This document shows, in pieces, positions 1-64,000 of a stretch of DNA of 64,000 bases. Under the pieces are notes generated by a model. The model worked only from the letters and a program-made list of their open reading frames with translations, made no database searches and was not told where the DNA came from. Both the position numbers and the translations under genes were made by a program. This DNA comes from Rufibacter glacialis (GTDB lineage: Bacteria > Bacteroidota > Bacteroidia > Cytophagales > Hymenobacteraceae): NCBI RefSeq assembly GCF_008271745.1, contig NZ_VKKZ01000010.1:1-64000 (forward strand), read 5' to 3'. Within the stretch, counting starts at the first letter, position 1. Each line of letters begins with the position of its first letter.

Positions 1-67
1 CAGAGAAGTTAAGCCCCGCCGAGCCGATGGTACTGCGGTCACACGCGGGAGAGTAGGTAGCCGCCAA
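1..67 (+). rRNA. rrf: 5S ribosomal RNA, 3' part
   Basis: The first bases match the 3' half of a bacterial 5S rRNA: the GAAGUUAAGC segment near position 5, the GCCGAUGGUACUGC segment near position 20 and the terminal GGGAGAGUAGGU region near position 47. The 5' part and any 16S and 23S genes lie outside the window. A strong hairpin follows directly, as expected at the end of an rRNA operon. The exact 3' end is uncertain by a few bases. Confidence 0.93.
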
Positions 68-84
68 CCCCCTTACACCAGACA

Positions 85-110
85 CCCCCTCCTGCCCGTG
101 CAGGAGGGGG
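85..110 (+). terminator. rRNA operon terminator
   Basis: A perfect 11-bp GC-rich stem (85-95 with 100-110) has a 4-nt loop and is followed by a short T-rich run. It sits 18 nt after the 5S rRNA and would end the rRNA transcript. Confidence 0.85.
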
Positions 111-119
111 TTCTTGCGT

Positions 120-617
120 CTATCCCCTAGGAGAAGGGGGAAGGGGCGTATTCCCTTGGTAAATCCTTGAGCAACCTTGCTACAAAGCTCCCTCCGCGCC
201 TATTATTACTATCTCTCTGGCTGGCTCCAAGGAGTCTTGAACTATTAATCCTGGTGGTCTTTGACTAAGCAGTTGCTATCACTTGTGGGCTTGGTAAGTG
301 CATCAACAGTTATGCATTAGTTTTAGTAAAAGAGCCTTCTTTCAGGCCAATTCCTTCTATATGTTTGGGATGCTAATACCTTCTACAGAGCCATTTTTTA
401 TACCACTCCATCAGACAATCTCTCCCCTTTCATTTAATGGAGTCAGAAGGTCTTTGGCCACCAAAATAGTGGGAATTGATCTCTACTGAGGAAAGGGTAA
501 AAACTGCTCCGATAGTTGAGGATATGGGGACTAGGCAAAACAACTTTTGCTTCGCTTATAGAGAGATATCTAGCCTATTCGTCTCTTAATGGCCTAATTA
601 AGTTTTTCAAATAGGGT
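120..617. other. Intergenic region, no gene seen
   Basis: Roughly 500 bases between the rRNA terminator and the terminator of the M16-like gene. It is AT-richer than its surroundings. The only open frame (298-489, 63 codons) has no family features, no credible start context and an odd composition. I see no tRNA or other structured RNA here. Confidence 0.6.
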
Positions 618-656
618 AAAAGAAAAGGTCACCTTGAACAGGTGACCTTTTCTTTT
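618..656 (-). terminator. Bidirectional terminator after the M16-like gene
   Basis: A perfect 16-bp stem (618-633 with 641-656) has a 7-nt loop and A/T tracts on both sides. On the minus strand it lies 17 nt after the stop codon of the M16-like gene and ends the porU-porV-M16 transcript. It could also work on the plus strand. Confidence 0.9.
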
Positions 657-673
657 AAAGAGGGAGGGAGCGT

Positions 674-1960
674 TTACTTTGTTGCTCCTCCGGTTACTAC
701 TTGCAGTAGATCCTCTTCCTGAAAATACTTATTTGCTGCTTCCAGCAACTGAGAAGCTTCTAGATCCGCTATTTTTTCTAATAACTGTGAAGAAAAGTCT
801 GTGCCCAAGTTTAAGATGGTATTTGATTTATACTTGTCCATCTTATCAAAGAGGGTGGCATGGTCAGATAAGAACTTTCCTGCCAAGTGTTTTTTGGTGG
901 TGGCTAATTCATTTTCTGGTACCAGCTCATTTCGTAACAGAGCAATCTCCTTTAAAATCTCTGCTAGAGTTTCCTCTATCTTGTCTCCTTTGGTATCTGT
1001 ACCTATTGAAAATAAAGAACTGTGTTCCTTATGGGATAGGGAAGAGTAAATACCATAAGTAAAGCCTTTGTCTTCTCTGATGTTCTTCATCAACCTTGAT
1101 CCAAAATATCCCCCTAAAACGTGGTTGAGGAGATAAAGAGCGGGATAGTCTGGGTGAGAAGGATGAATGATGGGTTTACCTGCCCTTATGGAAGCTTGTA
1201 AGTCATTAGAGGTCTTCTCAATGATTAATCTATCCTCAGCATGTCCTTTCAACGGAGAAATGACTGGTTCTTGTAAGGATGAAGCTTTTTGAGAAGTGAT
1301 AAGAGTTAGAATCCCTTCCACTGCTGCATCAGTTATGTCTCCGGTGATGAAGATCTCTGAAGAAGGAAAGGTATAGGCTTGGCTATGGAAATCCTGTAGA
1401 TCAGTTAACCTCAGTGCAGAGATTTCCTCCTCAGATATAAAAGTGGTATAGGGATGGTACTTCCCGTAAAGGGCTCCTGTGAAAGTCTCTGTTGCTAAGT
1501 ATCCGTTCTTCTGCTTATCTACTGTCAAGGTCTGAATCACCCTTTGCTTCATGAGGGCAAACTCCTTTTCTGGGAAGGAAGGTTGTTGGATTATCTCAAA
1601 GGTGAGGGGCAGCAGAAACGGTAAAAATTTAGACAGGCAGTACAAGGTCACCGTAGCGCGGTCAAACCCGTGCGTGATCTCCAGGGAAGCTCCGTAATAA
1701 TCAACTGTGTCAGCTATTTCTTTCGCGGTATGGAAGGCGGTTCCTTCCTTTAGCATTTTTGCAGTGAGGGAGGCCACACCCGCTTTGGGCTGGTACCACT
1801 TGCCAGCTTTGAACACAAATTCAATTCTAACCACTGGTTGAATGTGGTTTTTGTAGACATGCATTCTAGCTCCGGAAGAAGCGTATTTTACCTCAGGAAC
1901 AATAGATAAATCAGTGGGTAGGTCTGCAATGGCAGGGGCAATGGTACGGGTAAGGGACAT
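674..1960 (-). CDS. M16 peptidase-like protein lacking the zinc motif
   Basis: This 428-residue protein has the layout of an M16 (pitrilysin/processing peptidase) half: an N-terminal M16 domain of about 200 residues and a C-terminal M16_C domain (middle part NHVLGGYFGSRLMKNIREDKG, late part near VTGGATK). In active members the inverted zinc motif HxxEH follows a GLAH-type segment. Here the matching stretch at about residues 61-69 reads GVASLTAKM, so both histidines and the glutamate are missing. It is probably the non-catalytic partner of an active M16 subunit encoded elsewhere. It has no signal peptide. It begins 3 nt after the porV stop codon, so it is very likely cotranscribed with porU and porV. 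Family assignment is good; the role is unknown. Confidence 0.85.
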   Translation of the reverse strand: MSLTRTIAPAIADLPTDLSIVPEVKYASSGARMHVYKNHIQPVVRIEFVFKAGKWYQPKAGVASLTAKMLKEGTAFHTAKEIADTVDYYGASLEITHGFDRATVTLYCLSKFLPFLLPLTFEIIQQPSFPEKEFALMKQRVIQTLTVDKQKNGYLATETFTGALYGKYHPYTTFISEEEISALRLTDLQDFHSQAYTFPSSEIFITGDITDAAVEGILTLITSQKASSLQEPVISPLKGHAEDRLIIEKTSNDLQASIRAGKPIIHPSHPDYPALYLLNHVLGGYFGSRLMKNIREDKGFTYGIYSSLSHKEHSSLFSIGTDTKGDKIEETLAEILKEIALLRNELVPENELATTKKHLAGKFLSDHATLFDKMDKYKSNTILNLGTDFSSQLLEKIADLEASQLLEAANKYFQEEDLLQVVTGGATK

Positions 1961-1963
1961 AGA

Positions 1964-3127
1964 TTATTGTTCAGCTGCTCCGTCTAATTTGAAATGGAGG
2001 GAGAAACGCAGGGTTTGAGCTAATGGGTTATTTTGTTCATTGGGGATAAGGTAAGCCGCGTCTAATCCAAATTTCTGGTAGCGCAGACCTAAGCCCATGG
2101 TAAAATATTGGCGGCCGCCTTTTAATTCGTTTTCATAGAAATACCCCGCGCGGGCCGCAAAGGTATTATCATACCAGTACTCTAGGCCACTGGAAAGGGC
2201 AATTTCTTTCAATTCCTCACTGGCACCCCCGGGGGCATCATTAAAGGATTTGAAGATCCCTGAAAATACACTGGTGTCATCATGGGCGGCAGGATCATCT
2301 GCTTCTGTGAACGGCACCAGAAGCTTGTTGCCGTCTATGGCCAAGGTGATTTTGTTATAGGGGTCAAGCTCCATGGTGAAGGCCGTACCTAACCTTAGGT
2401 TAGTAGGTAGAAAGTCTTTTCTACCAGCAGTAGTGTAAGAGATTTTACCGCCTATGTTAGAGATATTACCACCTAACGCAAGGTTATAATTTTTACCCCC
2501 AATGGCCAAATCTTTGTTATAGTAAATCCCTAAATCTACCGCTACGGAATTACCGGGCTGTGACTCGCCCACTACCCCATTATTACCGCCCACATTCACG
2601 TTACCGGCTAGATTGGAATGAATAAACTTGGCACCTACACCTAAACTCAGGTTCTCACTTAGCTGCTGACCATATGCCAGGTTGAAGGCATACTCTTTCG
2701 GGTTGAAGTTCTGGATCGGGTTTCCAGAGCCGTCAGTGAAATTCAATTCACCTAGATCAAAGTATACCAGCGAGGCCGCTATGGAAGAAGTGGGGGTAAG
2801 TTTTTTATGCGCGGAAAGCTGGCTGAGCGACATGTCATGGACAATCTTAGAAAGCCAGGGGGTATATGACAAGGAGATGCCCAAATCAGTTTCTATGAAC
2901 CCTAGTTTAGCCGGGTTCCAGAAGATGGCATTGGCATCTGGTGAGGTGGCCACGCCAGCTTCACCCATACCAGCCGCTCTGGCATCAGGTGAGACAGATA
3001 AAAACGGGACAGCCGTGGTGATGGGTCTATATTCCTGACCTATTTGATTCTGTGCCTCGGCGGTGAAACACACCAAAGAGACAAAGGAAAAAGCAACAAT
3101 GGTGGATCTGAGGAAAGTGCAGTTCAT
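1964..3127 (-). CDS. porV: Type IX secretion outer-membrane protein PorV
   Basis: A 387-residue protein with a signal peptide (about residues 1-25, cleavage after AEA) and a FadL-like beta-barrel pattern. The segment near residues 40-75 (PFLSVSPDARAAGMGEAG, then a NPAKLGF-like motif) is characteristic of PorV. In T9SS, PorV shuttles cargo from the SprA translocon to the PorU sortase at the outer membrane and binds C-terminal sorting domains. It lies 28 nt downstream of porU on the same strand, which fits the known PorU-PorV partnership. Length is normal for the family. Confidence 0.95.
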   Translation of the reverse strand: MNCTFLRSTIVAFSFVSLVCFTAEAQNQIGQEYRPITTAVPFLSVSPDARAAGMGEAGVATSPDANAIFWNPAKLGFIETDLGISLSYTPWLSKIVHDMSLSQLSAHKKLTPTSSIAASLVYFDLGELNFTDGSGNPIQNFNPKEYAFNLAYGQQLSENLSLGVGAKFIHSNLAGNVNVGGNNGVVGESQPGNSVAVDLGIYYNKDLAIGGKNYNLALGGNISNIGGKISYTTAGRKDFLPTNLRLGTAFTMELDPYNKITLAIDGNKLLVPFTEADDPAAHDDTSVFSGIFKSFNDAPGGASEELKEIALSSGLEYWYDNTFAARAGYFYENELKGGRQYFTMGLGLRYQKFGLDAAYLIPNEQNNPLAQTLRFSLHFKLDGAAEQ

Positions 3128-3155
3128 GCGGTAGATTTGTTGTATCTGGTATATG

Positions 3156-6100
3156 TTATTTAAGTAAAACTAACTTTTCAAAGCGAGATGTACTAGTACC
3201 ATCTTGACGAGAACGCACAATCACTTTATATAGGTATACCCCTTTGGCTAAATTATCATTATGGTCATCTCGGCCGTCCCAGGTGAGGCCAGAAAAATGC
3301 GTGCTTCCATCACCAAAGCCCTGTAGGGTTTTTACTAGTCTTCCTGATACGGTAAAAATCTGAATAAGTATATCCAGTTCCTGGCCGGGGCGGTTGTGGT
3401 CAAAATGAAAGGTGGTATGGCTTAAAAAAGGATTCGGAATATTATAGACATGATCTAAGGCGAGTTTCTCAGAAGCGGCCACAATAAACTCTATTTTGGC
3501 CGTACTGGAATTGTTATGGGTGTCCCAGGCTTTCAAAGTAAGTGTGTGGGGGCCTAAGGCAATGTTCTTCAAAGGATACCGTACTTTGCCGGATTGGTAA
3601 GAATCTACATCAGCGGTATAGAAGTCATTGAGGATAATAGGCTCTGATGATTTCTCATCTAGAATAGCGGTGATCTCGTGCCCAATACCGGCACCAGCGG
3701 TATTGATGCCATTGTCATCAAACAAATGCGCTACCAAGGTAGATTCTGGGCCGGTAAGCCCGCCGGAGACAAAGGAGACATCATTCAGGAAAAGCTGTAG
3801 CTGAGGAGGAGTCGTATCCGTTGAAGCTTGGGCATTGGCTCCTCCCACGGGAACAGCCGTAGCTCCGGCGCCATCTGTAGAAGCGGAGGAGGCATATACA
3901 TGGATGCTCCCGTCGCCCACCTGATAGTTGATGTCTTTGGGAATCACGAACGTCACCTCAAAGGTTCCGTTTTTGACCGTGGCTAGCCCATCATACAGAA
4001 TATTGCTCCTGCTCAGCACCTGCCTTCTGGCATTCTGGTCACCTAAGGTAGTCAGGGTGGCTCTTTTATCATACACCGTCACGTGGGCCTGGCCCTGAAA
4101 ATCAGTGACTACCTGTTGTTGGTTATTCCTGACCAAGCCTTCCAACCGTACCGTAGACAAGGCCTTGAGTGTATCAGCTCCGGCGGCCGCGAAAGGTTTG
4201 CCGTTCAACTTAGAAAGTGCTACTTCCAAATTGGGGTAGGCTAGCCGCATGGTAGGGTCTCCCAGCAAAGCGAAATTGCGGTTGTTCACCCCAAATAAAC
4301 TCGCATTCTTGGTTTTGAGGGTGAGAGCACCCAGGGTAGGCATTGATCCGTCTGCCAACGGTTTAAACAAGAATTGGAAGAAGTTGGTGTTCAAGGCCCG
4401 GTTCCCGTCTGAGTAGACCGGCCGGGTAGTAGTCAACAGGCCAATGGCGCCGCCCTCCGGATGGAACAAAGCCGTTTCGGCTCCAGAGGATCGTCTAGGG
4501 TCATCGTATCTGCCAATCTCACAGGTGGCGGTCAAAAAGAAGGTCAACCGGTTCTGGTTTTTCCAGCTTTGGATCTCGTTGGTAGTCAGGATCTGTTCAT
4601 CGGCTAAACTCACCGCGTTGCCGTGGCCGGTATAGTTGGTGACCAGGGCGCCCTTCTCAATGGCTTCCCGCAAGGCCTGGTTTGTCTCAGGAGACCGTTG
4701 CCCGTTCGGGGCAGAGATCTGCGGGTATAGATCCAGGTAAATCTTCTGGGGCAGATAGGTGGGGTGGTTCTTCTCCACAAATTCGGCCAGGTAATCAGCA
4801 TCATTGAGGTGTTCATTTGAATCACCGTCATCTGCCAGGAAAATAAGCCGTTTACGCCAATTGCCCAGAGTTTGCCCGCTCTCATACCTAATGATCTTAT
4901 CAATGATCAGATCGGCCTCAAACGGGGTTTTAGCCGGTAGCCGCCCAATGCCCACGTCCAGGTGGTGCGCCAGGGAAAAATTCTCCTCAGACCATTCTCC
5001 CTCCTCGTCATCCAGAAAACCAATATAATCATCTGAAGAGTAAGACAGCACTGGGTCCAGGGACTGGCGCGATTGGTAAATGGGGATAAAGTTGGTGTTT
5101 TGCGGGAGCCTCCGCTTGGGGTCAAAAGAGGCATCACCCAGCAGGGCTACCTGCAGCAGGGCATCTCCCCGTTTGGGGCTGCGCTCATAAAGCATCTTTA
5201 GAAAATCACGGATAGCGGTAATGTCTTGTTTGCCAGAGGAGAATTCATGATACAGCGAAGGCAGCACCACCACTTCTACCTGCAGGCCGGAGGCGATGCG
5301 CCGGTGATTGGCCAGCCGCTGAGCCTGCGGTGCAAAAGCCGCAGGGGTCAGGATGACTAGGTCCAGTTTCCCGTCCAGGTTAAGGCTGTGCAGGTTCTGG
5401 TTGGCCACCTTCCCCAGGAAAGCCGGTGCCGGAAAAGCAGCCCCCTGGAAGGCGATAAACTCCCGAAGCTGCTGGGTATTCGCTGAAAAGCTGGCTGTTC
5501 CGTTGGCTAGGCTTAGATTTTGCGCTATAGGGCTAAGTGGATCGGTGACGTCCCATACCTGGGCCCCCGCAACTGTCATTCCGCCCACCCTGAATGTACT
5601 CACCGGGTTTTGCCGGCTGGCCAGAGACCTGAAGTTGGTTTGGTTGCCGTAAAGCTTTAATTGCCGCAACGCCGAAAGGGTGAAATAGTTGAGGTACCCC
5701 GTGGCCGAGGAACTAGTGCCGGGGTTATATGTATAGGAAACGCTCAGGTCATTGGTGTAGGCCAGGGACCCTAAGGAAGGGGAGAAGTGCAGCACGTGGT
5801 TGACGCCTTCGGGGTGGTAATTATAGGTTCCCCGGCCCCCCACGGCATGGGAACCTAAGGCCGTGCCGTTCAACCGCACGGCAAAAGAACTGTTCTCCGG
5901 GGAGTTGGCCATCACAGCCGAAGTAAGCCATACCGGCTTGTTGGGAACCAGGTCGGTGGCGGGGATCTGAAAAGTCTGCTGCAGGGCAAACGCACTGAAT
6001 TCTTCCCCGTACCATTCCCGGCCTGAGTTGACCATGTTACGGAGGTCTACTTCATGGAACCAGCGCTCATCATAGGAGGTGATTTCAGGAAAAGAGCCCG

Positions 6101-7010
6101 GAAACGGAGCTTGCTGTCCTACTCTTTTCCCTGGAGTGGGACCCACCGTGAGGTAGTAGTAAGTGGTGTCACTGTAAAGATGAAGGGAATGGGTAAACGG
6201 GGATTGGCCGGTGACTTTATTCTCTGCCCAGGTATGGGGGCCTTGGCCGTAAAACAGGAGGTAATCGTCCGCGTCAAAAGATCCGTCCTGCTCGCCCTGT
6301 ACCCAAATGGCGTTCTCGACCAGGTCATCGGGCCGGGGAGCGCTGTTGGCCTGGGGGAGCATGCCGCCGCCGTTACCAAACAGCCTTAATTGACGCGGGT
6401 TCAGGTTCTGCAGGTTGACGCCCATGGCCTGTAACGCGGCCCGGTCTAACTTGTACATGCCGCTTGCCGGTACCCCAATCTTGAACCAATCACCAGTAGC
6501 CAGTACTGACCGGCTCGCATACGTGCGCCGGGTAGCGGCCCCGCCGCCGGGTGCTTTTTTGAGGTTGTTCCCGGAAGAGTAACGATAACTGAAGGAGACC
6601 AGCTTTTCCACGGCCCCGGTCTGCGGGTGTAGCCTGAACGGCTGGAAAGCCACCACGGAGTGCGGTACCCGGTTGGCCGTGCCGGCGCTGATAGAAGGCT
6701 GAAGTTCGGTTTTAAGGCCCTTTTTAGGAAAAGAGGCCGCTTCTGCGGCAGTCAAGGGCGCAAACGTCAGGTCAGTGAATTCAAAAGAGGTCACCGCCGC
6801 ATTGGGCAAAGACAGGAGATAATAGGGAATCTCTTCCCGCCCCACAAAGGCGGCTTCCGCAAAGGCGGGAAAAGATTCTTTTAGAGTTGTTGGAGAGCTA
6901 GCGGCATTGGCGCGCCAAGACACACTGCGCGTTTCCTGAACCTGGGCCCAAGCTGAAACGGCAGTGACCCAAAAGCCAGCGGCAAGAAGAAACTTCCTTA
7001 CAAGATGCAT
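3156..7010 (-). CDS. porU: Type IX secretion sortase PorU (C25 peptidase)
   Basis: A 1284-residue secreted protein. After a signal peptide (about 1-22) come beta-rich N-terminal domains. A gingipain-type C25 peptidase domain follows at about residues 545-910. The catalytic pair is visible: histidine in YTGHGN (H796) and cysteine in TATCEIG (C830). After immunoglobulin-like segments the protein ends in a C-terminal domain from about residue 1190, with an NPF start, an SGRLVKTL-like strand and a KGVYLYKV-like strand. PorU cleaves T9SS sorting signals of exported cargo and attaches the cargo to anionic lipopolysaccharide. The gene is first in the porU-porV-M16 run. Family and function are well supported; domain borders are estimates. 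Confidence 0.95.
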   Translation of the reverse strand: MHLVRKFLLAAGFWVTAVSAWAQVQETRSVSWRANAASSPTTLKESFPAFAEAAFVGREEIPYYLLSLPNAAVTSFEFTDLTFAPLTAAEAASFPKKGLKTELQPSISAGTANRVPHSVVAFQPFRLHPQTGAVEKLVSFSYRYSSGNNLKKAPGGGAATRRTYASRSVLATGDWFKIGVPASGMYKLDRAALQAMGVNLQNLNPRQLRLFGNGGGMLPQANSAPRPDDLVENAIWVQGEQDGSFDADDYLLFYGQGPHTWAENKVTGQSPFTHSLHLYSDTTYYYLTVGPTPGKRVGQQAPFPGSFPEITSYDERWFHEVDLRNMVNSGREWYGEEFSAFALQQTFQIPATDLVPNKPVWLTSAVMANSPENSSFAVRLNGTALGSHAVGGRGTYNYHPEGVNHVLHFSPSLGSLAYTNDLSVSYTYNPGTSSSATGYLNYFTLSALRQLKLYGNQTNFRSLASRQNPVSTFRVGGMTVAGAQVWDVTDPLSPIAQNLSLANGTASFSANTQQLREFIAFQGAAFPAPAFLGKVANQNLHSLNLDGKLDLVILTPAAFAPQAQRLANHRRIASGLQVEVVVLPSLYHEFSSGKQDITAIRDFLKMLYERSPKRGDALLQVALLGDASFDPKRRLPQNTNFIPIYQSRQSLDPVLSYSSDDYIGFLDDEEGEWSEENFSLAHHLDVGIGRLPAKTPFEADLIIDKIIRYESGQTLGNWRKRLIFLADDGDSNEHLNDADYLAEFVEKNHPTYLPQKIYLDLYPQISAPNGQRSPETNQALREAIEKGALVTNYTGHGNAVSLADEQILTTNEIQSWKNQNRLTFFLTATCEIGRYDDPRRSSGAETALFHPEGGAIGLLTTTRPVYSDGNRALNTNFFQFLFKPLADGSMPTLGALTLKTKNASLFGVNNRNFALLGDPTMRLAYPNLEVALSKLNGKPFAAAGADTLKALSTVRLEGLVRNNQQQVVTDFQGQAHVTVYDKRATLTTLGDQNARRQVLSRSNILYDGLATVKNGTFEVTFVIPKDINYQVGDGSIHVYASSASTDGAGATAVPVGGANAQASTDTTPPQLQLFLNDVSFVSGGLTGPESTLVAHLFDDNGINTAGAGIGHEITAILDEKSSEPIILNDFYTADVDSYQSGKVRYPLKNIALGPHTLTLKAWDTHNNSSTAKIEFIVAASEKLALDHVYNIPNPFLSHTTFHFDHNRPGQELDILIQIFTVSGRLVKTLQGFGDGSTHFSGLTWDGRDDHNDNLAKGVYLYKVIVRSRQDGTSTSRFEKLVLLK

Positions 7011-7057
7011 GACGCGGGTGCAAAATAGCTACTCCGCAACACAGCCCCGCTCTCATA

Positions 7058-7089
7058 GGTTCAGCTCAGGAAGGGGCCAGAGCTGAACC
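7058..7089 (-). terminator. Hairpin between purS and porU
   Basis: A perfect 10-bp stem (7058-7067 with 7080-7089) with a 12-nt loop lies 14 nt past the purS stop codon and 48 nt before porU. It has no clear U-tract on the minus strand, so it may be a weak terminator or an mRNA-stabilising hairpin. Confidence 0.55.
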
Positions 7090-7102
7090 AGAATGGGTGT
7101 TC

Positions 7103-7354
7103 TTAGTTGACTGTGAGACGGTAAGAGAATGATTCCATGATCATGTTGGCCAGTAACTTCTTACAGGCCTCTTCTACTTTCTGGGCGGCAGCGGTTTCAT
7201 TTTCTGCTTCTAACTGCAAACGGATGTGCTTACCGATTCTTACATCAGAAACCTGCTCCAGGCCTAAATGTTCCAAGCCTAACATTACCGCCTTTCCTTG
7301 GGGGTCTAACAGTTCAGCATGCGGCATGATATCAATTTCGGCGGTGAATTTCAT
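7103..7354 (-). CDS. purS: Phosphoribosylformylglycinamidine synthase subunit PurS
   Basis: An 83-residue protein of the PurS family. It begins with a beta strand (MKFTAEIDIMP), has the LDPQGKAV segment, the GLEQVSDVRIGKHI segment and a C-terminal LLANMIMESFSY stretch. PurS joins small PurL and the glutaminase PurQ to form the FGAM synthase complex in purine synthesis, which implies a small-type PurL elsewhere in the genome. The stop codon overlaps nothing downstream, while its start overlaps the end of pssA by 4 nt (ATGA). purQ is about 6 kb away on the same strand and not in the same transcript. Confidence 0.95.
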   Translation of the reverse strand: MKFTAEIDIMPHAELLDPQGKAVMLGLEHLGLEQVSDVRIGKHIRLQLEAENETAAAQKVEEACKKLLANMIMESFSYRLTVN

Positions 7355-8055
7355 AGGGAAGAAGATTTATTGAAAAAGGATAAGATAATATAAATCGCGA
7401 GGTTCAGGGGAACTGCGGTAAAGTTAAGGATTGCCAAGAAAAGAATGGAAAGACCCATGAAAATAAACCGTACTTCGTTTCCTTTCCAGGCGGTATTCTT
7501 GAATTTGAGCGCAAAAAGCGGCAGTTCCGCAATGAGCAGGTAAGAAAACAGTACCGTGATGCCCAGCAACACAAACGGATTCAGGATAATAGGTGACAGC
7601 CCAAAGTCATCATTGGCCAGGATAAGCGGCAAAGACATGATGAACAAGGTACAGGCCGGAGTAGGCACGCCAATGAAGGAAGAGATCTGCCGGGTGTCAA
7701 TGTTGAACTTGGCCAGCCTGATGCAGGAGAAGATGGTGATCAGGAAACCAGCGTACGGCAGCAAGGCAGGCAAATCATACCCTCCCGCTTCATTGGCCTG
7801 GGAGATCATCTGCACCATGGCGGCGCCCGGCACCACGCCAAAGGAGACCATGTCTGCCAGGGAATCTAATTGCTTGCCAATATCAGAATAGGTGTTGAGC
7901 AGGCGGGCCACCAAGCCATCCAGGAAATCCAGGGCTGCTGCCACTACTACCCAGCCGGCGGCCGAGACCAGTTCCTGCTGAAAGACGGCTACCAGGGCAA
8001 GGCAACCACATAATAAGTTAAGGCAAGTGATGAAATTAGGAAGGTGTTTCTTCAT
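7351..8055 (-). CDS. pssA: CDP-diacylglycerol-serine O-phosphatidyltransferase
   Basis: A 234-residue integral membrane protein of the CDP-alcohol phosphatidyltransferase family. The signature DG-x2-AR-x8-G-x3-D-x3-D is complete (D46, G47, A50, R51, G60, D64, D68). About six hydrophobic segments follow. It makes phosphatidylserine from CDP-diacylglycerol and serine at the inner membrane, the first step to phosphatidylethanolamine. The family also contains phosphatidylglycerophosphate synthase, but the N-terminal PNFITCLNLLCG segment favours serine as acceptor. Its last 4 nt overlap the purS start, so the two are translationally coupled. Confidence 0.9.
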   Translation of the reverse strand: MKKHLPNFITCLNLLCGCLALVAVFQQELVSAAGWVVVAAALDFLDGLVARLLNTYSDIGKQLDSLADMVSFGVVPGAAMVQMISQANEAGGYDLPALLPYAGFLITIFSCIRLAKFNIDTRQISSFIGVPTPACTLFIMSLPLILANDDFGLSPIILNPFVLLGITVLFSYLLIAELPLFALKFKNTAWKGNEVRFIFMGLSILFLAILNFTAVPLNLAIYIILSFFNKSSSL

Positions 8056-8074
8056 AGAATTGGAATGGTCTGTT

Positions 8075-8106
8075 CTGAGCCTGTTTTCTGATAATTAGCT
8101 CAAAAA
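8075..8106. repeat. Element A copy (covers the stop of the MBL-fold gene)
   Basis: Short imperfect palindrome of the dispersed family described in the findings. The core CTGTTTTCTGATAA is flanked by GAGC and GCTC arms. The stop codon of the hydrolase gene lies inside it. Confidence 0.6.
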
Positions 8107-8745
8107 CGGATTGCTGGCTTTTTCTTCCCCAATGGTGGTAGAGGGGCCATGGCCAGGGTATACGGTCACCTCTTCAGGGAGTGTGAATAATTTGGTGCGG
8201 ATGCTCTGCAGAAGGGTGTTATGGTCGCCGCCGGGTAAGTCAGTGCGGCCAATGCTGCGGTGGAACAGCACATCGCCCCCAATCAGGTTTTTGCTCTGGG
8301 GGTGGTAGAACACCACGTGGCCGGGCGCATGGCCTGGGGTGAACAATACCTCCAGCTCGGTTTCCCCGAAGGTTACGTTTTCGCCCTCTTTCAGGAATTT
8401 CTCCGGTAAAACCTCTTGGTACTGGGGAAAGCCATAGGCCGCTGAATAGGTAGGCACCGCGCGCAGCACGGCTAAATCCGCTTCGTGTATTTCCAGGGGC
8501 ACCCCATAGGTATCTGCTATGAACTTGTTGCCCAGCACATGGTCAATGTGGCAATGGGTGTTCAGAAGGCGCACTACCTTCAGGCCTTGGGCCTGGATGA
8601 ACCGCTGTAACTCCTGCTGTTCCTCTTTATCGGCGCAGCCGGGGTCAATGACCACGCATTCTTTGGTGGCGTCATACAGCACGTAGGTATTTTCTGAGAA
8701 TGGATTGAACGTGAATAATTTTACTTGCAGGCTATTGGCAGGCAT
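8095..8745 (-). CDS. MBL-fold metallo-hydrolase (glyoxalase II-like)
   Basis: A 216-residue metallo-beta-lactamase-fold hydrolase. The metal site motif THCHIDH is present (H64, H66, D68, H69), followed by the GHAPGH and GGDVLF motifs and a late YPGHGP motif, giving a full two-metal set. It resembles the YcbL/GloB-like hydrolases that cleave thioesters such as hydroxyacylglutathione, but the short length argues against a classical glyoxalase II. I chose the start at 8745 because the protein there begins with the typical short leader into the first beta strand; a longer frame upstream would run into the divergent gene. The substrate is unknown. Confidence 0.85.
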   Translation of the reverse strand: MPANSLQVKLFTFNPFSENTYVLYDATKECVVIDPGCADKEEQQELQRFIQAQGLKVVRLLNTHCHIDHVLGNKFIADTYGVPLEIHEADLAVLRAVPTYSAAYGFPQYQEVLPEKFLKEGENVTFGETELEVLFTPGHAPGHVVFYHPQSKNLIGGDVLFHRSIGRTDLPGGDHNTLLQSIRTKLFTLPEEVTVYPGHGPSTTIGEEKASNPFLS

Positions 8746-8809
8746 GGAGGATATCTTTTTTGCAGGCTCTAAGTTACATATTTCAGCGGCACAAGCCGTA
8801 CCTTGGGGC

Positions 8810-9886
8810 ATGATTTATGATTATCTGGTAGTAGGGCACGGCCTGGCCGGCGCGATTTTAACCTGTTTTCTGGAAAAAGCCGGTAAAACGGTGCTGGTGG
8901 TGGATGCCCCCAAAGAGAACTCGGCCTCCCGCGTGGCGGCCGGGCTGATCAACCCGGTGGCGGGGAAACGGTTTGCCAAAAGCTGGCAGATTGACGCCTT
9001 TCTGCCCGCCGCCGCCGCCTTTTACCAGGAGATGGAGGAACGCTACCAGACCCGCTTGTTCCACCGCAAACCCATTCTCAAACTCTTCTCCACCGCAGAG
9101 GAACAGAACAACTGGATGGGCAAAAGCACTGACCCCGCCTGGGACGGCTACATTGAAACCACGCACCTGCAACTCCCAGTCTCTGAATACGTTCACCAGG
9201 AATTAGGCGGTCTGCTCATTCAGCAGGGTGGGTACGTGGCCCTGCGGTCGTTCCTGGATCTGCGGGCTGAAGACCTCAGGCAACGGGGAGCGATCCGGTT
9301 AGAGGCCTTGGATTTATCTCTGCTGGAATTGTCTCCGGATACAGTGCGTTACAAGGAGATAACGGCCCGAAACATCGTTTTCTGCGAGGGAGCGCAAGGT
9401 GCCCAGAACCCGTTTTTCAGTTGGTTGCCTTTTTCTTTGAATAAAGGGGAAATTTTGGATATAAATATGCCTGATTTTGAGGCTTCCTATATCTATAATA
9501 AAGCCGTTTACGTTGTGCCTTTAGGACAAACCCACTACCGCGTGGGTGCCACGTACAACTGGCGGAACCTGGAGGAAAACCTAACCCAGGAGGCCAGGGA
9601 AGAACTGACGGCCAAGGCACAGGACATTCTGAAAAAACCGTTTACCGTGACAAAGCAGTATGTAGGGGTAAGGCCCGCCGTGCGAGACCGGAAACCCTTG
9701 GTGGGCGTGCACCCCCAGCACCCGCGCATAGGTATTTTCAACGGGATGGGCTCTAAAGGAGTATTGATGGCGCCCTTGCTGGCGCAGCAGTTTATCTCAA
9801 GGCTGGAGCAGGGAACGGCCCTTTGGCCAGAGGTGGATATTGTCCGGTATTTATCGTTATATTTAGCATCTACGTCAACCACATGA
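8810..9886 (+). CDS. FAD-dependent oxidoreductase (DAO family)
   Basis: A 358-residue protein of the D-amino-acid/glycine oxidase family (DAO, PF01266). It starts with a dinucleotide-binding fold with GHGLAG (G9, G11, G14), then the SRVAAGLINPVAGKRFAKSW-like segment used by this family to bind FAD. Near the C-terminus a GMGSKGV segment is the usual second FAD contact. Relatives oxidise glycine, sarcosine, D-amino acids or the MnmC substrate; which one this protein uses cannot be read from the sequence. The start at 8810 places the FAD motif at the usual distance from the N-terminus. Its last 4 nt overlap the next gene (ATGA), so the two are translationally coupled. Confidence 0.85.
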   Translation: MIYDYLVVGHGLAGAILTCFLEKAGKTVLVVDAPKENSASRVAAGLINPVAGKRFAKSWQIDAFLPAAAAFYQEMEERYQTRLFHRKPILKLFSTAEEQNNWMGKSTDPAWDGYIETTHLQLPVSEYVHQELGGLLIQQGGYVALRSFLDLRAEDLRQRGAIRLEALDLSLLELSPDTVRYKEITARNIVFCEGAQGAQNPFFSWLPFSLNKGEILDINMPDFEASYIYNKAVYVVPLGQTHYRVGATYNWRNLEENLTQEAREELTAKAQDILKKPFTVTKQYVGVRPAVRDRKPLVGVHPQHPRIGIFNGMGSKGVLMAPLLAQQFISRLEQGTALWPEVDIVRYLSLYLASTSTT

Positions 9887-12800
9887 GTCCACTCTCTACT
9901 CGCTATTTACCTGTGTGCCGGTTACTTGTAGTGCTACTGGCGCTGGTGGCACCTGTGTTTACGTATGGCCAGGCAACCGCCCCAGACGATTTCGGGCAAA
10001 ACCGGATTCAGTACAAACGCTTCAACTGGCAGTACTACAGCACGCAGAACTTCAACATCTACTACTCGCAGGACGGCCGTGAACTGGCCCGCCACGCCGC
10101 GGAGCACGCTGAAAGGGAACTGAAGCGCATCACCGCCCTCATTGGTTACTATCCTTACTCCAAGATCACCATCATCATGTACAACTCTGTCTCAGACCTG
10201 AAGCAGAGCAACATCGGTTTGATTGATGACCCCTACAAAGGCGGCAATGACGCCCTGTTTGTGAAAAGCAAGATTGAGGTAGCCTTTGAAGGTTCCCAGA
10301 CGGAGTTGAAGCGGCAGATGACCTACCGAATCTCTGAACTGCTGCTCTCTGACATGATGTACGGCGGCAGCCTGAAGGAGGTGATCCAGAGCAACTACCT
10401 GCTGCGCCTGCCCGAGTGGTTTGTCTCCGGGGCTGCGGCGTACCTTTCTGAGGGCTGGAGCGTGGACATGGATGACTACATGCGGGACATGATCCAGAAA
10501 ACGGGTGGAAAACGCCCTGATCCGCTGTTTGCCCGCAACCAGCGCCTGACCGGGCAATCCATCTGGAACTACATCACAGAACGGCACGGCACCTCCGCTA
10601 TCCAAAACATCCTCAACCTGACCCGCATTACCCGTGACATTGAGGTGGGCATTGCTAGTAGCCTGAACATGCCGTACAAGCGGTTCATGCGGGACTGGTT
10701 TGCGTACTACACCCAGATGAACACCTTTGCCGAGGGAGCCATGCCTGCGCCCAGCAAAGAAAACAAGATCAAAAAGACCAATGCCCATAACCTGCTGTAT
10801 TCAGAACCGGTGGTAAGCCCCAGTGGCCAGAAACTGGCGTTTGTGACCTATGACCGGGGAGCCTACAAGGTGCACGTGCGTGAGCTAGGCTCCAATAACC
10901 AGAAAACCGTGTACCGCGGCGGGTATAAAATGCCTAACCAAGCCATTGACCGCTCGGTGCCCCTGCTGTCCTGGCGGTCAGAGTCGCAGTTAGGGGTTTC
11001 TGACGTTAGAAGGGGGAAACTGCAGCTGAAACTGCAGGATGCGGGCAAACGCTACATTCCGGGGGTGACCACGGTGAAAAACCTGTTGGGAAAAACCAGC
11101 AACGTGCTGCCGCTCAACGCCTACAGCCAGATTGTAGGGCTTGATTTCTCAGAAGACGGCCAGTTTATGGTGCTGAGTGCGGTGAAAAACGGGCAGAGTG
11201 ATTTATACCTGTACCGCGGGGGGCGTTTAGTACGCCAATTGACCAATGACATCTTTGATGACCTGGATCCGGCTTTTCTACCGGGGCCGGGTAACCGCAT
11301 CGTTTTCTCGTCTAACCGCTACGCGGATTCGCTCCAGTCTAGCCGGGGTACCTTCAACGCGGTGGCCAACAACTATGACATTTACCTGTTTGACCCGGAA
11401 AACGCCCAAAGCCGTTTCTGGCAGCTGACCTACACGCCCTCTAATGAGGTAAAGCCTATTGGCCTGGCCGAAGACGAGATCATGTACCTGGGTGAGGAAA
11501 CAGGCATCAGGTCTTTGTACCGCCACAACATCAAGACCGGGGCTATAAGCCGGGTCACTAATTTCCAGCAGAACATCAAGGCGTATGATTACCACCCGCG
11601 CACGGGCAACCTGACCTTTGTGGCCAATGACCGCGCCAAGGAGTTTTTGTACCATTACCCCAATGCTGCCTTGCCCGCCGTGGCGCAGGCCGGCTTTAAA
11701 ACCAAGCGCCAGCAGACCCTGGAAGGCCACATGCAGCGGAGAATCCAGCAGGAGAACGCCCGCATAGCGGCAGCCCAGGCCGCCAAAGCCGCCGCCGATT
11801 CCCTTGCGGCCCTACGGTTAACCCAAACGGGAGACAGCCTGGCCACTGACAGCACTGCCGCCCCGGCCAAACCTCCGGTGACCGCCCCTAAGCCCAAGCC
11901 CAGAACCATCATGGCCCTGGCTTCTTCCGATTCCTTGGTGCTGAACTACCCCAAGCCGTATGACCTGCGGTTTAGCGTGAACAGCCTGACCACCTCTATC
12001 TACGCCGACCCCTTGCTGGGTTTCGGGTTTGTGATGGAAGTGGGCATGGCAGATCTGTTTGAGGACTACCGCATCAAAGGCGGGGTCTTCGCCCTCACAG
12101 ACTTGCAGACCACCAATTTCTACGCCGAATACGCTAACCTGAAGAACCGCTATGATTTCCTGATAGGCTACCAGAAGCAAAGCGTGCTGCAGGACAACAA
12201 CGGCGGCTTGATACGGCGGCTGCACAAGCATGAGGTAATGCCTGCGCTCAGCTACCCATTGACCAATGCCCTGAGCGTGAAACTTCTGCCCCGCTACTCC
12301 AACATCAGGTACACCATCATGGAGAACTTCTCTGAACCAGACGTGGTCATGGATTTTGCCGGAATTGGGGGAGAATTGGTGTATGACAACTCCGTGGTGA
12401 CGGGCATGAACATGCGCGAAGGCACCCGTATGAAGATGGGCGTGTCCCGCATGTACGGTATAGGAGACAAGGAGATCGGGTTTGGTAAGTTCTACCTGGA
12501 CCTGAGGCACTACCAGAAAATACACCGCGAGTTCGTGTGGGCCAACCGCTTAAGCTACGGCCATTCCTTCGGGCCCTCGCCTAAGAAATACCTGCTGGGT
12601 GGCGTAGACAACTGGATTGGGGCAGATGAAGACAGTATTCCCATCTATGACAATACCTCTACCCCGGCCGACTTCTTCTACCTGGAGTTCAGCACCCCGT
12701 TAAGAGGTTTCAACTACAACGCCCGTAACGGAAGCAGGTACGTGCTCTGGAACTCTGAGCTTCGCCTGCCGCTGTTCCAGTACCTGTTTGAAGGCCCCAT

Positions 12801-13092
12801 CAACTCGGGCTTCTTCCGCAACCTACAGATGGTAGGGTTCTTTGATGCCGGTACGGCTTATAACCGGGGTAACCCGTTCAGTGAAGATAACTCAGTGAAC
12901 ACGCAGCCGGTGCCCAGGCCGCCGTTTGAGGTCATTGTGCGCAACTTCCGCAACCCGTTCATGTACGGGTATGGCTTTGGCGCCCGCACCACCTTGCTGG
13001 GCGTGTATGGCCGGTTTGACATGGCCTGGGGAGAAAGAAACCTGAAACGCGAAGGCCCTAAGTTCTACTTCTCCATGGGCTATGACTTCTAA
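9883..13092 (+). CDS. TolB-like beta-propeller and beta-barrel outer-membrane protein
   Basis: A 1069-residue exported protein with a signal peptide (about 1-30). Residues about 50-290 resemble a gluzincin (peptidase MA-like) domain: LPEWFVSGAAAYLSEGW at about 175-192 matches the motif downstream of the zinc site. However, the HExxH position reads RQMTYRISELLL (about 144-155), so the zinc site is degenerate. Residues about 310-600 hold TolB/PD40-type propeller repeats. An Ala/Pro-rich linker (about 615-680) leads to a C-terminal region of amphipathic strands ending in phenylalanine, as in Omp85-like barrels. Homologues in Bacteroidota are usually annotated as TolB-like translocation proteins. 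It is coupled to the FAD oxidoreductase gene by a 4-nt overlap. The function is unknown. Confidence 0.8.
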   Translation: MSPLSTRYLPVCRLLVVLLALVAPVFTYGQATAPDDFGQNRIQYKRFNWQYYSTQNFNIYYSQDGRELARHAAEHAERELKRITALIGYYPYSKITIIMYNSVSDLKQSNIGLIDDPYKGGNDALFVKSKIEVAFEGSQTELKRQMTYRISELLLSDMMYGGSLKEVIQSNYLLRLPEWFVSGAAAYLSEGWSVDMDDYMRDMIQKTGGKRPDPLFARNQRLTGQSIWNYITERHGTSAIQNILNLTRITRDIEVGIASSLNMPYKRFMRDWFAYYTQMNTFAEGAMPAPSKENKIKKTNAHNLLYSEPVVSPSGQKLAFVTYDRGAYKVHVRELGSNNQKTVYRGGYKMPNQAIDRSVPLLSWRSESQLGVSDVRRGKLQLKLQDAGKRYIPGVTTVKNLLGKTSNVLPLNAYSQIVGLDFSEDGQFMVLSAVKNGQSDLYLYRGGRLVRQLTNDIFDDLDPAFLPGPGNRIVFSSNRYADSLQSSRGTFNAVANNYDIYLFDPENAQSRFWQLTYTPSNEVKPIGLAEDEIMYLGEETGIRSLYRHNIKTGAISRVTNFQQNIKAYDYHPRTGNLTFVANDRAKEFLYHYPNAALPAVAQAGFKTKRQQTLEGHMQRRIQQENARIAAAQAAKAAADSLAALRLTQTGDSLATDSTAAPAKPPVTAPKPKPRTIMALASSDSLVLNYPKPYDLRFSVNSLTTSIYADPLLGFGFVMEVGMADLFEDYRIKGGVFALTDLQTTNFYAEYANLKNRYDFLIGYQKQSVLQDNNGGLIRRLHKHEVMPALSYPLTNALSVKLLPRYSNIRYTIMENFSEPDVVMDFAGIGGELVYDNSVVTGMNMREGTRMKMGVSRMYGIGDKEIGFGKFYLDLRHYQKIHREFVWANRLSYGHSFGPSPKKYLLGGVDNWIGADEDSIPIYDNTSTPADFFYLEFSTPLRGFNYNARNGSRYVLWNSELRLPLFQYLFEGPINSGFFRNLQMVGFFDAGTAYNRGNPFSEDNSVNTQPVPRPPFEVIVRNFRNPFMYGYGFGARTTLLGVYGRFDMAWGERNLKREGPKFYFSMGYDF

Positions 13093-13139
13093 TACAGGAA
13101 ACAAAGACGGCTTTTCGCCTGATTCTGTAAAAACACCTT

Positions 13140-13182
13140 AAAAGCAGAAGACCTCCCTGAACAAGGGAGGTCTTCTGCTTTT
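13140..13182 (+). terminator. Terminator after the TolB-like gene
   Basis: A perfect 18-bp stem (13140-13157 with 13165-13182) with a 7-nt loop and flanking A and T runs lies 47 nt past the stop codon. Confidence 0.9.
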
Positions 13183-13261
13183 AAGGATACAAAAAGAAAG
13201 GGTATGCACCTTTGCCGGAGAGGACAATGCGGAGAACAATGCGTGGTAGAGACAAGGCAAA

Positions 13262-13360
13262 AGATAGCAATGCGTGAGAGACAAGGCGGTGCCGTTGTCT
13301 CTACAGGGGTTCTCCTTTCCGCCTTTACTAACTTTCCCTGTTCCAGTCTTCCCCGAGCGC
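13262..13360. repeat. Element F copy 1
   Basis: About 98 bp that recur at 35659-35755 with roughly 85 percent identity by eye. It contains a GAGACAA...TTGTCTC inverted repeat around a GGCGGTGCC centre. It lies in an otherwise gene-free gap and looks like a MITE or a repeat remnant. Confidence 0.75.
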
Positions 13361-13522
13361 TTAGCGGAAACTATGCAAAGAGCCGCACTTGCACCCATGA
13401 AACAAGCGGACAAGCCAGGGGAATAACATACCGCATGCACCCACCAATGGCGGTCCAAGCCGGAATTTTATCAAAGAACTCAATATAAGCCTAATCCCAA
13501 GACACAGAAAAAACCGGCCCTT

Positions 13523-13560
13523 TGTTTTAAGCGAATATTTGCAAAAACGCCTTAAAAGCA
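13523..13560. repeat. Element A copy
   Basis: Imperfect palindrome with TTTTAAGCG and CGCCTTAAAA arms, directly next to the purQ terminator. The gap between the TolB-like gene and purQ (about 600 bases) otherwise holds two terminators and element F, and no gene I can support. Confidence 0.5.
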
Positions 13561-13597
13561 AAGGCTCCTTTCCCGAAGGAAAAGGAGCCTTTGCTTT
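13555..13597 (-). terminator. Terminator after purQ
   Basis: A 16-bp stem (13555-13570 with 13582-13597), extended inward by three more pairs with one bulge. It lies about 105 nt downstream of the purQ stop on the minus strand. Confidence 0.8.
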
Positions 13598-13702
13598 ATA
13601 ATCAGCGGCAGCGGTTAGTTTCGCGCCTGCTTTTTACAAAACAGCGGAATCCTGCCTAACTATGCTCCAAATAGAAGCGTTCTCTTATGAGAAGAGCGGT
13701 AC

Positions 13703-14395
13703 TTACACTTGTACCGCTTGCAACAGAGACTCAAACAGCAGACGGCCGTCTGTGTTGTTGAGCTCCGTGTCAACAGCGCGTTCCGGGTGCGGCATCATGC
13801 CAAATACGTTCTTGTTTTTGTTGCTCACGCCGGCAATGTTGAGCAAGCTGCCGTTGCAGTTACACACCTCCGTTACCTGGCCGTTGGCGTCACAGTAGCG
13901 GAACATGATCTGGCCGTTGTCCTCCAAAGATTTCAAGGTATCAGCATCCGCGTGGAAGCGGCCTTCGCCGTGGGCGATGGGAATTTTATAGGCTTTGCCG
14001 GGCTCCAGAAGGGCAGTAGGCAGGGCCTCTGTGTTCTCTGGGGTAATGTACACGTTCTGGCAGATGAACTGCTGGCTGGTGTTGCGCAGCAAGGCGCCTG
14101 GCAACAGGCCGGCCTCCGTCAAGATCTGGAAGCCATTGCAGATGCCCCACACGTACCCACCGGAGTTGGCAAACTTCACCACTTCCTGCATGATAGGGGA
14201 GAACCGGGCAATGGCCCCTGAACGCAAATAGTCACCATAGGAGAAACCTCCGGGCAGTACTATGAAATCACAGTTCTGCAAATCATGGTCTTTGTGCCAC
14301 AGCCTCACAACTTCCTTCTGGGTGGTTTGCTGCAAAGCATCAATGACATCCTGGTCACAGTTGGACCCTGGGAAAACGACAACTCCAAATTTCAT
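13703..14395 (-). CDS. purQ: Phosphoribosylformylglycinamidine synthase subunit PurQ
   Basis: A 230-residue class I glutamine amidotransferase. It starts MKFGVVVFPGSNCDQD, the standard PurQ opening. The nucleophile elbow is in VWGICNGFQIL (C86) and the histidine/glutamate pair is in MMPHPERA near residue 203. PurQ supplies ammonia from glutamine to the small PurL within the PurLQS complex. The start at 14395 gives the normal family length; a frame extending 11 codons further upstream has no homologous sequence. A TATCTTTG promoter box lies exactly 4 nt before this start, which suggests a leaderless message and supports the chosen start. Confidence 0.96.
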   Translation of the reverse strand: MKFGVVVFPGSNCDQDVIDALQQTTQKEVVRLWHKDHDLQNCDFIVLPGGFSYGDYLRSGAIARFSPIMQEVVKFANSGGYVWGICNGFQILTEAGLLPGALLRNTSQQFICQNVYITPENTEALPTALLEPGKAYKIPIAHGEGRFHADADTLKSLEDNGQIMFRYCDANGQVTEVCNCNGSLLNIAGVSNKNKNVFGMMPHPERAVDTELNNTDGRLLFESLLQAVQV

Positions 14396-14399
14396 AGGC

Positions 14400-14407
14400 C
14401 AAAGATA
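14400..14407 (-). promoter_or_regulatory. -7 promoter box of purQ (leaderless)
   Basis: TATCTTTG on the minus strand matches the Bacteroidota -7 consensus TAnnTTTG. It ends 4 nt before the purQ ATG, so transcription would start at or next to the start codon. No clear -33 TTTG was found at the usual distance. Confidence 0.6.
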
Positions 14408-14521
14408 AAGAAAATACACAAGTTTCATTGTTTGAAGGCCACAGAAACCACAATCATTAGATAGCGTGAGAGTGACGCTTTTTTCATAGATTTACTTTTT
14501 TCCATTTTGATAGTACAACGT

Positions 14522-15403
14522 ATGCTATTATCCATGACCGGGTTTGGGTCTGCCCATTCAGAAACCGAAGGCTCCACCATCACCGTTGAGCTGAAGTCGC
14601 TTAATTCCAAATCCATGGATCTAAGCCTGCGGATTCCCCGGAGCCTGTCTGACAAAGAGCTGGAGATCAGGAACCTGATAAGCAAAAGCCTGGTGCGCGG
14701 CAAGGTAAATCTTACCATTGAGGTCTCCAGAGGCAAAACCAGCGCTACCCGCAGTAGAATCAACCTAGAGCTGTTACAGAGCTATTTCAGGGAACTGGAG
14801 GCCGCGGCTATTGCCCTGGGCGCCAAATCACCAGACTTGTTCCGGTTAGCCTTGCACATGCCAGAGGTGCTGCAGAATGAGAGCACAGATGAAAAAGGAG
14901 AAGAGGTTTCCTGGGAGCAGGTGGCGCCGGTGCTGCAAGAGGCCATGGAGAACTTCAACACGTTCCGGGCAGATGAAGGCAAAGCCCTCACCAATGAGAT
15001 CGTCTCGTACATAGACCGCATCAGAATCCTGCTGGCCGAGGTAGACAAACACGACCCCAGCCGGGTAGAGCATATCAGGCAGCGCATTCAGGGACACTTG
15101 CAGGAGATCAGCTCCTCAGAGTCGTTCAACCAGAACCGCTTTGAGCAGGAGATGATCTACTACATTGAGAAACTGGACATTGCCGAAGAAAAAGTACGCC
15201 TGGTGAACCACCTGCATTATTTCACTGAGACGGTGTACCTGCCTGAACCAACCGGTAAGAAACTGGCGTTCATCTCTCAGGAGATAGGCCGTGAGATCAA
15301 CACCATAGGGTCCAAGGCCAATGATGCTACCATCCAGCGCTTGGTGGTGGAGATGAAAGAAGAGCTGGAGAAAATCAAAGAACAGCTGAACAATATCCTG
15401 TAA
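14522..15403 (+). CDS. yicC: YicC/YloC family endoribonuclease
   Basis: A 293-residue protein with the conserved family opening MLLSMTGFGSA, the LNSKSMDLSLRIP segment and the C-terminal DUF1732 part with YYIEKLDIAEEKVRL, SQEIGREINTIGSKAND and a final EELEKIKEQLNNIL. YicC-type proteins are RNA endonucleases involved in small-RNA turnover in E. coli and related roles elsewhere. The first ATG (14522) yields the family's exact N-terminus; a longer reading from an upstream ATG is not supported. The gene is divergent from purQ and followed by a secreted protease gene 55 nt downstream. Confidence 0.95.
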   Translation: MLLSMTGFGSAHSETEGSTITVELKSLNSKSMDLSLRIPRSLSDKELEIRNLISKSLVRGKVNLTIEVSRGKTSATRSRINLELLQSYFRELEAAAIALGAKSPDLFRLALHMPEVLQNESTDEKGEEVSWEQVAPVLQEAMENFNTFRADEGKALTNEIVSYIDRIRILLAEVDKHDPSRVEHIRQRIQGHLQEISSSESFNQNRFEQEMIYYIEKLDIAEEKVRLVNHLHYFTETVYLPEPTGKKLAFISQEIGREINTIGSKANDATIQRLVVEMKEELEKIKEQLNNIL

Positions 15404-15410
15404 GCCGGCT

Positions 15411-15446
15411 GTTTTTGGCCTGTTTCCTGGAAATCCCAACTGAAAC
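15411..15446. repeat. Element A copy
   Basis: Imperfect palindrome with a GTTT...GGCCTGTTTCC left half and a GGAAATCCC...TGAAAC right half. It starts 8 nt after the yicC stop and fills most of the gap to the M43 protease gene. Confidence 0.55.
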
Positions 15447-15458
15447 ACGTTCAAGCCC

Positions 15459-17567
15459 ATGGCTCAGAAGTTACTCTTCGCACTTGTTTTCCTGTATCTG
15501 GGAGTAACTTCCGCCTGGGGCCAGACGCGGGCCTGCGGTACCATGCAGCACCTGGCACACCTGGAGAAAAGCCGCCCCGCGCTCAAGGCCCAGGTGCAGC
15601 AACAGGCCAGAATGGCGGCAACAGGCCAGAAACAGACCAATGAGAAAAAACTGCTGGGCGGCGTGGTCACCATTCCGGTGGTGGTGCACGTGGTCTACAA
15701 TACCTCTACCCAAAACATCTCAGATGCCCAGATTAAATCTCAGATAGAGGCCTTGAACCGGGATTTTCGGCGGCTGAACGCCGATGCCGTCAATACCCCG
15801 GATCTTTTCAAAGGTGTGGCCGCCGATGCCGAGATTGAGTTCTGCCTGGCCCAGCGCACCCCAGACGGCGAACCCACCAACGGCATTACCAGAACCGCTA
15901 CCACCAAGCCAGATTTCGGGGTAGGCGACTCTATGAAGTTCGCGGCCCTGGGCGGGAAAGAGGCCTGGAACACAAGCCAGTACCTGAACATCTGGGTGGT
16001 GCGGTTCCACAAAGACGAGAAGGTGCTGGGGTTTGCCCAGTTCCCCAACGTAGGCTCTCCCTTGACCGACGGCGTGGTGATTGATTACCGCTACTTCGGG
16101 ACCACCGGCACCGTGGTGCGGCCTTTCAACCTGGGCCGGACCACCACCCATGAAGTAGGCCACTGGCTCAACCTTTTCCACATCTGGGGCGACGAGCCGT
16201 GCGGCAATGACCAGGTAGACGATACGCCTACCCAGCAGGAAGAAAACACCGATTGCCCCACGTTTCCCAAGGCCAGCTGCAACAACACCAGTGATATGTT
16301 CATGAACTTCATGGACTACACCAATGATGCCTGCATGAACCTTTTTACCATAGGGCAGAAGAACGTGATGCAAAAGACGCTGAATACCTTCCGGGCCGGG
16401 CTCCTTACCTCGCCAGGGTGCAAAGCCGTGCAGGTCCCAGACCTGGATGCCGCGCTCATTGAGGTCACCTCGCCGGGGCAGGTACTTTGTGCCCCGTCTT
16501 TCACCCCTACAGTGGTACTCCGCAACAAAGGCAGCCAAACGCTCACCGCCGCCCAGATTCAGTACAGGGTAGACAACGGCCCCACCCAAACCTATTCCTG
16601 GACCGGGTCCCTAGCCTCCTTCCAGAACGCTATCCTTTCCCTTCCCGCTTTGACCACTACCCCCGGGGCCCATACCATTACTTATTCCATTGTATCAAGG
16701 AATAACGCGGCCACAGACGCAGATGCGGGTAACAACACCATTACCGCTTCTTTCCAGACCCTTGGTAGAACCTTGTCCTTGCAGGAAGGGTTTGAGAGTT
16801 CCACGTTCCCGCCGGCCGGTTGGCGGATCATCAACCCCAACCGGGACCTTACCTGGGAACGGACCACCAAGGCCGCCAAAACCGGCGTGGCCTCAGCGGT
16901 CATGCGCAACATAGACTATGAAGCCAATGGTTTGGTAGACGAACTGGTGCTGCCGCCGCTGGACCTTTCAACCCGCAGCACGCCCCGGCTGTCGTTCCAG
17001 TTGGCCTACGCCCTTCTGTCTGAATCCGGCTTCTCTGATACCCTGGAAGTCTGGGCCTCCGCTGACTGCGGGACCACCTATCAGCGCCTCTATCAGAAAG
17101 CGGGCCAGGCCCTGACCACGGCCACTCCTTATTTCACCGAGGATGAGTTTGTGCCCACCGCCGCCCAATGGCGCCAGGAAACGGTAGATCTGGGCGCTTT
17201 CGCCTCGGCCAAAACAGTGTTGGTCAAATTCCGGCACGTGACTGATTTTGAGAACAACCTCTACCTGGATGATGTGAAAGTAGACGGTGACCCGCTGGGG
17301 GCCCAGGAAGAGCAGGCCCTAAAGGCCCTGCAGGTAGCGCCTAACCCCACCACGGGACAAGTGTATATCACGTCACCGGAAGCCCTCATCACCAGCATCC
17401 AGGTCTGTGACGCGGTAGGCAAGGTGGTGCAGGAAATCACGTCGCCCAAGCACGTAAAGCGGCTGCCACTGCCCATTTCATTGCCTTACCAAACCAATGG
17501 CCTTTACCTGATCAAGATGGTCACCGACAAAGGAGTGGTGGTGCGTAGGGTGTTGCTGCTGAGGTAG
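15459..17567 (+). CDS. M43 metalloprotease with T9SS sorting tail
   Basis: A 702-residue secreted protease. A signal peptide (about 1-21) is followed by a propeptide-like stretch and an M43 (pappalysin-type) domain. The zinc motif HEVGHWLNLFH is at residues 231-241 and the Met-turn MNFMDYTNDACMN near 282-294. After the domain come a CARDB-like beta domain (about 330-430) and a MAM/jelly-roll-like domain (about 440-610). The C-terminus from about residue 620 (VAPNPTTGQVYI, later LYLIKMVTDKG and a basic end) is a type A T9SS sorting domain. It is therefore likely exported by SprA and processed by PorU, both encoded in this window. The substrate is unknown. Confidence 0.92.
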   Translation: MAQKLLFALVFLYLGVTSAWGQTRACGTMQHLAHLEKSRPALKAQVQQQARMAATGQKQTNEKKLLGGVVTIPVVVHVVYNTSTQNISDAQIKSQIEALNRDFRRLNADAVNTPDLFKGVAADAEIEFCLAQRTPDGEPTNGITRTATTKPDFGVGDSMKFAALGGKEAWNTSQYLNIWVVRFHKDEKVLGFAQFPNVGSPLTDGVVIDYRYFGTTGTVVRPFNLGRTTTHEVGHWLNLFHIWGDEPCGNDQVDDTPTQQEENTDCPTFPKASCNNTSDMFMNFMDYTNDACMNLFTIGQKNVMQKTLNTFRAGLLTSPGCKAVQVPDLDAALIEVTSPGQVLCAPSFTPTVVLRNKGSQTLTAAQIQYRVDNGPTQTYSWTGSLASFQNAILSLPALTTTPGAHTITYSIVSRNNAATDADAGNNTITASFQTLGRTLSLQEGFESSTFPPAGWRIINPNRDLTWERTTKAAKTGVASAVMRNIDYEANGLVDELVLPPLDLSTRSTPRLSFQLAYALLSESGFSDTLEVWASADCGTTYQRLYQKAGQALTTATPYFTEDEFVPTAAQWRQETVDLGAFASAKTVLVKFRHVTDFENNLYLDDVKVDGDPLGAQEEQALKALQVAPNPTTGQVYITSPEALITSIQVCDAVGKVVQEITSPKHVKRLPLPISLPYQTNGLYLIKMVTDKGVVVRRVLLLR

Positions 17568-17596
17568 AAGTTGCGACCTCGTAAAGGATCAAAAAA

Positions 17597-17637
17597 AGAG
17601 CCTCTGCGCTTTCCTGAAAAGGAGGCGCAGAGGCTCT
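17597..17637 (+). terminator. Terminator after the M43 protease gene
   Basis: A 13-bp stem (17597-17609 with 17625-17637), with an inner 4-bp stem, preceded by an A run and followed by a T-rich run. It lies 30 nt after the stop codon. Confidence 0.88.
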
Positions 17638-17663
17638 TCTGTTTTAATTGGTTTAAAATGGCG

Positions 17664-17826
17664 GATTCTCCCCTTGAGGGGAGCGAAGAGGGGTGTTTAC
17701 ACTTGCTGGTCAACGCATAGATGATAATGCTTGCTTCTTTGATAAGAAGATATCTTTTATAATTAACTCTGGAATGCCGCTCTCTTTTGTAAACACCCCT
17801 CTTTATCTCCCCTCAAGGGGAGAATC
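17664..17826. repeat. Element C, inverted-repeat MITE-like unit
   Basis: Two arms of about 37 bp (17664-17700 and 17789-17826) are near-perfect inverted repeats around an 88-bp AT-rich centre with no coding frame. Each arm holds its own small palindrome (CTCCCCTTGAGGGGAG). A single diverged arm recurs at 35574-35615. It resembles a miniature inverted-repeat element. It fills most of the 360-base gap between the M43 and M28 genes. Confidence 0.8.
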
Positions 17827-17891
17827 TGATCGTTGGAGCGATGAGCTAATCAACTAGATAATCCCCAATTCACGTTAATACGGCATTCTGC

Positions 17892-17926
17892 TTTCAGCCC
17901 TGTTTTTGCAAAAAGCAGCCCCAAAC
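17892..17926. repeat. Element A copy
   Basis: Imperfect palindrome with a CTGTTTTTGCAAAAAGCAG core. It ends just before the stop codon of the M28 peptidase gene on the minus strand. Confidence 0.6.
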
Positions 17927-17931
17927 AGAAG

Positions 17932-19209
17932 CTACAACGCCTTCACAAACTCCTGGATTAGGGCCATCACCTCTTTGAACTTGGTGAGGGGGAGCGTCTC
18001 TGGCTTGTCTTGCGGGTGGTGGTATTCAGTGGTAGTGCCGCCCAGGGTGTAGAAGAAGAAGGAGGGAACCCCCTGTTCAGAGAAAAAATAATGGTCTGAG
18101 TTAGCCGCCTTGCCCCGGCTCTTGATCTGCGGAAGGTACCCGTGCTGCTGGTTCAACTGCTGCAAGAGGGAAAACTGCTTCGGGAAAACACTGCCGTTCA
18201 CCACCATGAGGCCTTCTTCGCCGGTGCTCACCAAGTCAAGGTTCAGAAGGAACTTGATCTTGCCCAGCGGGAAAAGCGAGTGCTCTGTGTAGTACTTTGA
18301 ACCCACCAAGCCAGCCTCTTCCGCGGCGAAGGCCATGAACGCGATGGAATAAGCCGGAGTATTCTGCGGTTGGGCGTAATAGTGGGCCAGTTCCAGCAGC
18401 ATGGCGGTTCCGCTGCCGTTGTCATGTGCCCCCGGGAAATACAGGTCTTTGCCCTGGTGGCCTAAATGGTCATAATGCGCCGTCACCACCACAAAAGAGT
18501 CTGGCTTGATCTTACCTGGCACAAACCCGATCACGTTCTGGCTGCGGTACTGCGGTTCCAGGCGGGCATCTACGGCAAAGGTCACTTTCTTCGCCTTTTT
18601 AGGCCAGGCTTTTTCCAGCACCTCCAGCACCGGGAACGGGAGTTGCTCGCCCAGTACGGTGCCTATCAGCTTAGGGCCGGGCTGCCGCACAATCACGGCG
18701 GCCACGCTTTGCAGCTGGGGTTGGAACGGGTCTGGCAAGGAAAGCAGTTGCTGGAAGTGACGCTGGTGCACCACCAGTACTTTGTTGCGCAGGTTGTTGG
18801 TGAGGAACTGCTGGGCTACATCTACATCGGCTAGGACCAGGGTATCTATGTCATACACGCGGCCTTCGCCCTTTCCCGCGCCGGTAGCGCCGTGCGCCAG
18901 GAAATCAACGCCGGGTACCAGCGCCTTGCCGTCAATGGTCAGCTGCAGGCGGTTGTCCAGGATGTTGATGGGAAGCGTGAAAGGCTGCAGATAGCCAGAT
19001 GGAAACGGCCGCAGACCGATGGCCTTGTATTGTTGCTGCAGGTAGTCGGCCGCCAGGCTGTCGCCTTTGAACGCGTAGCCGCGACCGTGCAGGGCTGGTG
19101 AGGCCAGGTGGGCAATGGTCTGCCGCACCCGCGTCATTTCCTGGGCCTTTCCCGCAAAGCAGAAGGAAAGAAGAGAAAAACTGAGCAAGAGCCAGCGCCT
19201 GCGTGCCAT
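17932..19209 (-). CDS. Secreted M28 family zinc peptidase
   Basis: A 425-residue protein with a signal peptide (about 1-22). Its N-terminal half holds the loop-rich part often found before M28 domains. The M28 catalytic residues are visible: TAHYDHLG (H245, D247), GAHDNGSG (D263), AAEEAG (E297/E298), NLDLVST and a late ANSDHYFF histidine. It is likely a periplasmic aminopeptidase with two zinc ions. I chose the start at 19209, where a clean signal peptide begins and an 11-nt gap follows vanZ; the longer frame overlaps vanZ. It is the last gene of the gcvH-vanZ-M28 run. Confidence 0.9.
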   Translation of the reverse strand: MARRRWLLLSFSLLSFCFAGKAQEMTRVRQTIAHLASPALHGRGYAFKGDSLAADYLQQQYKAIGLRPFPSGYLQPFTLPINILDNRLQLTIDGKALVPGVDFLAHGATGAGKGEGRVYDIDTLVLADVDVAQQFLTNNLRNKVLVVHQRHFQQLLSLPDPFQPQLQSVAAVIVRQPGPKLIGTVLGEQLPFPVLEVLEKAWPKKAKKVTFAVDARLEPQYRSQNVIGFVPGKIKPDSFVVVTAHYDHLGHQGKDLYFPGAHDNGSGTAMLLELAHYYAQPQNTPAYSIAFMAFAAEEAGLVGSKYYTEHSLFPLGKIKFLLNLDLVSTGEEGLMVVNGSVFPKQFSLLQQLNQQHGYLPQIKSRGKAANSDHYFFSEQGVPSFFFYTLGGTTTEYHHPQDKPETLPLTKFKEVMALIQEFVKAL

Positions 19210-19220
19210 ATGAAGTGTTT

Positions 19221-19622
19221 TTAGCTTGATTTCTTGAAACCAGCCGCGGAACGGCGCGGCAACAGGAACCACAGCCCCAACCCAATCACGCCGCCAATGG
19301 TATTGCTGAGGGCATCTACCGGGTCTGCCTCCCGGCCCATGCTCATAGAGCCTTGCAGCACTTCCACCAGAATCCCGAAGAAAACCACGAAGAGGAAGGA
19401 GCCGGTAATATGGCGCTTGGTCACCTGTGGAACGGCAGGGTCGCGGTGGAAGGCGTACAGCAACAGCAGCAGTTGTACCCCAAACAGAATGGCGTGCACC
19501 AGGGAGTCAAAGGTGAGAATGTCCCACTTTGGGGCAGGGGGTAAAACAGGGGCGGGCAGTAGCGTCCCAATCAGGATCACCACTGCCCACCCAAGTGCCA
19601 GTGCATAATAGGAGATACGCAC
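19221..19622 (-). CDS. VanZ family membrane protein
   Basis: A 133-residue protein with four hydrophobic segments and the VanZ features: a DSLVHAILFG motif around residues 39-48 and a GILVEVLQGSMSMGREADPVDALSNTIGG segment around 86-114. VanZ itself gives low-level teicoplanin resistance in enterococci, but most relatives have no proven role. It lies 10 nt after gcvH and 11 nt before the M28 gene, suggesting one transcript. I recall vanZ-like genes next to gcvH in other Bacteroidota, which would make this an ancestral order rather than a recent event. Confidence 0.88.
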   Translation of the reverse strand: MRISYYALALGWAVVILIGTLLPAPVLPPAPKWDILTFDSLVHAILFGVQLLLLLYAFHRDPAVPQVTKRHITGSFLFVVFFGILVEVLQGSMSMGREADPVDALSNTIGGVIGLGLWFLLPRRSAAGFKKSS

Positions 19623-19632
19623 CAGTAAAATA

Positions 19633-20013
19633 TTAAGCGCCTACCAATTCACGGTATGCACCGGCAGAAAGAAGCTCGGCCACTTCCGCCTGGTCAGAGA
19701 TAGACATCTTGATCATCCAGCCATCACCGTACGGGTCAGAGTTCACCAGCTCAGGGTTGCCGTCCAGTTTCTCGTTGATTTCCAGCACCTGGCCAGAAAG
19801 CGGGCTGAACAAATCAGAAACAGTTTTCACCGCCTCAACAGTACCAAATACTTCTTCTCTGGCCACGTCTTTGTCTAAAGTGTCAATGTCTACATACACA
19901 ATGTCACCCAGTTCGCGCTGCGCGAAATCTGTGATGCCTATGTACGCTACATCGCCTTCAATTCTGATCCACTCGTGGTCTTTGGTGTATTTTAGTTCCT
20001 CTGGGAAGTTCAT
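19633..20013 (-). CDS. gcvH: Glycine cleavage system H protein
   Basis: A 126-residue lipoyl carrier protein. The lipoylated lysine is K63 in the [16 protein letters not shown] segment. The opening [14 protein letters not shown] and the ending typical of GcvH are intact. It shuttles the aminomethyl group between the P, T and L proteins of the glycine cleavage system; those partners are not in this window. A promoter with a TATTTTTG box lies just upstream, separate from sprA. Confidence 0.97.
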
Positions 20014-20036
20014 AAGTGATATAATTAAGTTTGATT

Positions 20037-20068
20037 CAAAAATACGTTCTTTTTAGCACGTGCCGCAA
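20037..20068 (-). promoter_or_regulatory. Promoter of gcvH
   Basis: On the minus strand, TTGC (20065-20068), a 20-nt spacer and TATTTTTG (20037-20044) fit the Bacteroidota -33/-7 pattern. The predicted leader is about 20 nt. Confidence 0.55.
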
Positions 20069-20234
20069 GCCCGGAGAAGGTTTAAGGTTCGCTTTTAGAA
20101 GCGAAAGTGGTCAGAGCAAGGTTCTGCGGAAGCTTTTTCAGAGACGCGTAGTGGTACTACGAGGCGAAAAAAAGGCGAACGCAGGTTCTGGCTATGGCCA
20201 CTTGCCGCCCAAAGGGCGAAAGGTAACCCTTCTC

Positions 20235-23200
20235 TTAATCTGATAAACTGAACCGAAGCTGCACCCCACCTTCGGTCACGGTATTGCGGAACGCGTTGGC
20301 CACCTTAGGCTCATTGATGTTCTGCGTGTAGTAGAACTGCAGGTTCAGGCGCTGGCTTACCACATAGTCAATGGTAGGCCGTATCTGCACCTGCAAGGCG
20401 CCGGCGGTGGTCAGGTTGTTCTGGTACTCGTTGCCATCGGTGTCTACCGCAATAGTGCGCTGTATGGTTTCATTGTCTCTGATGGTGAAGTCCAGGCGCA
20501 TGGTCAGTTCATTCTCCAACGTCTTACGCGAGCCACCGATCCGGAACGGGATCTTGAAGTTGGTGGTGGTGTACCCCATGCCTACCACTATGTCTTTGAT
20601 GGCGTTCTCCGTTACCTGGGCGTTGGTCATGTTGAGCAGGAGGTTCCGCTGGGTCTTGTACTCCAAGCGGCCGGTTAACGTGCCCTTGGTCCTGAAATTG
20701 ATCCCCACCAGCGGGTTCATGCTCTCTGTGATGGCCACCTGGCTCACAATGTAGTACGGAATCACGTCACCGGTGCGGGGATCTACCTTGTCTGGGAAAC
20801 CCGATGGCTTAAAGCTGTAGTCCAGTGCGGTGCTGAAGTTGGCCACCGTGTACGTAGACTGGTAGGCGTGGTTCAGGGTAAAGGAGCTGAAATACTGCTG
20901 GAAGAACGGTAAGGTGGACAGTCCGTTGTAAACCACGTTCCAGTTAGGCAGCGGAATGGCGTCAAACGGTCCCGAAGGCTTGGCTTTGTACCCGTTAGCA
21001 TCTTTGCCCTGGTAGGCCCGCATGAACGCCGGAATCAAGACATCCTGTGAATTTAACTGGTACTGGCCGGGACCTCCGTTGGCCTCATTGAGGCGGCTGG
21101 CAATGGCGGCGCGGTTCCTGATGAAGGTCTCAAACGCCTCAGAGGCATTGCCGGAACCAGATTCAAACATGGTCTGCAGAGAGATAAAGGAAACGCGGTA
21201 AGAACCGGTGGTGAACGGGTTCTGCCGTTGTACCACCAACGCCGAGTCACGGCGGTAGTACACCTCATCAATCTCAGATTTGTTCATGACCCCGTCTACC
21301 GTGATAATGAAGTTCCGGAACGGTTCAATGGTAGCCCGGGCCGTAAAGTTCACAGACTTAAGTGAGCTGAGCGGTGTGTTCAGGTACTGGCTGCTGTCGG
21401 TGTACCAGTTCTCACGATCGGCACGACTGTAAAGGTCGTGGAGCGGGAACTGCCTGCCTAGCACGAAGTCCAGGCCAGGGGCCCCAAACCCATCGGCCAG
21501 ACCGAAGTTCTGGGCCGTAGGCAGGAAGCCGGGCAGCAGCGTCCCTTCCGTGCGGGCATAGGTGAAGTTCAAAGATCTGGCAGACATCAAGGCCCGCAGG
21601 ATCCCGTTCATGACCTGGCGTCCACCGCTTCTGGTAGAGTCTGGGGTTGCCGCCTCCCCTGGCTTCACCGACTGCTGCCGCACGCCCGGGTTAGGGGAGG
21701 CTTCGTTGGCCGCCTTCAGGAACCGCACCTTGTTGTAGAGCCGTACCAGGTCCAGCTTTCCGCCTAGGCTGGTCTCGGTGCTGTTCTCAATGGTGTTCCC
21801 TAACTGCAAGGTGTCATTCCGGCTGAGGGCGGTAGAGGCCGAAGTCCAGGTGAAACCGGCTTGGTACCGGGCATCAGCGGAAACCCAGTCAGTAAGCGGG
21901 AATTTGTCTAGCGGTAACCGGTAGGTAGCGGCCACCACCTGGTTGAAGTTGGTGTTACGGCCAAAACGGCGCAGGTTGTGCCAGATCTCGTTGTTCTTCC
22001 AGCGCAAAGAATCTATTTCCTCATTGATACGGCCGTTGGGCTCGTCTACCACCGCACGGTTGGTGGCGGTATAGTCCAGGGTGAGGCTCTTGGTCAGGTC
22101 CCACTTCACGTCATAGATACGGTTGAAGAAGAACGATTTCTGGAAAGTAGGCAGGAAACCAACGGTGTCTGGCAGGCTGTACGGCGAGGTACGGCCCTGC
22201 AGGAACGTCTCGTTGTAGCGGCGGTCCAGGTCGGCCCTTACGGAGATTCTGCTTGGCATCAGGGCAAAGTTGAATTCCTTCAACCACCGCAGGTACGGCG
22301 ACTGGAACGCCTTCACCTCTGCAAAAGGGGTATAGCTTTTAGGGGAGTTGTTGTAGTTGTAGGCCACGCCCCCGTTGTAGGTCTTAGAGTAGTTCCGGTC
22401 CGTGGAGATATCAGTGTGCAGCACCTCGGTGTAGGCATAGGAGAACGAAAGGTTCTCTACGTCATAGATGCGGCTCTTGGCTTCGGGGTCGGTTTTCTCT
22501 TTCCGGACGTTGAGCAGGTTCACGCTCTTGGTAGTGGTCTGGCTCACGACTTCCTTGCGGTAATTCTCCCGCTCCGTTCCTTCCTCAAACTTCTGCAGCG
22601 AGAGATCTAATTCCGTGTCACGGTCCAGCGGATCAAAGCGCGGTTCACTCATGGTGGTTCCGTATTGCACAGACAAAGGCACTACCAGGCCTAAGCCCGA
22701 AGGTAGCAGCTTCTCGGCGGCCACGTTGGCGGTGATGTCAAACTGACCGGTGGTTTCGCGGGCTCTCTGGGCTGCTCGCTGCTGAATGCCGCCAAAGCCC
22801 ACGGTGGTATAAGACCCGGTGGCGGTGATGTTGGCAAAATCAGCGAGTTTCACGTTAGCCCGGGCAGTAGCAGCCCAACCGGCGGTGCGGTCAAAGTCTG
22901 ACACCCGCAGCTCATTCACCCAAAGGGTCACGGAATGGGCTGCTCTGTCTGGGGTGGCCGGGTTCTCCAGACCAATCATGAGACTTTGCACGTCACTGAA
23001 GTCGGGGTTACCCACTACTCTGAAGACCTTGCCGTCTTCCCTTACCTCGGCAAAAACCTGGTTCAGCGGGAAGCTTTGCTGGTTCCGCCGTGATTTCAGG
23101 CGCACAAACTCATCAAAGGCGATGTCAATAAAGTTCTGCTCGTTCCAGATCTGGTAGGGGTCACGGCTGCCCTGCGGCGTCATCTTCAACGGAATAGAGA

Positions 23201-26200
23201 ACTCGTAGTAGTTCTGGGTGAAGTCAGTACCAATCCGCACGAAGGCGTTGACTTCATTGTCTCTAGTGCCGCTGGGTGACTGGGCATGCACGTACATTTT
23301 CAGGCGCTTGTAGATAAGCATGTCCTGCGACACGTTCTTGTACACGGCCTTGCTGAAAGAGTCTCTCAGGTTCTCCACGTTCAGTTGCAGCGACTGCTCA
23401 TTCTGGCGGCGGTTGTTGGCCGAGGAATAATCGCGCTGGCGGGATACGCCCGGTGGCACCACATACGGAATAGTGCCCGGGTCTACCTCGCCGTTTTCCT
23501 CAATGCTGACCGTAGACACCTCAAACGCGGAGGCATCTGTGTCACAGTCACCCACGCAAGGGGCGCCGTTGGAGAGAATGGTGTTGTAGGTACGCCACTG
23601 GTTAGAGACAAACTGCATCTGCACAAAACGCAGCACCACCGGCTCAGCAAACTTAGTGGTGTACATCCGCATGAACCTGATGGACTTGAAGCCTTGCATG
23701 TTGTTCACGTTGCCGGTGGGTTTTCTCACCGGAATACGGAACTGGTACCAGCGCACCCGGTTGTTGCCGGTGTCTACTGAGTCAACGCGGTCTACAATGT
23801 AGTTGCTGCCCACGGCCAACCGATTAGGGTTCAGGTCAATGTTGTACTCATAGTATTGCTCCACGTCACTGATGACGTTGTCTTTGTTCAGGTCTTCTTT
23901 GTCTGGGAACGCATTGGACGACAGGTTGCTGTTCACCGGGGAGTTGCCTTCCATGCCATTGAAGTTCTTGTAACGGCCCAGCACCCCGGTTCTGGAAGCG
24001 TCATAAGAAGGATCTAAGTGGTGGCGGAAGTTATCAGCGGAGGGATCTGCCAAGGTGCTGTAAATACCCTGAAAGAAAGCCCGCTCATCGTTGTCGTTCA
24101 AGCCATCCAGACCAATGTCCTGGTACTGGCGCGATCCGGCTTCAGCGTCAAAAGCATCGGTGAGGAACTGGGTGCGGGTCACGCGGCCCCAAGGGGTGGT
24201 TTCTGTGTTTTGCGTGTTCCCGTCGGTGGGGAGGCCGTTCTCAAAGGCGTAGCGTTGGTCTTTGAGCAGGTCTTCAGAGATGTTACCTAAGTTGAAGACC
24301 AGCTTCCCGTTCTCATCCAGGCTGTTCTGGGCATCGGGCTTGCCCGTGATAATGCTCCGGCCGCGGTCTCCTTTGATGAAGGGGTCCATCATCCAGAACT
24401 CCAGGTACTCAATGTTGGCGTTGTCAAAGTTGTTGTCAAACGAGATCTCACGGCTGATACCGGCCCAGTTGTTTCTGGGGTCATTTTCCAGAATCTGGCC
24501 ATCAGCGCTTACGCTGGGATTGTAGTTGTACTGCCCGCGTTCTCTGGGGTAATAAGCCAGGTCAAAGGTGTACTCAAAGGTATTGTTGGTCTCCGGGTCA
24601 CGGTTAGGGAAGATTTCCCGCCGCTGGATACCCCGTACGTAGTGGTTCTCCAACTCTTCGCGGCTAATGTTGTTAGGGCGCAGGTTGTTGGAGGAGTAAT
24701 AGATCTGGTCAATGGTGTACCAGGCCAGCTTGGCCCGGTTGTAGGCATACGCCAACCCGGTGGCCCCGTTTGCCAGGGGCGCCGGGGTAGCGGCCAGACG
24801 CCAGGCGTTGGTGTTGAAGCCTCCTAAGGAGTAAGGCGTTTTGGCGTTCTCAAAGTCATCAATGTAAGAGACGCCGTCTTCGCCCTCAAATTTGGTCTTC
24901 TGCGGAACCAGCTGGGCTACCTCGGCCCCCAGGGTAATGGAAGAGGGTTCTTTGGTTTCCAGGAACGGCAGCTTGTCGGTGAGGAGGGTGAGCAGGCGGG
25001 AATCACGGCGGTAGTTCACATCAAACCCATACACCGTGTTGTTGCTGGGCTCATCTCCTATGTTCACCCGTTGGATAAAAGGCCTTTCCCCCTGGTGCAA
25101 CACCGTAGCGCCTAAGATCAGGTCATTGTCTACCCGGTAGTCAAACCGGGCGCCCATGAGGGTACGGGGCTGCACACTCAGGATGTCTGCTTTCTCATAC
25201 GTCACGCGCAGGTTGCTGGCGCTGTTGAGGTAACTAGGGTTCAGGATCTTTACCCGGCCCAGATCATAGAACACCTGGTAGTCCTGGCCCTCCACCAAAC
25301 GCGTTCCGCCGGAGTACACAGCCACTGAGCCTTCGGCGATTCGGATGCCGGGCAGGGTGATCTCATCTGTGCTGGAGGCTTGGTAGCGACCCTGAATGAA
25401 GAACTTGTTTTTGTGCGCGAACTGCTGGGCATCGGTCTGGATGGAGTCATAGAGCTCCTGGAAGACGTACTTGTTGATGTACTGGTCTTCCTGCCCCGGT
25501 ATGAAGCGGGAGCGGAGGTAAGACCCAAACGGCTCTACCTGCGGGAAGAAGATACGCCCGCTTTCCGGGTCAATGGTGATGCCCGACAAGAAGTCAAAGT
25601 TGCCGTCACGCGGTGGGTCATTGTTCGTGTTCACGTTGTCCAGGTTGAAGACCTGGATGAGAGGAATCCCTTTTAACCGAGACTCATCCTGGAGGCTGGT
25701 CAGGTCGCCTCCGGTTGCATCATCTTTGTAGACCACGTTGAGTTGGAAGTTCTGGCGCTCAATCTGGTTCGCGTTGAGCGCGTAGACGTTCTTCATCATG
25801 AGGTCCCAGGTAGGGGTTCTGAGGCCAGGGTTGGTGGCGCGCAGCAACTTCAGGAAGATCACCTGGTCTTCGGGTACGTTCTGGTAGTCTTCCTGCAGTT
25901 CGCCCACTTTGTAGGTACGGCCGTTCAGGGTGTATTCAAACGCCACGCCCAGCACTTGTTCCGGTAACAGGGCCGCGTTCAAAGAGATATAGCCCAGCTG
26001 CGGGTTGAATTTGTACTCGTTGGGGTCCAGGCGGCGGGCACGCACATGCTCAAAATCCACGGTTTTCTGTAGGCCCAAGCCTTCCAGGAAGTTGTCTACC
26101 TGGGTGTTATTCCGGTTGGTGAGGCTTCCGTACAGGTTGTTCTGGTTGTTGCCCGCGCCTGCACCGGCCGGTTGGTTATTGCTGAAACGGGACCGGAAGG

Positions 26201-27383
26201 GGGCCGGCTCACCCAAGTCCATGAGGGCTACTACGTTCCGGAGGTTCTGAGTGGAGCGGTTGTCATTGGTGATGTACACTTCCAGGCGGCGCACCACAAT
26301 GCCCGAGTTGACCAGCGGCAGGTTGCGCAAAGCCTGGTCATAGCGGTTGCGGAAGAATTGGGCCAGGAAGAAGTGGCGGTCCCGGTCATACTCATCTGCC
26401 CTGATCTCAAAGCGGCGGTTCTGGGCACCGTTCTGGATGTCAATGGCGTCAATGCTGCCGCGTTGGTTTGCGGCAATGGCGGTCACCGAGAGTTTGCCCA
26501 ACTGTAACTGCGCCTTTAACCCGAAGAGGTTCTGGCCTCCCGAGATAAGGGAGTTGTTCAGCGGCAGGCTTACGTTTCCGGCCTCTATTTTCTGAATGAT
26601 CTCCTCTGGGTAGCCGGTATACTCCAGCTTGAGGTTGTTCTCGAAGTCAAAGTTGGCTTTGGTGTCCCAGTTAGCGGAGATGCGCATCTTCTCGCCAATG
26701 CGGCCGTCAATGTTGAGGGCAATGCTCTGGTCAAACTCAAAGTCACCTATGCTCTGCTGGCGCAGCGGAATAGCCGGGTTCTCGTTTTTATTGAACAGGG
26801 CGCCAAACTTGAGGGTGGCCAGACCATTAGGCCGTATATCAATGGTGTTTCCGCCAAACAGTCGGTCAAACGTACGGCCCCCAATGTCAATGGTGGGCAC
26901 CAGGCGGCGGCTGGGGGCGGCAGGGTTCTGCTCGTCCAGGGCGGCTGATTTGGTACGCCAGTAATCTCTGATGGACTTTTGCTGCTGGTAGCGCGAGTAC
27001 TCCTCAAAGGTCATGGTGCTGGGGTCACGGTAATTATAACCGCCCACCTGCTCAGTGATCTCAAAGGTCTTCAGGCTGTCATCGGGCACCACGTTTACCT
27101 CCACGTTTTTGGGCAACGGCAGCAAAAGCGGCGACAAGGTGGTTCTATTGGAAAAAGGATCTCCCCGGCGGTCTTCAAAGATGAGCTTAGGACGTCTGGA
27201 CGGAATGTAGCCCTGGTTCCTGGTTGTGTCTTGCGGTTCTTTTTCTGCCTCTGTGAGCGCCGCCAGCGCCGCGCTTACACCTGCCATGGATACTCCACTT
27301 GGCTCGGCCTGAGAAAGCCAAGCCATCAACGACACCAACCCTACCGCGGCTGAAAGAATGTGAGGCTTCTTTTTGTAAAACAC
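20235..27383 (-). CDS. sprA: Type IX secretion outer-membrane translocon SprA (Sov)
   Basis: A 2382-residue protein matching SprA/Sov, the giant 36-strand outer-membrane barrel that forms the T9SS pore. After a short signal-like leader (about 1-27) come long alternating-strand segments with many short hydrophobic strands, and segments such as LPLPKNVEVNV, RRLEVYITN and DLVILGATVLHQGERP-like strands. The length fits the usual 2000-2500 residues. It exports cargo with C-terminal sorting domains, such as the M43 protease here, to PorV and PorU. It follows ruvA with an 18-nt gap, an order I recall from other Bacteroidota. About 220 bases separate it from gcvH. Confidence 0.95.
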   Translation of the reverse strand: MFYKKKPHILSAAVGLVSLMAWLSQAEPSGVSMAGVSAALAALTEAEKEPQDTTRNQGYIPSRRPKLIFEDRRGDPFSNRTTLSPLLLPLPKNVEVNVVPDDSLKTFEITEQVGGYNYRDPSTMTFEEYSRYQQQKSIRDYWRTKSAALDEQNPAAPSRRLVPTIDIGGRTFDRLFGGNTIDIRPNGLATLKFGALFNKNENPAIPLRQQSIGDFEFDQSIALNIDGRIGEKMRISANWDTKANFDFENNLKLEYTGYPEEIIQKIEAGNVSLPLNNSLISGGQNLFGLKAQLQLGKLSVTAIAANQRGSIDAIDIQNGAQNRRFEIRADEYDRDRHFFLAQFFRNRYDQALRNLPLVNSGIVVRRLEVYITNDNRSTQNLRNVVALMDLGEPAPFRSRFSNNQPAGAGAGNNQNNLYGSLTNRNNTQVDNFLEGLGLQKTVDFEHVRARRLDPNEYKFNPQLGYISLNAALLPEQVLGVAFEYTLNGRTYKVGELQEDYQNVPEDQVIFLKLLRATNPGLRTPTWDLMMKNVYALNANQIERQNFQLNVVYKDDATGGDLTSLQDESRLKGIPLIQVFNLDNVNTNNDPPRDGNFDFLSGITIDPESGRIFFPQVEPFGSYLRSRFIPGQEDQYINKYVFQELYDSIQTDAQQFAHKNKFFIQGRYQASSTDEITLPGIRIAEGSVAVYSGGTRLVEGQDYQVFYDLGRVKILNPSYLNSASNLRVTYEKADILSVQPRTLMGARFDYRVDNDLILGATVLHQGERPFIQRVNIGDEPSNNTVYGFDVNYRRDSRLLTLLTDKLPFLETKEPSSITLGAEVAQLVPQKTKFEGEDGVSYIDDFENAKTPYSLGGFNTNAWRLAATPAPLANGATGLAYAYNRAKLAWYTIDQIYYSSNNLRPNNISREELENHYVRGIQRREIFPNRDPETNNTFEYTFDLAYYPRERGQYNYNPSVSADGQILENDPRNNWAGISREISFDNNFDNANIEYLEFWMMDPFIKGDRGRSIITGKPDAQNSLDENGKLVFNLGNISEDLLKDQRYAFENGLPTDGNTQNTETTPWGRVTRTQFLTDAFDAEAGSRQYQDIGLDGLNDNDERAFFQGIYSTLADPSADNFRHHLDPSYDASRTGVLGRYKNFNGMEGNSPVNSNLSSNAFPDKEDLNKDNVISDVEQYYEYNIDLNPNRLAVGSNYIVDRVDSVDTGNNRVRWYQFRIPVRKPTGNVNNMQGFKSIRFMRMYTTKFAEPVVLRFVQMQFVSNQWRTYNTILSNGAPCVGDCDTDASAFEVSTVSIEENGEVDPGTIPYVVPPGVSRQRDYSSANNRRQNEQSLQLNVENLRDSFSKAVYKNVSQDMLIYKRLKMYVHAQSPSGTRDNEVNAFVRIGTDFTQNYYEFSIPLKMTPQGSRDPYQIWNEQNFIDIAFDEFVRLKSRRNQQSFPLNQVFAEVREDGKVFRVVGNPDFSDVQSLMIGLENPATPDRAAHSVTLWVNELRVSDFDRTAGWAATARANVKLADFANITATGSYTTVGFGGIQQRAAQRARETTGQFDITANVAAEKLLPSGLGLVVPLSVQYGTTMSEPRFDPLDRDTELDLSLQKFEEGTERENYRKEVVSQTTTKSVNLLNVRKEKTDPEAKSRIYDVENLSFSYAYTEVLHTDISTDRNYSKTYNGGVAYNYNNSPKSYTPFAEVKAFQSPYLRWLKEFNFALMPSRISVRADLDRRYNETFLQGRTSPYSLPDTVGFLPTFQKSFFFNRIYDVKWDLTKSLTLDYTATNRAVVDEPNGRINEEIDSLRWKNNEIWHNLRRFGRNTNFNQVVAATYRLPLDKFPLTDWVSADARYQAGFTWTSASTALSRNDTLQLGNTIENSTETSLGGKLDLVRLYNKVRFLKAANEASPNPGVRQQSVKPGEAATPDSTRSGGRQVMNGILRALMSARSLNFTYARTEGTLLPGFLPTAQNFGLADGFGAPGLDFVLGRQFPLHDLYSRADRENWYTDSSQYLNTPLSSLKSVNFTARATIEPFRNFIITVDGVMNKSEIDEVYYRRDSALVVQRQNPFTTGSYRVSFISLQTMFESGSGNASEAFETFIRNRAAIASRLNEANGGPGQYQLNSQDVLIPAFMRAYQGKDANGYKAKPSGPFDAIPLPNWNVVYNGLSTLPFFQQYFSSFTLNHAYQSTYTVANFSTALDYSFKPSGFPDKVDPRTGDVIPYYIVSQVAITESMNPLVGINFRTKGTLTGRLEYKTQRNLLLNMTNAQVTENAIKDIVVGMGYTTTNFKIPFRIGGSRKTLENELTMRLDFTIRDNETIQRTIAVDTDGNEYQNNLTTAGALQVQIRPTIDYVVSQRLNLQFYYTQNINEPKVANAFRNTVTEGGVQLRFSLSD

Positions 27384-27401
27384 AAATAATGGGGAAGTTA
27401 C

Positions 27402-27995
27402 TTAAGATGACTTCAAAGCAAACTTGATCATTTCTTCTACGGTTAAGCCTGCGCCCTCCCGTTTAATGATGTTGTCTAGTGTTTTCTCGGCCACATTTTT
27501 AGCGAAGCCTAGGGTGACCAATGCAGATAACGCCTCCTCTCTGGAGGTATTGTGCGCTGCCCCAAAGGTGACGCTGACCGCATCCGGACCCAGTCCTTTC
27601 CTGAATTTGTCCCGCAGTTCCAGTATGATCCGCTGGGCCGTTTTGGCGCCAATCCCCTTTACCTGCTGAATGGTGCGCACATCTTCCCGCACAATGGCCT
27701 GCTGTACTTCCTGCACCGTGAGGGAGGAAAGAATCATAAGCCCTGTGTTTGGGCCTACCCCAGAAATAGAGATCAGGTTCAGGAACGCGCTCTTCTCAGC
27801 CAGCGTAGCAAAACCGTATAAAGTGTGGGCATCTTCTTTGATGTGTTGGTGGGTGTACAGGCGGCACCGTTCGCCTTCCGGGAGCTGCCCAAAGGTGTTC
27901 AGCGAGATCCGAAGCTCATAGCCAACCCCTCCTACGTCAATGATCACGAAGGTAGGGTCTTTCTGAGCCAGGCGGCCATCTAAATAAGCAATCAT
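27402..27995 (-). CDS. ruvA: Holliday junction branch migration protein RuvA
   Basis: A 197-residue protein with the three RuvA domains: an N-terminal OB fold (MIAYLDGRL, IIDVGGVGYELRIS), two helix-hairpin-helix motifs (ISGVGPNTGLMIL and VKGIGAKTAQRIILEL at about 78-130) and a C-terminal domain III that binds RuvB. It recognises four-way DNA junctions and loads the RuvB motor. It is first in a likely ruvA-sprA transcript, after a terminator that ends maeB. The promoter could not be placed with confidence. Confidence 0.97.
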   Translation of the reverse strand: MIAYLDGRLAQKDPTFVIIDVGGVGYELRISLNTFGQLPEGERCRLYTHQHIKEDAHTLYGFATLAEKSAFLNLISISGVGPNTGLMILSSLTVQEVQQAIVREDVRTIQQVKGIGAKTAQRIILELRDKFRKGLGPDAVSVTFGAAHNTSREEALSALVTLGFAKNVAEKTLDNIIKREGAGLTVEEMIKFALKSS

Positions 27996-28040
27996 GCAAC
28001 CAGCGGTGTAGGAGGTGAAATCAGAATTAAGGTAATAAAA

Positions 28041-28089
28041 ACATTCTGTTTTTAGCCTATTTTATAGAAACAAGCTAAAAACAGAATGT
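28041..28089 (-). terminator. Terminator after maeB (element A type)
   Basis: A perfect 16-bp stem (28041-28056 with 28074-28089) with a 17-nt loop. The inner part (TTTTTAGCCTATTTTATAGAAA) resembles element A. It lies 64 nt after the maeB stop and before the ruvA start, so it separates the two genes. Confidence 0.8.
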
Positions 28090-28152
28090 CATATTTAAGA
28101 TAGTGAATCGCCTATATTAGAGGAAGATACAGGCAGTACGTACTAGTACTAT

Positions 28153-30423
28153 TTAGAGTTTTGCCTTGCACGTTTGCGCGTCTACCACTGCAATGGCCAC
28201 CATGTTGATGATCTCGCGCACAGAAGAGCCTAACTGCAAGATATGCACCGGTTTACGCATGCCCATCAAGATAGGGCCAATGGCTTCGGCACCGCCGATT
28301 TCCTGCAAAAGTTTGTAGGCGATGTTACCGGCCGCCAGACCCGGGAAGATGAGGGTGTTAGCCCCCACGTTCGCCAGTTCACTGAAGGGGTAGTGCTCGC
28401 GCAGCAACTCTGGGTTCAACGCCGTGTTGGCTTGCATCTCGCCGTCAATGATGAGGTCTGGGTAGCGCTGCTTGGCTAGGCGGGTGGCCTCGCGGGTTTT
28501 GGTAGGCACCTGCCCAGAGCTGGACCCGAAGTTGGAGTACGAAAGCACCGCCATGCGGGGCTCGCGGTCAAAGAAGCGCACGTAACGCGCCGTCAAACCA
28601 ATGATGTCTACCAGTTCCTCTGCGCTTGGCTGCAAATTCACAGTGGTATCTGCGAAGAAATAAGGCTCTTTCTTGTTCTGGATGATGTACATGCCCGCCA
28701 CCTTGTTCACGCCTTCCTCCACGCCAATCACGTGTAGGGCGGGCAGAATGGTAGAGGAGTACTCACGGGTAAGACCAGAGATGAGGGCATCGGCTTCGCC
28801 GGTTTCTACCATCATACAGCCAAAGTAGTTCCGGTTACGCACCAGCTTGCGGCAGTCAAACAGGGTAAGGCCTTTGCGCTTGCGCTTCTCATACAGCAGG
28901 TGCGCGAATTTCTCGCACTTGGCATCCTCTTCGCGCGGGTCAACGATCACGCTGCCGGTCAGGTCCATGTTGAACTCCGCGATCATCTCCTCAATGCGCG
29001 CCCGCTCACCTAGTAATACAGGGTACGCCAGTTTTTGCTCCAGTACCGTCTGGGCCGCTTTCAGGATCTTGTAATGGTCAGCTTCGGCGAAGACCACTGT
29101 TTTAGGGTTCTGCCGGGCCTGGGTAATCACGCGGTTCATCAGTTTCTGGTCAATTCCAATGCGCGCCTGCAGCTCCTGGTGGTAACGGTCCCAGTTCTGG
29201 ATAGGGTACCGCGCCACGCCAGAGTCCATGGCCGCTTTGGCCACCGCCGGGCTGATGGTGGTGATCAAACGGGGGTCTAGGGGTTTCGGGATCAGGTAGG
29301 TGCGGCCGAAAGCGATGGAATTGTCGCCGTAGGCTTTGTGCACGATGTCCGGCACGCCTTCTTTCGCTAACTCTGCCAGGGCATACACGGCGGCCAGTTT
29401 CATGGCTTCGTTGATCTCAGTGGCGCGCACGTCCAGGGCTCCCCGGAAAATGTAAGGGAAACCCAGCACGTTGTTCACCTGGTTAGGATGGTCTGAGCGG
29501 CCGGTGGCCATGATCAGGTCTGGGCGGGTAGCCATGGCGGTGTCATAGGCGATCTCCGGGTCTGGGTTGGCCAGCGCGAAGATGATGGGGTCTTTTGCCA
29601 TCAGTTTCACCAATTCAGGCGCTAAAACGTTGCCGGCGCTCAGGCCCACAAACACATCGGCGCCCTCCATGGCCTCGGCCAGGGTGGTGATTTTGCGCAT
29701 GGTCACAAACTGGGCGCGGTAGATGTCCAGGTCGTTGCGCTCTGGGCTGATGATGCCGTCTTTGTCAAACATGACAATGTTGTCAATCTTCACACCCAGT
29801 TCCAGGTAGAGTTTGGTACAGGCAATGGCGGCGGCCCCGGCGCCGTTTACCACCATCTTGATCTTGTCAATGTCTTTGCCCACCACTTCCAGGGCGTTCA
29901 ACAAGGCGGCGCTGGAGATGATGGCCGTGCCGTGCTGGTCATCGTGCATGAGCGGGATGTTCATCTGCTCCCGCAGGGCGTTCTCTATCTTGAAGCTCTC
30001 AGGGGCTTTGATGTCTTCCAGGTTGATGCCGCCAAACGTAGGCTCCAAAGACTTTACGATCTGGATGAATTTGTCGGGGTCGGTTTCATCAATCTCGATG
30101 TCAAACACGTCAATTCCGGCGAATTTCTTGAAAAGCACGCCTTTTCCCTCCATGACCGGTTTAGAGGCCTCTGGCCCAATGTTGCCCAGGCCCAGAACGG
30201 CGGTTCCGTTGGTGATCACGCCCACCAGGTTGCCTTTGGCGGTGTATTTATACACATCATCTTTGTTGGCGGCGATTTCCTTGCAAGGTTCTGCCACCCC
30301 CGGTGAGTACGCCAAGGCTAAGTCCATCTGGGTGCTGACCATTTTGGTAGGCACCACCTCTATCTTGCCGGGTTGCCCCTGGCTATGGTAATTTAGCGCG
30401 TCTTCCTTGTTGATTTTAATCAT
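28153..30423 (-). CDS. maeB: NADP-dependent malic enzyme, phosphotransacetylase-fused
   Basis: A 756-residue MaeB-type protein. Residues about 1-150 form the malic enzyme N-terminal domain ([35 protein letters not shown]), residues about 160-400 the NAD(P)-binding domain ([16 protein letters not shown]), and about 430-756 a phosphotransacetylase-like domain. It decarboxylates malate to pyruvate with NADP. The third domain is regulatory in E. coli MaeB (acetyl-CoA effect) and usually lacks transacetylase activity. A possible promoter upstream on the minus strand has TTTG (30520-30523), 21 nt and TACTTTG (30492-30498). The gene ends in a strong hairpin before ruvA. Confidence 0.96.
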
Positions 30424-30548
30424 GTTCCTTCAATTGTGTGTAGTAGTCTATGTGCCCTGCCCAACTAACGCGTGCCGGGTAGGGAGTAATTCAAAGTAGT
30501 GCAAATTTAACAGGTTCACCAAAGGAGTGCTTTGGTTTCTGTCTTCTT

Positions 30549-30584
30549 GTTTAGGCCCTGTTTCCGCCAAAACGCCCGAAAAAC
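30549..30584. repeat. Element A copy
   Basis: Imperfect palindrome (GTTTAGGCCCTGTTTCC left half, GCCCGAAAAAC right half) in the gap between maeB and mltD, directly beside the mltD terminator. Confidence 0.5.
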
Positions 30585-30589
30585 AAAAA

Positions 30590-30615
30590 GCATCCCGGGC
30601 CTAAACCAGAGATGC
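30590..30615 (-). terminator. Terminator after mltD
   Basis: A 10-bp stem with wobble pairs (30590-30599 with 30606-30615) and a 6-nt loop, followed on the minus strand by five T. It lies 22 nt after the mltD stop codon. Confidence 0.75.
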
Positions 30616-30637
30616 CATTTGTACGGTAAGCCCGCTA

Positions 30638-32209
30638 TCAACCCACAATGAGCTTCATGCCAGGTTTTAATTCGTCGCCTTTCAGCTTGTTTGCTTTTCT
30701 CAGTTGCTCCACGCTCACGTTGTTGTAGCGTTTAGAGATGTTCCAGAGGGTGTCACCGGGCTGCACATGGTGTACCGTCTGCAGCTTGGGAGCCTCGGGT
30801 TTCTTGGCGGGTGCTTTTTTAGACGTCACGGCCACGCTGGCCGCATTCTCTTTGGGCATGCCTTCCGCGTCAGGGCCGGCGTGTTTGCCAGCCGGGGTAC
30901 CCAGGTCTTCCGCTGAGGCCAGCAAAGTGGTCTCTGTTTTGGCGGCTTCTTTGGAATTGGCGCCGGAAACGCTGCTTTCGGGCTTGAACAGAACCAGCTT
31001 CTGGTTGGCAACCAGCATATTGCCCTTGATCTTGTTCCAGGCTTTGAGTTGTTCCACCGTCACGTTCTGCTCCTTGGCAATCTTAGAAAGGTTGTCGTTG
31101 GGGCGTACGTGGTAGAAAGATTTGGTGCTGCTGTCTGGTAAAGCCGGTTCAGCCTTGGCCAGGATGGTGGCGGGCACTTCCTGTAAGGCAGGTAGTTTGG
31201 TTCTGGCCGGGGCTCTGTAAGGCGCCACGTAGCGGGCAGAATCCAGAATGGCCATGCGGTTATCGGCCAGGAAAGGGCGCACATCAGCCGGAATGCGCAG
31301 CGGGAAATTTGAGACGTTCTCTGGAATGTGCTTCAGTTTCAGCGCCGGATTCAGGTTCACGATGTGATCCTCGGGCAGGTTGAGTTGCTTGGCCAGCAGT
31401 TTCAGGTCCAGCGGCTGACTGATGAGGAGGGTGTCTACGGCAATGGGCATCTGTACCTTGGCCGGGTACAGGTTATGGTCCTCGGCGTGGTTCAGGGCGT
31501 AGACCAGGGCCGTGAAAGAAGGTACGTAGGCCCGCGTTTCCTTAGGCAGATACGGATAGATTTCCCAGAACGTCTTCTTGCCGCCCGACCGGGTAATGGC
31601 TTTTCTTACGTTGCCCGGACCGCAGTTATAGGCGGCCAGCGCCATCTCCCAGCTGCCGAACATGCGGTACAGTTGTTTCAGGAACTTGCAGGCGGCCTCG
31701 GTTGATTTCTCGGGGTCCATGCGCTCGTCCAGGTAATGGTTCTGCACCAACCTGAAATCATTGGCCGTAGGGGTCATGAACTGCCACAGCCCCACGGCCT
31801 TGGCCGAGGAAACGGCCTTGGGCAGTAACGCAGATTCCACCACCGCCAGATACTTCAGCTCATCTGGCATGCCGTGTTTGGCCAGATATTGCTCAAACAT
31901 AGGGAAGTACAGCGGCTTGCGCTCCAGCACGCGTCGGGTGTATTTCCGGTTCCGGATGGTGAAATAGTCAATCAACCCTCTTACCTGCTTGTTGAACTCC
32001 AGCGGAATCTCCTGTTCCAGACAGCTGAGGCGGTCCTGGATGAGTTCATCGGTTTCCACCGGAATGAACTCCACAGAGTCAACGAGCACCTTGGTAGTGT
32101 CTTTTACTTGCACGACTGGAAGATCCAGAACCGTAGTTTGCCGGGCCTGCACCGCAGTGCCCAAGCCTAATGTAAGTAGAAGGCCAGTAAGAAGGGTAGT
32201 TTTATGCAT
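30638..32209 (-). CDS. mltD: Lytic transglycosylase with LysM domains (MltD-like)
   Basis: A 523-residue exported enzyme. A signal peptide (about 1-22) is followed by an SLT domain with the catalytic glutamate in LAVVESALLP (E125), then AVGLWQFMTPTA and later AYNCGPGNV and YVPSFTALVYA. Two LysM domains bind peptidoglycan: one at about 366-410 and one at the C-terminus (about 477-523). It cleaves the glycan strand with 1,6-anhydro end formation in the periplasm. Its ATG shares one base with the gatA stop codon (TAATG), so the two are coupled; tatA lies just upstream. Confidence 0.93.
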   Translation of the reverse strand: MHKTTLLTGLLLTLGLGTAVQARQTTVLDLPVVQVKDTTKVLVDSVEFIPVETDELIQDRLSCLEQEIPLEFNKQVRGLIDYFTIRNRKYTRRVLERKPLYFPMFEQYLAKHGMPDELKYLAVVESALLPKAVSSAKAVGLWQFMTPTANDFRLVQNHYLDERMDPEKSTEAACKFLKQLYRMFGSWEMALAAYNCGPGNVRKAITRSGGKKTFWEIYPYLPKETRAYVPSFTALVYALNHAEDHNLYPAKVQMPIAVDTLLISQPLDLKLLAKQLNLPEDHIVNLNPALKLKHIPENVSNFPLRIPADVRPFLADNRMAILDSARYVAPYRAPARTKLPALQEVPATILAKAEPALPDSSTKSFYHVRPNDNLSKIAKEQNVTVEQLKAWNKIKGNMLVANQKLVLFKPESSVSGANSKEAAKTETTLLASAEDLGTPAGKHAGPDAEGMPKENAASVAVTSKKAPAKKPEAPKLQTVHHVQPGDTLWNISKRYNNVSVEQLRKANKLKGDELKPGMKLIVG

Positions 32210-33645
32210 TAGGCAGTTACTTGTGGTTGATGGTTCATCAGGAGTTTAGAGAAAGCGAACAGTTGCTCTTCCCCAAATGCTTTGGTCATCACTTGCACCC
32301 CAATGGGCAGCCCTGCGGCGTCATTGCCAATTGGTAACGAAATAGCCGGAATGCCTGCCAGGTTCGCCTGTACCGTGTAGATGTCTTCCAGGTACATGGC
32401 CAGCGGGTCTTTGGTGTTTTCCCCTATCTTGAAAGCGGTGGTAGGGGTAGTGGGTAGGATCAGGAAATCGTATTGGCTCAGGAGCTCGTCGGTTTTCTCT
32501 TTGATCAGGCGGCGTACCTGCTGCGCTTTGGTGTAATACGCGTCATAGTAATCCGCTGAAAGCACAAAGGTGCCCAGGATGATGCGGCGCTGTACTTCTT
32601 TGCCGAAGCCTTCAGAACGGGTTTTCTTGTACATAGAGGCCAGGTCCGTGGCGTTCTCACTCCGGAAACCGTATTTCACCCCGTCGTATCGGCCCAGGTT
32701 GGAGCTGGCTTCGGCGGTGGTGAGAATGTAGTAGGTAGGCACAATGTAGTCCAGGAAGTGGAATTCCACGGGCTCCACCGTATGGCCGTCGGCCTGTAGC
32801 TGGTCCAGCACGCCTTGCACGGCGTTTTTCACCTCCGCGTTCAATCCTGGGCTCTCAAAAGAATCCCGGATGAACCCGATGCGGGCGGGGCGGTCAAAGG
32901 AAAGGTTCTGGCTGTAGGCGGGTACGGGGCGCTGGCTCACGGTGGCGTCAAATTCATCGGCGCCCGCCATTACTTCCAGCAGCAGGGCCGCGTCTTCCAC
33001 GCTCTGCGTGATCACGCCAATCTGGTCAAAAGAGGAAGCGTACGCGATAAGGCCGTAGCGCGAGATGCGCGAATAGGTGGGTTTCATGCCTACCACGCCG
33101 CAGTAGGCAGCAGGCTGGCGTACAGAACCCCCGGTGTCTGAACCGATAGAAGCCAGGCAAAGGTCGGCTTGTACGGCTACCGCAGAACCGCCCGAAGAAC
33201 CGCCCGGCACGCGGGAGTTGTCTACTTCGTTCAGGGCCGGGCCAAAGGAGGAGTTCTCGTTGGAACCGCCCATGGCGAATTCGTCGCAGTTCTGGCGGCC
33301 AATGATGATGGCGTCCTCTGCGAGCAGGCGCTGCACGGCGGTGGCGGTGTAAAGGGATTTGAAACCGTTCAGGATCTGGCTGGAGGCCTGGAGCGTGTGG
33401 CCCTCATAGGCCAGCACGTCTTTGATGCCAATCACCATTCCGGCCAGTTTGCCGGCGGTCCCGGCTTGTAATTTGGCATCCACTTTTTCGGCTTGCCGAA
33501 GGGCTTCCTCTTCAAACACTTCCAGAAACGCGTTCAGATGGCGTTTGGCATTGATGTTTTGCAGGTACCGCTCCACTAGTTGACGGCAAGAGAGCGAGCC
33601 TCGGCCTATCTCCTCGCGGATAGCGTCAAGGGATGTATAACGCAT
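32209..33645 (-). CDS. gatA: Glutamyl-tRNA(Gln)/aspartyl-tRNA(Asn) amidotransferase subunit A
   Basis: A 478-residue amidase-signature enzyme. The Lys-Ser-Ser triad is visible: K75 in GIKDVLAYEG, the cis-serine in GGSSGGS (about S150) and the nucleophile in GSDTGGS (S174). The following CGVVGMKPTYSRISRYGL segment is typical of GatA rather than other amidases. It releases ammonia from glutamine for GatB, which amidates mischarged tRNA. gatB and gatC are not in this window. It lies 3 nt after tatA and its stop overlaps the mltD start by one base. Confidence 0.96.
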   Translation of the reverse strand: MRYTSLDAIREEIGRGSLSCRQLVERYLQNINAKRHLNAFLEVFEEEALRQAEKVDAKLQAGTAGKLAGMVIGIKDVLAYEGHTLQASSQILNGFKSLYTATAVQRLLAEDAIIIGRQNCDEFAMGGSNENSSFGPALNEVDNSRVPGGSSGGSAVAVQADLCLASIGSDTGGSVRQPAAYCGVVGMKPTYSRISRYGLIAYASSFDQIGVITQSVEDAALLLEVMAGADEFDATVSQRPVPAYSQNLSFDRPARIGFIRDSFESPGLNAEVKNAVQGVLDQLQADGHTVEPVEFHFLDYIVPTYYILTTAEASSNLGRYDGVKYGFRSENATDLASMYKKTRSEGFGKEVQRRIILGTFVLSADYYDAYYTKAQQVRRLIKEKTDELLSQYDFLILPTTPTTAFKIGENTKDPLAMYLEDIYTVQANLAGIPAISLPIGNDAAGLPIGVQVMTKAFGEEQLFAFSKLLMNHQPQVTA

Positions 33646-33648
33646 GTA

Positions 33649-34011
33649 TTAAACGTTGGGGTTGTTGGGCGTTGGGTTAGGGTTACCAGGTGCGTTGGTA
33701 TAAGGCGTACCATCATTGTTGTAACCTGGGGTAGGGTTGTTATAACCTTGGTTCTGGTTGTTATAGCCTGGGCCGGGGTTATAAGAATTGTTTCTGTTCT
33801 GGTTATTGGAATACCGGTCATCATTGGCCGAGTTCTCAATATCGTTCTTGATCTCCTTGGTGGCGTCTTTGAACTCCCGGATCCCTTTCCCTAAGCCACG
33901 GGCCAGGTCTGGAATACGCTTGGCGCCAAATAGCAACAGAACAATCACCAATAAAGCGATAATTTCGCCGGTTCCTAAGTTGCCGATGAATAATAAGCTG
34001 GATAACAACAT
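33649..34011 (-). CDS. tatA: Twin-arginine translocase subunit TatA/TatE
   Basis: A 120-residue protein: one N-terminal membrane helix (about residues 3-28, [20 protein letters not shown]), the [21 protein letters not shown] hinge and amphipathic helix, then a highly polar tail. It forms the Tat pore for folded proteins in the inner membrane. The tail (about residues 63-120) is unusual: it is almost only Asn, Pro, Gly and Tyr with PGYNN-like repeats. TatA tails vary greatly and are dispensable in known cases. It is first in the tatA-gatA-mltD run. Confidence 0.93.
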
Positions 34012-34039
34012 AGCTGTACTAAATAAGGTGTTAAGGATG

Positions 34040-34068
34040 TAAAATTAGGGTATAATTTTCAATTACAA
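34040..34068 (-). promoter_or_regulatory. Promoter of tatA-gatA-mltD
   Basis: On the minus strand TTG (34066-34068), an 18-nt spacer and TAATTTTA (34040-34047) approach the Bacteroidota pattern. The predicted leader is about 24 nt. Confidence 0.45.
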
Positions 34069-34250
34069 GGCACGCCAGGTCAAGTTTAAAACGGAAGGGC
34101 CGGCCGCCTATTTCAAATGGCGCGGTTTATTTCAAGGGTTCCTGGTGCGCCTGCGTTCCTGAAGATACCCATTCAAGAGCCAGGACCTACGTTTTTTTAC
34201 CAGCTTGCGGTTTTTTGCGTACGTTTACTTCGGCGTTTAAATTTTTCTCT

Positions 34251-35360
34251 GTGCTCCGGAAGCTTCTTTCTTTTCTTACGTCTTTGTCTACGTTGTGGCT
34301 TTTGCTGGGGGTGGCGTGCCAGTACGTGCCGCCCCATGTGTTCTGGCCCGCCGGTTTTATTGCCATGTCGTTGCCGGGTGCCCTGGTACTCAATGCGGTG
34401 CTGTTGGTGCTGTGGGTTTGGCAGCGTCCTTTGTGGGCATTCTGGCCGGCCCTGCTCATTTTCCTTTTCTGGGGGCAGTATACCCGCTACCTTACCTACA
34501 ACACCTCAGAAGCCAGCCTGGCCCCGGCAGAGGCGCAAATCAAGGTATTGAGCTACAACGTGCGGGTCTTCAATGTGTACCAGCACCTGCATGCGGCAGA
34601 CCCCAGCGTGCCAGAGAAGGAAATGCAATGGGTGGCCGAGCACCCCGCAGACATTCTCTGCCTCCAGGAGTTCTACCATGACAAAACCGAGAACACCTAC
34701 AACAGCCGCAAACGCATTGGCAAGCAGCAAGACCGCGAGATTTACGTAGGCAAGGCCCTCACCAACGACATTGGCGCCGAGTTTGGGCTGGCTATTTTCT
34801 CTAAGTTCCCCATCATAGACAAGGGCACCGTCACGTTTGACCGACCTACTAAAAACCAGGTCATTTTCGTAGACGTGAAACTTCCTTCCAAAGACACGCT
34901 GCGGGTGTACAACATGCACCTGGAGTCAATGGCCATTGAGGAGAAAGAGGTAGCCGCCGCCGTGCAGAGCGAGGCCGGGCTCAAGACCAGTGGCCGTAAC
35001 ATTGCCCGCCGGCTGAAAGGAGGCTTTATTGCCCGCAGCCACCAGGTGGAGCGCCTGTTGGAGCACATTCAGGCCAGCCGCCACCCGGTGCTGCTCTGCG
35101 GCGACCTCAATGACCTGCCCAGTTCCTACACCTATCACCAGCTGCGGCGCTCTCTCCAGAACGGCTTTGAGGAAGGCGGCAACGGGTTCGGGTTTACCTA
35201 CAACGGCCGGCTGCCCATCAGGATAGACAACCAGTTCTTCAGTGACCGCCTCAAACTGCTCCAGTTTGACGTCCTGAACCAAATCCAGTTCACCGACCAT
35301 TTCCCCTTGGAAGCTACTTATGAACTGAAGACTGCCACTGCCGCCCAGGAGGGAGATTAA
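34251..35360 (+). CDS. Membrane-anchored endonuclease/exonuclease/phosphatase family protein
   Basis: A protein of about 369 residues with two or three N-terminal membrane helices (about 1-85) and an EEP domain facing the periplasm or outside. The domain shows the family motifs: LSYNVRVFN, DILCLQEFYHD (catalytic glutamate), the YNMHLES histidine, LLCGDLNDLPSSYTYH and a final FTDHFPLEATYEL. Members are Mg-dependent phosphodiesterases acting on nucleic acids, phospholipids or inositol phosphates; the substrate is unknown. No ATG lies at the right place: the frame can start at TTG 34215 or GTG 34251, and I prefer GTG because the first helix begins right after it. Confidence 0.82.
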   Translation: MLRKLLSFLTSLSTLWLLLGVACQYVPPHVFWPAGFIAMSLPGALVLNAVLLVLWVWQRPLWAFWPALLIFLFWGQYTRYLTYNTSEASLAPAEAQIKVLSYNVRVFNVYQHLHAADPSVPEKEMQWVAEHPADILCLQEFYHDKTENTYNSRKRIGKQQDREIYVGKALTNDIGAEFGLAIFSKFPIIDKGTVTFDRPTKNQVIFVDVKLPSKDTLRVYNMHLESMAIEEKEVAAAVQSEAGLKTSGRNIARRLKGGFIARSHQVERLLEHIQASRHPVLLCGDLNDLPSSYTYHQLRRSLQNGFEEGGNGFGFTYNGRLPIRIDNQFFSDRLKLLQFDVLNQIQFTDHFPLEATYELKTATAAQEGD

Positions 35361-35573
35361 GCGTTTAACTCCTCTTTTGTTGAAAATGGGCTGATAACAG
35401 GGTTGGTGGAAGACAGTCGTAGGTCTGAAGACACTACGAGGTCTCTTTTGTTGATGGGTAATCCGAATCCTCGGCCTGTCCCCTGACAGGATGGAAGGAA
35501 TGCGGCTCAGCCAGCCACTAGGGAAGTTTGGCTTGTGAGGGGATAGGCGTTTGGGGAAAGAGTAATCGGAGAG

Positions 35574-35615
35574 TGTAAACATCCCCTTCGCTCCCTTCAA
35601 AGGGGGAGTATCTGG
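35574..35615. repeat. Element C, single diverged arm
   Basis: This segment resembles the right arm of element C at 17789-17826: the GTAAACA.CCCC opening, the small palindrome of CTCCC and GGGAG, and the TATCTGG end. Only one arm is present. Confidence 0.6.
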
Positions 35616-35658
35616 AATGTGTGGGAGCAATAGAAAGGAGATAGATAATAGAGGATAG

Positions 35659-35755
35659 ATAGCAATGCGTAAGGAGACAAGGCGGTGCCGTTGTCTCTAC
35701 AGGGTTCTCCCTGCTATTTAGACTACTTTCCCCTGTTCCAGTCTTTCCCGAGCGC
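35659..35755. repeat. Element F copy 2
   Basis: Second copy of the approximately 98-bp block at 13262-13360, in the same orientation, with the same GAGACAA...TTGTCTC inverted repeat and the same CCTGTTCCAGTCTT..CCGAGCGC end. Confidence 0.75.
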
Positions 35756-35883
35756 GCCTCGCTTTTGGCCCTGGATAGACGATTACTAATAGGAACAGAC
35801 ATTTCAGGCCGAAAGGGCAGTGCGAGAGGGGAAGACGGGGCCTCGCGGCCGTGAGCGCACGAAGGGCAGCCATGGAACAACCC

Positions 35884-36124
35884 AGCATAAGGGCCTCGCT
35901 GAATCCACCCGCTACGCCAGCAACGGCAAAAGGCGTGCATAGAACAGCCCCATGTGAAACAAGCGGCTGGGAGACGCAGTTTTGGTTGTTGGTGAGAACA
36001 CCAACAACGGCGAACAAGGGAGCATAAGGGCCTGTGCCAATACTCGCCACTACGCCAGCAACGGCAAAAGGCATGCACGAATTCTGTCAGCAACGGCATA
36101 AGGCCTGCACAAAAGGCCTGCACC
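35884..36124. repeat. Imperfect tandem repeat, 137-bp period
   Basis: Two 57-bp segments (35884-35940 and 36021-36077) share the GCATAAGGGCCT opening and the CTACGCCAGCAACGGCAAAA part and are offset by exactly 137 bp. Two shorter pieces of the second half follow (36086-36110 and 36111-36123). A perfect 10-bp hairpin lies between the two long copies. Confidence 0.75.
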
Positions 36125-36260
36125 GTCAGAAGTCTTCCGTTTCAAACCTCCTTTCCAGAAAGTAACCCCAAAACCACCAACTCCCTTAAGGCAAAACAAA
36201 AGAAAAGGCTGCTAAACACCACTAACGCCGTACCCTTACCACAAGTACCAGTAAGTTTTA

Positions 36261-36268
36261 TAATTTTG
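36261..36268 (+). promoter_or_regulatory. -7 promoter box of cysS (leaderless)
   Basis: TAATTTTG matches TAnnTTTG and ends exactly 4 nt before the cysS ATG, so the transcript likely begins at the start codon. No clear -33 box is seen. Confidence 0.6.
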
Positions 36269-36272
36269 CCCC

Positions 36273-37763
36273 ATGAACCACCCATTGTCTTTATATAATA
36301 CCCTCACCCGGACCAAGCAACCCTTCACCCCCCTGGAAAGCCCGCTCGTGGGCTTGTATGTCTGCGGGCCCACCGTCTACGGACATGCCCACCTGGGTCA
36401 TGCCCGGCCCTACATCACCTTTGACGTGCTGCGCCGCTACATGCAGTACCTGGGCTACAAAGTGCGCTACGTGCGCAATATAACTGATGTAGGCCACCTG
36501 CAGAACGACGCCGATGACGGGGAAGACAAGATTGAGAAATACGCCAAGGCCCACCAGCTGGAGCCCATGGAAGTGGTGCAGCAGTACACCAACAGCTTCC
36601 ACCTGGACATGGCCTCGCTGAACATCCTGCCCCCCGATATTGAGCCGCGGGCCTCGGGGCACATCATTGAGCAGATTGAGATGATCCAGGAGATCCTGGA
36701 CAACGGCCTGGCCTATGAATCGAATGGATCGGTGTACTTTGACGTGCCGGCCTATAACAAAGACCACCGTTACGGCAAACTGTCTGGGCGGGTCATTGAG
36801 GATTTGCTCAACAACACCCGTGAATTGGACGGGCAGGAGGAAAAACGCTCGCCGCTGGACTTTGCGCTGTGGAAGAAAGCCTCGGCCAGCCACATCATGC
36901 GGTGGAACTCGCCGTGGTCAGAAGGGTTTCCAGGCTGGCACCTGGAGTGCTCGGCCATGAGCCGGAAATACCTGGGGAAACAGTTTGACATCCACGGCGG
37001 CGGATTGGACCTCATGTTCCCGCACCATGAGTGCGAGATCGCGCAGAGCCAGGCCAGTCATAACCACACAGACGCGGCCCGTTTCTGGATGCACAACAAC
37101 CTGATCACCATCAACGGCAAGAAGATGGGCAAGTCGCTGAACAATTTTATCACGCTGGGCGAGTTGTTTACGGGAAGCCATGAGGTGCTGCAGCAGGCGT
37201 ATTCGCCCATGACGGTGCGTTTCTTCATCCTGCAGGCGCATTACCGCAGCACGCTTGACTTCAGCAACGAAGGCTTGCAGGCGGCCCGCAAAGGCTACCT
37301 GAAGGTGATGAATGGCCTGCGCATTCTGGATCAGCTGCAGTACCCGACCGGGACTGCCGCCGTAGACGCCAAAGCCGACGAGGAGATCCAGAAACTGACT
37401 TCTGAACTGTTCGTTCCCTTGAACGATGACCTGAACACCGCCAAATCCATTGCCGCGCTGTTCAACCTGCTCAAGAAGATCAACAGCATGCACACCGGCG
37501 GCTTTAAGCTGGAAATCCTCTCTGAGGAGACGTTTGAGCAGATGCGCCAGCAGTACCGCACCCTGGCGCTGGACGTGCTGGGCCTGAAGATAGAACAGAC
37601 AACTGATGCCCTCACGTTGTTAGAGGTAGTACTGGGATTTTACAAAGAAGCGAAGGAAACCAAAGACTACGCCAAGGTAGACGCCATCAGGGCGCAGCTG
37701 AAAGGACAGGGCATTGTGATAAAAGACATGAAAAGCGGTATTGACTGGGCTTATGAAGAATAA
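36273..37763 (+). CDS. cysS: Cysteinyl-tRNA synthetase
   Basis: A 496-residue class I synthetase. The HIGH-type motif is HLGH at residues 40-43 within [13 protein letters not shown]. The KMSKS motif is KMGKS at 284-288. Zinc ligands are in YVCGPTVY (C31), WHLECSAM and HHECEIAQ. The C-terminal helical anticodon-binding part ends normally. It charges tRNA-Cys. A promoter box lies 4 nt before the ATG. Its last 11 nt overlap the start of the following lipoprotein gene, which suggests coexpression. Confidence 0.97.
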
Positions 37764-38757
37764 CACGAAAGTGCTGGCGCTGGGCTTGCTCCTGGCCGCC
37801 AGCCTTCCCGCCTGCGAGAAAAAGTCTACGACTGAAACCGCTACCGCTGAAGAACCGGCGGCTGCGGCGGTGAACGTGCCAGCCTTCAACGCAGACTCAG
37901 CCTATCAGTTTGTGGCCCGGCAGGTGGCTTTCGGGCCAAGAGTGCCCAATACGCCCGCGCACCGCGCCTGCGGCGATTACCTCATCAAAACCCTGACCGG
38001 CTTCGGTGCCACCATGCAGATACAGGCCTTTACGGCCGAAGCCTATGACGGCACCAACCTGGATTTGCGCAACATCATGGCGCAGTACAACCCTAAGGCC
38101 AGCAAGCGCATTCTGCTCGCGGCCCACTGGGACACCCGCCACGTAGCCGACAAAGACACGCAGAACCCTACCAAACCCATACAAGGCGCCAACGACGGGG
38201 CCAGCGGGGTAGGGGTGCTGCTGGAGATTGCCCGGCAACTGCAGGCCAATCCGCTAACCGGAGACGTGGGGGTAGACCTCATGCTCTTTGACGGCGAAGA
38301 TTACGGCCAACCAGAGAATGCCGGCGAATACAAGGAAGACACTTGGTGCCTGGGCTCCCAGTACTGGTCTAAGAACCTGCTGCCCCAGGGCTATACCGCC
38401 AGCTACGGCATTCTCCTGGACATGGTAGGAGCCAAGGGCTCGCGTTTTGCGCAGGAAGAAACCAGCCGCACCTATGCCGGAGATGTAGTGGAGAAAGTCT
38501 GGCGCACCGCGCATCAGATTGGGTACTCAGATTATTTCCCTTTCCAGGACAGCCCCGGCATCACTGATGACCACACCTACGTCATCCAGCACGCCAACAT
38601 CAGAATGGCTGACATCATTGCCTATTACCCCGCCAGCCCAGACGGCTTCTTTGGGCCGTTCCACCACCGGCACACTGATACCATGGACATCATTGACCGG
38701 AACACCCTCAAAGCCGTAGGCCAGACGGTCTTGCATGTGGTCATGACCGAAAAGTAA
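37753..38757 (+). CDS. M28 lipoprotein, glutaminyl-peptide cyclotransferase-like
   Basis: A 334-residue lipoprotein. The signal peptide ends in a lipobox with the acylated cysteine at C21 (SLPAC). The M28 zinc residues are visible: AAHWDTRH (H125, D127), GANDGASG (D148), FDGEDYG (E182), an LDMVGAKGS aspartate and [10 protein letters not shown] near the C-terminus. The single-domain length and these motifs resemble glutaminyl cyclases, which turn N-terminal Gln into pyroglutamate; in T9SS organisms such enzymes act on exported proteins. An aminopeptidase role is the alternative. The ATG at 37753 overlaps cysS by 11 nt and gives the lipobox at the right distance. A strong terminator follows. 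Confidence 0.86.
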
Positions 38758-38782
38758 CCGCCGTTTACAGACAAGCTATTTC

Positions 38783-38826
38783 AGAGCCGTTTTTAGGGAA
38801 GACCCTGAAAACGGCTCTTTTTTTTC
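38783..38826 (+). terminator. Terminator after the M28 lipoprotein gene (element A type)
   Basis: An 11-bp stem (38783-38793 with 38808-38818), with an inner 4-bp stem, followed by a run of at least eight T. The inner sequence resembles element A. Confidence 0.92.
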
Positions 38827-39030
38827 CGGAATTGGCAAAATACCTGAAACAATGGCAAACCGAATTGGTTGTACAATCCGTAGATGGTCGGTCTACGGGA
38901 AAGGGGCCTAGCTATGGTGGGGAAAGGGAGAAGTCCCTACAGAAGCGTCTTCTGTGTTTGAGGTACGGTACCCCATCTGGTGCCTTGGTTTTATCTCGAG
39001 TTAAAAAGTGAATTCCAAATCAACTGTTCT

Positions 39031-39999
39031 ATGTCTTACCTGAACGCTACGCAAGACCTTTACCGGAACGCCGCCCTTACCCCAGACGTGGGCCTTTGCT
39101 GCACCACCACACCTGTCTGGCAATTGCCCGGGTTGTCTATCCCTAAAAGAATGCAGGAAATGAACTACGGGTGCGGCAGCACGGTATACCCCCGTGACTT
39201 AGCCAACAACCCTACTATTCTGTACGTGGGGGTTGGCGGAGGCATGGAACTGTTGCAGTTCTCGTACTTCAACCGGCAAGCCGGCGGCACCATTGGGGTA
39301 GACGTGGTAGATGAGATGCTCAGCGCCAGCGAAGAGAATTTTAAGACCGCGGAAACGCAGAACCCTTGGTTTAAAGCAGACTTTGTGGATTTGCGCCACG
39401 GCGATGCCCTGGATTTACCCGTGGAGAGCGAAAGCGTGGACGTGGCGGCCCAGAACTGCCTCTTCAACATCTTCAAGCAGGAAGACCTGAAACTGGCCCT
39501 GAGTGAAATGTACCGGGTTCTGAAACCACACGGCCGCCTGGTGCTCTCTGACCCTATCTGTGACGGCGGCATGCCCCAGAACCTGAGAGAAGACGAGCAG
39601 CTCCGCGCCTTGTGCCTAAGCGGAGCCCTATCGCTGGAAGAATATTTGAAAGCTTTGACAGACGAAGGTTTCGGTACCATTGAGGTACGCGCCCGCAGGC
39701 CCTACCGGGTACTCTCGCCGGCGCAATACGCTATCCAAGAGGTGATCTTCATTGAAAGCGTGGAGGTGTGCGCCATCAAAGATCCCATGCCCGCCGACGG
39801 CCCCTGTGTGTTCACCGGCAAAACCGCCATTTACTATGGCCCTCACCCATATTTTGATGACCAGAACGGCCACGTGCTCCTAAACAACCAGCCGCTGGCC
39901 GTGTGTGATAAAACCGCCGCAGCGCTGGCTTCCTTGGGCAAGGAAGACTTGCTTATCACGCCGTCTACTTTTTTCTATGACGGGGGCGGGTGCTGCTAA
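39031..39999 (+). CDS. arsM: Arsenosugar-type arsenite methyltransferase ArsM
   Basis: A 322-residue SAM-dependent methyltransferase. SAM motif I is ILYVGVGGG (about residues 63-71), followed by GTIGVDVVDEML, a FNIF segment and the RVLKPHGRLVLSDP strand. The start has GLCCTT (C23, C24), then YGCGST (C48), and the protein ends in GGGCC. From memory, these cysteines and the C-terminal CC pair fit the arsenosugar-pathway ArsM group of cyanobacteria and Bacteroidota, where cysteines bind As(III). The usual radical-SAM partner ArsS is not near. I chose ATG 39031 because the family begins MSYL...; the upstream extension has no homology that I recognise. Confidence 0.8.
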   Translation: MSYLNATQDLYRNAALTPDVGLCCTTTPVWQLPGLSIPKRMQEMNYGCGSTVYPRDLANNPTILYVGVGGGMELLQFSYFNRQAGGTIGVDVVDEMLSASEENFKTAETQNPWFKADFVDLRHGDALDLPVESESVDVAAQNCLFNIFKQEDLKLALSEMYRVLKPHGRLVLSDPICDGGMPQNLREDEQLRALCLSGALSLEEYLKALTDEGFGTIEVRARRPYRVLSPAQYAIQEVIFIESVEVCAIKDPMPADGPCVFTGKTAIYYGPHPYFDDQNGHVLLNNQPLAVCDKTAAALASLGKEDLLITPSTFFYDGGGCC

Positions 40000-40028
40000 A
40001 GGCAGTGATCGTTAGAACTGCTTTGCGG

Positions 40029-40056
40029 GGCTGTTTTTAGGAAATCAGCTTAAAAG
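40029..40056. repeat. Element A copy
   Basis: GGGCTGTTTTTAGGAAATCAG core in the 50-nt gap between the convergent arsM and LD-carboxypeptidase genes; it runs into the stop codon of the latter. Confidence 0.5.
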
Positions 40057-40958
40057 TAGCTGTTGGTGTAGGCCAAGCTAACACCGTCCACTCCCACGCG
40101 CAGCGTGGCTTCGCGGCCCACGGCCATGGCGAAGTTGCGGTCTACGTGCCCTACCGGAAAGTCAAAGCAGATGGGGTAGCCGTAGCCGCCGCAGTGTTCC
40201 AGGATGATCTGCGGCACATCCCTCCCGAACGGCACTTGCGTATCATTCATATCAGAGAACTGGCCCACTACCAGGCCCGCCAACTGTTGCAGTTTTCCCA
40301 ACCGGCGCAGGTGCACCAGCACGCGGTCAACATTGTAGTAATACTCGCCCACGTCTTCCAGGAACAGAATCTTGCCCGAATAATCCACGTCAGAAGCGGT
40401 ACCGGAAATGGTGTCTAAGAGAATGAGGTTGCCGCCAACCAATTGCCCAGTGCCCTCGCCCATTATGTTGTGGGGATTGGCCGGAACAGCGTAAGACAGC
40501 GGTTCCTGGAACAAGAGCCGGCGCAGAGTCTCGTCGGCCTCCGCGGTTTCGGGCTTGCCCATGAGCAGGGGCATGGTGCCGTGCACGCTGGGCAGGCCCA
40601 GCGTGTGCAGGTGGCAGAGCAGGGCCGTCACGTCACTGAACCCGATGATCCACTTGGGGTTTTGCTGCAAACCGCTGAAGTCGAGCTGATCTAGAATGCG
40701 GGTAGTGCCGTAGCCGCCCCTCGCAGAGAAAATGGCTTTGATCTGAGGGTTGTCCAGCATCTGCTGGAAATCGGTTTTCCGCAGTTCATCAGGCCCTCCG
40801 AAATAGCCGTCTTCGGCCCCTATGCTTTGGCCCAGCACCACGCTCAGTCCCCAGGCTTCTAATAAGTTGATGCCCTCCTGAATGTCTTCTAAACTGACTT
40901 TTCGGGCCAGGCAAACAATGCCAACGGTGTCTCCTTGCTGTAGGGCGGGTACGGTCAC
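40050..40958 (-). CDS. ldcA: LD-carboxypeptidase (S66 family)
   Basis: A 302-residue serine peptidase of the S66 family. The nucleophile is in WIIGFSDVTALL (S108). The other residues of the triad are in ILFLEDVGEYYY (glutamate) and FPVGHVDRN (histidine). The FSARGGYGTTRILDQL segment at about 77-92 is typical. It removes the terminal D-alanine from murein tetrapeptides in recycling, in the cytoplasm; MccF-type microcin immunity proteins belong to the same family. The start codon is GTG (the codon at 40956-40958), with MTVPALQQGD as a normal family opening. Confidence 0.92.
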   Translation of the reverse strand: MTVPALQQGDTVGIVCLARKVSLEDIQEGINLLEAWGLSVVLGQSIGAEDGYFGGPDELRKTDFQQMLDNPQIKAIFSARGGYGTTRILDQLDFSGLQQNPKWIIGFSDVTALLCHLHTLGLPSVHGTMPLLMGKPETAEADETLRRLLFQEPLSYAVPANPHNIMGEGTGQLVGGNLILLDTISGTASDVDYSGKILFLEDVGEYYYNVDRVLVHLRRLGKLQQLAGLVVGQFSDMNDTQVPFGRDVPQIILEHCGGYGYPICFDFPVGHVDRNFAMAVGREATLRVGVDGVSLAYTNSYF

Positions 40959-41017
40959 AGGGAATGGGGTTTAAAATACAGGCTTCCAAAGTAGGCAATT
41001 TTCCTGACTGCTGCCTA

Positions 41018-41051
41018 TTTCAAGGTTGTTTTTGAGAAATCAGCCTTGAAA
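41018..41051. repeat. Element A copy
   Basis: Well-formed palindrome: TTTCAAGG (41018-41025) pairs with CCTTGAAA (41044-41051), and the inner TTG/CAG adds a further three pairs with one wobble. It lies between the LD-carboxypeptidase and thioesterase genes, which are divergent, so it is not a terminator for either. Confidence 0.65.
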
Positions 41052-41129
41052 CGCTTTCGGTTTCTAGGTATACCTTATCTTCATTTCCTGATTCCTAATT
41101 CCCCATTCCTAATTCTTAATTGATAAAAA

Positions 41130-41558
41130 GTGGCCCGCATCAAAATAGACCTCCCTGCGCATTTTTCTTACCAGACCGAACTACCCATCCGGATCACTGA
41201 TCTCAATTATGGCGGCCATTTAGGCAATGATGCCCTGTTGAGCTTGTTGCACGAGGCGCGGGTGCAGTTCCTGAAACAGCACGGTTATTCAGAATTGGAT
41301 GTGGCCGGAGCCGGGGTCATCATGTCAGACGTGGGCATTGTGTACAAAGGCGAAGGCTTCTACGGCGATGTGCTCACGGTGCAGGTGCAGGCCACGGAGT
41401 TCAGCAAGTACGGCTTTGACCTGGTGTACCTGCTGTTGAACCAAAACGGCAAAGAGATAGCCCAGGCCAAGACCGGCATGCTCTGTTTTGATTACCAGCA
41501 GCGCAAGTTGAGAACGATTCCGGCAGAAGCCCGGGAGCGTCTGGAAACTAAAGCGTAA
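41130..41558 (+). CDS. Acyl-CoA thioesterase (hot-dog fold, 4HBT type)
   Basis: A 142-residue hot-dog fold protein. The segment ITDLNYGGHLGNDALLSLLHEARVQFL (about residues 22-48) is the YbgC/4HBT-type signature, with NYGGH in place of the D-x-Y-GH variant. It probably hydrolyses acyl-CoA thioesters in the cytoplasm; the acyl chain is unknown. The start codon is GTG. It ends 21 nt before rlmN, which has its own promoter box, so the two may be separately regulated. Confidence 0.85.
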   Translation: MARIKIDLPAHFSYQTELPIRITDLNYGGHLGNDALLSLLHEARVQFLKQHGYSELDVAGAGVIMSDVGIVYKGEGFYGDVLTVQVQATEFSKYGFDLVYLLLNQNGKEIAQAKTGMLCFDYQQRKLRTIPAEARERLETKA

Positions 41559-41567
41559 GATATTTTG

Positions 41568-41575
41568 TACCTTTG
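41568..41575 (+). promoter_or_regulatory. -7 promoter box of rlmN (leaderless)
   Basis: TACCTTTG matches TAnnTTTG and ends exactly 4 nt before the rlmN ATG. A transcript starting here would have no leader. Confidence 0.65.
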
Positions 41576-41579
41576 TGGT

Positions 41580-42665
41580 ATGAGTATCCCATTGATCCAA
41601 GATATAGAGATCCTGAACAAGCAGGACATAAGAAAGCTTTCCCTGGACCAGCTTAAGGCATGGATGGTGGAGCAGGGCGAAAAGCCCTTCCGCGCCAAGC
41701 AGGTCTATGAGTGGATTTGGAAGCTGACGGCCACCTCGTTCTCAGAAATGAACAACATCGCCTTGCCGCTGCGCGAGAAAATGGAGCGCTTCTTCACCAT
41801 TAACACGGTAGAAGTGAACACCAGCCAGCTGAGCGAGGACTATACCATCAAATCCACGTTCCGGCTCTATGACGGCAACATCGTGGAAGGCGTGCTCATT
41901 CCGCACCCCAAGCGCATGACCGCCTGCGTTTCCAGCCAGGTAGGCTGCTCGCTGACCTGCTCTTTCTGCGCCACGGGCAAAATGGACCGCATCAGGAACC
42001 TGAACGCCGATGAGATCTATGACCAGGTGGTGCGCATCAAAGAGCAGACCGAGAACAACTACAACCGTCCGTTGACCAACATTGTGTACATGGGCATGGG
42101 CGAACCGCTCCTGAACTACGCCAACGTGATGAAGAGCATTGAGCGTATCACCGCGCCTGACGGTTTGAACATGGCCGCCCGCCGCATCACGGTGAGCACC
42201 GCCGGCATTGCCAAGATGATCAAGAAAATGGCCGATGACGGCATCAAAGCCAACTTGGCCCTTTCGCTGCACGCCGCCAACGACGTGAAGCGCAACGAGA
42301 TCATGCCCATCAACGAGACCAACTCCCTGGAGGCCCTGAAAGAGGCGCTGGTGTACTACCACAATAAGTCTGGCCGGAAGGTGACCTATGAATACATCCT
42401 GCTGAGCCACTTCAACGACAACATAGAGGATGCCCAGGAACTGCTGCAGTTCTCCAAGCTCATCCCCTGCAAGGTGAACATCATTGAGTACAACCCTATT
42501 GGTGACGGCATGTTCCAGAAGTCAGAAGACGACCGCCTGGAGCCGTTCATGCGCTACTTGGCAGACCGGGGCGTGCAGGTGAACGTGCGCCGCAGCCGCG
42601 GCAAGGACATTGACGCCGCCTGCGGGCAGCTGGCTCTCAAAGACAAGAAGGAAGAAGAAGCGTAA
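41580..42665 (+). CDS. rlmN: 23S rRNA (adenine-C2)-methyltransferase RlmN
   Basis: A 361-residue radical-SAM methyltransferase. The CxxxCxxC cluster is CSLTCSFC (C123, C127, C130). The methyl-bearing cysteine of the mechanism is C348 in DIDAACGQL, with MGMGEPLLNYANVM and LSLHAANDVKRNEIMPIN also present. RlmN methylates A2503 of 23S rRNA and A37 of several tRNAs; a Cfr-type resistance enzyme is less likely given the normal housekeeping sequence. The ATG at 41580 follows the promoter box directly; an upstream frame (41565) lacks support. A strong terminator follows. Confidence 0.96.
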   Translation: MSIPLIQDIEILNKQDIRKLSLDQLKAWMVEQGEKPFRAKQVYEWIWKLTATSFSEMNNIALPLREKMERFFTINTVEVNTSQLSEDYTIKSTFRLYDGNIVEGVLIPHPKRMTACVSSQVGCSLTCSFCATGKMDRIRNLNADEIYDQVVRIKEQTENNYNRPLTNIVYMGMGEPLLNYANVMKSIERITAPDGLNMAARRITVSTAGIAKMIKKMADDGIKANLALSLHAANDVKRNEIMPINETNSLEALKEALVYYHNKSGRKVTYEYILLSHFNDNIEDAQELLQFSKLIPCKVNIIEYNPIGDGMFQKSEDDRLEPFMRYLADRGVQVNVRRSRGKDIDAACGQLALKDKKEEEA

Positions 42666-42682
42666 GCCGACCATGGCTTTAT

Positions 42683-42725
42683 AAAACAGAAAGGGCCCCG
42701 CATTGAGCGGGGCCCTTTCTGTTTT
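42683..42725 (+). terminator. Terminator after rlmN
   Basis: A perfect 18-bp stem (42683-42700 with 42708-42725), with a 7-nt loop and A/T ends; strong enough to act in both directions and so also end mscL on the minus strand. Confidence 0.92.
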
Positions 42726-42756
42726 AGGGTTGTTTGTAGAAAGATGGCCTTTAAAC
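42721..42756. repeat. Element A copy
   Basis: GTTTTAGGG left arm and GCCTTTAAAC right arm around TGTTTGTAGAAA. It overlaps the end of the rlmN terminator and reaches to within 6 nt of the mscL stop codon. Confidence 0.6.
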
Positions 42757-42761
42757 AGAGA

Positions 42762-43181
42762 TTACATGGGTTTAGTCCTGATGGCGTCTCTGATCTCGGT
42801 GAGCAGTACCTCTTCTTTGGTAGGCGCGGGCGGAATATCGGGCGAAGCCGCCTTTTTGCGCTTGAGCGTGTTCATGAGTTTCACTACCATGAAAATGGCG
42901 ATGGCAATGATGATGAAGTCCACCAGAGACTGAATGAAGTTTCCGTAGTTCAGGGTAACGTCTGTCAATTTGCCGTCTGCCCCCATCACCCCTTGCCGCA
43001 ACATCAGCTTCAGGTCTTTGAAATCAACCCCGCCCACCAGGAGGCCCAAAGGAGGCATGAGAATGTCTTCTACAAATGAGGTGACAATCTTACCGAAGGC
43101 GGCGCCAATCACAATACCCACGGCAAGGTCTACCACATTGCCCCGCATGGCAAATTCTTTGAATTCTTTGGTCACGGACAT
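42762..43181 (-). CDS. mscL: Large-conductance mechanosensitive channel MscL
   Basis: A 139-residue protein with two membrane helices. The family opening [41 protein letters not shown] is followed by the second helix (about residues 80-100) and a charged C-terminal helix. It opens under membrane tension and releases solutes during hypo-osmotic shock. It follows the RDD gene with a 54-nt gap on the same strand. Confidence 0.97.
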
Positions 43182-43235
43182 GGTATGAGGGAGTTAGGGT
43201 TGAACAAATTGACAGAAAGCGGCAAAGAGTACGGC

Positions 43236-43733
43236 TTAGTGCGTTTTAACTACCAGCGTGCTGGCGATTTTATCATGTAACCCCTGCTTGCGCGAAGAGA
43301 AAGCCACCATAATATAGCCAATGAACATGACCGCGGTAGAAAGGTAAGAGGCCAGGGAGCGGCCCAAAGAACGCATGAATGAAATACGGTGGCCATGTTC
43401 ATCGGTCACTTTCAGGTTCAGGGCTTTCTTGCCCAAGGTGGCCTGCCAAGAAGAGCTTTCCAGAATGGCTTTGTAGAGCACGCTCAACATCATGGAAGCC
43501 AGAATAAAGGTGCCCATGCCGGCAAACATCATGGCTGGGTTTTCCGCAAGTTCTTCCTGGTTCAGCACCACACTGCCCATGAACAGCATCTGCAGCACGA
43601 AGTTGGGGATCATAAGGGCGAAGCTGTCAATGATTAACGCTGCCACCCGTATCCAGAAGCCGGCATACTCTACTCTATGAGAGGTTTCGTAAATGTCAGA
43701 GAAAAAAGAATCTGGGGTAGAGGTGTTTTCCAT
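43236..43733 (-). CDS. RDD family membrane protein
   Basis: A 165-residue inner-membrane protein with the RDD fold: YAGFWIRVAALIIDSFAL (about residues 18-35) carries the R-x-x-x-x-x-D pattern, and further hydrophobic helices follow. Function of the family is mostly unknown; some members are linked to transport or osmotic response, which is consistent with mscL next door, but that link is only by position. It is followed by mscL on the same strand. Confidence 0.88.
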   Translation of the reverse strand: MENTSTPDSFFSDIYETSHRVEYAGFWIRVAALIIDSFALMIPNFVLQMLFMGSVVLNQEELAENPAMMFAGMGTFILASMMLSVLYKAILESSSWQATLGKKALNLKVTDEHGHRISFMRSLGRSLASYLSTAVMFIGYIMVAFSSRKQGLHDKIASTLVVKTH

Positions 43734-43816
43734 AAAGGTTTGTGGGTTAGGGTTTAGTGTGTACTAAATATAGTTTTTATTCTACATAAGACAATACGCT
43801 ATCCCCTTGAAATCAA

Positions 43817-45367
43817 TTATTTCCGTTTTCTGGTCTCCTTCAAAAAGCGTTCTACCCCTTTCCTGATCTGTTTGGCCATGTCTTCCTGAAACTGCGGGTT
43901 AATCAAGCGTTGCTCATCCTCGGGGTTAGAGGCGAAGGCGGTTTCCACCAGCGCGTTGGGGAACTCGGTGGGGGCATTCAGCGCGAAGTTGAACCCGCCA
44001 ATGTTCCCGAATTCCTTCAGATCCAGCTTGAGCACCTCTTCATACAGCGCCTGTGAGAGGGGCCGGAACGCCAGGTGGCGGTAATAGGTGCTGGTGCCTT
44101 TTACCTCAGGCCGTCCCGCTGAATTCACGTGGATGCTCACCAGAAGGTCTGGCAGGGTTTTCTTGAGCATGCGTACGCGTTCAGAGGTGTCAAACGTAGA
44201 ATCGGTTGTGCGGGTCATGAGCACGGTGGCGCCTTTTTTCTGCAGTTCTTTCTGGAGCAACAGCGAGATCTTCAGGGTGATGTCTTTCTCCGGGATTCCG
44301 GTTTTACCGGTGGCGCCGGTGCTGGTGCCGCCGTGGCCCGCGTCTATGGCAATGGTCAGGTGCTTGAGTTTCAGTTTGGGGGGCTGCCGTTTCACTTTCA
44401 CCACCAAAGAGGTGCCCTGGTAGCCCACGCTGTACCCCCAGGCCTGCGGATGTTTCAGGTCAATGATGACGCGGTACACATCTGAGGCGATTTGCTGGTA
44501 CTGCACGTTCTTTACCTCGCGCAGGGTGCGGTGCAGGGTCATCCAGTTAGTGTTGGAGACGGCACCGTAGATGTCCACAATGATGCGGGCCGGGTCTACG
44601 TCCATGTACGAGGTGTAGGGCAGGCGCTGGCCCACCGCCACCCGCACGTAGTCGTATTTGCCCCGGGCACTGTCACCGCTCACGCTCCAGGAACTGGTGA
44701 GGCTTTCGCCGGTATACGTGCTGGGGGTCGCTTCCAGGCGCACCTGCTGCACCGGTATGTAGGCGTTCAGCGTGTTAGACAACCTGATGCGGTAATCGCG
44801 GCCCACTTTGCCGTTTATCTGCACCCGCACCAGCGAATCCAGGAAGCCCATCTTGGCGCCGCCCAGACGGTCTTCGCCCAGGCCGTAGTTCATGTACGCG
44901 TTCTTGCTTTGGGTAAAGCCATACAGGGCTTGGGCGGGGTTCAGGAGGGTGACCTTGCTGCTGGTACTGAAGACGGTATAAGGGTACACATCAGTGGTGT
45001 CATCTACCAAAACCGGCACGTTCAGGTTGGCCAGTTTGTCGCCGGGTTGAATGACATAGTTGCCTACGTACAGGCCAGCCTGGCCCTTGTTCTGCGCCGC
45101 GGGAAGTTCCTGCAGTGGGTGCTGGTTCCAGAGACTCACTTTCAGGCCGGTTCTGGCTTTGACCCGCACCTGCAGCCGGTCGCCGGGCTGGAGCCAGAGC
45201 TCAGCATCTGGTTGGGTGCGCACGTATTCCACCTGCAGCGAATCCACGGCGGCGGGCGTAATGGGTTTGGTGGGCTTAGTGACGGGAGTTGATTTTGCCG
45301 GCACTGTCTGGGCCACGGCCAACTGCCCGAAGAGGCAGCTAAAGAGGAGGGAGAGAAAGAATTTCAT
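43817..45367 (-). CDS. N-acetylmuramoyl-L-alanine amidase (AmiC-like)
   Basis: A 516-residue exported enzyme. A signal peptide (about 1-20) is followed by a beta-rich middle that resembles an AMIN domain (about 210-310; it may bind peptidoglycan). The C-terminal Amidase_3 domain (about 330-516) has the zinc-site motifs IAIDAGHGGTSTGATGKTGIPEKD, VSIHVNSAG and ALVETAFASNPED. It splits the amide bond between MurNAc and L-alanine during cell separation. I start it at 45367, where the signal peptide begins; an upstream ATG at 45391 adds residues without family support. Activators such as EnvC or NlpD are not in the window. Confidence 0.93.
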   Translation of the reverse strand: MKFFLSLLFSCLFGQLAVAQTVPAKSTPVTKPTKPITPAAVDSLQVEYVRTQPDAELWLQPGDRLQVRVKARTGLKVSLWNQHPLQELPAAQNKGQAGLYVGNYVIQPGDKLANLNVPVLVDDTTDVYPYTVFSTSSKVTLLNPAQALYGFTQSKNAYMNYGLGEDRLGGAKMGFLDSLVRVQINGKVGRDYRIRLSNTLNAYIPVQQVRLEATPSTYTGESLTSSWSVSGDSARGKYDYVRVAVGQRLPYTSYMDVDPARIIVDIYGAVSNTNWMTLHRTLREVKNVQYQQIASDVYRVIIDLKHPQAWGYSVGYQGTSLVVKVKRQPPKLKLKHLTIAIDAGHGGTSTGATGKTGIPEKDITLKISLLLQKELQKKGATVLMTRTTDSTFDTSERVRMLKKTLPDLLVSIHVNSAGRPEVKGTSTYYRHLAFRPLSQALYEEVLKLDLKEFGNIGGFNFALNAPTEFPNALVETAFASNPEDEQRLINPQFQEDMAKQIRKGVERFLKETRKRK

Positions 45368-45440
45368 AGAGAAAAATGGTCTGACCGGCAATATACCGCT
45401 TCTACTATATGGTTACCAATCTTCCGCTGCTGCTTTGTGG

Positions 45441-45475
45441 GTTTTCAGCCGGTTTTCAGAAAAAGCCTAGAAAAC
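45441..45475. repeat. Element A copy
   Basis: GTTTTCAGCCGG left half and GCCTAGAAAAC right half around TTTTCAGAAAA, close to a symmetric palindrome. Confidence 0.6.
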
Positions 45476-45488
45476 AGAAACCGGAATT

Positions 45489-45672
45489 CCCTCTCCCCCG
45501 GGGAGAGGGCTAGGGTGAGGGGCAGCGGCAGTTCCAAGGCAAAGGCTTTTCCAGTAGGAACCGTTTCGGACAGGTCGCAACCTGTCCGTACATTTTTTGT
45601 TTTATAGGTACTGCCTTTCTAATTGGAGACCTACTCCCCCCTCATCCTAACCTTCTCCCTGAGGGAGAAGGG
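45489..45672. repeat. Element D, inverted-repeat unit
   Basis: Two GC-rich arms, 45489-45522 and 45636-45672, are inverted copies (CCCTCTCCC...GGTGAGGGG against CCCCTCATCC...GAGGGAGAAGGG). Between them is a perfect 9-bp hairpin (45567-45575 with 45580-45588). Arms of this type are common in many bacterial genomes. It accounts for much of the 430-base gap between the amidase and BNR genes. Confidence 0.75.
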
Positions 45673-45684
45673 ACAGCGGGAAGG

Positions 45685-45722
45685 TGTTTTGAGGTTGTTT
45701 TGCTATAAATGGCCTTAAAACA
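45685..45722. repeat. Element A copy
   Basis: TGTTTTGAGG left arm and CCTTAAAACA right arm, 10 bp with one wobble, directly before the terminator of the BNR gene. Confidence 0.65.
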
Positions 45723-45755
45723 ATAATCCCGCCGCTGGAGTAGCGGCGGGATTAT
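45723..45755 (-). terminator. Terminator after the BNR-repeat gene
   Basis: A perfect 14-bp stem (45723-45736 with 45742-45755) with a 5-nt loop, 46 nt after the stop codon on the minus strand. Confidence 0.85.
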
Positions 45756-45801
45756 GTAAGGATCAATTGCTTCAGGAAAGGTAGTAGTGAAAACTTCTCG
45801 A

Positions 45802-48800
45802 CTACTTCGTCTCTTTCTTTTCTTTGAGCATGATGGCGTCTACGTTCTTGCTCCGGATGAGTTGGTTCAGGGCCGGCAGATCCGTGGTGAAGACTTGGTT
45901 CAGCTTTTGTAGCTGGGCGTCAATCTGCGCCGTCACCTCTTTCTGGAACGCGTACATCTGGTCAGTAGGCCGAAAATCACCCACCGAGGCCTGTGAGCCC
46001 AGGTTGGCCAGTTTGTTGTTCAGCCGGATAGGGTAGTTCAGCGGGTCCTGGCCGCTGCGGTTCTTGGTCTGATACAGCGTTTCCTCCACCTCGGTCATTT
46101 TCTGGTTCATGGCTTTGGCGGCATCTAGCACGTCTTTCATATCGGCCCGGCCGGTGAAGCGGGCGGTGACAGCGTTCATCTGGGTGCGGGCTTCGCGGAT
46201 TTTGCTGATGGCATCATGTGTTTCGGTGAGCTTGTCGCGCACGGCCAGCAGGAAGGCTTGTTGCGCCTGCAGATCAGCCAGCGGGGTTTGACTGCGTGGG
46301 TCCTGTAGAATCACAAACTCCGTTTCCTGTGGTTGTCCATTCACGGTGAGGCGGGCTTTGTAGGTGCCCGGCACGGCTTTAGGTCCCTGCGTGCCGCCGC
46401 CCCATAGAATCATGCCCTCAAAGCGCGAAGCCTCTGGGTAGGTCATGTTCCAGACAAAGCGGTTCAAACCGGTTTTCGCTTCCAGCTTGTCAGCGGCTTC
46501 CTTAGCGCCGTAGGTGTATTTCTTGATCAGCTTGCCATCTTTCTCAAGAAGCTCCAGGGAGATTTTGGAAGCGGTATCTGGGGCCGTAGGCAGGTAGAAA
46601 TGCACCATCACGCCACCGGGGTGGTTCTGTCCTTCAAACTTGGTGTTGGCGAAGTTGCTGCCCAAGTTTTTGTAAGTAGGCATGGGCTTGAACAGGTGCG
46701 ACTTGCTGTCGGCTAGCTGTGGGGTGAGTTGGTGCAGTAGCGTGAGGTCATCAATGAGCCAGAAGCCCCGGCCCTGGGTGGCGGCAATGAGGTTGTCGTT
46801 CTTGATGGTCAAATCGGTGATGGGCACCAGCGGCAGGTTCAGGCGGAAAGGCTTCCAGGAGGCGCCGTCATTGAAGGAGACGTACATACCGTATTCGGTA
46901 CCGGCGTACAACAGGCCAGCGCGTTTAGGGTCAACGCGCACCACGCGGGTAAAATGCGTGGCCGGAATGCCGGAGGTGATTTTGGTCCAGGTTTTGCCGT
47001 AGTCTGCCGTTTTGAAGAGCAGGGGCTGGAAATCACCGGTTTTGTACAACGTAGCCGCCATGTACATGACGCCTTTCTGGGTGGGGTGCGGGTCCACGCT
47101 GTTGATCATGCTCCATTCGGGCAGCGCCTTGGGGGTGACGTTCGTCCAGGTTTTGCCGGCGTCACGGGTTACGTGCACCAGGCCGTCATCAGAACCAGTC
47201 CAGATCACGCCTTCCTCCGCCGGAGATTCCAAAGCCGCGAAGATGGTGCCGTAGTACTCCACGCTGGTGTTGTCTTTGGTGATGGGGCCGCCGGAGGGGC
47301 CCAGTTTGGACTTGTCGTTGCGCGTTAAGTCTGGGCTGATGACTTCCCAGCTCTGGCCTTCATTGGTGGTCACGTGCACGTGGTTAGAGGTGGTGTAGAG
47401 CCGGTTGGCGTTATGCGGCGAGAAGAAGATGGGGAAGTTCCACTGGAAGCGGTATTTCATGCCCTCCGCGCCGTGGCCCATGGGGTTGTCTGGCCACACG
47501 TTGATGGTGCGCTCAAAGCCGGTTTTATGGTCCAACCGCCCGATGAAGCCGCCATAGTTTCCCCCGTACACGATCTCTGGGTCCTTGGGGTTCACGGCGA
47601 TGTGCGCGCTTTCAGAACCCGCGGTTTCCTGCCAGTCCTGCATGCCAATGCTGCGGCCGCTGCTGCGATGGGCAATGCGTACGGCGCTGTTGTCTTGCTG
47701 AGCGCCGTAAATGCGGTAGGGGAAGGCGTTGTCCGTCACTACCCGATAAAATTGGCCGGTGGGCTGGTTGTCCATCGTGCTCCAGTTCTCGCCACCGTCA
47801 AAGCTCACCTGGGCACCGCCGTCATCGGCAATGACCATGCGTTTGGGGTCTTCGGGGGCAATCCAGAGATCATGGTGGTCAGAGTGCGGGGTTCGGATGG
47901 ATCTGAAGGTCTTGCCGCCATCGGTGGAATAATGGTGGCCCACGTTCAGGACGTACACGCCCTCCTCGTTCTGCGGATCAGCGTAGAGACGGGTGTAGTA
48001 CCAGGCCCGTTGGCGCAGGCTTCGGTCTTCGTTTACCTTGGTCCAGCTATCGCCGCCGTTCTCAGAGCGGAACAACCCGCCGTCTTCGGCTTCCACCAGA
48101 GCCCACACGCGCTGGTTGTTCACCGGCGAAACCGTTACGCCTATGATGCCCAAGGTGCCCTTAGGTAAGCCGGTGGCGCGGGAGATCTCTTTCCAGGTGT
48201 CGCCGCCATCGGTGCTTTTCCAGATGCCAGAGCCGGGTCCGCCCGAGGAGAGGCTATACGGCGTGCGTTGTACCCGCCAGGAGGTGGCATACAGGTTACG
48301 GGGGTTGACCGGGTCAATGGTGAGGTCCACAATGCCCACTTCGTTGTTCACGAACAGCACGCGCTCCCAGTTCTTGCCGCCGTCTTTGGAGCGGTACACG
48401 CCGCGCATGTCATTGGGGGCGTAGATATTGCCCAGCGCCGCCGCGTACACCAAATCAGGGTTCTTGGGGTGGATGCGCACCCGCGGAATATGCTTGGCGT
48501 CTTTCAGCCCGATGTGTTTCCAGGTAAGGCCCGCATCCTCAGATTTCCACATACCGAAGCCCGAGGACACGTTGCCACGCACCGTTTTCTCGCCTTCGCC
48601 CACGTAGATCACGTTTGGGTCGGCCTCGCTTACCGCCACCGCGCCAATGGAACCCCCGAAGTATTTGTCAGAGATGTTCTCCCAGCTGGAGCCGCCATCT
48701 TTAGTGCGCCACACGCCCCCGCCGGTAGCCCCAAAGTAATAGAGGTTCGGCTTGCCCGGTACGCCGGTCACGGTAGCGGAACGCCCGCCCCGGTACGGCC

Positions 48801-48990
48801 CGATGGAGCGCCAGGTGAGGCCATTGTAGAGTTTTTCAGGATAGGGGTCTTGGACCGCTTTCTTACTTTTAGCGGTGCTGGTTTTGGGCTTTTTCTGGGC
48901 CTCAGACGTGAGCGGTGCCAGCAGGGTAAGACTGCCCAACAGCAAGGGAAGGCACTGCCGGAAAAACCGGGTGGGTAAAGAGTGTTGCAT
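45802..48990 (-). CDS. Secreted BNR-repeat (sortilin-like) glycosyl hydrolase-type protein
   Basis: A 1062-residue secreted protein with a signal peptide (about 1-31). From about residue 55 to 750 there are many BNR/Asp-box repeats (SxDxGxTW forms such as SKDGGKNWE, STDGGDTWKE, SFDGGENWST), as in the VPS10/sortilin propeller family. The region after about 780 has a beta domain (VMVHFYLP) and a helical tail rich in charged residues. Bacteroidota annotate these as glycosyl hydrolases, but no catalytic residues are evident, and a binding role is possible. No T9SS sorting tail is seen. It may be anchored or secreted; the substrate is unknown. Confidence 0.82.
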   Translation of the reverse strand: MQHSLPTRFFRQCLPLLLGSLTLLAPLTSEAQKKPKTSTAKSKKAVQDPYPEKLYNGLTWRSIGPYRGGRSATVTGVPGKPNLYYFGATGGGVWRTKDGGSSWENISDKYFGGSIGAVAVSEADPNVIYVGEGEKTVRGNVSSGFGMWKSEDAGLTWKHIGLKDAKHIPRVRIHPKNPDLVYAAALGNIYAPNDMRGVYRSKDGGKNWERVLFVNNEVGIVDLTIDPVNPRNLYATSWRVQRTPYSLSSGGPGSGIWKSTDGGDTWKEISRATGLPKGTLGIIGVTVSPVNNQRVWALVEAEDGGLFRSENGGDSWTKVNEDRSLRQRAWYYTRLYADPQNEEGVYVLNVGHHYSTDGGKTFRSIRTPHSDHHDLWIAPEDPKRMVIADDGGAQVSFDGGENWSTMDNQPTGQFYRVVTDNAFPYRIYGAQQDNSAVRIAHRSSGRSIGMQDWQETAGSESAHIAVNPKDPEIVYGGNYGGFIGRLDHKTGFERTINVWPDNPMGHGAEGMKYRFQWNFPIFFSPHNANRLYTTSNHVHVTTNEGQSWEVISPDLTRNDKSKLGPSGGPITKDNTSVEYYGTIFAALESPAEEGVIWTGSDDGLVHVTRDAGKTWTNVTPKALPEWSMINSVDPHPTQKGVMYMAATLYKTGDFQPLLFKTADYGKTWTKITSGIPATHFTRVVRVDPKRAGLLYAGTEYGMYVSFNDGASWKPFRLNLPLVPITDLTIKNDNLIAATQGRGFWLIDDLTLLHQLTPQLADSKSHLFKPMPTYKNLGSNFANTKFEGQNHPGGVMVHFYLPTAPDTASKISLELLEKDGKLIKKYTYGAKEAADKLEAKTGLNRFVWNMTYPEASRFEGMILWGGGTQGPKAVPGTYKARLTVNGQPQETEFVILQDPRSQTPLADLQAQQAFLLAVRDKLTETHDAISKIREARTQMNAVTARFTGRADMKDVLDAAKAMNQKMTEVEETLYQTKNRSGQDPLNYPIRLNNKLANLGSQASVGDFRPTDQMYAFQKEVTAQIDAQLQKLNQVFTTDLPALNQLIRSKNVDAIMLKEKKETK

Positions 48991-49070
48991 GCTTGTTTGG
49001 TTCGGGTAGGTTGGAAGGTATTAGGGTAGAAAGCTACTGAAAAAAGGAAGGATTGGGAAAGAAACAGGCT

Positions 49071-49106
49071 GTTTTTGAGGCGTTTTCTGAAAATCAGGAA
49101 TGAAAC
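49071..49106. repeat. Element A copy
   Basis: GTTTTTGAGGCG left half and CAGGAATGAAAC right half around TTTTCTGAAAA. Confidence 0.55.
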
Positions 49107-49173
49107 TAATGTAACGGGTAGTGGTGGCTTAGTCATTGGCGGACTTGCGCTGGGATAGCGTTTGCATGATCTG

Positions 49174-49209
49174 GTTTTCTGGCTCTTTTTTGAAAATCGG
49201 CCTAAGAAC
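49174..49209. repeat. Element A copy
   Basis: GTTTTCTGGCTC left half and GGCCTAAGAAC right half around TTTTTTGAAAA, 67 nt after the previous copy in the same gap. Confidence 0.5.
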
Positions 49210-49357
49210 AACGATTTGGCTTTGGAGTGACGGTCCTGCTGAGAGGATGAACTGATCAAGCGGTGGTTCTTTAAATTTTTATATCGAAAACAAAGCAGTC
49301 ATACTACCGGAATAATAGCTTTTTTATATATTAAGTCTCCAAAAAAAATCTAACCTC

Positions 49358-51493
49358 ATGAACTCTTCTTTCCCTTACCCGCCTATGCCCCCGGGCGTAG
49401 ATGAGCACGTGATTGCCCCTTCGGCAGCGTTTAAAAAAGAAGTTGTCAAGGTAGCCGGCGCCATTGCCTTCTTTGGGCTGGTGTATGTGACCTTGATGGC
49501 CGCCGCCGTGGGATTGGCGGTTTTGTGCGGGTACGCGGGGGTGGCGCTGGTGCTTTTGAAGCCGGGCTTTTTCACGCTTATGCTGGGGTTGGGATTAGTG
49601 GGGCTGGGCCTGATGGTATTGTTCTTCCTGCTCAAGTTCATCTTCAAACGCAGTAAAACGGACCGGTCTGGCATGCTGGAAATCACCGAGGCCGAGCAAC
49701 CGGAACTGTTTTCCTTTGTGCGGAAGATCACCCAGGAAACGCAGACGCCCTTCCCCAAGAAGATTTACCTGTCAGATGAGGTCAATGCTGCCGTTTTCTA
49801 TGATTCCAGCTTCTGGAGTATGTTTCTGCCGGTAAAGAAGAACCTGGTGATAGGGTTGGGGCTGGTGAACTCGGTGAACATCACGGAATTCAAGGCCATT
49901 CTGGCGCACGAGTTCGGGCACTTTTCGCAACGAAGCATGAAGCTGGGTTCCTATGTGTACAACGTGAACAAGGCCATTCACAATATGCTGTATGACAACG
50001 AGGGCTACGGCAAAACACTGCAGAAATGGTCTGAGATCAGTGGCTACTTCGCGCTGTTCTCGGCACTTACCGTCAAGATTGTGCAGGGCATTCAGTGGGT
50101 ACTGCAGAAAGCCTATGTGGTGATAAATAAACCCTACATGAGCCTGTCGCGGCAGATGGAATTCCACGCTGATTCGGTAGCCGCATTCGTGACCGGGTCA
50201 GAACCGCTCATCTCCAGCCTGCGCCGCATTGAGGCTGCTGATATCTGCTATTCGCAGCTTTTCAACCAGTACAACGCCTGGCTTCAGGAGAACCTCAAAG
50301 CTGATAACATGTACCCGCAGCACCGGGAGCTCATGCACCGCTTCTCTACGGATTTTAATATTCCCATGGCGCACGGCCTGTTGCAGGTGAACGCTCAATC
50401 CCTGGCCAGATTCAGCCAAAGCCGGCTGGTGATCAAAGACCAGTGGGCCTCGCACCCCAGTACTGATGACCGGGAGGCGCATCTGCTGACTTTGAATATA
50501 CCCACCGTGTTGATACATGATTCGGCTTGGGTTCTGTTCCAAGACGCAGAGGGGCTGCAGCAGCAGATGACGAATAAAATCTACGACCGCGCCACGTTTG
50601 AGCAGGCGCCCGAAACCCTGAACCTGGCCGCCTTCACCCAGAGAATAGCTACGGAGGTAAACAAACGGAGCCTTGACAAAACCTACCAGGGCTTCTATGA
50701 CGACCGCATACTCAAAGCCTTCGAACTGGAGGTGGCGGAGTCCCTGGCCGGTGTGCTTCCCAATTTCAGTTTTGAAGATCTTTTCACCGAGGCGAACTGC
50801 AAGCTTCCGGAGAAAATCAGCCAACTGGAAAGAGACCTGAACACCACAAAACAACTCCTCCAGGGCGAGCACGACATCAAGACCTTTGATTTTGATGGCC
50901 AGAAGTTCAGCATCAAGGAAGCCTCCATGGTACAGGCAATCTTGGAGAAGGAACTAGAGGAAGCGCAGGCGCAGCTAGACCGTTTGGATAAGGAAGTGTA
51001 CCAGTTCTTTGTGCAGCAGGCAGCCTCAGAGGAGCAGAAAACCGCGCTCACCACAGCGTACCGCCACCTGTTTGCCGCCACCGATGCGGCTGAGGAAGAT
51101 ACCAAACGCTACCAAAGCATCTATGAAATCTTGCACCCCATCTTCAGGTCAGACATGCCCGTGGAAAAGGCGAAAGCCATCATCGCGGAAGTAAATGAAC
51201 AGGAGAAGCCTTTGAAGGAGCGGCTGCGGAACCTGCTGCAGGAGCCTGACTATGCCCGCTGCCTTACAGCCGACCAGCAACATAAATTAAAAGCCTATTG
51301 TGAAAAGGAGCAGGCATACTTTACCGAGGCAGGTTTTGACAATGAAGCCATCTCTTGTCTCACCGAGGCAATGAACATCTTTGTGAACACCGTCTGGGAG
51401 AAGTGTTTCCAGCTCAAGAAAGAAATGCTGGCCTTCCAAATTACGCTGCTGCCCACCCGGCAGGAAGAACAGGTAACCAGACTTACTGTGTAA
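49358..51493 (+). CDS. M48 family membrane metalloprotease with long C-terminal region
   Basis: A 711-residue membrane protease. Two N-terminal membrane segments (about 33-57 and 62-97) are followed by an M48 (HtpX/Ste24-type) domain. The zinc motif is ILAHEFGHFS (H184, E185, H188) and the third ligand is likely E268 in SRQMEFHADSVAA. A long C-terminal part (about 400-711) is helical and charged (for example QLERDLNTTKQLLQGEHDIKTFD), much of it likely coiled coil. HtpX-type proteins of about 300 residues lack this part, so a regulatory or substrate-binding role is possible. It probably acts in membrane quality control. Confidence 0.86.
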   Translation: MNSSFPYPPMPPGVDEHVIAPSAAFKKEVVKVAGAIAFFGLVYVTLMAAAVGLAVLCGYAGVALVLLKPGFFTLMLGLGLVGLGLMVLFFLLKFIFKRSKTDRSGMLEITEAEQPELFSFVRKITQETQTPFPKKIYLSDEVNAAVFYDSSFWSMFLPVKKNLVIGLGLVNSVNITEFKAILAHEFGHFSQRSMKLGSYVYNVNKAIHNMLYDNEGYGKTLQKWSEISGYFALFSALTVKIVQGIQWVLQKAYVVINKPYMSLSRQMEFHADSVAAFVTGSEPLISSLRRIEAADICYSQLFNQYNAWLQENLKADNMYPQHRELMHRFSTDFNIPMAHGLLQVNAQSLARFSQSRLVIKDQWASHPSTDDREAHLLTLNIPTVLIHDSAWVLFQDAEGLQQQMTNKIYDRATFEQAPETLNLAAFTQRIATEVNKRSLDKTYQGFYDDRILKAFELEVAESLAGVLPNFSFEDLFTEANCKLPEKISQLERDLNTTKQLLQGEHDIKTFDFDGQKFSIKEASMVQAILEKELEEAQAQLDRLDKEVYQFFVQQAASEEQKTALTTAYRHLFAATDAAEEDTKRYQSIYEILHPIFRSDMPVEKAKAIIAEVNEQEKPLKERLRNLLQEPDYARCLTADQQHKLKAYCEKEQAYFTEAGFDNEAISCLTEAMNIFVNTVWEKCFQLKKEMLAFQITLLPTRQEEQVTRLTV

Positions 51494-51496
51494 GCT

Positions 51497-51531
51497 GTTT
51501 AGGAGCTTTTTTTCAGAAAATGGCCGGAAAA
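51497..51531. repeat. Element A copy
   Basis: GTTTAGGAGC left half and GGCCGGAAAAT right half around TTTTTTTCAGAAAA, 3 nt after the M48 stop codon. A further weak copy seems to follow at about 51543-51577. Confidence 0.5.
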
Positions 51532-51584
51532 TAAGTGATTGATTTTTGCTTGTTTCCCTGGGCCGGCCTAGAAAATTGAAACGG

Positions 51585-51626
51585 AACGTTTAGGGCGTGT
51601 TTTCTGCGAAACAGGCCCTAAACGTT
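51585..51626 (-). terminator. Terminator after the DUF3999 gene (element A type)
   Basis: A perfect 12-bp stem (51585-51596 with 51615-51626), with an inner TGTTT/AAACA stem. It is an element A copy and sits 10 nt after the minus-strand stop codon, between convergent genes, so it may serve both. Confidence 0.85.
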
Positions 51627-51635
51627 TTTAACAGA

Positions 51636-52880
51636 TTACTTCTTCTCCATATCGCGCAGGAGCCGGACGGTCATAAAACCCAGGCCAATCGCCAGGAGGG
51701 CAATGGCGGCCCAGACCAGGATTTTGGAGCTTTGGGTCTGTTTTTGGGTTTTCGGGGCTGAAACAGACTGCAGGTGCTGCACCTGAAGCACGGGAGCATG
51801 GGCGGGGATGCTGTCCTGGAAGAACTGCAGGTCATATTCCGGGGCCTTAGCTTTCTCGTTCCCGAAGCGCAATGTGTACGCCTGGCCCCGTTCTAGGGCG
51901 GCTACCAGGTACCGGTTGAGTTGACGCACCCGCACCGAGTCAATGGACAGCGGCGGATTATCCCCGTTCTCAATCTGGATGACCAGTTCCTCTACCCGCT
52001 GGCGCGGCAGGTCCAGCACGGCGGGCGCGTTAGAAGAGAGCAGCAGCGGCACCGAGGTTTCTTCCAGGCGGGCCTGCCGCCTTTTCCTTCGGCGGCGTTC
52101 AGGCCTTTTTTGTTCGCCTACTATTACCTGACCCGGACGGTGGTACAAACCCGGAGCCGAGATAAACAGCGCTACCTGCTCCGGGTACACCGGCTGCCCA
52201 AATTTCAGGCGCAGGTAGGTGGTGTGGTTCTCTGCGCTGTCACGGCGGGTGATTGCCTTAATGGGAATGGTGGCGTATTTGCCGGCCTCAGAATACGTGT
52301 CATAGTACCCGGCCTGCAAGATGTTGAGCGGGGCGCTGAGCGAATCCTGGAGTTGGAGCCGGAAGTAGCGGTAGTTGCTCAACGGGAAGTCCAGCAGCTT
52401 GACCTCGGCGGTGCTGCGGGTATTTTTGATGGCGTACAGCACGTCCTGTTCCTTGAGCACATACCAATCCTGTTGATCATCGCTGCCGCTCAGGGAGACC
52501 GGTTTGCGAACCTCGGCGTTGCCGATGCGCAGGCTGATGTTGTTGATGCTCCGTTTCTGGGGATTGTGCACCAAAAGCTCAGACACGCCCCCGGGCCGGC
52601 GGGTGTAGCGCAGGATTTGGTAGGGCTTGAACAAAGTGCGGTACTGTACGGGAACCTCGGCGCGCAACACGTAGGGCACGGGTTGCCCGTTAGGCCCCAT
52701 TACCCTGATATCCTCCAAACCAGGCTGTAAACGGCCGGTCACCTGCGGCGGAAGCAGGATGCGGTGAAAGCCCTGCTGCGTGACCGGAGCCAGCTGCGCC
52801 TGCCACGCGAACTCCTGCCCGGCCGCGGAAAGCCAGCTTGCGGCAGAGACCGCCAGGAAGAACAGCAGCTTAGGTTTCAT
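51636..52880 (-). CDS. DUF3999 family protein
   Basis: A 414-residue protein matching DUF3999 (PF13163): a signal peptide (about 1-21), then several beta domains of unknown function (GRLQPGLEDIRVMGPNGQPVPYVLRAEVP at about 49-77) and one C-terminal membrane helix (VWAAIALLAIGLGFMTV). Nothing is known of its activity. Its start overlaps the end of the DUF2339 gene by 11 nt, and DUF3999 is commonly found beside DUF2339, so the two products probably work together at the inner membrane. Confidence 0.82.
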   Translation of the reverse strand: MKPKLLFFLAVSAASWLSAAGQEFAWQAQLAPVTQQGFHRILLPPQVTGRLQPGLEDIRVMGPNGQPVPYVLRAEVPVQYRTLFKPYQILRYTRRPGGVSELLVHNPQKRSINNISLRIGNAEVRKPVSLSGSDDQQDWYVLKEQDVLYAIKNTRSTAEVKLLDFPLSNYRYFRLQLQDSLSAPLNILQAGYYDTYSEAGKYATIPIKAITRRDSAENHTTYLRLKFGQPVYPEQVALFISAPGLYHRPGQVIVGEQKRPERRRRKRRQARLEETSVPLLLSSNAPAVLDLPRQRVEELVIQIENGDNPPLSIDSVRVRQLNRYLVAALERGQAYTLRFGNEKAKAPEYDLQFFQDSIPAHAPVLQVQHLQSVSAPKTQKQTQSSKILVWAAIALLAIGLGFMTVRLLRDMEKK

Positions 52881-55347
52881 GAGGCGCCGGCGTAGGGTCT
52901 ACGGGTTTGGTTTCCCCTGCTAAAATAAGGTTTTTCAGTTTCTGGTACATAAACGAGATCACCAGCAAAAGCACGCCCAGGCAGATAAAGGCCGCAATTT
53001 TGCCTCCTTCACTCATGTCGCGCACGTCAAACAGGAAGAGCTTGAGAAGGGTCAGGAAGAACAAGGTGAGGGAAATGATGCGCAGGGTCTTGATTTTCTT
53101 GGACATGCCCACCATCATCAAAGCAAACGACACCACGCCCCACAGAATAGGGAAGCCTATCTTCCTAATATGGCGCATAGAATCATACACCTCCGCAGAG
53201 GTGGGGTGCGATTTCAACAGCCAGAGGTGCTCCAGTTCCGTGCTCAGGAGATACACCCCCGCCGCACTGGCCAGCCACAGACTCACTTTCCCTAATTTGC
53301 CCTCGAACCCGAATTCCCGCTGCACTTTCCTGAGCACCATTGCCAATAAAAGCACTAGCGTCACCAGCGGGAGGTAGTGGGTGAGAAAGGCAGGCAAGGT
53401 TTCGGTTTGGTTGAACAGGTAGCCGTTCCGGATAAAAGCCGCCGAGGGTTGCAGGTTGGTCCCATATGCCAGCAAAGCCAATATTGATAAGCCCATAAGG
53501 ATTCTGCCATAAAGCGGGTTGGCTAAACGGGCGCTCCAGGCCAGCAAGCCCAGCAGGAACAGGTAATGGAAGAAGCCCAGCACCAGCACCTGCACATCAT
53601 TGCTCAGCGTGGAATGGGTGAGCTGGTGCTGAAGTTCCAGCAGCAGTACCAGGTACAGGAACGCCACCAGCAGCAGGCCCACTACGGTGCGATAAGAAGC
53701 CCAGAGTTTCCCGTTCAAAGTGGCGGCATCCTCGCGTCCCAGCAAAACCCAGGTGCCCGCCAACGAAGCCACCACCACCGTGCCGGTCACAAACAGCTTG
53801 TTCAGCAGCAACGGCAGACCCTCGCGGGAAATGGAATAATCGAGCCAGTCCATGGCCAGGCTCACCAGCATCAGGCCCAGTACCAGCATAGAGGCGTATT
53901 TGATCAACTGAATGCCCGAGCGCTGCGACAGCCAGAGCAACAGCACGGCCTCCAGCGCCCAAAACAGCGTGATGTAATTGCCTTCCAGTTGAATGGGCGC
54001 CGATAAACTCAGGAACGTGAGCACCAGCCCAATGAGCAGGTACACCAGGTTGCGGTCTACGCGGTTACTGCGGTAGAGGCCGTAGGCGAACGCGAAGTTG
54101 AAAAGGCCCAGCAAGATGGTGAACAAGCCCCGGTAACTGCCGCCGGCCAGCTGCGTCATCACGTACATGCCCACGCCGTAGTACAGAAACGTGTTACTCA
54201 GGAGCATCATGATCTCCGCGGCCGTGAATTTGCGGCGCTCCTTCACGTTGTAAAGCATGGTCATCAAAAAGAACACCAGGTAGAACAGCGTCGCGAAGAC
54301 CAAGGCCCCGGCGTAAGGCGCATTGGGTACTTCTACGACTCTGGTGCTGAACCACCCGCCGTACAAAATAAGAGTGAACCCATAGGCAATGAGGTTGAGC
54401 AGGTTCCATTTCTTGAAGTAGGCCAGCACCAGAATGCCCAGGTTCAACAGCAGGATGAAGACGAACAGCACCACATAGTTGCCTTCGCCGGTGCTCACCA
54501 TGAACGGGCTGCCAAATCCGCCAATTAGGGCCAGTACCGCCAGTTCCATGCGGTCATAGGCCATAGACAGGAAGATGGTGAACCCGGTCAGCGCCATCAT
54601 GAGCACAAAAGCTACCGTCTGGCTGAAAATCTGGTATTCATGGAAGGCAATGGCGATGGTAAAGTACAGCACCGCCATACCACCCCCAATCAGCACGGAG
54701 CTGAAAGCCTTGTACTCCCGGCGCAGCCAATGCGCCACGCCCAACAGAACACCGCCGGCCAGCAAGCCAATGGCCACCCGGCCTACCTCGTTGATCCAGT
54801 CCTGGTCAACGGCATATTTCACGAAGAACCCGATGCCCAGCACCAGAATGGCAATGCCCAGCTTGTTGATGAGGTTCTCGCCAATGAATTTCTCCCAATC
54901 CAGCTTGCGCGAAAAAAAGGAAGGCGGCGCGGGTTCCAGGTCCTGGAAAACCGAGGTCTCCTGAGCAGAGGTGAAGGCCGCTATTGGAGTGGGTTCTGGT
55001 ACTTCGGTTAGTTTTGGTGCCTCCAAAGGTCTTTCCACCGGGGCAGGAATTGGCGGTGGGTTCACCGGGGCGCGTTGCACAACCGATGGCGGCAAAGGAG
55101 GGGCAGCGGCTGCAGTAAGTGGGGCGGAAGCGGTTGTGGAAGCCGTTTCACGCCAAGAAGCGGCCTTGGCGGTCTCCCCGGGGGGACGGACCGGAGAGCG
55201 GTTGATCTGCTCCCGCAGGCGGGCCAGCTCTTCCCGTACGGCCTCCATTTCTTGGCGGTGCTCCACCAAGTGCCTCGAAATCTTGGTCCCGAACCAGATG
55301 GCTACCAATAACAACCCCAAAAGCAGAAGCAATTCCATAAAAGCCAA
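52870..55347 (-). CDS. DUF2339 family polytopic membrane protein
   Basis: An 825-residue membrane protein of family DUF2339 (PF10101). One N-terminal helix (about residues 4-20) is followed by a short coiled coil (HRQEMEAVREELARLREQINR, about 31-51) and a Pro/Ala-rich linker (about 55-140). About twenty or more membrane helices fill the rest. Its role is unknown; it is sometimes placed in cell-surface biogenesis. The overlap of 11 nt with the DUF3999 gene points to translational coupling and a functional pair. Confidence 0.82.
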   Translation of the reverse strand: MAFMELLLLLGLLLVAIWFGTKISRHLVEHRQEMEAVREELARLREQINRSPVRPPGETAKAASWRETASTTASAPLTAAAAPPLPPSVVQRAPVNPPPIPAPVERPLEAPKLTEVPEPTPIAAFTSAQETSVFQDLEPAPPSFFSRKLDWEKFIGENLINKLGIAILVLGIGFFVKYAVDQDWINEVGRVAIGLLAGGVLLGVAHWLRREYKAFSSVLIGGGMAVLYFTIAIAFHEYQIFSQTVAFVLMMALTGFTIFLSMAYDRMELAVLALIGGFGSPFMVSTGEGNYVVLFVFILLLNLGILVLAYFKKWNLLNLIAYGFTLILYGGWFSTRVVEVPNAPYAGALVFATLFYLVFFLMTMLYNVKERRKFTAAEIMMLLSNTFLYYGVGMYVMTQLAGGSYRGLFTILLGLFNFAFAYGLYRSNRVDRNLVYLLIGLVLTFLSLSAPIQLEGNYITLFWALEAVLLLWLSQRSGIQLIKYASMLVLGLMLVSLAMDWLDYSISREGLPLLLNKLFVTGTVVVASLAGTWVLLGREDAATLNGKLWASYRTVVGLLLVAFLYLVLLLELQHQLTHSTLSNDVQVLVLGFFHYLFLLGLLAWSARLANPLYGRILMGLSILALLAYGTNLQPSAAFIRNGYLFNQTETLPAFLTHYLPLVTLVLLLAMVLRKVQREFGFEGKLGKVSLWLASAAGVYLLSTELEHLWLLKSHPTSAEVYDSMRHIRKIGFPILWGVVSFALMMVGMSKKIKTLRIISLTLFFLTLLKLFLFDVRDMSEGGKIAAFICLGVLLLVISFMYQKLKNLILAGETKPVDPTPAPHET

Positions 55348-55435
55348 TTGTAGTCTTAGCCTCTATATTACAATATTATCCGGTAAATAGGTGCTTCGGC
55401 TTAGCTGCGGTTGCCAAGTTGGAATGCGGGGCTGT

Positions 55436-55472
55436 GGTTTTTGTCTGTCTTCAAGAAATCAGGGCTGAAACC
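55436..55472. repeat. Element A copy
   Basis: GGTTTTTGTCTG left half and CAGGGCTGAAACC right half around TCTTCAAGAAAT. Confidence 0.5.
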
Positions 55473-55567
55473 AAGTAGTAGAAGAGGCGATGTTCTGCTG
55501 GCGCACCCATTGGCGGGCGCAGGTAACTCATGTCCGCTTGCTTGGGTGATAGATAGGATACCCTCTT

Positions 55568-55658
55568 TTGTCATCCTAAAAGGATCTTGGGCACAAACGG
55601 CAGAATCGTTTCTGAAACCTCTATTCAGTTCGCCCACAAGATCTTTCCAAGATGACAG
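55568..55658. repeat. Element B, complete inverted-repeat copy
   Basis: Left arm 55569-55592 (TGTCATCC...AGGATCTTGGGC) and right arm 55632-55657 (GCCCACAAGATCTTTCCAAG then ATGACA) form imperfect inverted repeats with a 39-nt centre. Single left arms recur at 61241 and 63950. Confidence 0.75.
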
Positions 55659-55849
55659 AAAAAGGGGTGAAAGGCTTTTACATATGCCAGAGACCTAACT
55701 CGCTGTTAAGCGAGAAAGAATTATCTGGAATGCGTGCGGACACGAGCCGGAAACTCGCGCCAGCGAAAGCCAAAGGGTTCAATAGCTATGTTTTTTGATC
55801 TATGCTCTTTGATGAAAACCTGCCGGGATGTTTTTCTTGGTGCGGGAGT

Positions 55850-55922
55850 AGGGGCAATCCCTTGTGGTTGCCCTTTACGCGTTTTTGATACAAAAGGGCA
55901 ACCACAAGGGATTATTGCCCCT
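55850..55922. repeat. Element E, near-perfect inverted repeat
   Basis: A left arm of 27 nt (55850-55876) and a right arm of 30 nt (55893-55922) match except for a 3-nt insertion, around a 16-nt centre. Such a GGGGCAATCCC...GGGATTATTGCCCC unit looks like a MITE or REP-type element. Confidence 0.75.
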
Positions 55923-55968
55923 ATCAGGTTCTTTTCAGAAAAACAGGCCAAAAACGTAGCCCACAAAA

Positions 55969-55996
55969 AAAGGCCTTCCTAACCAGGAAGGCCTTT
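55969..55996 (-). terminator. Terminator after sod
   Basis: A perfect 12-bp stem (55969-55980 with 55985-55996) with a 4-nt loop, 22 nt after the stop codon, with an A run (T on the minus strand) at its outer side. Confidence 0.9.
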
Positions 55997-56018
55997 CAGC
56001 AAGATAAAATCTAATCGC

Positions 56019-56630
56019 TTAGCCGTTGGCTTGGGCGTACAGGCGGTTTACTTCGTCCCAGTTGATGAGGTTGAAGAACGCGGTGATGTACTCTGGCCGG
56101 CGGTTCTGGTATTTGAGGTAGTAGGCGTGCTCCCACACGTCAAGGCCCAGGATAGGAAGGCCGCCGCATGAATCAACACCTTCCATCAAAGGGTTGTCTT
56201 GGTTAGCGGTAGAGCAGATCTGTACGGAACCACCTTCCACGGCGCAGAGCCAGGCCCAGCCAGAACCGAAACGGGTAGTGGCGGCTTTGGTAAATTCCTC
56301 TTTGAACGCGTCATAAGACCCGAAGGCTTTGTCAATGGCCTCGGCTACCGGACCGGTAGGGTTGCCACCGCCGTTCGGGCTCAGGATGGTCCAGAACAGA
56401 TTGTGGTTGTAGAAACCGCCGCCGTTGTTACGGATGGCTGGGGTCTTGGCCGCATCACGCAGGATCTCCTCAATAGACTGACCTTCCTTCTCAGTGCCGG
56501 CAATGGCGTTGTTCAGGTTGGTCGTGTAGGCCTGGTGGTGCTTGGTATGGTGGATCTCCATGGTCTGACGGTCAATGTGCGGTTCAAGCGCATCGTACGC
56601 ATACGGAAGTTGCGGAAGTTCAAATGCCAT
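56019..56630 (-). CDS. sod: Superoxide dismutase (Fe/Mn type)
   Basis: A 203-residue enzyme with the full metal set H27, H76, D164 and H168 ([28 protein letters not shown]). It dismutates superoxide in the cytoplasm. The GGF before YNHNLFW and the GLDVWEH part fit the broader Fe/Mn (possibly cambialistic) group; the metal cannot be read from the sequence alone. A -7 box lies 56 nt upstream and a strong terminator follows, so it is probably a single-gene transcript. Confidence 0.97.
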
Positions 56631-56686
56631 AGTTTTATGTTTTATAGGTTAGAAATATACTGTTCTGTTATTAATACGGAACGGGC

Positions 56687-56694
56687 CAAAGATA
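56687..56694 (-). promoter_or_regulatory. -7 promoter box of sod
   Basis: TATCTTTG on the minus strand, 56 nt before the sod ATG, with a weak TTTA at the -33 position. It gives a leader of about 50 nt. Confidence 0.5.
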
Positions 56695-56696
56695 AA

Positions 56697-57143
56697 CTAA
56701 ATTCTTTTGGCTCTAAAAAAGTCGGTCATCAATTGGCCGCACTCGTGGGCCAAGATGCCGGAGACCAGCTCGGTCTTGGGGTGGAGCAGGTTCACGCCAG
56801 TTCTTCGGTAGCCGCGTTTCTCGTCTGAAGTGGCGTACACAATGCGCTTGAGCTGGCTCCAATAACTGGCGCCGGCGCACATGACGCAGGGTTCCACGGT
56901 CACGTACAGGGTGCAGTCGTGCAGGTATTTGTTGCCCAGGTAATTGGCGGCGGCGGTGAAGGCCAGCATCTCGGCATGGGCCGTCACGTCATTGAGTTTC
57001 TCGGTTTGGTTGTAGGCGCGGGCAATGATCTTGTTCTGGCACACCACCACGGCGCCAATGGGAATCTCGCCTTCTTCCAGGGCGTATTGCGCTTGCTTAT
57101 AGGCCTCGCGCATGAAATGTTCGTCTGAATGGATGCTAAGCAC
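56697..57143 (-). CDS. tadA: tRNA adenosine(34) deaminase TadA
   Basis: A protein of about 148 residues of the cytidine/deoxycytidylate deaminase superfamily. The zinc-site motif HAE is H56-A-E58 in TAHAEMLAF and PCVMC gives C86 and C89. The NLLHPKTELVSGIL and C-terminal FFRAKR segments fit TadA, which converts A34 of tRNA-Arg to inosine. The reading frame is open for another 64 codons upstream but that part covers the element A region; I take the GTG at 57141-57143, which gives the family's usual start SIHSDEHFMREA. A guanine deaminase is a less likely alternative. Confidence 0.85.
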   Translation of the reverse strand: MLSIHSDEHFMREAYKQAQYALEEGEIPIGAVVVCQNKIIARAYNQTEKLNDVTAHAEMLAFTAAANYLGNKYLHDCTLYVTVEPCVMCAGASYWSQLKRIVYATSDEKRGYRRTGVNLLHPKTELVSGILAHECGQLMTDFFRAKRI

Positions 57144-57212
57144 AACTTTAATTTCTAGGGAAAACGGTAACCTCTTTTTACTGCGTACGGGCTCTTTGGT
57201 TGTATATAAACC

Positions 57213-57248
57213 GTTTGGGGCCTGTTTCGCAGAAAACAGGCCCCAAAC
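57213..57248. repeat. Element A copy, best-formed
   Basis: A perfect 15-bp stem (57213-57227 with 57234-57248) and a 6-nt loop. It also serves as a likely terminator-like hairpin between the minus-strand unknown gene at 57287 and tadA. A short C/G palindrome (57257-57273) follows. Confidence 0.8.
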
Positions 57249-57286
57249 AAAAGCAGTTTCCCCCGGGGGGAAAGGAAAAGCAGCTA

Positions 57287-57838
57287 TTACTTCACGTGGG
57301 CGCTGGCCATCACGGCGCGGGCTGTTTCCTGCCACTCTTTCTGAAGCTGTGCCGGGGCGTTGAAACTGAAAATTACCATCTGGTCTTTCAGGAACGCATA
57401 CTGGATGAGGGTGTACTTGCGCACGGGCGCCATGTTGCGGGTACGGCGCTCATCGCGCACGGTAGACACAAACTCATAGACCAGGAAATCACGGCCGTTG
57501 ATGGTCTGCTTCTCCTCGCGCAGGAACTGCACCTCAGTGAACATGCGCTGGATAGAGGCCTTGTAGAAGGGCAGCAGAATGGTGAGGTCTTCGGCCGGGA
57601 ACGTGCTGGGACGTTGGTTTACGCTGATGTCTATCTGTCCGTCTGGGCTGGTGAAGACGCCCAGGGGCTTTCGGGCGGCCGGGTACTCGCGGGCAATGCC
57701 GTCATCGGGCATTACCTCAAAGTTCTGCGGAATGGAAAGGCTCACGTTCTTGGCCACGGTCACCTTCTTCAACTTGGGGACGAAGGCCAGCAACAAGGCA
57801 AGCGGCAGTAGAAGTGCCCAATGGTATTTTCTGTTCAT
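57287..57838 (-). CDS. Small secreted or anchored protein of unknown function
   Basis: A 183-residue protein with an N-terminal hydrophobic helix (about residues 5-22), which could be an uncleaved anchor or signal. The rest is a single alpha/beta domain (SLSIPQNFEVMPDDGIAREYP, QIDISVNQRP, REEKQTINGRDFLVYEFVS, MVIFSFNAPAQLQKEW), which faintly resembles the PsbP/Mog1 fold; I cannot assign a family. I start it at ATG 57838; the longer frame begins in the leader. A good promoter lies 90 nt upstream. It is followed by element A and then tadA. Confidence 0.7.
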   Translation of the reverse strand: MNRKYHWALLLPLALLLAFVPKLKKVTVAKNVSLSIPQNFEVMPDDGIAREYPAARKPLGVFTSPDGQIDISVNQRPSTFPAEDLTILLPFYKASIQRMFTEVQFLREEKQTINGRDFLVYEFVSTVRDERRTRNMAPVRKYTLIQYAFLKDQMVIFSFNAPAQLQKEWQETARAVMASAHVK

Positions 57839-57927
57839 AAGGAAAGGTTTCTGAGTAAAGGGGCTATGGATGCAGGCAAGATGCAAATACTAGGCCAGGA
57901 CCTGTGGGTGCCCTGGCACCCGTACCG

Positions 57928-57958
57928 CAAAGGTAGGGCAGAAGCGACGCAATGCAAC
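57928..57958 (-). promoter_or_regulatory. Promoter of the gene at 57287
   Basis: On the minus strand GTTG (57955-57958), a 19-nt spacer and TACCTTTG (57928-57935) fit the Bacteroidota promoter. The predicted leader is about 85 nt. Confidence 0.6.
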
Positions 57959-57975
57959 CAAAAGCACCCCAAGGA

Positions 57976-58004
57976 AAAAGCCCGGCTAAGGTAGCCAGGC
58001 TTTT
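57976..58004. terminator. Orphan bidirectional hairpin
   Basis: Stems 57976-57982 with 57998-58004 and 57984-57988 with 57992-57996, with A5 on the left and T4 on the right. No annotated gene ends nearby on either strand, so what it terminates is unclear. Confidence 0.6.
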
Positions 58005-58260
58005 ATCAGGTTGAAGAAAACTTACTTTTTAATCTGGTCAAGTGGAAAGAAGGAGGGACAACCGACCACTTAGCATGAGAAGAATGATACTCCTCAAGAT
58101 GATTAGTGGCTTAATTTGAAAAAATATTACAAGAATCCCTATATAATTCCTGATTTTTTAAACTTAACCGTTTTTTAGGTGATGGATTTGTAAAATAACA
58201 AGAACGGTCGTTCGTTAGAAAGAAGAGTGGTGGCAAAGTGCCGCACAATCTGCTTTTTAA

Positions 58261-58291
58261 TTTGAATATCAGGCAGAGATGCCTAATTTCG
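58261..58291 (+). promoter_or_regulatory. Promoter of the nuo operon
   Basis: TTTG (58261-58264), exactly 19 nt, then TAATTTCG (58284-58291), one base off TAnnTTTG. The nuoA ATG is at 58313, so the leader is about 17 nt. An inverted repeat GAACG-GT-CGTTC (58202-58213) lies about 50 nt upstream and could be an operator. Confidence 0.65.
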
Positions 58292-58312
58292 CAGCTAAAT
58301 CTGTTTTATACT

Positions 58313-58696
58313 ATGGAAACAACTGTTCCTATACAATATTTACCGGGTGACTATCTGCCTATCCTGATCCAATTTGTGGCAGCCCTGGGTTTTGTGGTGT
58401 TCGCCATGGTGGTCACGCACAACATTGGACCCAAGCGCAAGAGCGCGGTGAAAAACGCCTCCTGGGAGTGCGGTATTGAGTCTAAGGGAGATGCCCGGGC
58501 CCCTGTTTCCATCAAATATTTCCTGATTGCCATCCTGTTCGTGCTTTTTGACGTGGAGATCATCTTCCTGTACCCGTGGGCGGTGAATTTCAAGGCCTTG
58601 GGGATCAACGGATTTATCTGGATGCTCATGTTCATGGGGCTGCTGTTGACCGGCTTCTTCTACGTGATCAAGAAAGGCGTTCTTAAGTGGGAATAG
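58313..58696 (+). CDS. nuoA: NADH-quinone oxidoreductase subunit A
   Basis: A 127-residue membrane protein with three helices. The loop motif SWECGIESKGDARAPVSIKYFLIAILFVLFDVEIIFLYPWA (about residues 50-90) is the NuoA signature, with the conserved cysteine and the DVE carboxylates near the quinone channel. It joins the membrane and peripheral arms of complex I. The ATG at 58313 gives the usual length and follows the promoter directly. It is first of the nuoABCD block; a 105-nt gap with an element A copy separates it from nuoB. Confidence 0.96.
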   Translation: METTVPIQYLPGDYLPILIQFVAALGFVVFAMVVTHNIGPKRKSAVKNASWECGIESKGDARAPVSIKYFLIAILFVLFDVEIIFLYPWAVNFKALGINGFIWMLMFMGLLLTGFFYVIKKGVLKWE

Positions 58697-58759
58697 CCCA
58701 AGAATTCGCTGCCTAGGCAGCAAACTTTTACCAGCGATAAGGTGTTCAGGAAGAGGCCG

Positions 58760-58795
58760 GTTTCAGGCCTGTTCTTCTGAAAACTAAGCGAAAAC
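58760..58795. repeat. Element A copy
   Basis: GTTTCAGGCCTG left half and AAGCGAAAAC right half around TTCTTCTGAAAA, inside the nuoA-nuoB gap; it ends 6 nt before the nuoB ATG. Confidence 0.55.
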
Positions 58796-58801
58796 AGACT
58801 C

Positions 58802-59356
58802 ATGAGCGATAACAATAGCAATTTAACCATGGTAGACGCCCCAGAGGGGGTAGAAGGAACCGGCTTTTTTGCCACTTCCCTGGAGAAAGTAGTAGGCCTG
58901 GCCCGTAAGCACTCTTTGTGGCCCTTGCCGTTTGCTACCTCCTGCTGCGGTATTGAGTACATGGCTACCATGGGCTCACACTATGATATTTCCCGCTTCG
59001 GGTCTGAGCGCCCCAGCTTCTCGCCCCGTCAGGCCGACTTACTGATGGTGATGGGAACCATTGCCAAGAAAATGGGTCCGGTGGTGAAACAGGTGTACGA
59101 GCAGATGGCCGAGCCCCGTTGGGTGATCGCCGTAGGCGCCTGCGCTACCAGCGGTGGTATCTTTGACTCGTACAGCGTGCTGCAAGGCATTGACCGCATT
59201 GTACCGGTAGACGTGTACGTGCCTGGTTGCCCGCCACGCCCTGAGCAGATTCTGGATGGCTTGATGCGGATTCAGGATTTAGCTGAGAACGAGTCGCTCC
59301 GTCGCCGGAACTCCCCGGAATATCAAGCATTACTGGCTTCTTACAACATTAAATAA
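58802..59356 (+). CDS. nuoB: NADH-quinone oxidoreductase subunit B
   Basis: A 184-residue subunit that carries the last Fe-S cluster (N2) before quinone. The cluster cysteines are the pair in [10 protein letters not shown] (C48, C49), the cysteine in VGACATSGG (about 113) and that in [10 protein letters not shown] (about 143). It has the usual length. It is followed by nuoC after a 3-nt gap. Confidence 0.97.
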
Positions 59357-59359
59357 GGC

Positions 59360-59866
59360 ATGGCCGAACTAACCAACGAACTGCTGGTGCAAGCGCTGCA
59401 AGAGAAATTCGGCGACCAGTTGTTCGATATCCATGAGCCTTACGGGCTTGTGACCGTGACTACCACCCGGGAAAACATCATTCCTATGCTGCAAACGCTG
59501 TATGATGATGCTTCCCTGCAATTTCAGTTCCTGACCACTATGTGCGGTATCCATTACCCAGATAACAAAGGGCAGGAATTAGGCGTGATTTATTTATTGC
59601 ACAGCCTGGTAAACAACGTGCGGCTCCGCATCAAGATCTTCTTCTCTGAAGATGATGCCGTGGTGCCAACGGCTACTAACCTGTACGCCACCGCCAACTG
59701 GATGGAGCGCGAGACTTTTGACTTCTACGGCATCCGGTTTGAGGGGCACCCCAACCTGATCCGCATTCTAAATGTGGAGGAGATGGAGGCGTTTCCCATG
59801 CGCAAGGAGTTTCCGCTGGAAGACCAGACCCGCGAAGACAAGATCAATACCTTCTTCGGAAGATAA
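59360..59866 (+). CDS. nuoC: NADH-quinone oxidoreductase subunit C
   Basis: A 168-residue subunit (30-kDa family) with LCGIHYPDNKGQELGVIYLL-like strands and the NWMERETFDFYGIRFEGHPNLIRIL signature (about residues 112-136). It belongs to the peripheral arm next to NuoD. The C-terminal PLEDQTREDKINTFFGR is short and typical. A 72-nt gap with a hairpin follows before nuoD. Confidence 0.96.
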   Translation: MAELTNELLVQALQEKFGDQLFDIHEPYGLVTVTTTRENIIPMLQTLYDDASLQFQFLTTMCGIHYPDNKGQELGVIYLLHSLVNNVRLRIKIFFSEDDAVVPTATNLYATANWMERETFDFYGIRFEGHPNLIRILNVEEMEAFPMRKEFPLEDQTREDKINTFFGR

Positions 59867-59873
59867 ACTTCAT

Positions 59874-59916
59874 AAACGCCCACGGCTTTGTTCCCAAGAC
59901 AAGGCCGCCGGCGTTT
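59874..59916 (+). promoter_or_regulatory. Hairpin between nuoC and nuoD
   Basis: AAACGCC (59874-59880) pairs with GGCGTTT (59910-59916), and CGGCTTTG with CAAGGCCG adds an inner stem with one wobble. It sits 7 nt after nuoC and before nuoD and could affect message processing or the relative amount of subunits. Confidence 0.5.
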
Positions 59917-59938
59917 CTGCTTACTACTAAGTTCCCAC

Positions 59939-61153
59939 ATGGAGTTAGCCAAACAGAATACCCAGATAGTTACCCCAGATTCCTACATGCAGGAGCTCAC
60001 CACCCTGAATTTAGGACCTACGCACCCGGCTACGCACGGTATCTTCCAGAACATCCTGCAAATGGATGGCGAGAAGATTGTGTCCGGCGTGCCTACGATT
60101 GGGTACATTCACCGCGCCTTCGAGAAAATCGCGGAGCGCCGCAACTTTTACCAGATCACCCCGCTCACCGACCGCATGAACTACTGCTCCTCGCCCATCA
60201 ACAACATGGGCTGGTGGATGACGGTGGAGAAGCTGTTGGGTGTGACCGTTCCCAAGCGTGCCGAGTACATCCGGGTGATTGTAATGGAACTGGCCCGTAT
60301 TGCCGATCACCTGATCTGTAACTCTATTCTGGGCGTGGATACTGGTGCCTTCACCGGTTTCTTGTACGTTTTCCAGGAAAGAGAGAAAATCTACGAAATC
60401 TATGAGGAGATCTGCGGTGCCCGCTTAACTACCAACATGGGGAGAGTAGGCGGCATGGAGCGTGATTTGTCGCCGGTTGCCATTGAGAAGATCAGGGATT
60501 TCCTGAAGAACTTCCCCAAGGTGATGACTGAGTTTGAGACCATGTTCAACCGTAACCGGATCTTCATTGACCGGGTGGAGAACGTGGGACCCATCACTGC
60601 GGAACGCGCCTTGAACTACGGCTTTACCGGCCCTAACCTGAGAGCCGCCGGCGTAGATTATGACGTGCGCGTCATGAACCCGTACTCTTCTTACCAAGAC
60701 TTCGACTTCGAGATTCCGGTAGGTACCAAGGGCGACACCTACGACCGCTTCATGGTGAGAAACGAGGAAATCTGGCAGAGCTTGCGCATCATTCAGCAAG
60801 CCATGGACAACCTTCCTGAAGGTCCGTTTCACGCTGATGCCCCAGAATTCTACCTGCCGCCAAAGCAAGAGGTGTACCGCAACATGGAAGCCTTGATCTA
60901 TCACTTCAAGATTGTGATGGGCGAGATTGACGCACCGGTTGGTGAAGTATACCATGCCGTGGAAGGCGGTAACGGAGAGCTTGGCTTCTACCTGGTGTCT
61001 GACGGAGGCCGCACGCCGTACCGTCTGCACTTCAGAAGACCCTGCTTCATCTATTACCAGGCATACCCAGAAATGGTGGTAGGCACCCAGTTATCAGATG
61101 CGATCGTGATCCTGTCCAGCATGAACGTGATTGCCGGTGAGCTAGACGCCTAG
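59939..61153 (+). CDS. nuoD: NADH-quinone oxidoreductase subunit D
   Basis: A 404-residue 49-kDa-family subunit with the LNLGPTHPATHG opening (about residues 21-32), the RIADHLICNSILGVDTGA segment and a final DAIVILSSMNVIAGELDA tail. It lines the quinone pocket with NuoB. The ATG at 59939 gives the normal start; an upstream ATG at 59888 lies in the hairpin region. The usual next gene, nuoE, is delayed by an inserted mntA-hepT pair and an element B arm. Confidence 0.97.
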   Translation: MELAKQNTQIVTPDSYMQELTTLNLGPTHPATHGIFQNILQMDGEKIVSGVPTIGYIHRAFEKIAERRNFYQITPLTDRMNYCSSPINNMGWWMTVEKLLGVTVPKRAEYIRVIVMELARIADHLICNSILGVDTGAFTGFLYVFQEREKIYEIYEEICGARLTTNMGRVGGMERDLSPVAIEKIRDFLKNFPKVMTEFETMFNRNRIFIDRVENVGPITAERALNYGFTGPNLRAAGVDYDVRVMNPYSSYQDFDFEIPVGTKGDTYDRFMVRNEEIWQSLRIIQQAMDNLPEGPFHADAPEFYLPPKQEVYRNMEALIYHFKIVMGEIDAPVGEVYHAVEGGNGELGFYLVSDGGRTPYRLHFRRPCFIYYQAYPEMVVGTQLSDAIVILSSMNVIAGELDA

Positions 61154-61240
61154 CGGCGTAGTTGATAGTTGTTCGTTTTTAGTTGTTATTGAATAGAAGG
61201 AATGACTTAAGCTTAGAGCACCTTCACTTTCTCCCCACTT

Positions 61241-61270
61241 TGTCATCCTGAAAGGAACTTGTGGGCGAAC
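61241..61270. repeat. Element B, left arm
   Basis: TGTCATCCTGAAAGG..CTTGTGGGCGAAC, a single arm of element B, 87 nt after nuoD and directly before the mntA-hepT pair. Confidence 0.7.
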
Positions 61271-61338
61271 TAGAACAGCAAGTGAGGAAAACGACAAGCC
61301 TAACAACTAAAAACTAGTTGCTAAACACTAAAAAGGCC

Positions 61339-61632
61339 ATGGAACTGACAGAACAGGAACTGGAAAAGATTCGGGAGTACTTCAAAGAGCAACCCGTTTT
61401 GAATGCCTACTTGTTTGGGTCTTATGCCCGTGGAGAAGCAGATGCTGACAGTGACATTGATTTATTAGTTGACTTGGATTACTCTACACAGATTGGATAC
61501 AAGTTCTTCGGAATGCATCAGGACTTGCAGAGGCTATTGCAGCGCAAAGTAGATGTAGTGCCTTCAGACGGAGTATCGCGCCATTTGCGGCCTTTCATAG
61601 AGAAAGACAAGAAGCTTATCTATGCGAAATAA
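61339..61632 (+). CDS. mntA: MntA-type nucleotidyltransferase antitoxin
   Basis: A 97-residue minimal nucleotidyltransferase. The motif GSYARG (G27-S28 to G32) is followed by DSDID (D37, D39, D41), and a third acidic residue is at D72 in KVDVV. In known MntA-HepT pairs, MntA transfers AMP from ATP to a tyrosine of the toxin HepT and neutralises it. It is the first of the pair and overlaps hepT by 11 nt. ATG 61339 is chosen because a TTG at 61318 would add seven residues without family support. Function is inferred from family and partner. Confidence 0.9.
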   Translation: MELTEQELEKIREYFKEQPVLNAYLFGSYARGEADADSDIDLLVDLDYSTQIGYKFFGMHQDLQRLLQRKVDVVPSDGVSRHLRPFIEKDKKLIYAK

Positions 61633-61981
61633 GCAGGGTGATGTTCAGCGTCTGCAACACATCGCCGATGCCATTTCTGACATAGAAGCCTTCACAAAAG
61701 GTGTTACCTTTGATTCTTTCTCGAGTAACCGCATGATGGTCTTGGCCTGTGTGAAATGCTTTGAGATAATAGGGGAGGCAGCAGGCCATCTTTCAGAAGA
61801 GACAAAGGCAGAATATACCTCCATTGATTGGCGCAACGTGAAAGCGTTCCGAAATCTGATGGTACATGAATACTTTAAAGTGAGTGATCGGTTGGTGTGG
61901 CAAATCATTGAAAGCAACCTGCCGGACCTCAAACGGGTGGTCGCAAAGGCGATAGCCGCATTAAATACAAACCTCGATTAA
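61622..61981 (+). CDS. hepT: HepT-type HEPN toxin
   Basis: A 119-residue HEPN-domain protein. The RNase motif R-x4-H is R77-NLMV-H82, followed by E83 and Y84, so the full R-x4-H-x-Y is present; the tyrosine is the AMPylation site in characterised HepT proteins. All-helical composition fits. It is a putative tRNA- or mRNA-cleaving toxin. It overlaps mntA and ends 36 nt before nuoE. The order mntA then hepT differs from the Shewanella pair, where hepT is first as I recall. It lies inside the complex I operon and may be cotranscribed with nuoEF. Confidence 0.9.
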   Translation: MRNKQGDVQRLQHIADAISDIEAFTKGVTFDSFSSNRMMVLACVKCFEIIGEAAGHLSEETKAEYTSIDWRNVKAFRNLMVHEYFKVSDRLVWQIIESNLPDLKRVVAKAIAALNTNLD

Positions 61982-62017
61982 TGTTCCCTTAGAAGAGCAT
62001 TAGGAGCAACAAAATAC

Positions 62018-62557
62018 ATGGAGCAAACAGCAAGTGTAAATCAAGTACAGTTTTCGGAAGGGGCCATGGCCGAAATCCGGCGCTACTTATCCCATTACCC
62101 CGCTGACCGTCAGAAGTCAGCGATTTTGCCTATCCTGCACATCGCGCAAGCGGAGTTCGGTGGTTGGGTAAGCCCCGAGGCAATGGACCTAGTAGCGGAA
62201 ATCCTGAACATCCAGCCCATTGAAGTGTACGAGGTAGCCACCTTCTACACCATGTTCAACCTGAAGCCGGTAGGCAAGCACGTGTTGGAAGTTTGCCGCA
62301 CGGGTCCTTGCATGCTGCGCGGCTCTGACCAACTCATTGAGCACCTGGAGAACCGTTTGGGCTGCAAAGTAGGCGAGACCTCCGCTGACGGAAACTTCAC
62401 CTTAAAAACGGTGGAATGCCTGGCCTCCTGCGGCACCGGACCGATGCTGCAAGTGCGTGAACAATTCTACGAAGACCTGGACCCCGCCAGCGCCGACCAG
62501 CTGCTGGAAGACCTGAAAGCCTTAACCGTAAGGAAACCATGGGAAGAAAATTATTAA
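62018..62557 (+). CDS. nuoE: NADH-quinone oxidoreductase subunit E
   Basis: A 179-residue 24-kDa-family subunit. It binds a [2Fe-2S] cluster by C93 and C98 (VCRTGPC) and C134 and C138 (CLASCGTGP). It helps NuoF to oxidise NADH. Its last 19 nt overlap the start of nuoF, so the two are coupled. Confidence 0.96.
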   Translation: MEQTASVNQVQFSEGAMAEIRRYLSHYPADRQKSAILPILHIAQAEFGGWVSPEAMDLVAEILNIQPIEVYEVATFYTMFNLKPVGKHVLEVCRTGPCMLRGSDQLIEHLENRLGCKVGETSADGNFTLKTVECLASCGTGPMLQVREQFYEDLDPASADQLLEDLKALTVRKPWEENY

Positions 62558-63882
62558 CTGAACATATCAACGTTGAAGGCATCCATACCTTTGACGTCTA
62601 TCGCAAGCACGGCGGGTACGCCTCCGTAGAGAAAGCTTTGAAAACCATGACCCCCGAGGAAGTGGTGGAAGAAGTGAAAGCATCAGGTTTAAGAGGCCGG
62701 GGTGGTGCCGGATTCCCTACCGGGATGAAGTGGAGCTTTTTGGCCAAACCAGAAGGAAAACCCCGTTACCTGGTTTGCAACGCCGATGAGTCAGAGCCCG
62801 GCACCTTCAAGGACCGGTACCTGATGGAGAAACTGCCGCACCTCTTGATTGAAGGGATGATCACGTCTTCCTTCGCGCTGGGTGCCCGCACTTCTTACAT
62901 TTATATAAGAGGTGAGTTGTTGTACGTACTGCGCATCCTGGAGAAAGCCATTGCCGAGGCCTATGCGAACGGGTTCCTGGGCGAGAACATCTTAGGAAGC
63001 GGTTACTCTCTTGATTTGCACGTGCACCCAGGCGGAGGCGCGTACATCTGCGGCGAGGAAACCGCGTTGCTGGAATCGCTGGAAGGCAAGCGCGGAAACC
63101 CGCGTAACAAGCCTCCGTTCCCGGCGGTTTGGGGTCTTTATGGTTGCCCAACCGTGGTAAACAACGTGGAGTCTATTGCCACCGTGCCATGGATTATCAC
63201 CAACACGGCCGCTGAATACGCTAAAATAGGCGTAGGACGCAGCGCGGGTACCAAGCTGATCTCTGCGGGTGGTAACATCAACAAGCCAGGCGTGTACGAG
63301 ATTGATTTGGGTATCACCGTAGAGGAATTCATCTACTCAGATGAGTACTGCGGTGGTATCTGGAAAGGCCGCGACATGAAAGCAGTGATTGCCGGAGGTT
63401 CCTCTGTTCCCATTCTGCCGAAAGAGCTAATCCTGAAAACCGCAGCCGGTGAGGATAGATTGATGACCTACGAGTCGCTTTCTGACGGAGGCTTTGCTAC
63501 AGGTACCATGTTGGGTTCCGGCGGCTTCTTCGTGATGGATGACCAGACCTGCATCGTGCGCCATACCTGGACCCTGGCCCGTTTCTACCACCACGAGTCG
63601 TGCGGCCAGTGCAGCCCATGCCGTGAAGGAACCGGTTGGATGGAAAAAGTATTGCACCGCATTGAGCACGGCCACGGCCACATGCATGACATCGACTTGC
63701 TAGTGAGCGTTGCCAAGCAGATAGAAGGAAATACAATCTGTCCGTTGGGTGATGCGGCTGCCTGGCCAGTGGCAGCGGCTGTTCGTCACTTCCGTGAGGA
63801 GTTTGAGTGGCACGTGAAACACCCGCAGGCAGCTACGGCTCCGGGCGCAGTGTTCAACAAAGCTGAATCTGTATTAGCGTAA
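62539..63882 (+). CDS. nuoF: NADH-quinone oxidoreductase subunit F
   Basis: A 447-residue subunit with the FMN/NADH-binding part (SGLRGRGGAGFPTGMKW, about residues 50-66, and GEETALLESLEGKRG) and a [4Fe-4S] cluster (C355, C358 and C361 in SCGQCSPCREG and a fourth cysteine near residue 401 in ICPLGDA). It is the NADH-oxidising head of complex I. It overlaps nuoE by 19 nt. The next nuo gene is beyond the window; element A and an element B arm follow at once. Confidence 0.96.
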   Translation: MGRKLLTEHINVEGIHTFDVYRKHGGYASVEKALKTMTPEEVVEEVKASGLRGRGGAGFPTGMKWSFLAKPEGKPRYLVCNADESEPGTFKDRYLMEKLPHLLIEGMITSSFALGARTSYIYIRGELLYVLRILEKAIAEAYANGFLGENILGSGYSLDLHVHPGGGAYICGEETALLESLEGKRGNPRNKPPFPAVWGLYGCPTVVNNVESIATVPWIITNTAAEYAKIGVGRSAGTKLISAGGNINKPGVYEIDLGITVEEFIYSDEYCGGIWKGRDMKAVIAGGSSVPILPKELILKTAAGEDRLMTYESLSDGGFATGTMLGSGGFFVMDDQTCIVRHTWTLARFYHHESCGQCSPCREGTGWMEKVLHRIEHGHGHMHDIDLLVSVAKQIEGNTICPLGDAAAWPVAAAVRHFREEFEWHVKHPQAATAPGAVFNKAESVLA

Positions 63883-63888
63883 ATAGAA

Positions 63889-63924
63889 GTTTCTAGCCTG
63901 TTTTAGAGAAATCAGGCTAGAAAC
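63889..63924. repeat. Element A copy after nuoF
   Basis: A perfect 12-bp stem (63889-63900 with 63913-63924) with a 12-nt loop, 7 nt after the nuoF stop codon. It lacks a long U-tract, so it may or may not stop transcription before nuoG. Confidence 0.75.
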
Positions 63925-63937
63925 AGAATAATCAACA

Positions 63938-63980
63938 AGCTCACTCACTTGTCATCCTGAAAGGATCTTGTGGGTGAGCT
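63938..63980. repeat. Element B, left arm
   Basis: Another copy of the arm at 61241 (TGTCATCCTGAAAGGATCTT then GTGGGTGAGC). Here the flanks AGCTCAC (63938) and GTGAGCT (63975-63981) also pair. It may be truncated by the window end. Confidence 0.7.
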
Positions 63981-64000
63981 AGAAAAGCCGAAGAGAACCG

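What the first reader, a model, noticed from the sequence alone, without database searches (positions are those of the whole stretch)
8075..63924. A family of about twenty short palindromes (element A) in the gaps between genes
The same kind of 35-50 bp imperfect palindrome recurs throughout. Its pattern on the plus strand is roughly GTTTT..GGCTGTTTT, a few bases, GAAAA..GCC..AAAAC. Copies: 8075, 13523, 15411, 17892, 28041, 30549, 38783, 40029, 41018, 42721, 45441, 45685, 49071, 49174, 51497, 51585, 55436, 57213, 58760 and 63889 (weaker at 13111 and 51543). Nearly all are within a few nt of a stop or start codon, five double as terminators, and some touch the stop codon of a gene. One (41018) lies between divergent genes, so termination cannot explain all. 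Such density (about one per 3 kb) is unusual. It could be a REP-like element used for message stability, or one spread by a transposase elsewhere.
Basis: seen in the sequence. Interest (0 to 1): 0.75.

Follow-up and report, generated by a model that had tools for sequence, protein, structure and literature searches.

The report
Rufibacter-wide palindromic DNA boundary sites
Bacteria of the genus Rufibacter carry hundreds to thousands of copies of one symmetric 36-base DNA signal, mostly in the gaps between genes; it is kept in place between species and looks like a docking site for an unknown protein that marks where one transcription unit ends and the next begins.

Summary
All 16 Rufibacter genomes held carry 186-1561 exact pattern matches. 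The 184 sampled genomes of the family's other five genera, and 295 other genomes of a class sample, are at control level.

The REP/hairpin reading fails for most copies. The arms do not covary in the own genome; the motif is nearly strand-symmetric even between co-directional genes; a single-contig Rufibacter genome without any RAYT match has 607 pattern copies. Mapped copies stay in place between sister species (93 of 98, 48 of 51) and are conserved at the motif letters (r = 0.94 over 80 sites in one pair, 0.66 over 42 in the other), while the species consensus shifts in concert.

This is the signature of a double-stranded protein-binding site. Sites often directly follow stop codons or terminator stems. 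I infer a transcription-unit boundary element; the protein is unidentified and no function was tested.

The parts
6070..6105 (.). match (24 bits) inside a called gene
6709..6744 (.). match (23 bits) inside a called gene
7482..7517 (.). weaker match (19 bits) inside a called gene
8072..8107 (.). dyad element (33 bits), gap
8854..8889 (.). strong match (32 bits) just inside the start of a gene as I called it; the start codon is uncertain
13110..13145 (.). dyad element (28.5 bits), gap; its end overlaps an intrinsic terminator stem (13136-13186)
13524..13559 (.). dyad element (26.5 bits), gap
13618..13653 (.). weaker dyad element (18 bits), gap
15411..15446 (.). dyad element in a 56-bp gap; present in 14 of 15 species measured
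17891..17926 (.). dyad element, convergent gap; the orthologous gap carries one in all 15 species measured
19136..19171 (.). weak match (16 bits) at the edge of a gap; in the seven relatives aligned, shared by G006 only
24471..24506 (.). weaker match (19 bits) inside a called gene
28048..28083 (.). near-perfect palindromic copy between the malic enzyme and ruvA genes; the gap is 139-165 bp in Rufibacter, 1-16 bp in g2, G002 and the named Pontibacter loci, 221 bp in G003
30549..30584 (.). dyad element directly after an intrinsic terminator; 54 bp from the gene end in 12 of 16 species, 51-65 bp in the other four
30935..30970 (.). weaker match (17 bits) inside a called gene
38778..38813 (.). weak match (18 bits) overlapping an intrinsic terminator stem-loop with T-run; orthologous copies score 31-37 bits in six of the seven relatives aligned
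40022..40057 (.). dyad element, convergent gap
41017..41052 (.). dyad element in a divergent gap
42721..42756 (.). dyad element, convergent gap; in 15 of 16 species
45440..45475 (.). dyad element
45686..45721 (.). dyad element directly after an intrinsic terminator stem (45723-45755, minus strand)
49071..49106 (.). dyad element, divergent gap
49174..49209 (.). dyad element, same divergent gap
51497..51532 (.). dyad element 3 bp after a stop codon
51588..51623 (.). near-perfect palindromic copy
51729..51764 (.). weaker match (19 bits) inside a called gene
55436..55471 (.). dyad element
57213..57248 (.). perfect-palindrome copy (15-nt arms)
58760..58795 (.). dyad element
60357..60392 (.). weak match (16.5 bits) inside a called gene
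63889..63924 (.). dyad element; near-perfect palindrome after a stop codon

Best explanation
A genus-specific double-stranded DNA site, not an RNA hairpin. It is a 36-40 bp dyad made of four copies of a 7-mer: YTGTTTT-N4-YTGTTTT-N4-AAAACAR-N4-AAAACAR. That is two direct repeats one helical turn (11 bp) apart, facing two inverted ones. The sequence shows the anatomy, copy number, conservation and location. Inferred: one unidentified sequence-specific protein, binding as a dimer or tetramer, occupies it; its specificity drifts and its many sites follow, giving species-specific consensus sequences; and its role is to mark or insulate the edge of a transcription unit, since sites often sit directly after stop codons or terminator stems and away from start codons. 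By what physical means (blocking read-through RNA polymerase, or holding supercoils apart between neighbouring units) is not determined. As for origin, at least some copies seem to have come in as ~50-bp palindromes and were then kept by selection.
For: Copy excess and 4-tract motif. Genus restriction. Arms statistically independent. Nearly strand-symmetric profile in 292 tandem-gap sites. Same gaps filled in the 16 species, often at the same bp offset; 93/98, 91/96, 48/51 and 47/49 of the mapped sites shared by sister species. Per-position conservation of orthologous copies follows motif information: r = 0.90 for 30 pairs; r = 0.94 for 80 G042/G054 sites, TTT letters 0.89-0.99 against flank 0.76; r = 0.66 for 42 G022/G017 sites. 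Concerted species consensus: G051 paralog distance 5.7 against ortholog distance 11.8 (6 sites). Gaps >=100 bp with a site: convergent 73/81, tandem 214/298, divergent 51/93. Tandem gaps under 30 bp: 1 of 48. Site edge 0-9 nt after a terminator stem in 30 of 107 gene ends that have both; 0-9 nt after the stop in 72 of 317 without a terminator (no placement control was run).
Against: No binding protein was found: HU/IHF families show no Rufibacter-specific expansion in the 8 Rufibacter and 8 other genomes tested. Some copies are near-perfect palindromes (11 of 203), two pairs show a weak pairing excess (z 2.3-2.4), and in G022/G017 double changes keep pairs in 11 of 13 cases. 50 of 203 own-genome sites fall in my gene calls. 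G012 has a site in only 1 of 5 convergent gaps. One site lies 13 bp before a start codon, where a boundary role is hard to see. Rufibacter has as many intrinsic terminators as its relatives, so there is no direct sign that the site takes over termination. Gene calls are my own, and the 16-species counts share orthologs and are not independent.
Confidence: 0.55

Rival explanations
1. REP-like mobile palindrome: a hairpin spread by a transposase and tolerated in gaps.
For: Thousands of mostly intergenic palindromic copies; clean presence/absence differences of about 50 bp (gap 4: 58-59 bp without a site, 108-109 bp with one; two loci in G022/G017); near-identical copies in some species; concerted evolution.
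Against: Place conserved between species; copies constrained at motif letters rather than decaying evenly; arms do not covary in the own genome; no conserved GTAG/CGTC tag; G017 has no Y1_Tnp match but 607 pattern copies, and genera without the element have Y1_Tnp genes.
Confidence: 0.1
2. Domesticated mobile element: palindromes spread by insertion in the Rufibacter ancestor and were then recruited as protein sites. This concerns origin and is compatible with the best explanation.
For: Presence/absence differences at gap 4 and in G022/G017; no element in the sampled sister genera; gap 6 is 1-16 bp in g2, G002 and the Pontibacter loci but 139-165 bp in Rufibacter.
Against: Gap 6 is 221 bp in G003 (g4). 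Gaps 2 and 7 carry sites in Rufibacter without being longer than in Pontibacter, so some sites arose without net insertion; at gap 10 G000 lacks the site by substitution with no length change. In one G022/G017 case the empty state keeps a remnant like the left arm, so it may be a deletion.
Confidence: 0.35
3. Terminator or 3'-end RNA hairpin: the element acts in the transcript to end it or stabilise it.
For: 3'-end location; where a terminator stem and a site occur together, 66 of 107 fall in the two peaks at or within the stem end; near-perfect stems at some sites, with flanks that pair.
Against: Outer tracts are T on the 5' side and A on the 3' side, opposite to a terminator; arms unpaired in most copies; profile nearly the same on both sides along transcription; present in 51 of 93 divergent gaps; intrinsic terminators not reduced in Rufibacter.
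Confidence: 0.15
4. Operator of a global transcription factor that regulates genes in the ordinary way.
For: Dyad with 11-bp repeats; where a promoter-like motif is seen it lies downstream of the site centre in 20 of 21 cases (partly by construction, as the scan covers the 150 bp before the start codon).
Against: 73 of 81 convergent gaps >=100 bp, which normally hold no promoters, carry a site; roughly one site per 1.4 called genes is far beyond a regulon. The promoter scan is weak: 11 tandem hits against 9 in shuffles at gaps with a site.
Confidence: 0.15

Closest known systems
REP elements / BIMEs with RAYT
   Same: 20-40 bp palindromic, high-copy, dispersed outside genes (abstract passages of PMC3733652)
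   Different: No GTAG/CGTC tag, arms not complementary in most own-genome copies, not tied to RAYT, orthologous place conserved between species, nearly symmetric double-stranded motif with a shifting species consensus
Sites of chromosome-organising DNA-binding proteins (MatS, parS, Noc sites, KOPS; recalled)
   Same: Short site read by a dedicated protein and spread over the chromosome
   Different: As recalled, those are fewer or not tied to transcription-unit edges; here about 2,900 copies that follow gene ends
Bidirectional intrinsic terminators
   Same: Symmetric, between convergent genes; some copies lie in or beside a terminator stem
   Different: Reversed T/A tracts, no pairing constraint in most copies, also in divergent gaps
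Pho-box-type tandem sites of winged-helix regulators (recalled)
   Same: 7-bp direct repeats with an 11-bp period
   Different: Here two such pairs face each other, in thousands of copies and not promoter-linked

Membership tests
REP (GTAG/CGTC-tagged) | conserved GTAG or CGTC tag at one unpaired end | tested here: not met
   PWM and flanks show GTTTT ends and no conserved tetranucleotide tag; definition from passages of PMC3733652
REP (GTAG/CGTC-tagged) | hairpin-forming arms | tested here: not met
   no arm covariation beyond shuffles in 203 own-genome sites; 11 of 203 near-perfect. Inconclusive for G022/G017: 11 of 13 double changes keep the pair
REP (GTAG/CGTC-tagged) | associated RAYT (Y1 transposase) | tested here: not met
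   G017: 0 Y1_Tnp matches at E 0.001, 607 exact pattern copies
MITE / insertion element | insertion polymorphism with target duplication | tested here: inconclusive
   empty/filled states seen; no consistent target duplication by eye
Intrinsic terminator | stem followed by a T-run, pairing conserved | tested here: not met
   near strand symmetry and lack of covariation; a minority of copies coincide with terminator stems
Protein-bound dyad (operator or nucleoid site) | dyad letters conserved independently in both arms with fixed spacing | tested here: met
Protein-bound dyad (operator or nucleoid site) | a protein that binds it | not testable with these tools
   none identified; HU/IHF not expanded
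Known Rfam RNA | match at the gathering score | tested here: not met
   0 matches in the window
Integron attC | R/L boxes, folded single strand, gene cassettes with integrase (recalled) | not tested
   considered because of the position after stop codons; conserved places beside housekeeping genes speak against it

The most novel reading that the evidence does not exclude
Rufibacter has a genome-wide boundary system: one dedicated DNA-binding protein sits at most edges between transcription units (about 2,900 places in this genome) and insulates neighbours from read-through or supercoiling, with protein and sites co-evolving so fast that several species have their own dialect. This would be a bacterial counterpart of insulators, invented within a single genus.
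Probability: 0.4. Interest if true: 0.92.

Novelty: new variant of a known kind. Interest (0 to 1): 0.75.

Why it matters
A signal at roughly seven in ten sizeable intergenic gaps (338 of 472 gaps >=100 bp in the stretches read from 16 species), not seen in the sampled sister genera, means that a basic layer of genome organisation arose and became fixed within one genus. Sixteen sequenced species with different consensus versions give a natural experiment on how a protein and thousands of its sites change together. It also warns that dispersed intergenic palindromes need not be RNA hairpins or mobile repeats: covariation between the arms is a simple test.

Tried and rejected
RNA hairpin or REP: rejected for most copies by covariation, symmetry and RAYT tests. 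Rfam: 0 matches in the window. A similar dyad in sister genera: none among the 14 top spaced 4-mer dyads printed for g2, g4, Pontibacter and Hymenobacter samples (these samples are mostly one orthologous region); the TTAA signal in g2 is at least partly local tandem repeats. HU/IHF as the binder: one strong full-length HU match in each of the 16 genomes tested (8 Rufibacter, 8 others), with no Rufibacter-specific expansion. Replacement of intrinsic terminators: not seen. A promoter link: too weak in tandem gaps (11 against 9 shuffled at gaps with a site). Plasmids: short chance-like matches only, for one 66-bp query. Viral contigs: one match in the collection for a stricter pattern, a single strong site in a 3,987-base locus. 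Literature: the searches showed nothing on such an element in Rufibacter or its relatives. I saw listings with starts of abstracts only (15 of 30 papers, 10 of 16; two searches found none), except passages of PMC3733652. Most subscription journals are not held.

Rows dropped before counts: the 261 nhmmer hits of the last round were reduced to 152 places (best strand of overlapping hits); sites whose flanks did not map were left out (16 of 114, 15 of 111, 39 of 90 and 49 of 98), and the flank and pair counts use only gap-free shared sites (80 and 42); only 30 gap-free site pairs were used; gaps under 100 bp are left out of the 16-species fractions; a site in a convergent gap can count for two gene ends.
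Full report
CHECK OF THE OBSERVATION. Searching from the 20 main copies with an iterated profile gave 152 places in 371 kb of the own genome, aligned almost without gaps. A symmetric 44-bp matrix found 249 places at >=10 bits (10 in order-1 Markov sequence) and 203 at >=16 bits (0 in the shuffle, 1 in that). Scaled to 5.32 Mb that is about 2,900 copies. A test without any matrix, the bare pattern TTT-N9-TTT-N4-AAA-N9-AAA, has 653 matches in the whole own genome against 18 for the reversed pattern.

ANATOMY. The conserved letters are TTT at -17..-15 and -5..-3 and their mirror AAA. The information peaks are 1.2-1.5 bits at -16, -15, -5, -4 and -3; between them lies a weaker G-G-S-C-T-G stretch; the centre is four nearly free bases. 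Each half is a direct repeat: YYGTTTT at -20..-14 and CTGTTTT at -9..-3, 11 bp apart. Flanks are not conserved.

NOT A HAIRPIN. If the palindrome worked by folding, letters facing each other should change together. In 152 copies the observed pairing equals the product of column frequencies at nearly every pair; two outer-middle pairs have z of 2.3-2.4, an excess that vanishes when the 60 best-scoring copies are left out. Shuffling right arms among 203 sites gives z = 1.2 (mid arm), 0.9 (tracts) and 1.5 (flanks); by context class no z exceeds 2.0. Only 11 of 203 have >=14 of 16 pairs: 8 in tandem gaps, 2 in convergent gaps, 1 genic, none divergent. In 292 sites between co-directional genes, pooled over species and so not independent, the two arms have nearly the same profile along transcription; the largest chi-square per position is 14 on 3 degrees of freedom. 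Against this: between G022 and G017, 11 of 13 double changes at paired positions keep a pair (10 of 22 between G042 and G054), though many are transitions within the degenerate consensus. Some copies, such as 28048-28083, stay near-perfect palindromes in most species with changed letters. So a minority probably also serve as stems.

DISTRIBUTION. With GTTT and AAAC ends the pattern has 186-1561 matches in the 16 genomes of the genus (control 0-2). In 184 sampled genomes of the five other genera of the family it has 0-3, the control level. A class-wide draw of 296 genomes from 166 genera, own genome and genus included, shows no other carrier: at most 3 matches, control up to 6.

CONSERVATION OF PLACE. 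I fetched a syntenic 40-kb region from 15 relatives. Mostly the same gaps carry a site in nearly every species where the gap could be read, and the shortest gaps carry none. Offsets are often kept to the base: 38 bp before the gene in gap 10 for 9 of 15 species (36-46 bp in the rest), 54 bp in gap 7 for 12 of 16 species (51-65 bp in the rest). Between sister species at 89% and 86% identity, 93 of 98, 91 of 96, 48 of 51 and 47 of 49 mapped sites are shared. Within orthologous copies, identity follows motif information: r = 0.90 over 30 pairs; r = 0.94 over 80 G042/G054 sites, T-tract letters 0.89-0.99 against flank 0.76; r = 0.66 over 42 G022/G017 sites, measured with the own-genome matrix. Copies are therefore under purifying selection for the motif.

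SPECIES DIALECTS. The consensus differs by species, also at orthologous places: GTTTTCGGGCTCATTT in G051, GTTTAGGGGCTGTTTTT in G048, GTTTTTGGCCTGTTTTC in G022 and G017. Copies within G051 differ by 5.7 letters on average, from their orthologs elsewhere by 11.8. G048, G012, G057, G060, G022 and G017 lean the same way. In G000, G006 and seven close species paralogs differ more than orthologs (5-9 sites per species). Drift of a binding protein followed by its sites, or homogenisation by copying, could both do this.

WHERE THE SITES SIT. Over 16 species, gaps >=100 bp carry a site in 73 of 81 convergent, 214 of 298 tandem and 51 of 93 divergent cases (my own gene calls, species not independent; G012 has 1 of 5 convergent). 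In the own genome 55 of 76 tandem sites are nearer the upstream stop. Where a terminator stem is found, the site begins 0-9 nt after it in 30 of 107 gene ends. In a further 36 of 107 it begins 31-50 nt before the stem's end, which I read, without checking each, as the site being part of the stem. Without a terminator, 72 of 317 begin 0-9 nt after the stop (no placement control run). In divergent gaps 24 of 25 sites keep at least 30 bp from the nearest start codon. Rufibacter has no fewer intrinsic terminators than its relatives (few convergent gaps in some outgroups).

ORIGIN. Gap 4 shows empty (58-59 bp, 9 of 15 species) and filled (108-109 bp, 3 of 15) states at the same spot next to a stop codon. 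G022/G017 show three sites that align to a gap: one lies in a longer missing stretch, the other two differ by about a site length, as an insertion or a deletion. Gap 6 is 1-16 bp in g2, G002 and the Pontibacter loci, 221 bp in G003 and 139-165 bp in Rufibacter. Gaps 2 and 7 did not lengthen. G017, a single-contig genome, has no Y1_Tnp match but 607 pattern copies. So insertion probably contributes, RAYT is not needed, and some sites probably arose by substitution.

MECHANISM. Shown: real, dense, genus-specific in the samples searched, position-conserved, selected letter by letter, near double-stranded symmetry, tied to ends of transcription units. Inferred: bound by one protein, with a boundary role. 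The binder was not found; HU/IHF is not expanded.

VERDICT. The REP/hairpin reading is not supported for most copies. The most likely identity is a protein-bound boundary dyad, of a kind for which I found no described counterpart in the searches named under Tried and rejected.

Noticed in passing
window 27996-28152: The malic enzyme and ruvA genes are 1-16 bp apart in g2, G002 and the Pontibacter loci (221 bp in G003) but about 160 bp apart in the 15 Rufibacter measured, with a dyad element in the gap.
   Followed up: partly
window 20014-20234 and orthologous gap 4 in L026, L030, L038, L020: Empty/filled polymorphism of a ~50-bp palindromic element beside a stop codon, apparently gained more than once at the same spot.
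   Followed up: partly
L186:1275-1310 (IMGVR_UViG_2839759663_000002): One strong element directly after a terminator stem in a viral contig, perhaps a Rufibacter prophage.
   Followed up: no
L042, L043, L055-L057 (G051): In G051 the inner repeat of the consensus changed from CTGTTTT to CTCATTT; at least one place (gap 0) lacks the site.
   Followed up: partly
window 9823-13092: A 1089-aa ORF without any Pfam match at E 0.001.
   Followed up: no
L006-L008 (own contig C1, 140-200 kb): Element density is 5-7 per 20 kb here, against up to 15 per 20 kb elsewhere; the cause was not studied.
   Followed up: no
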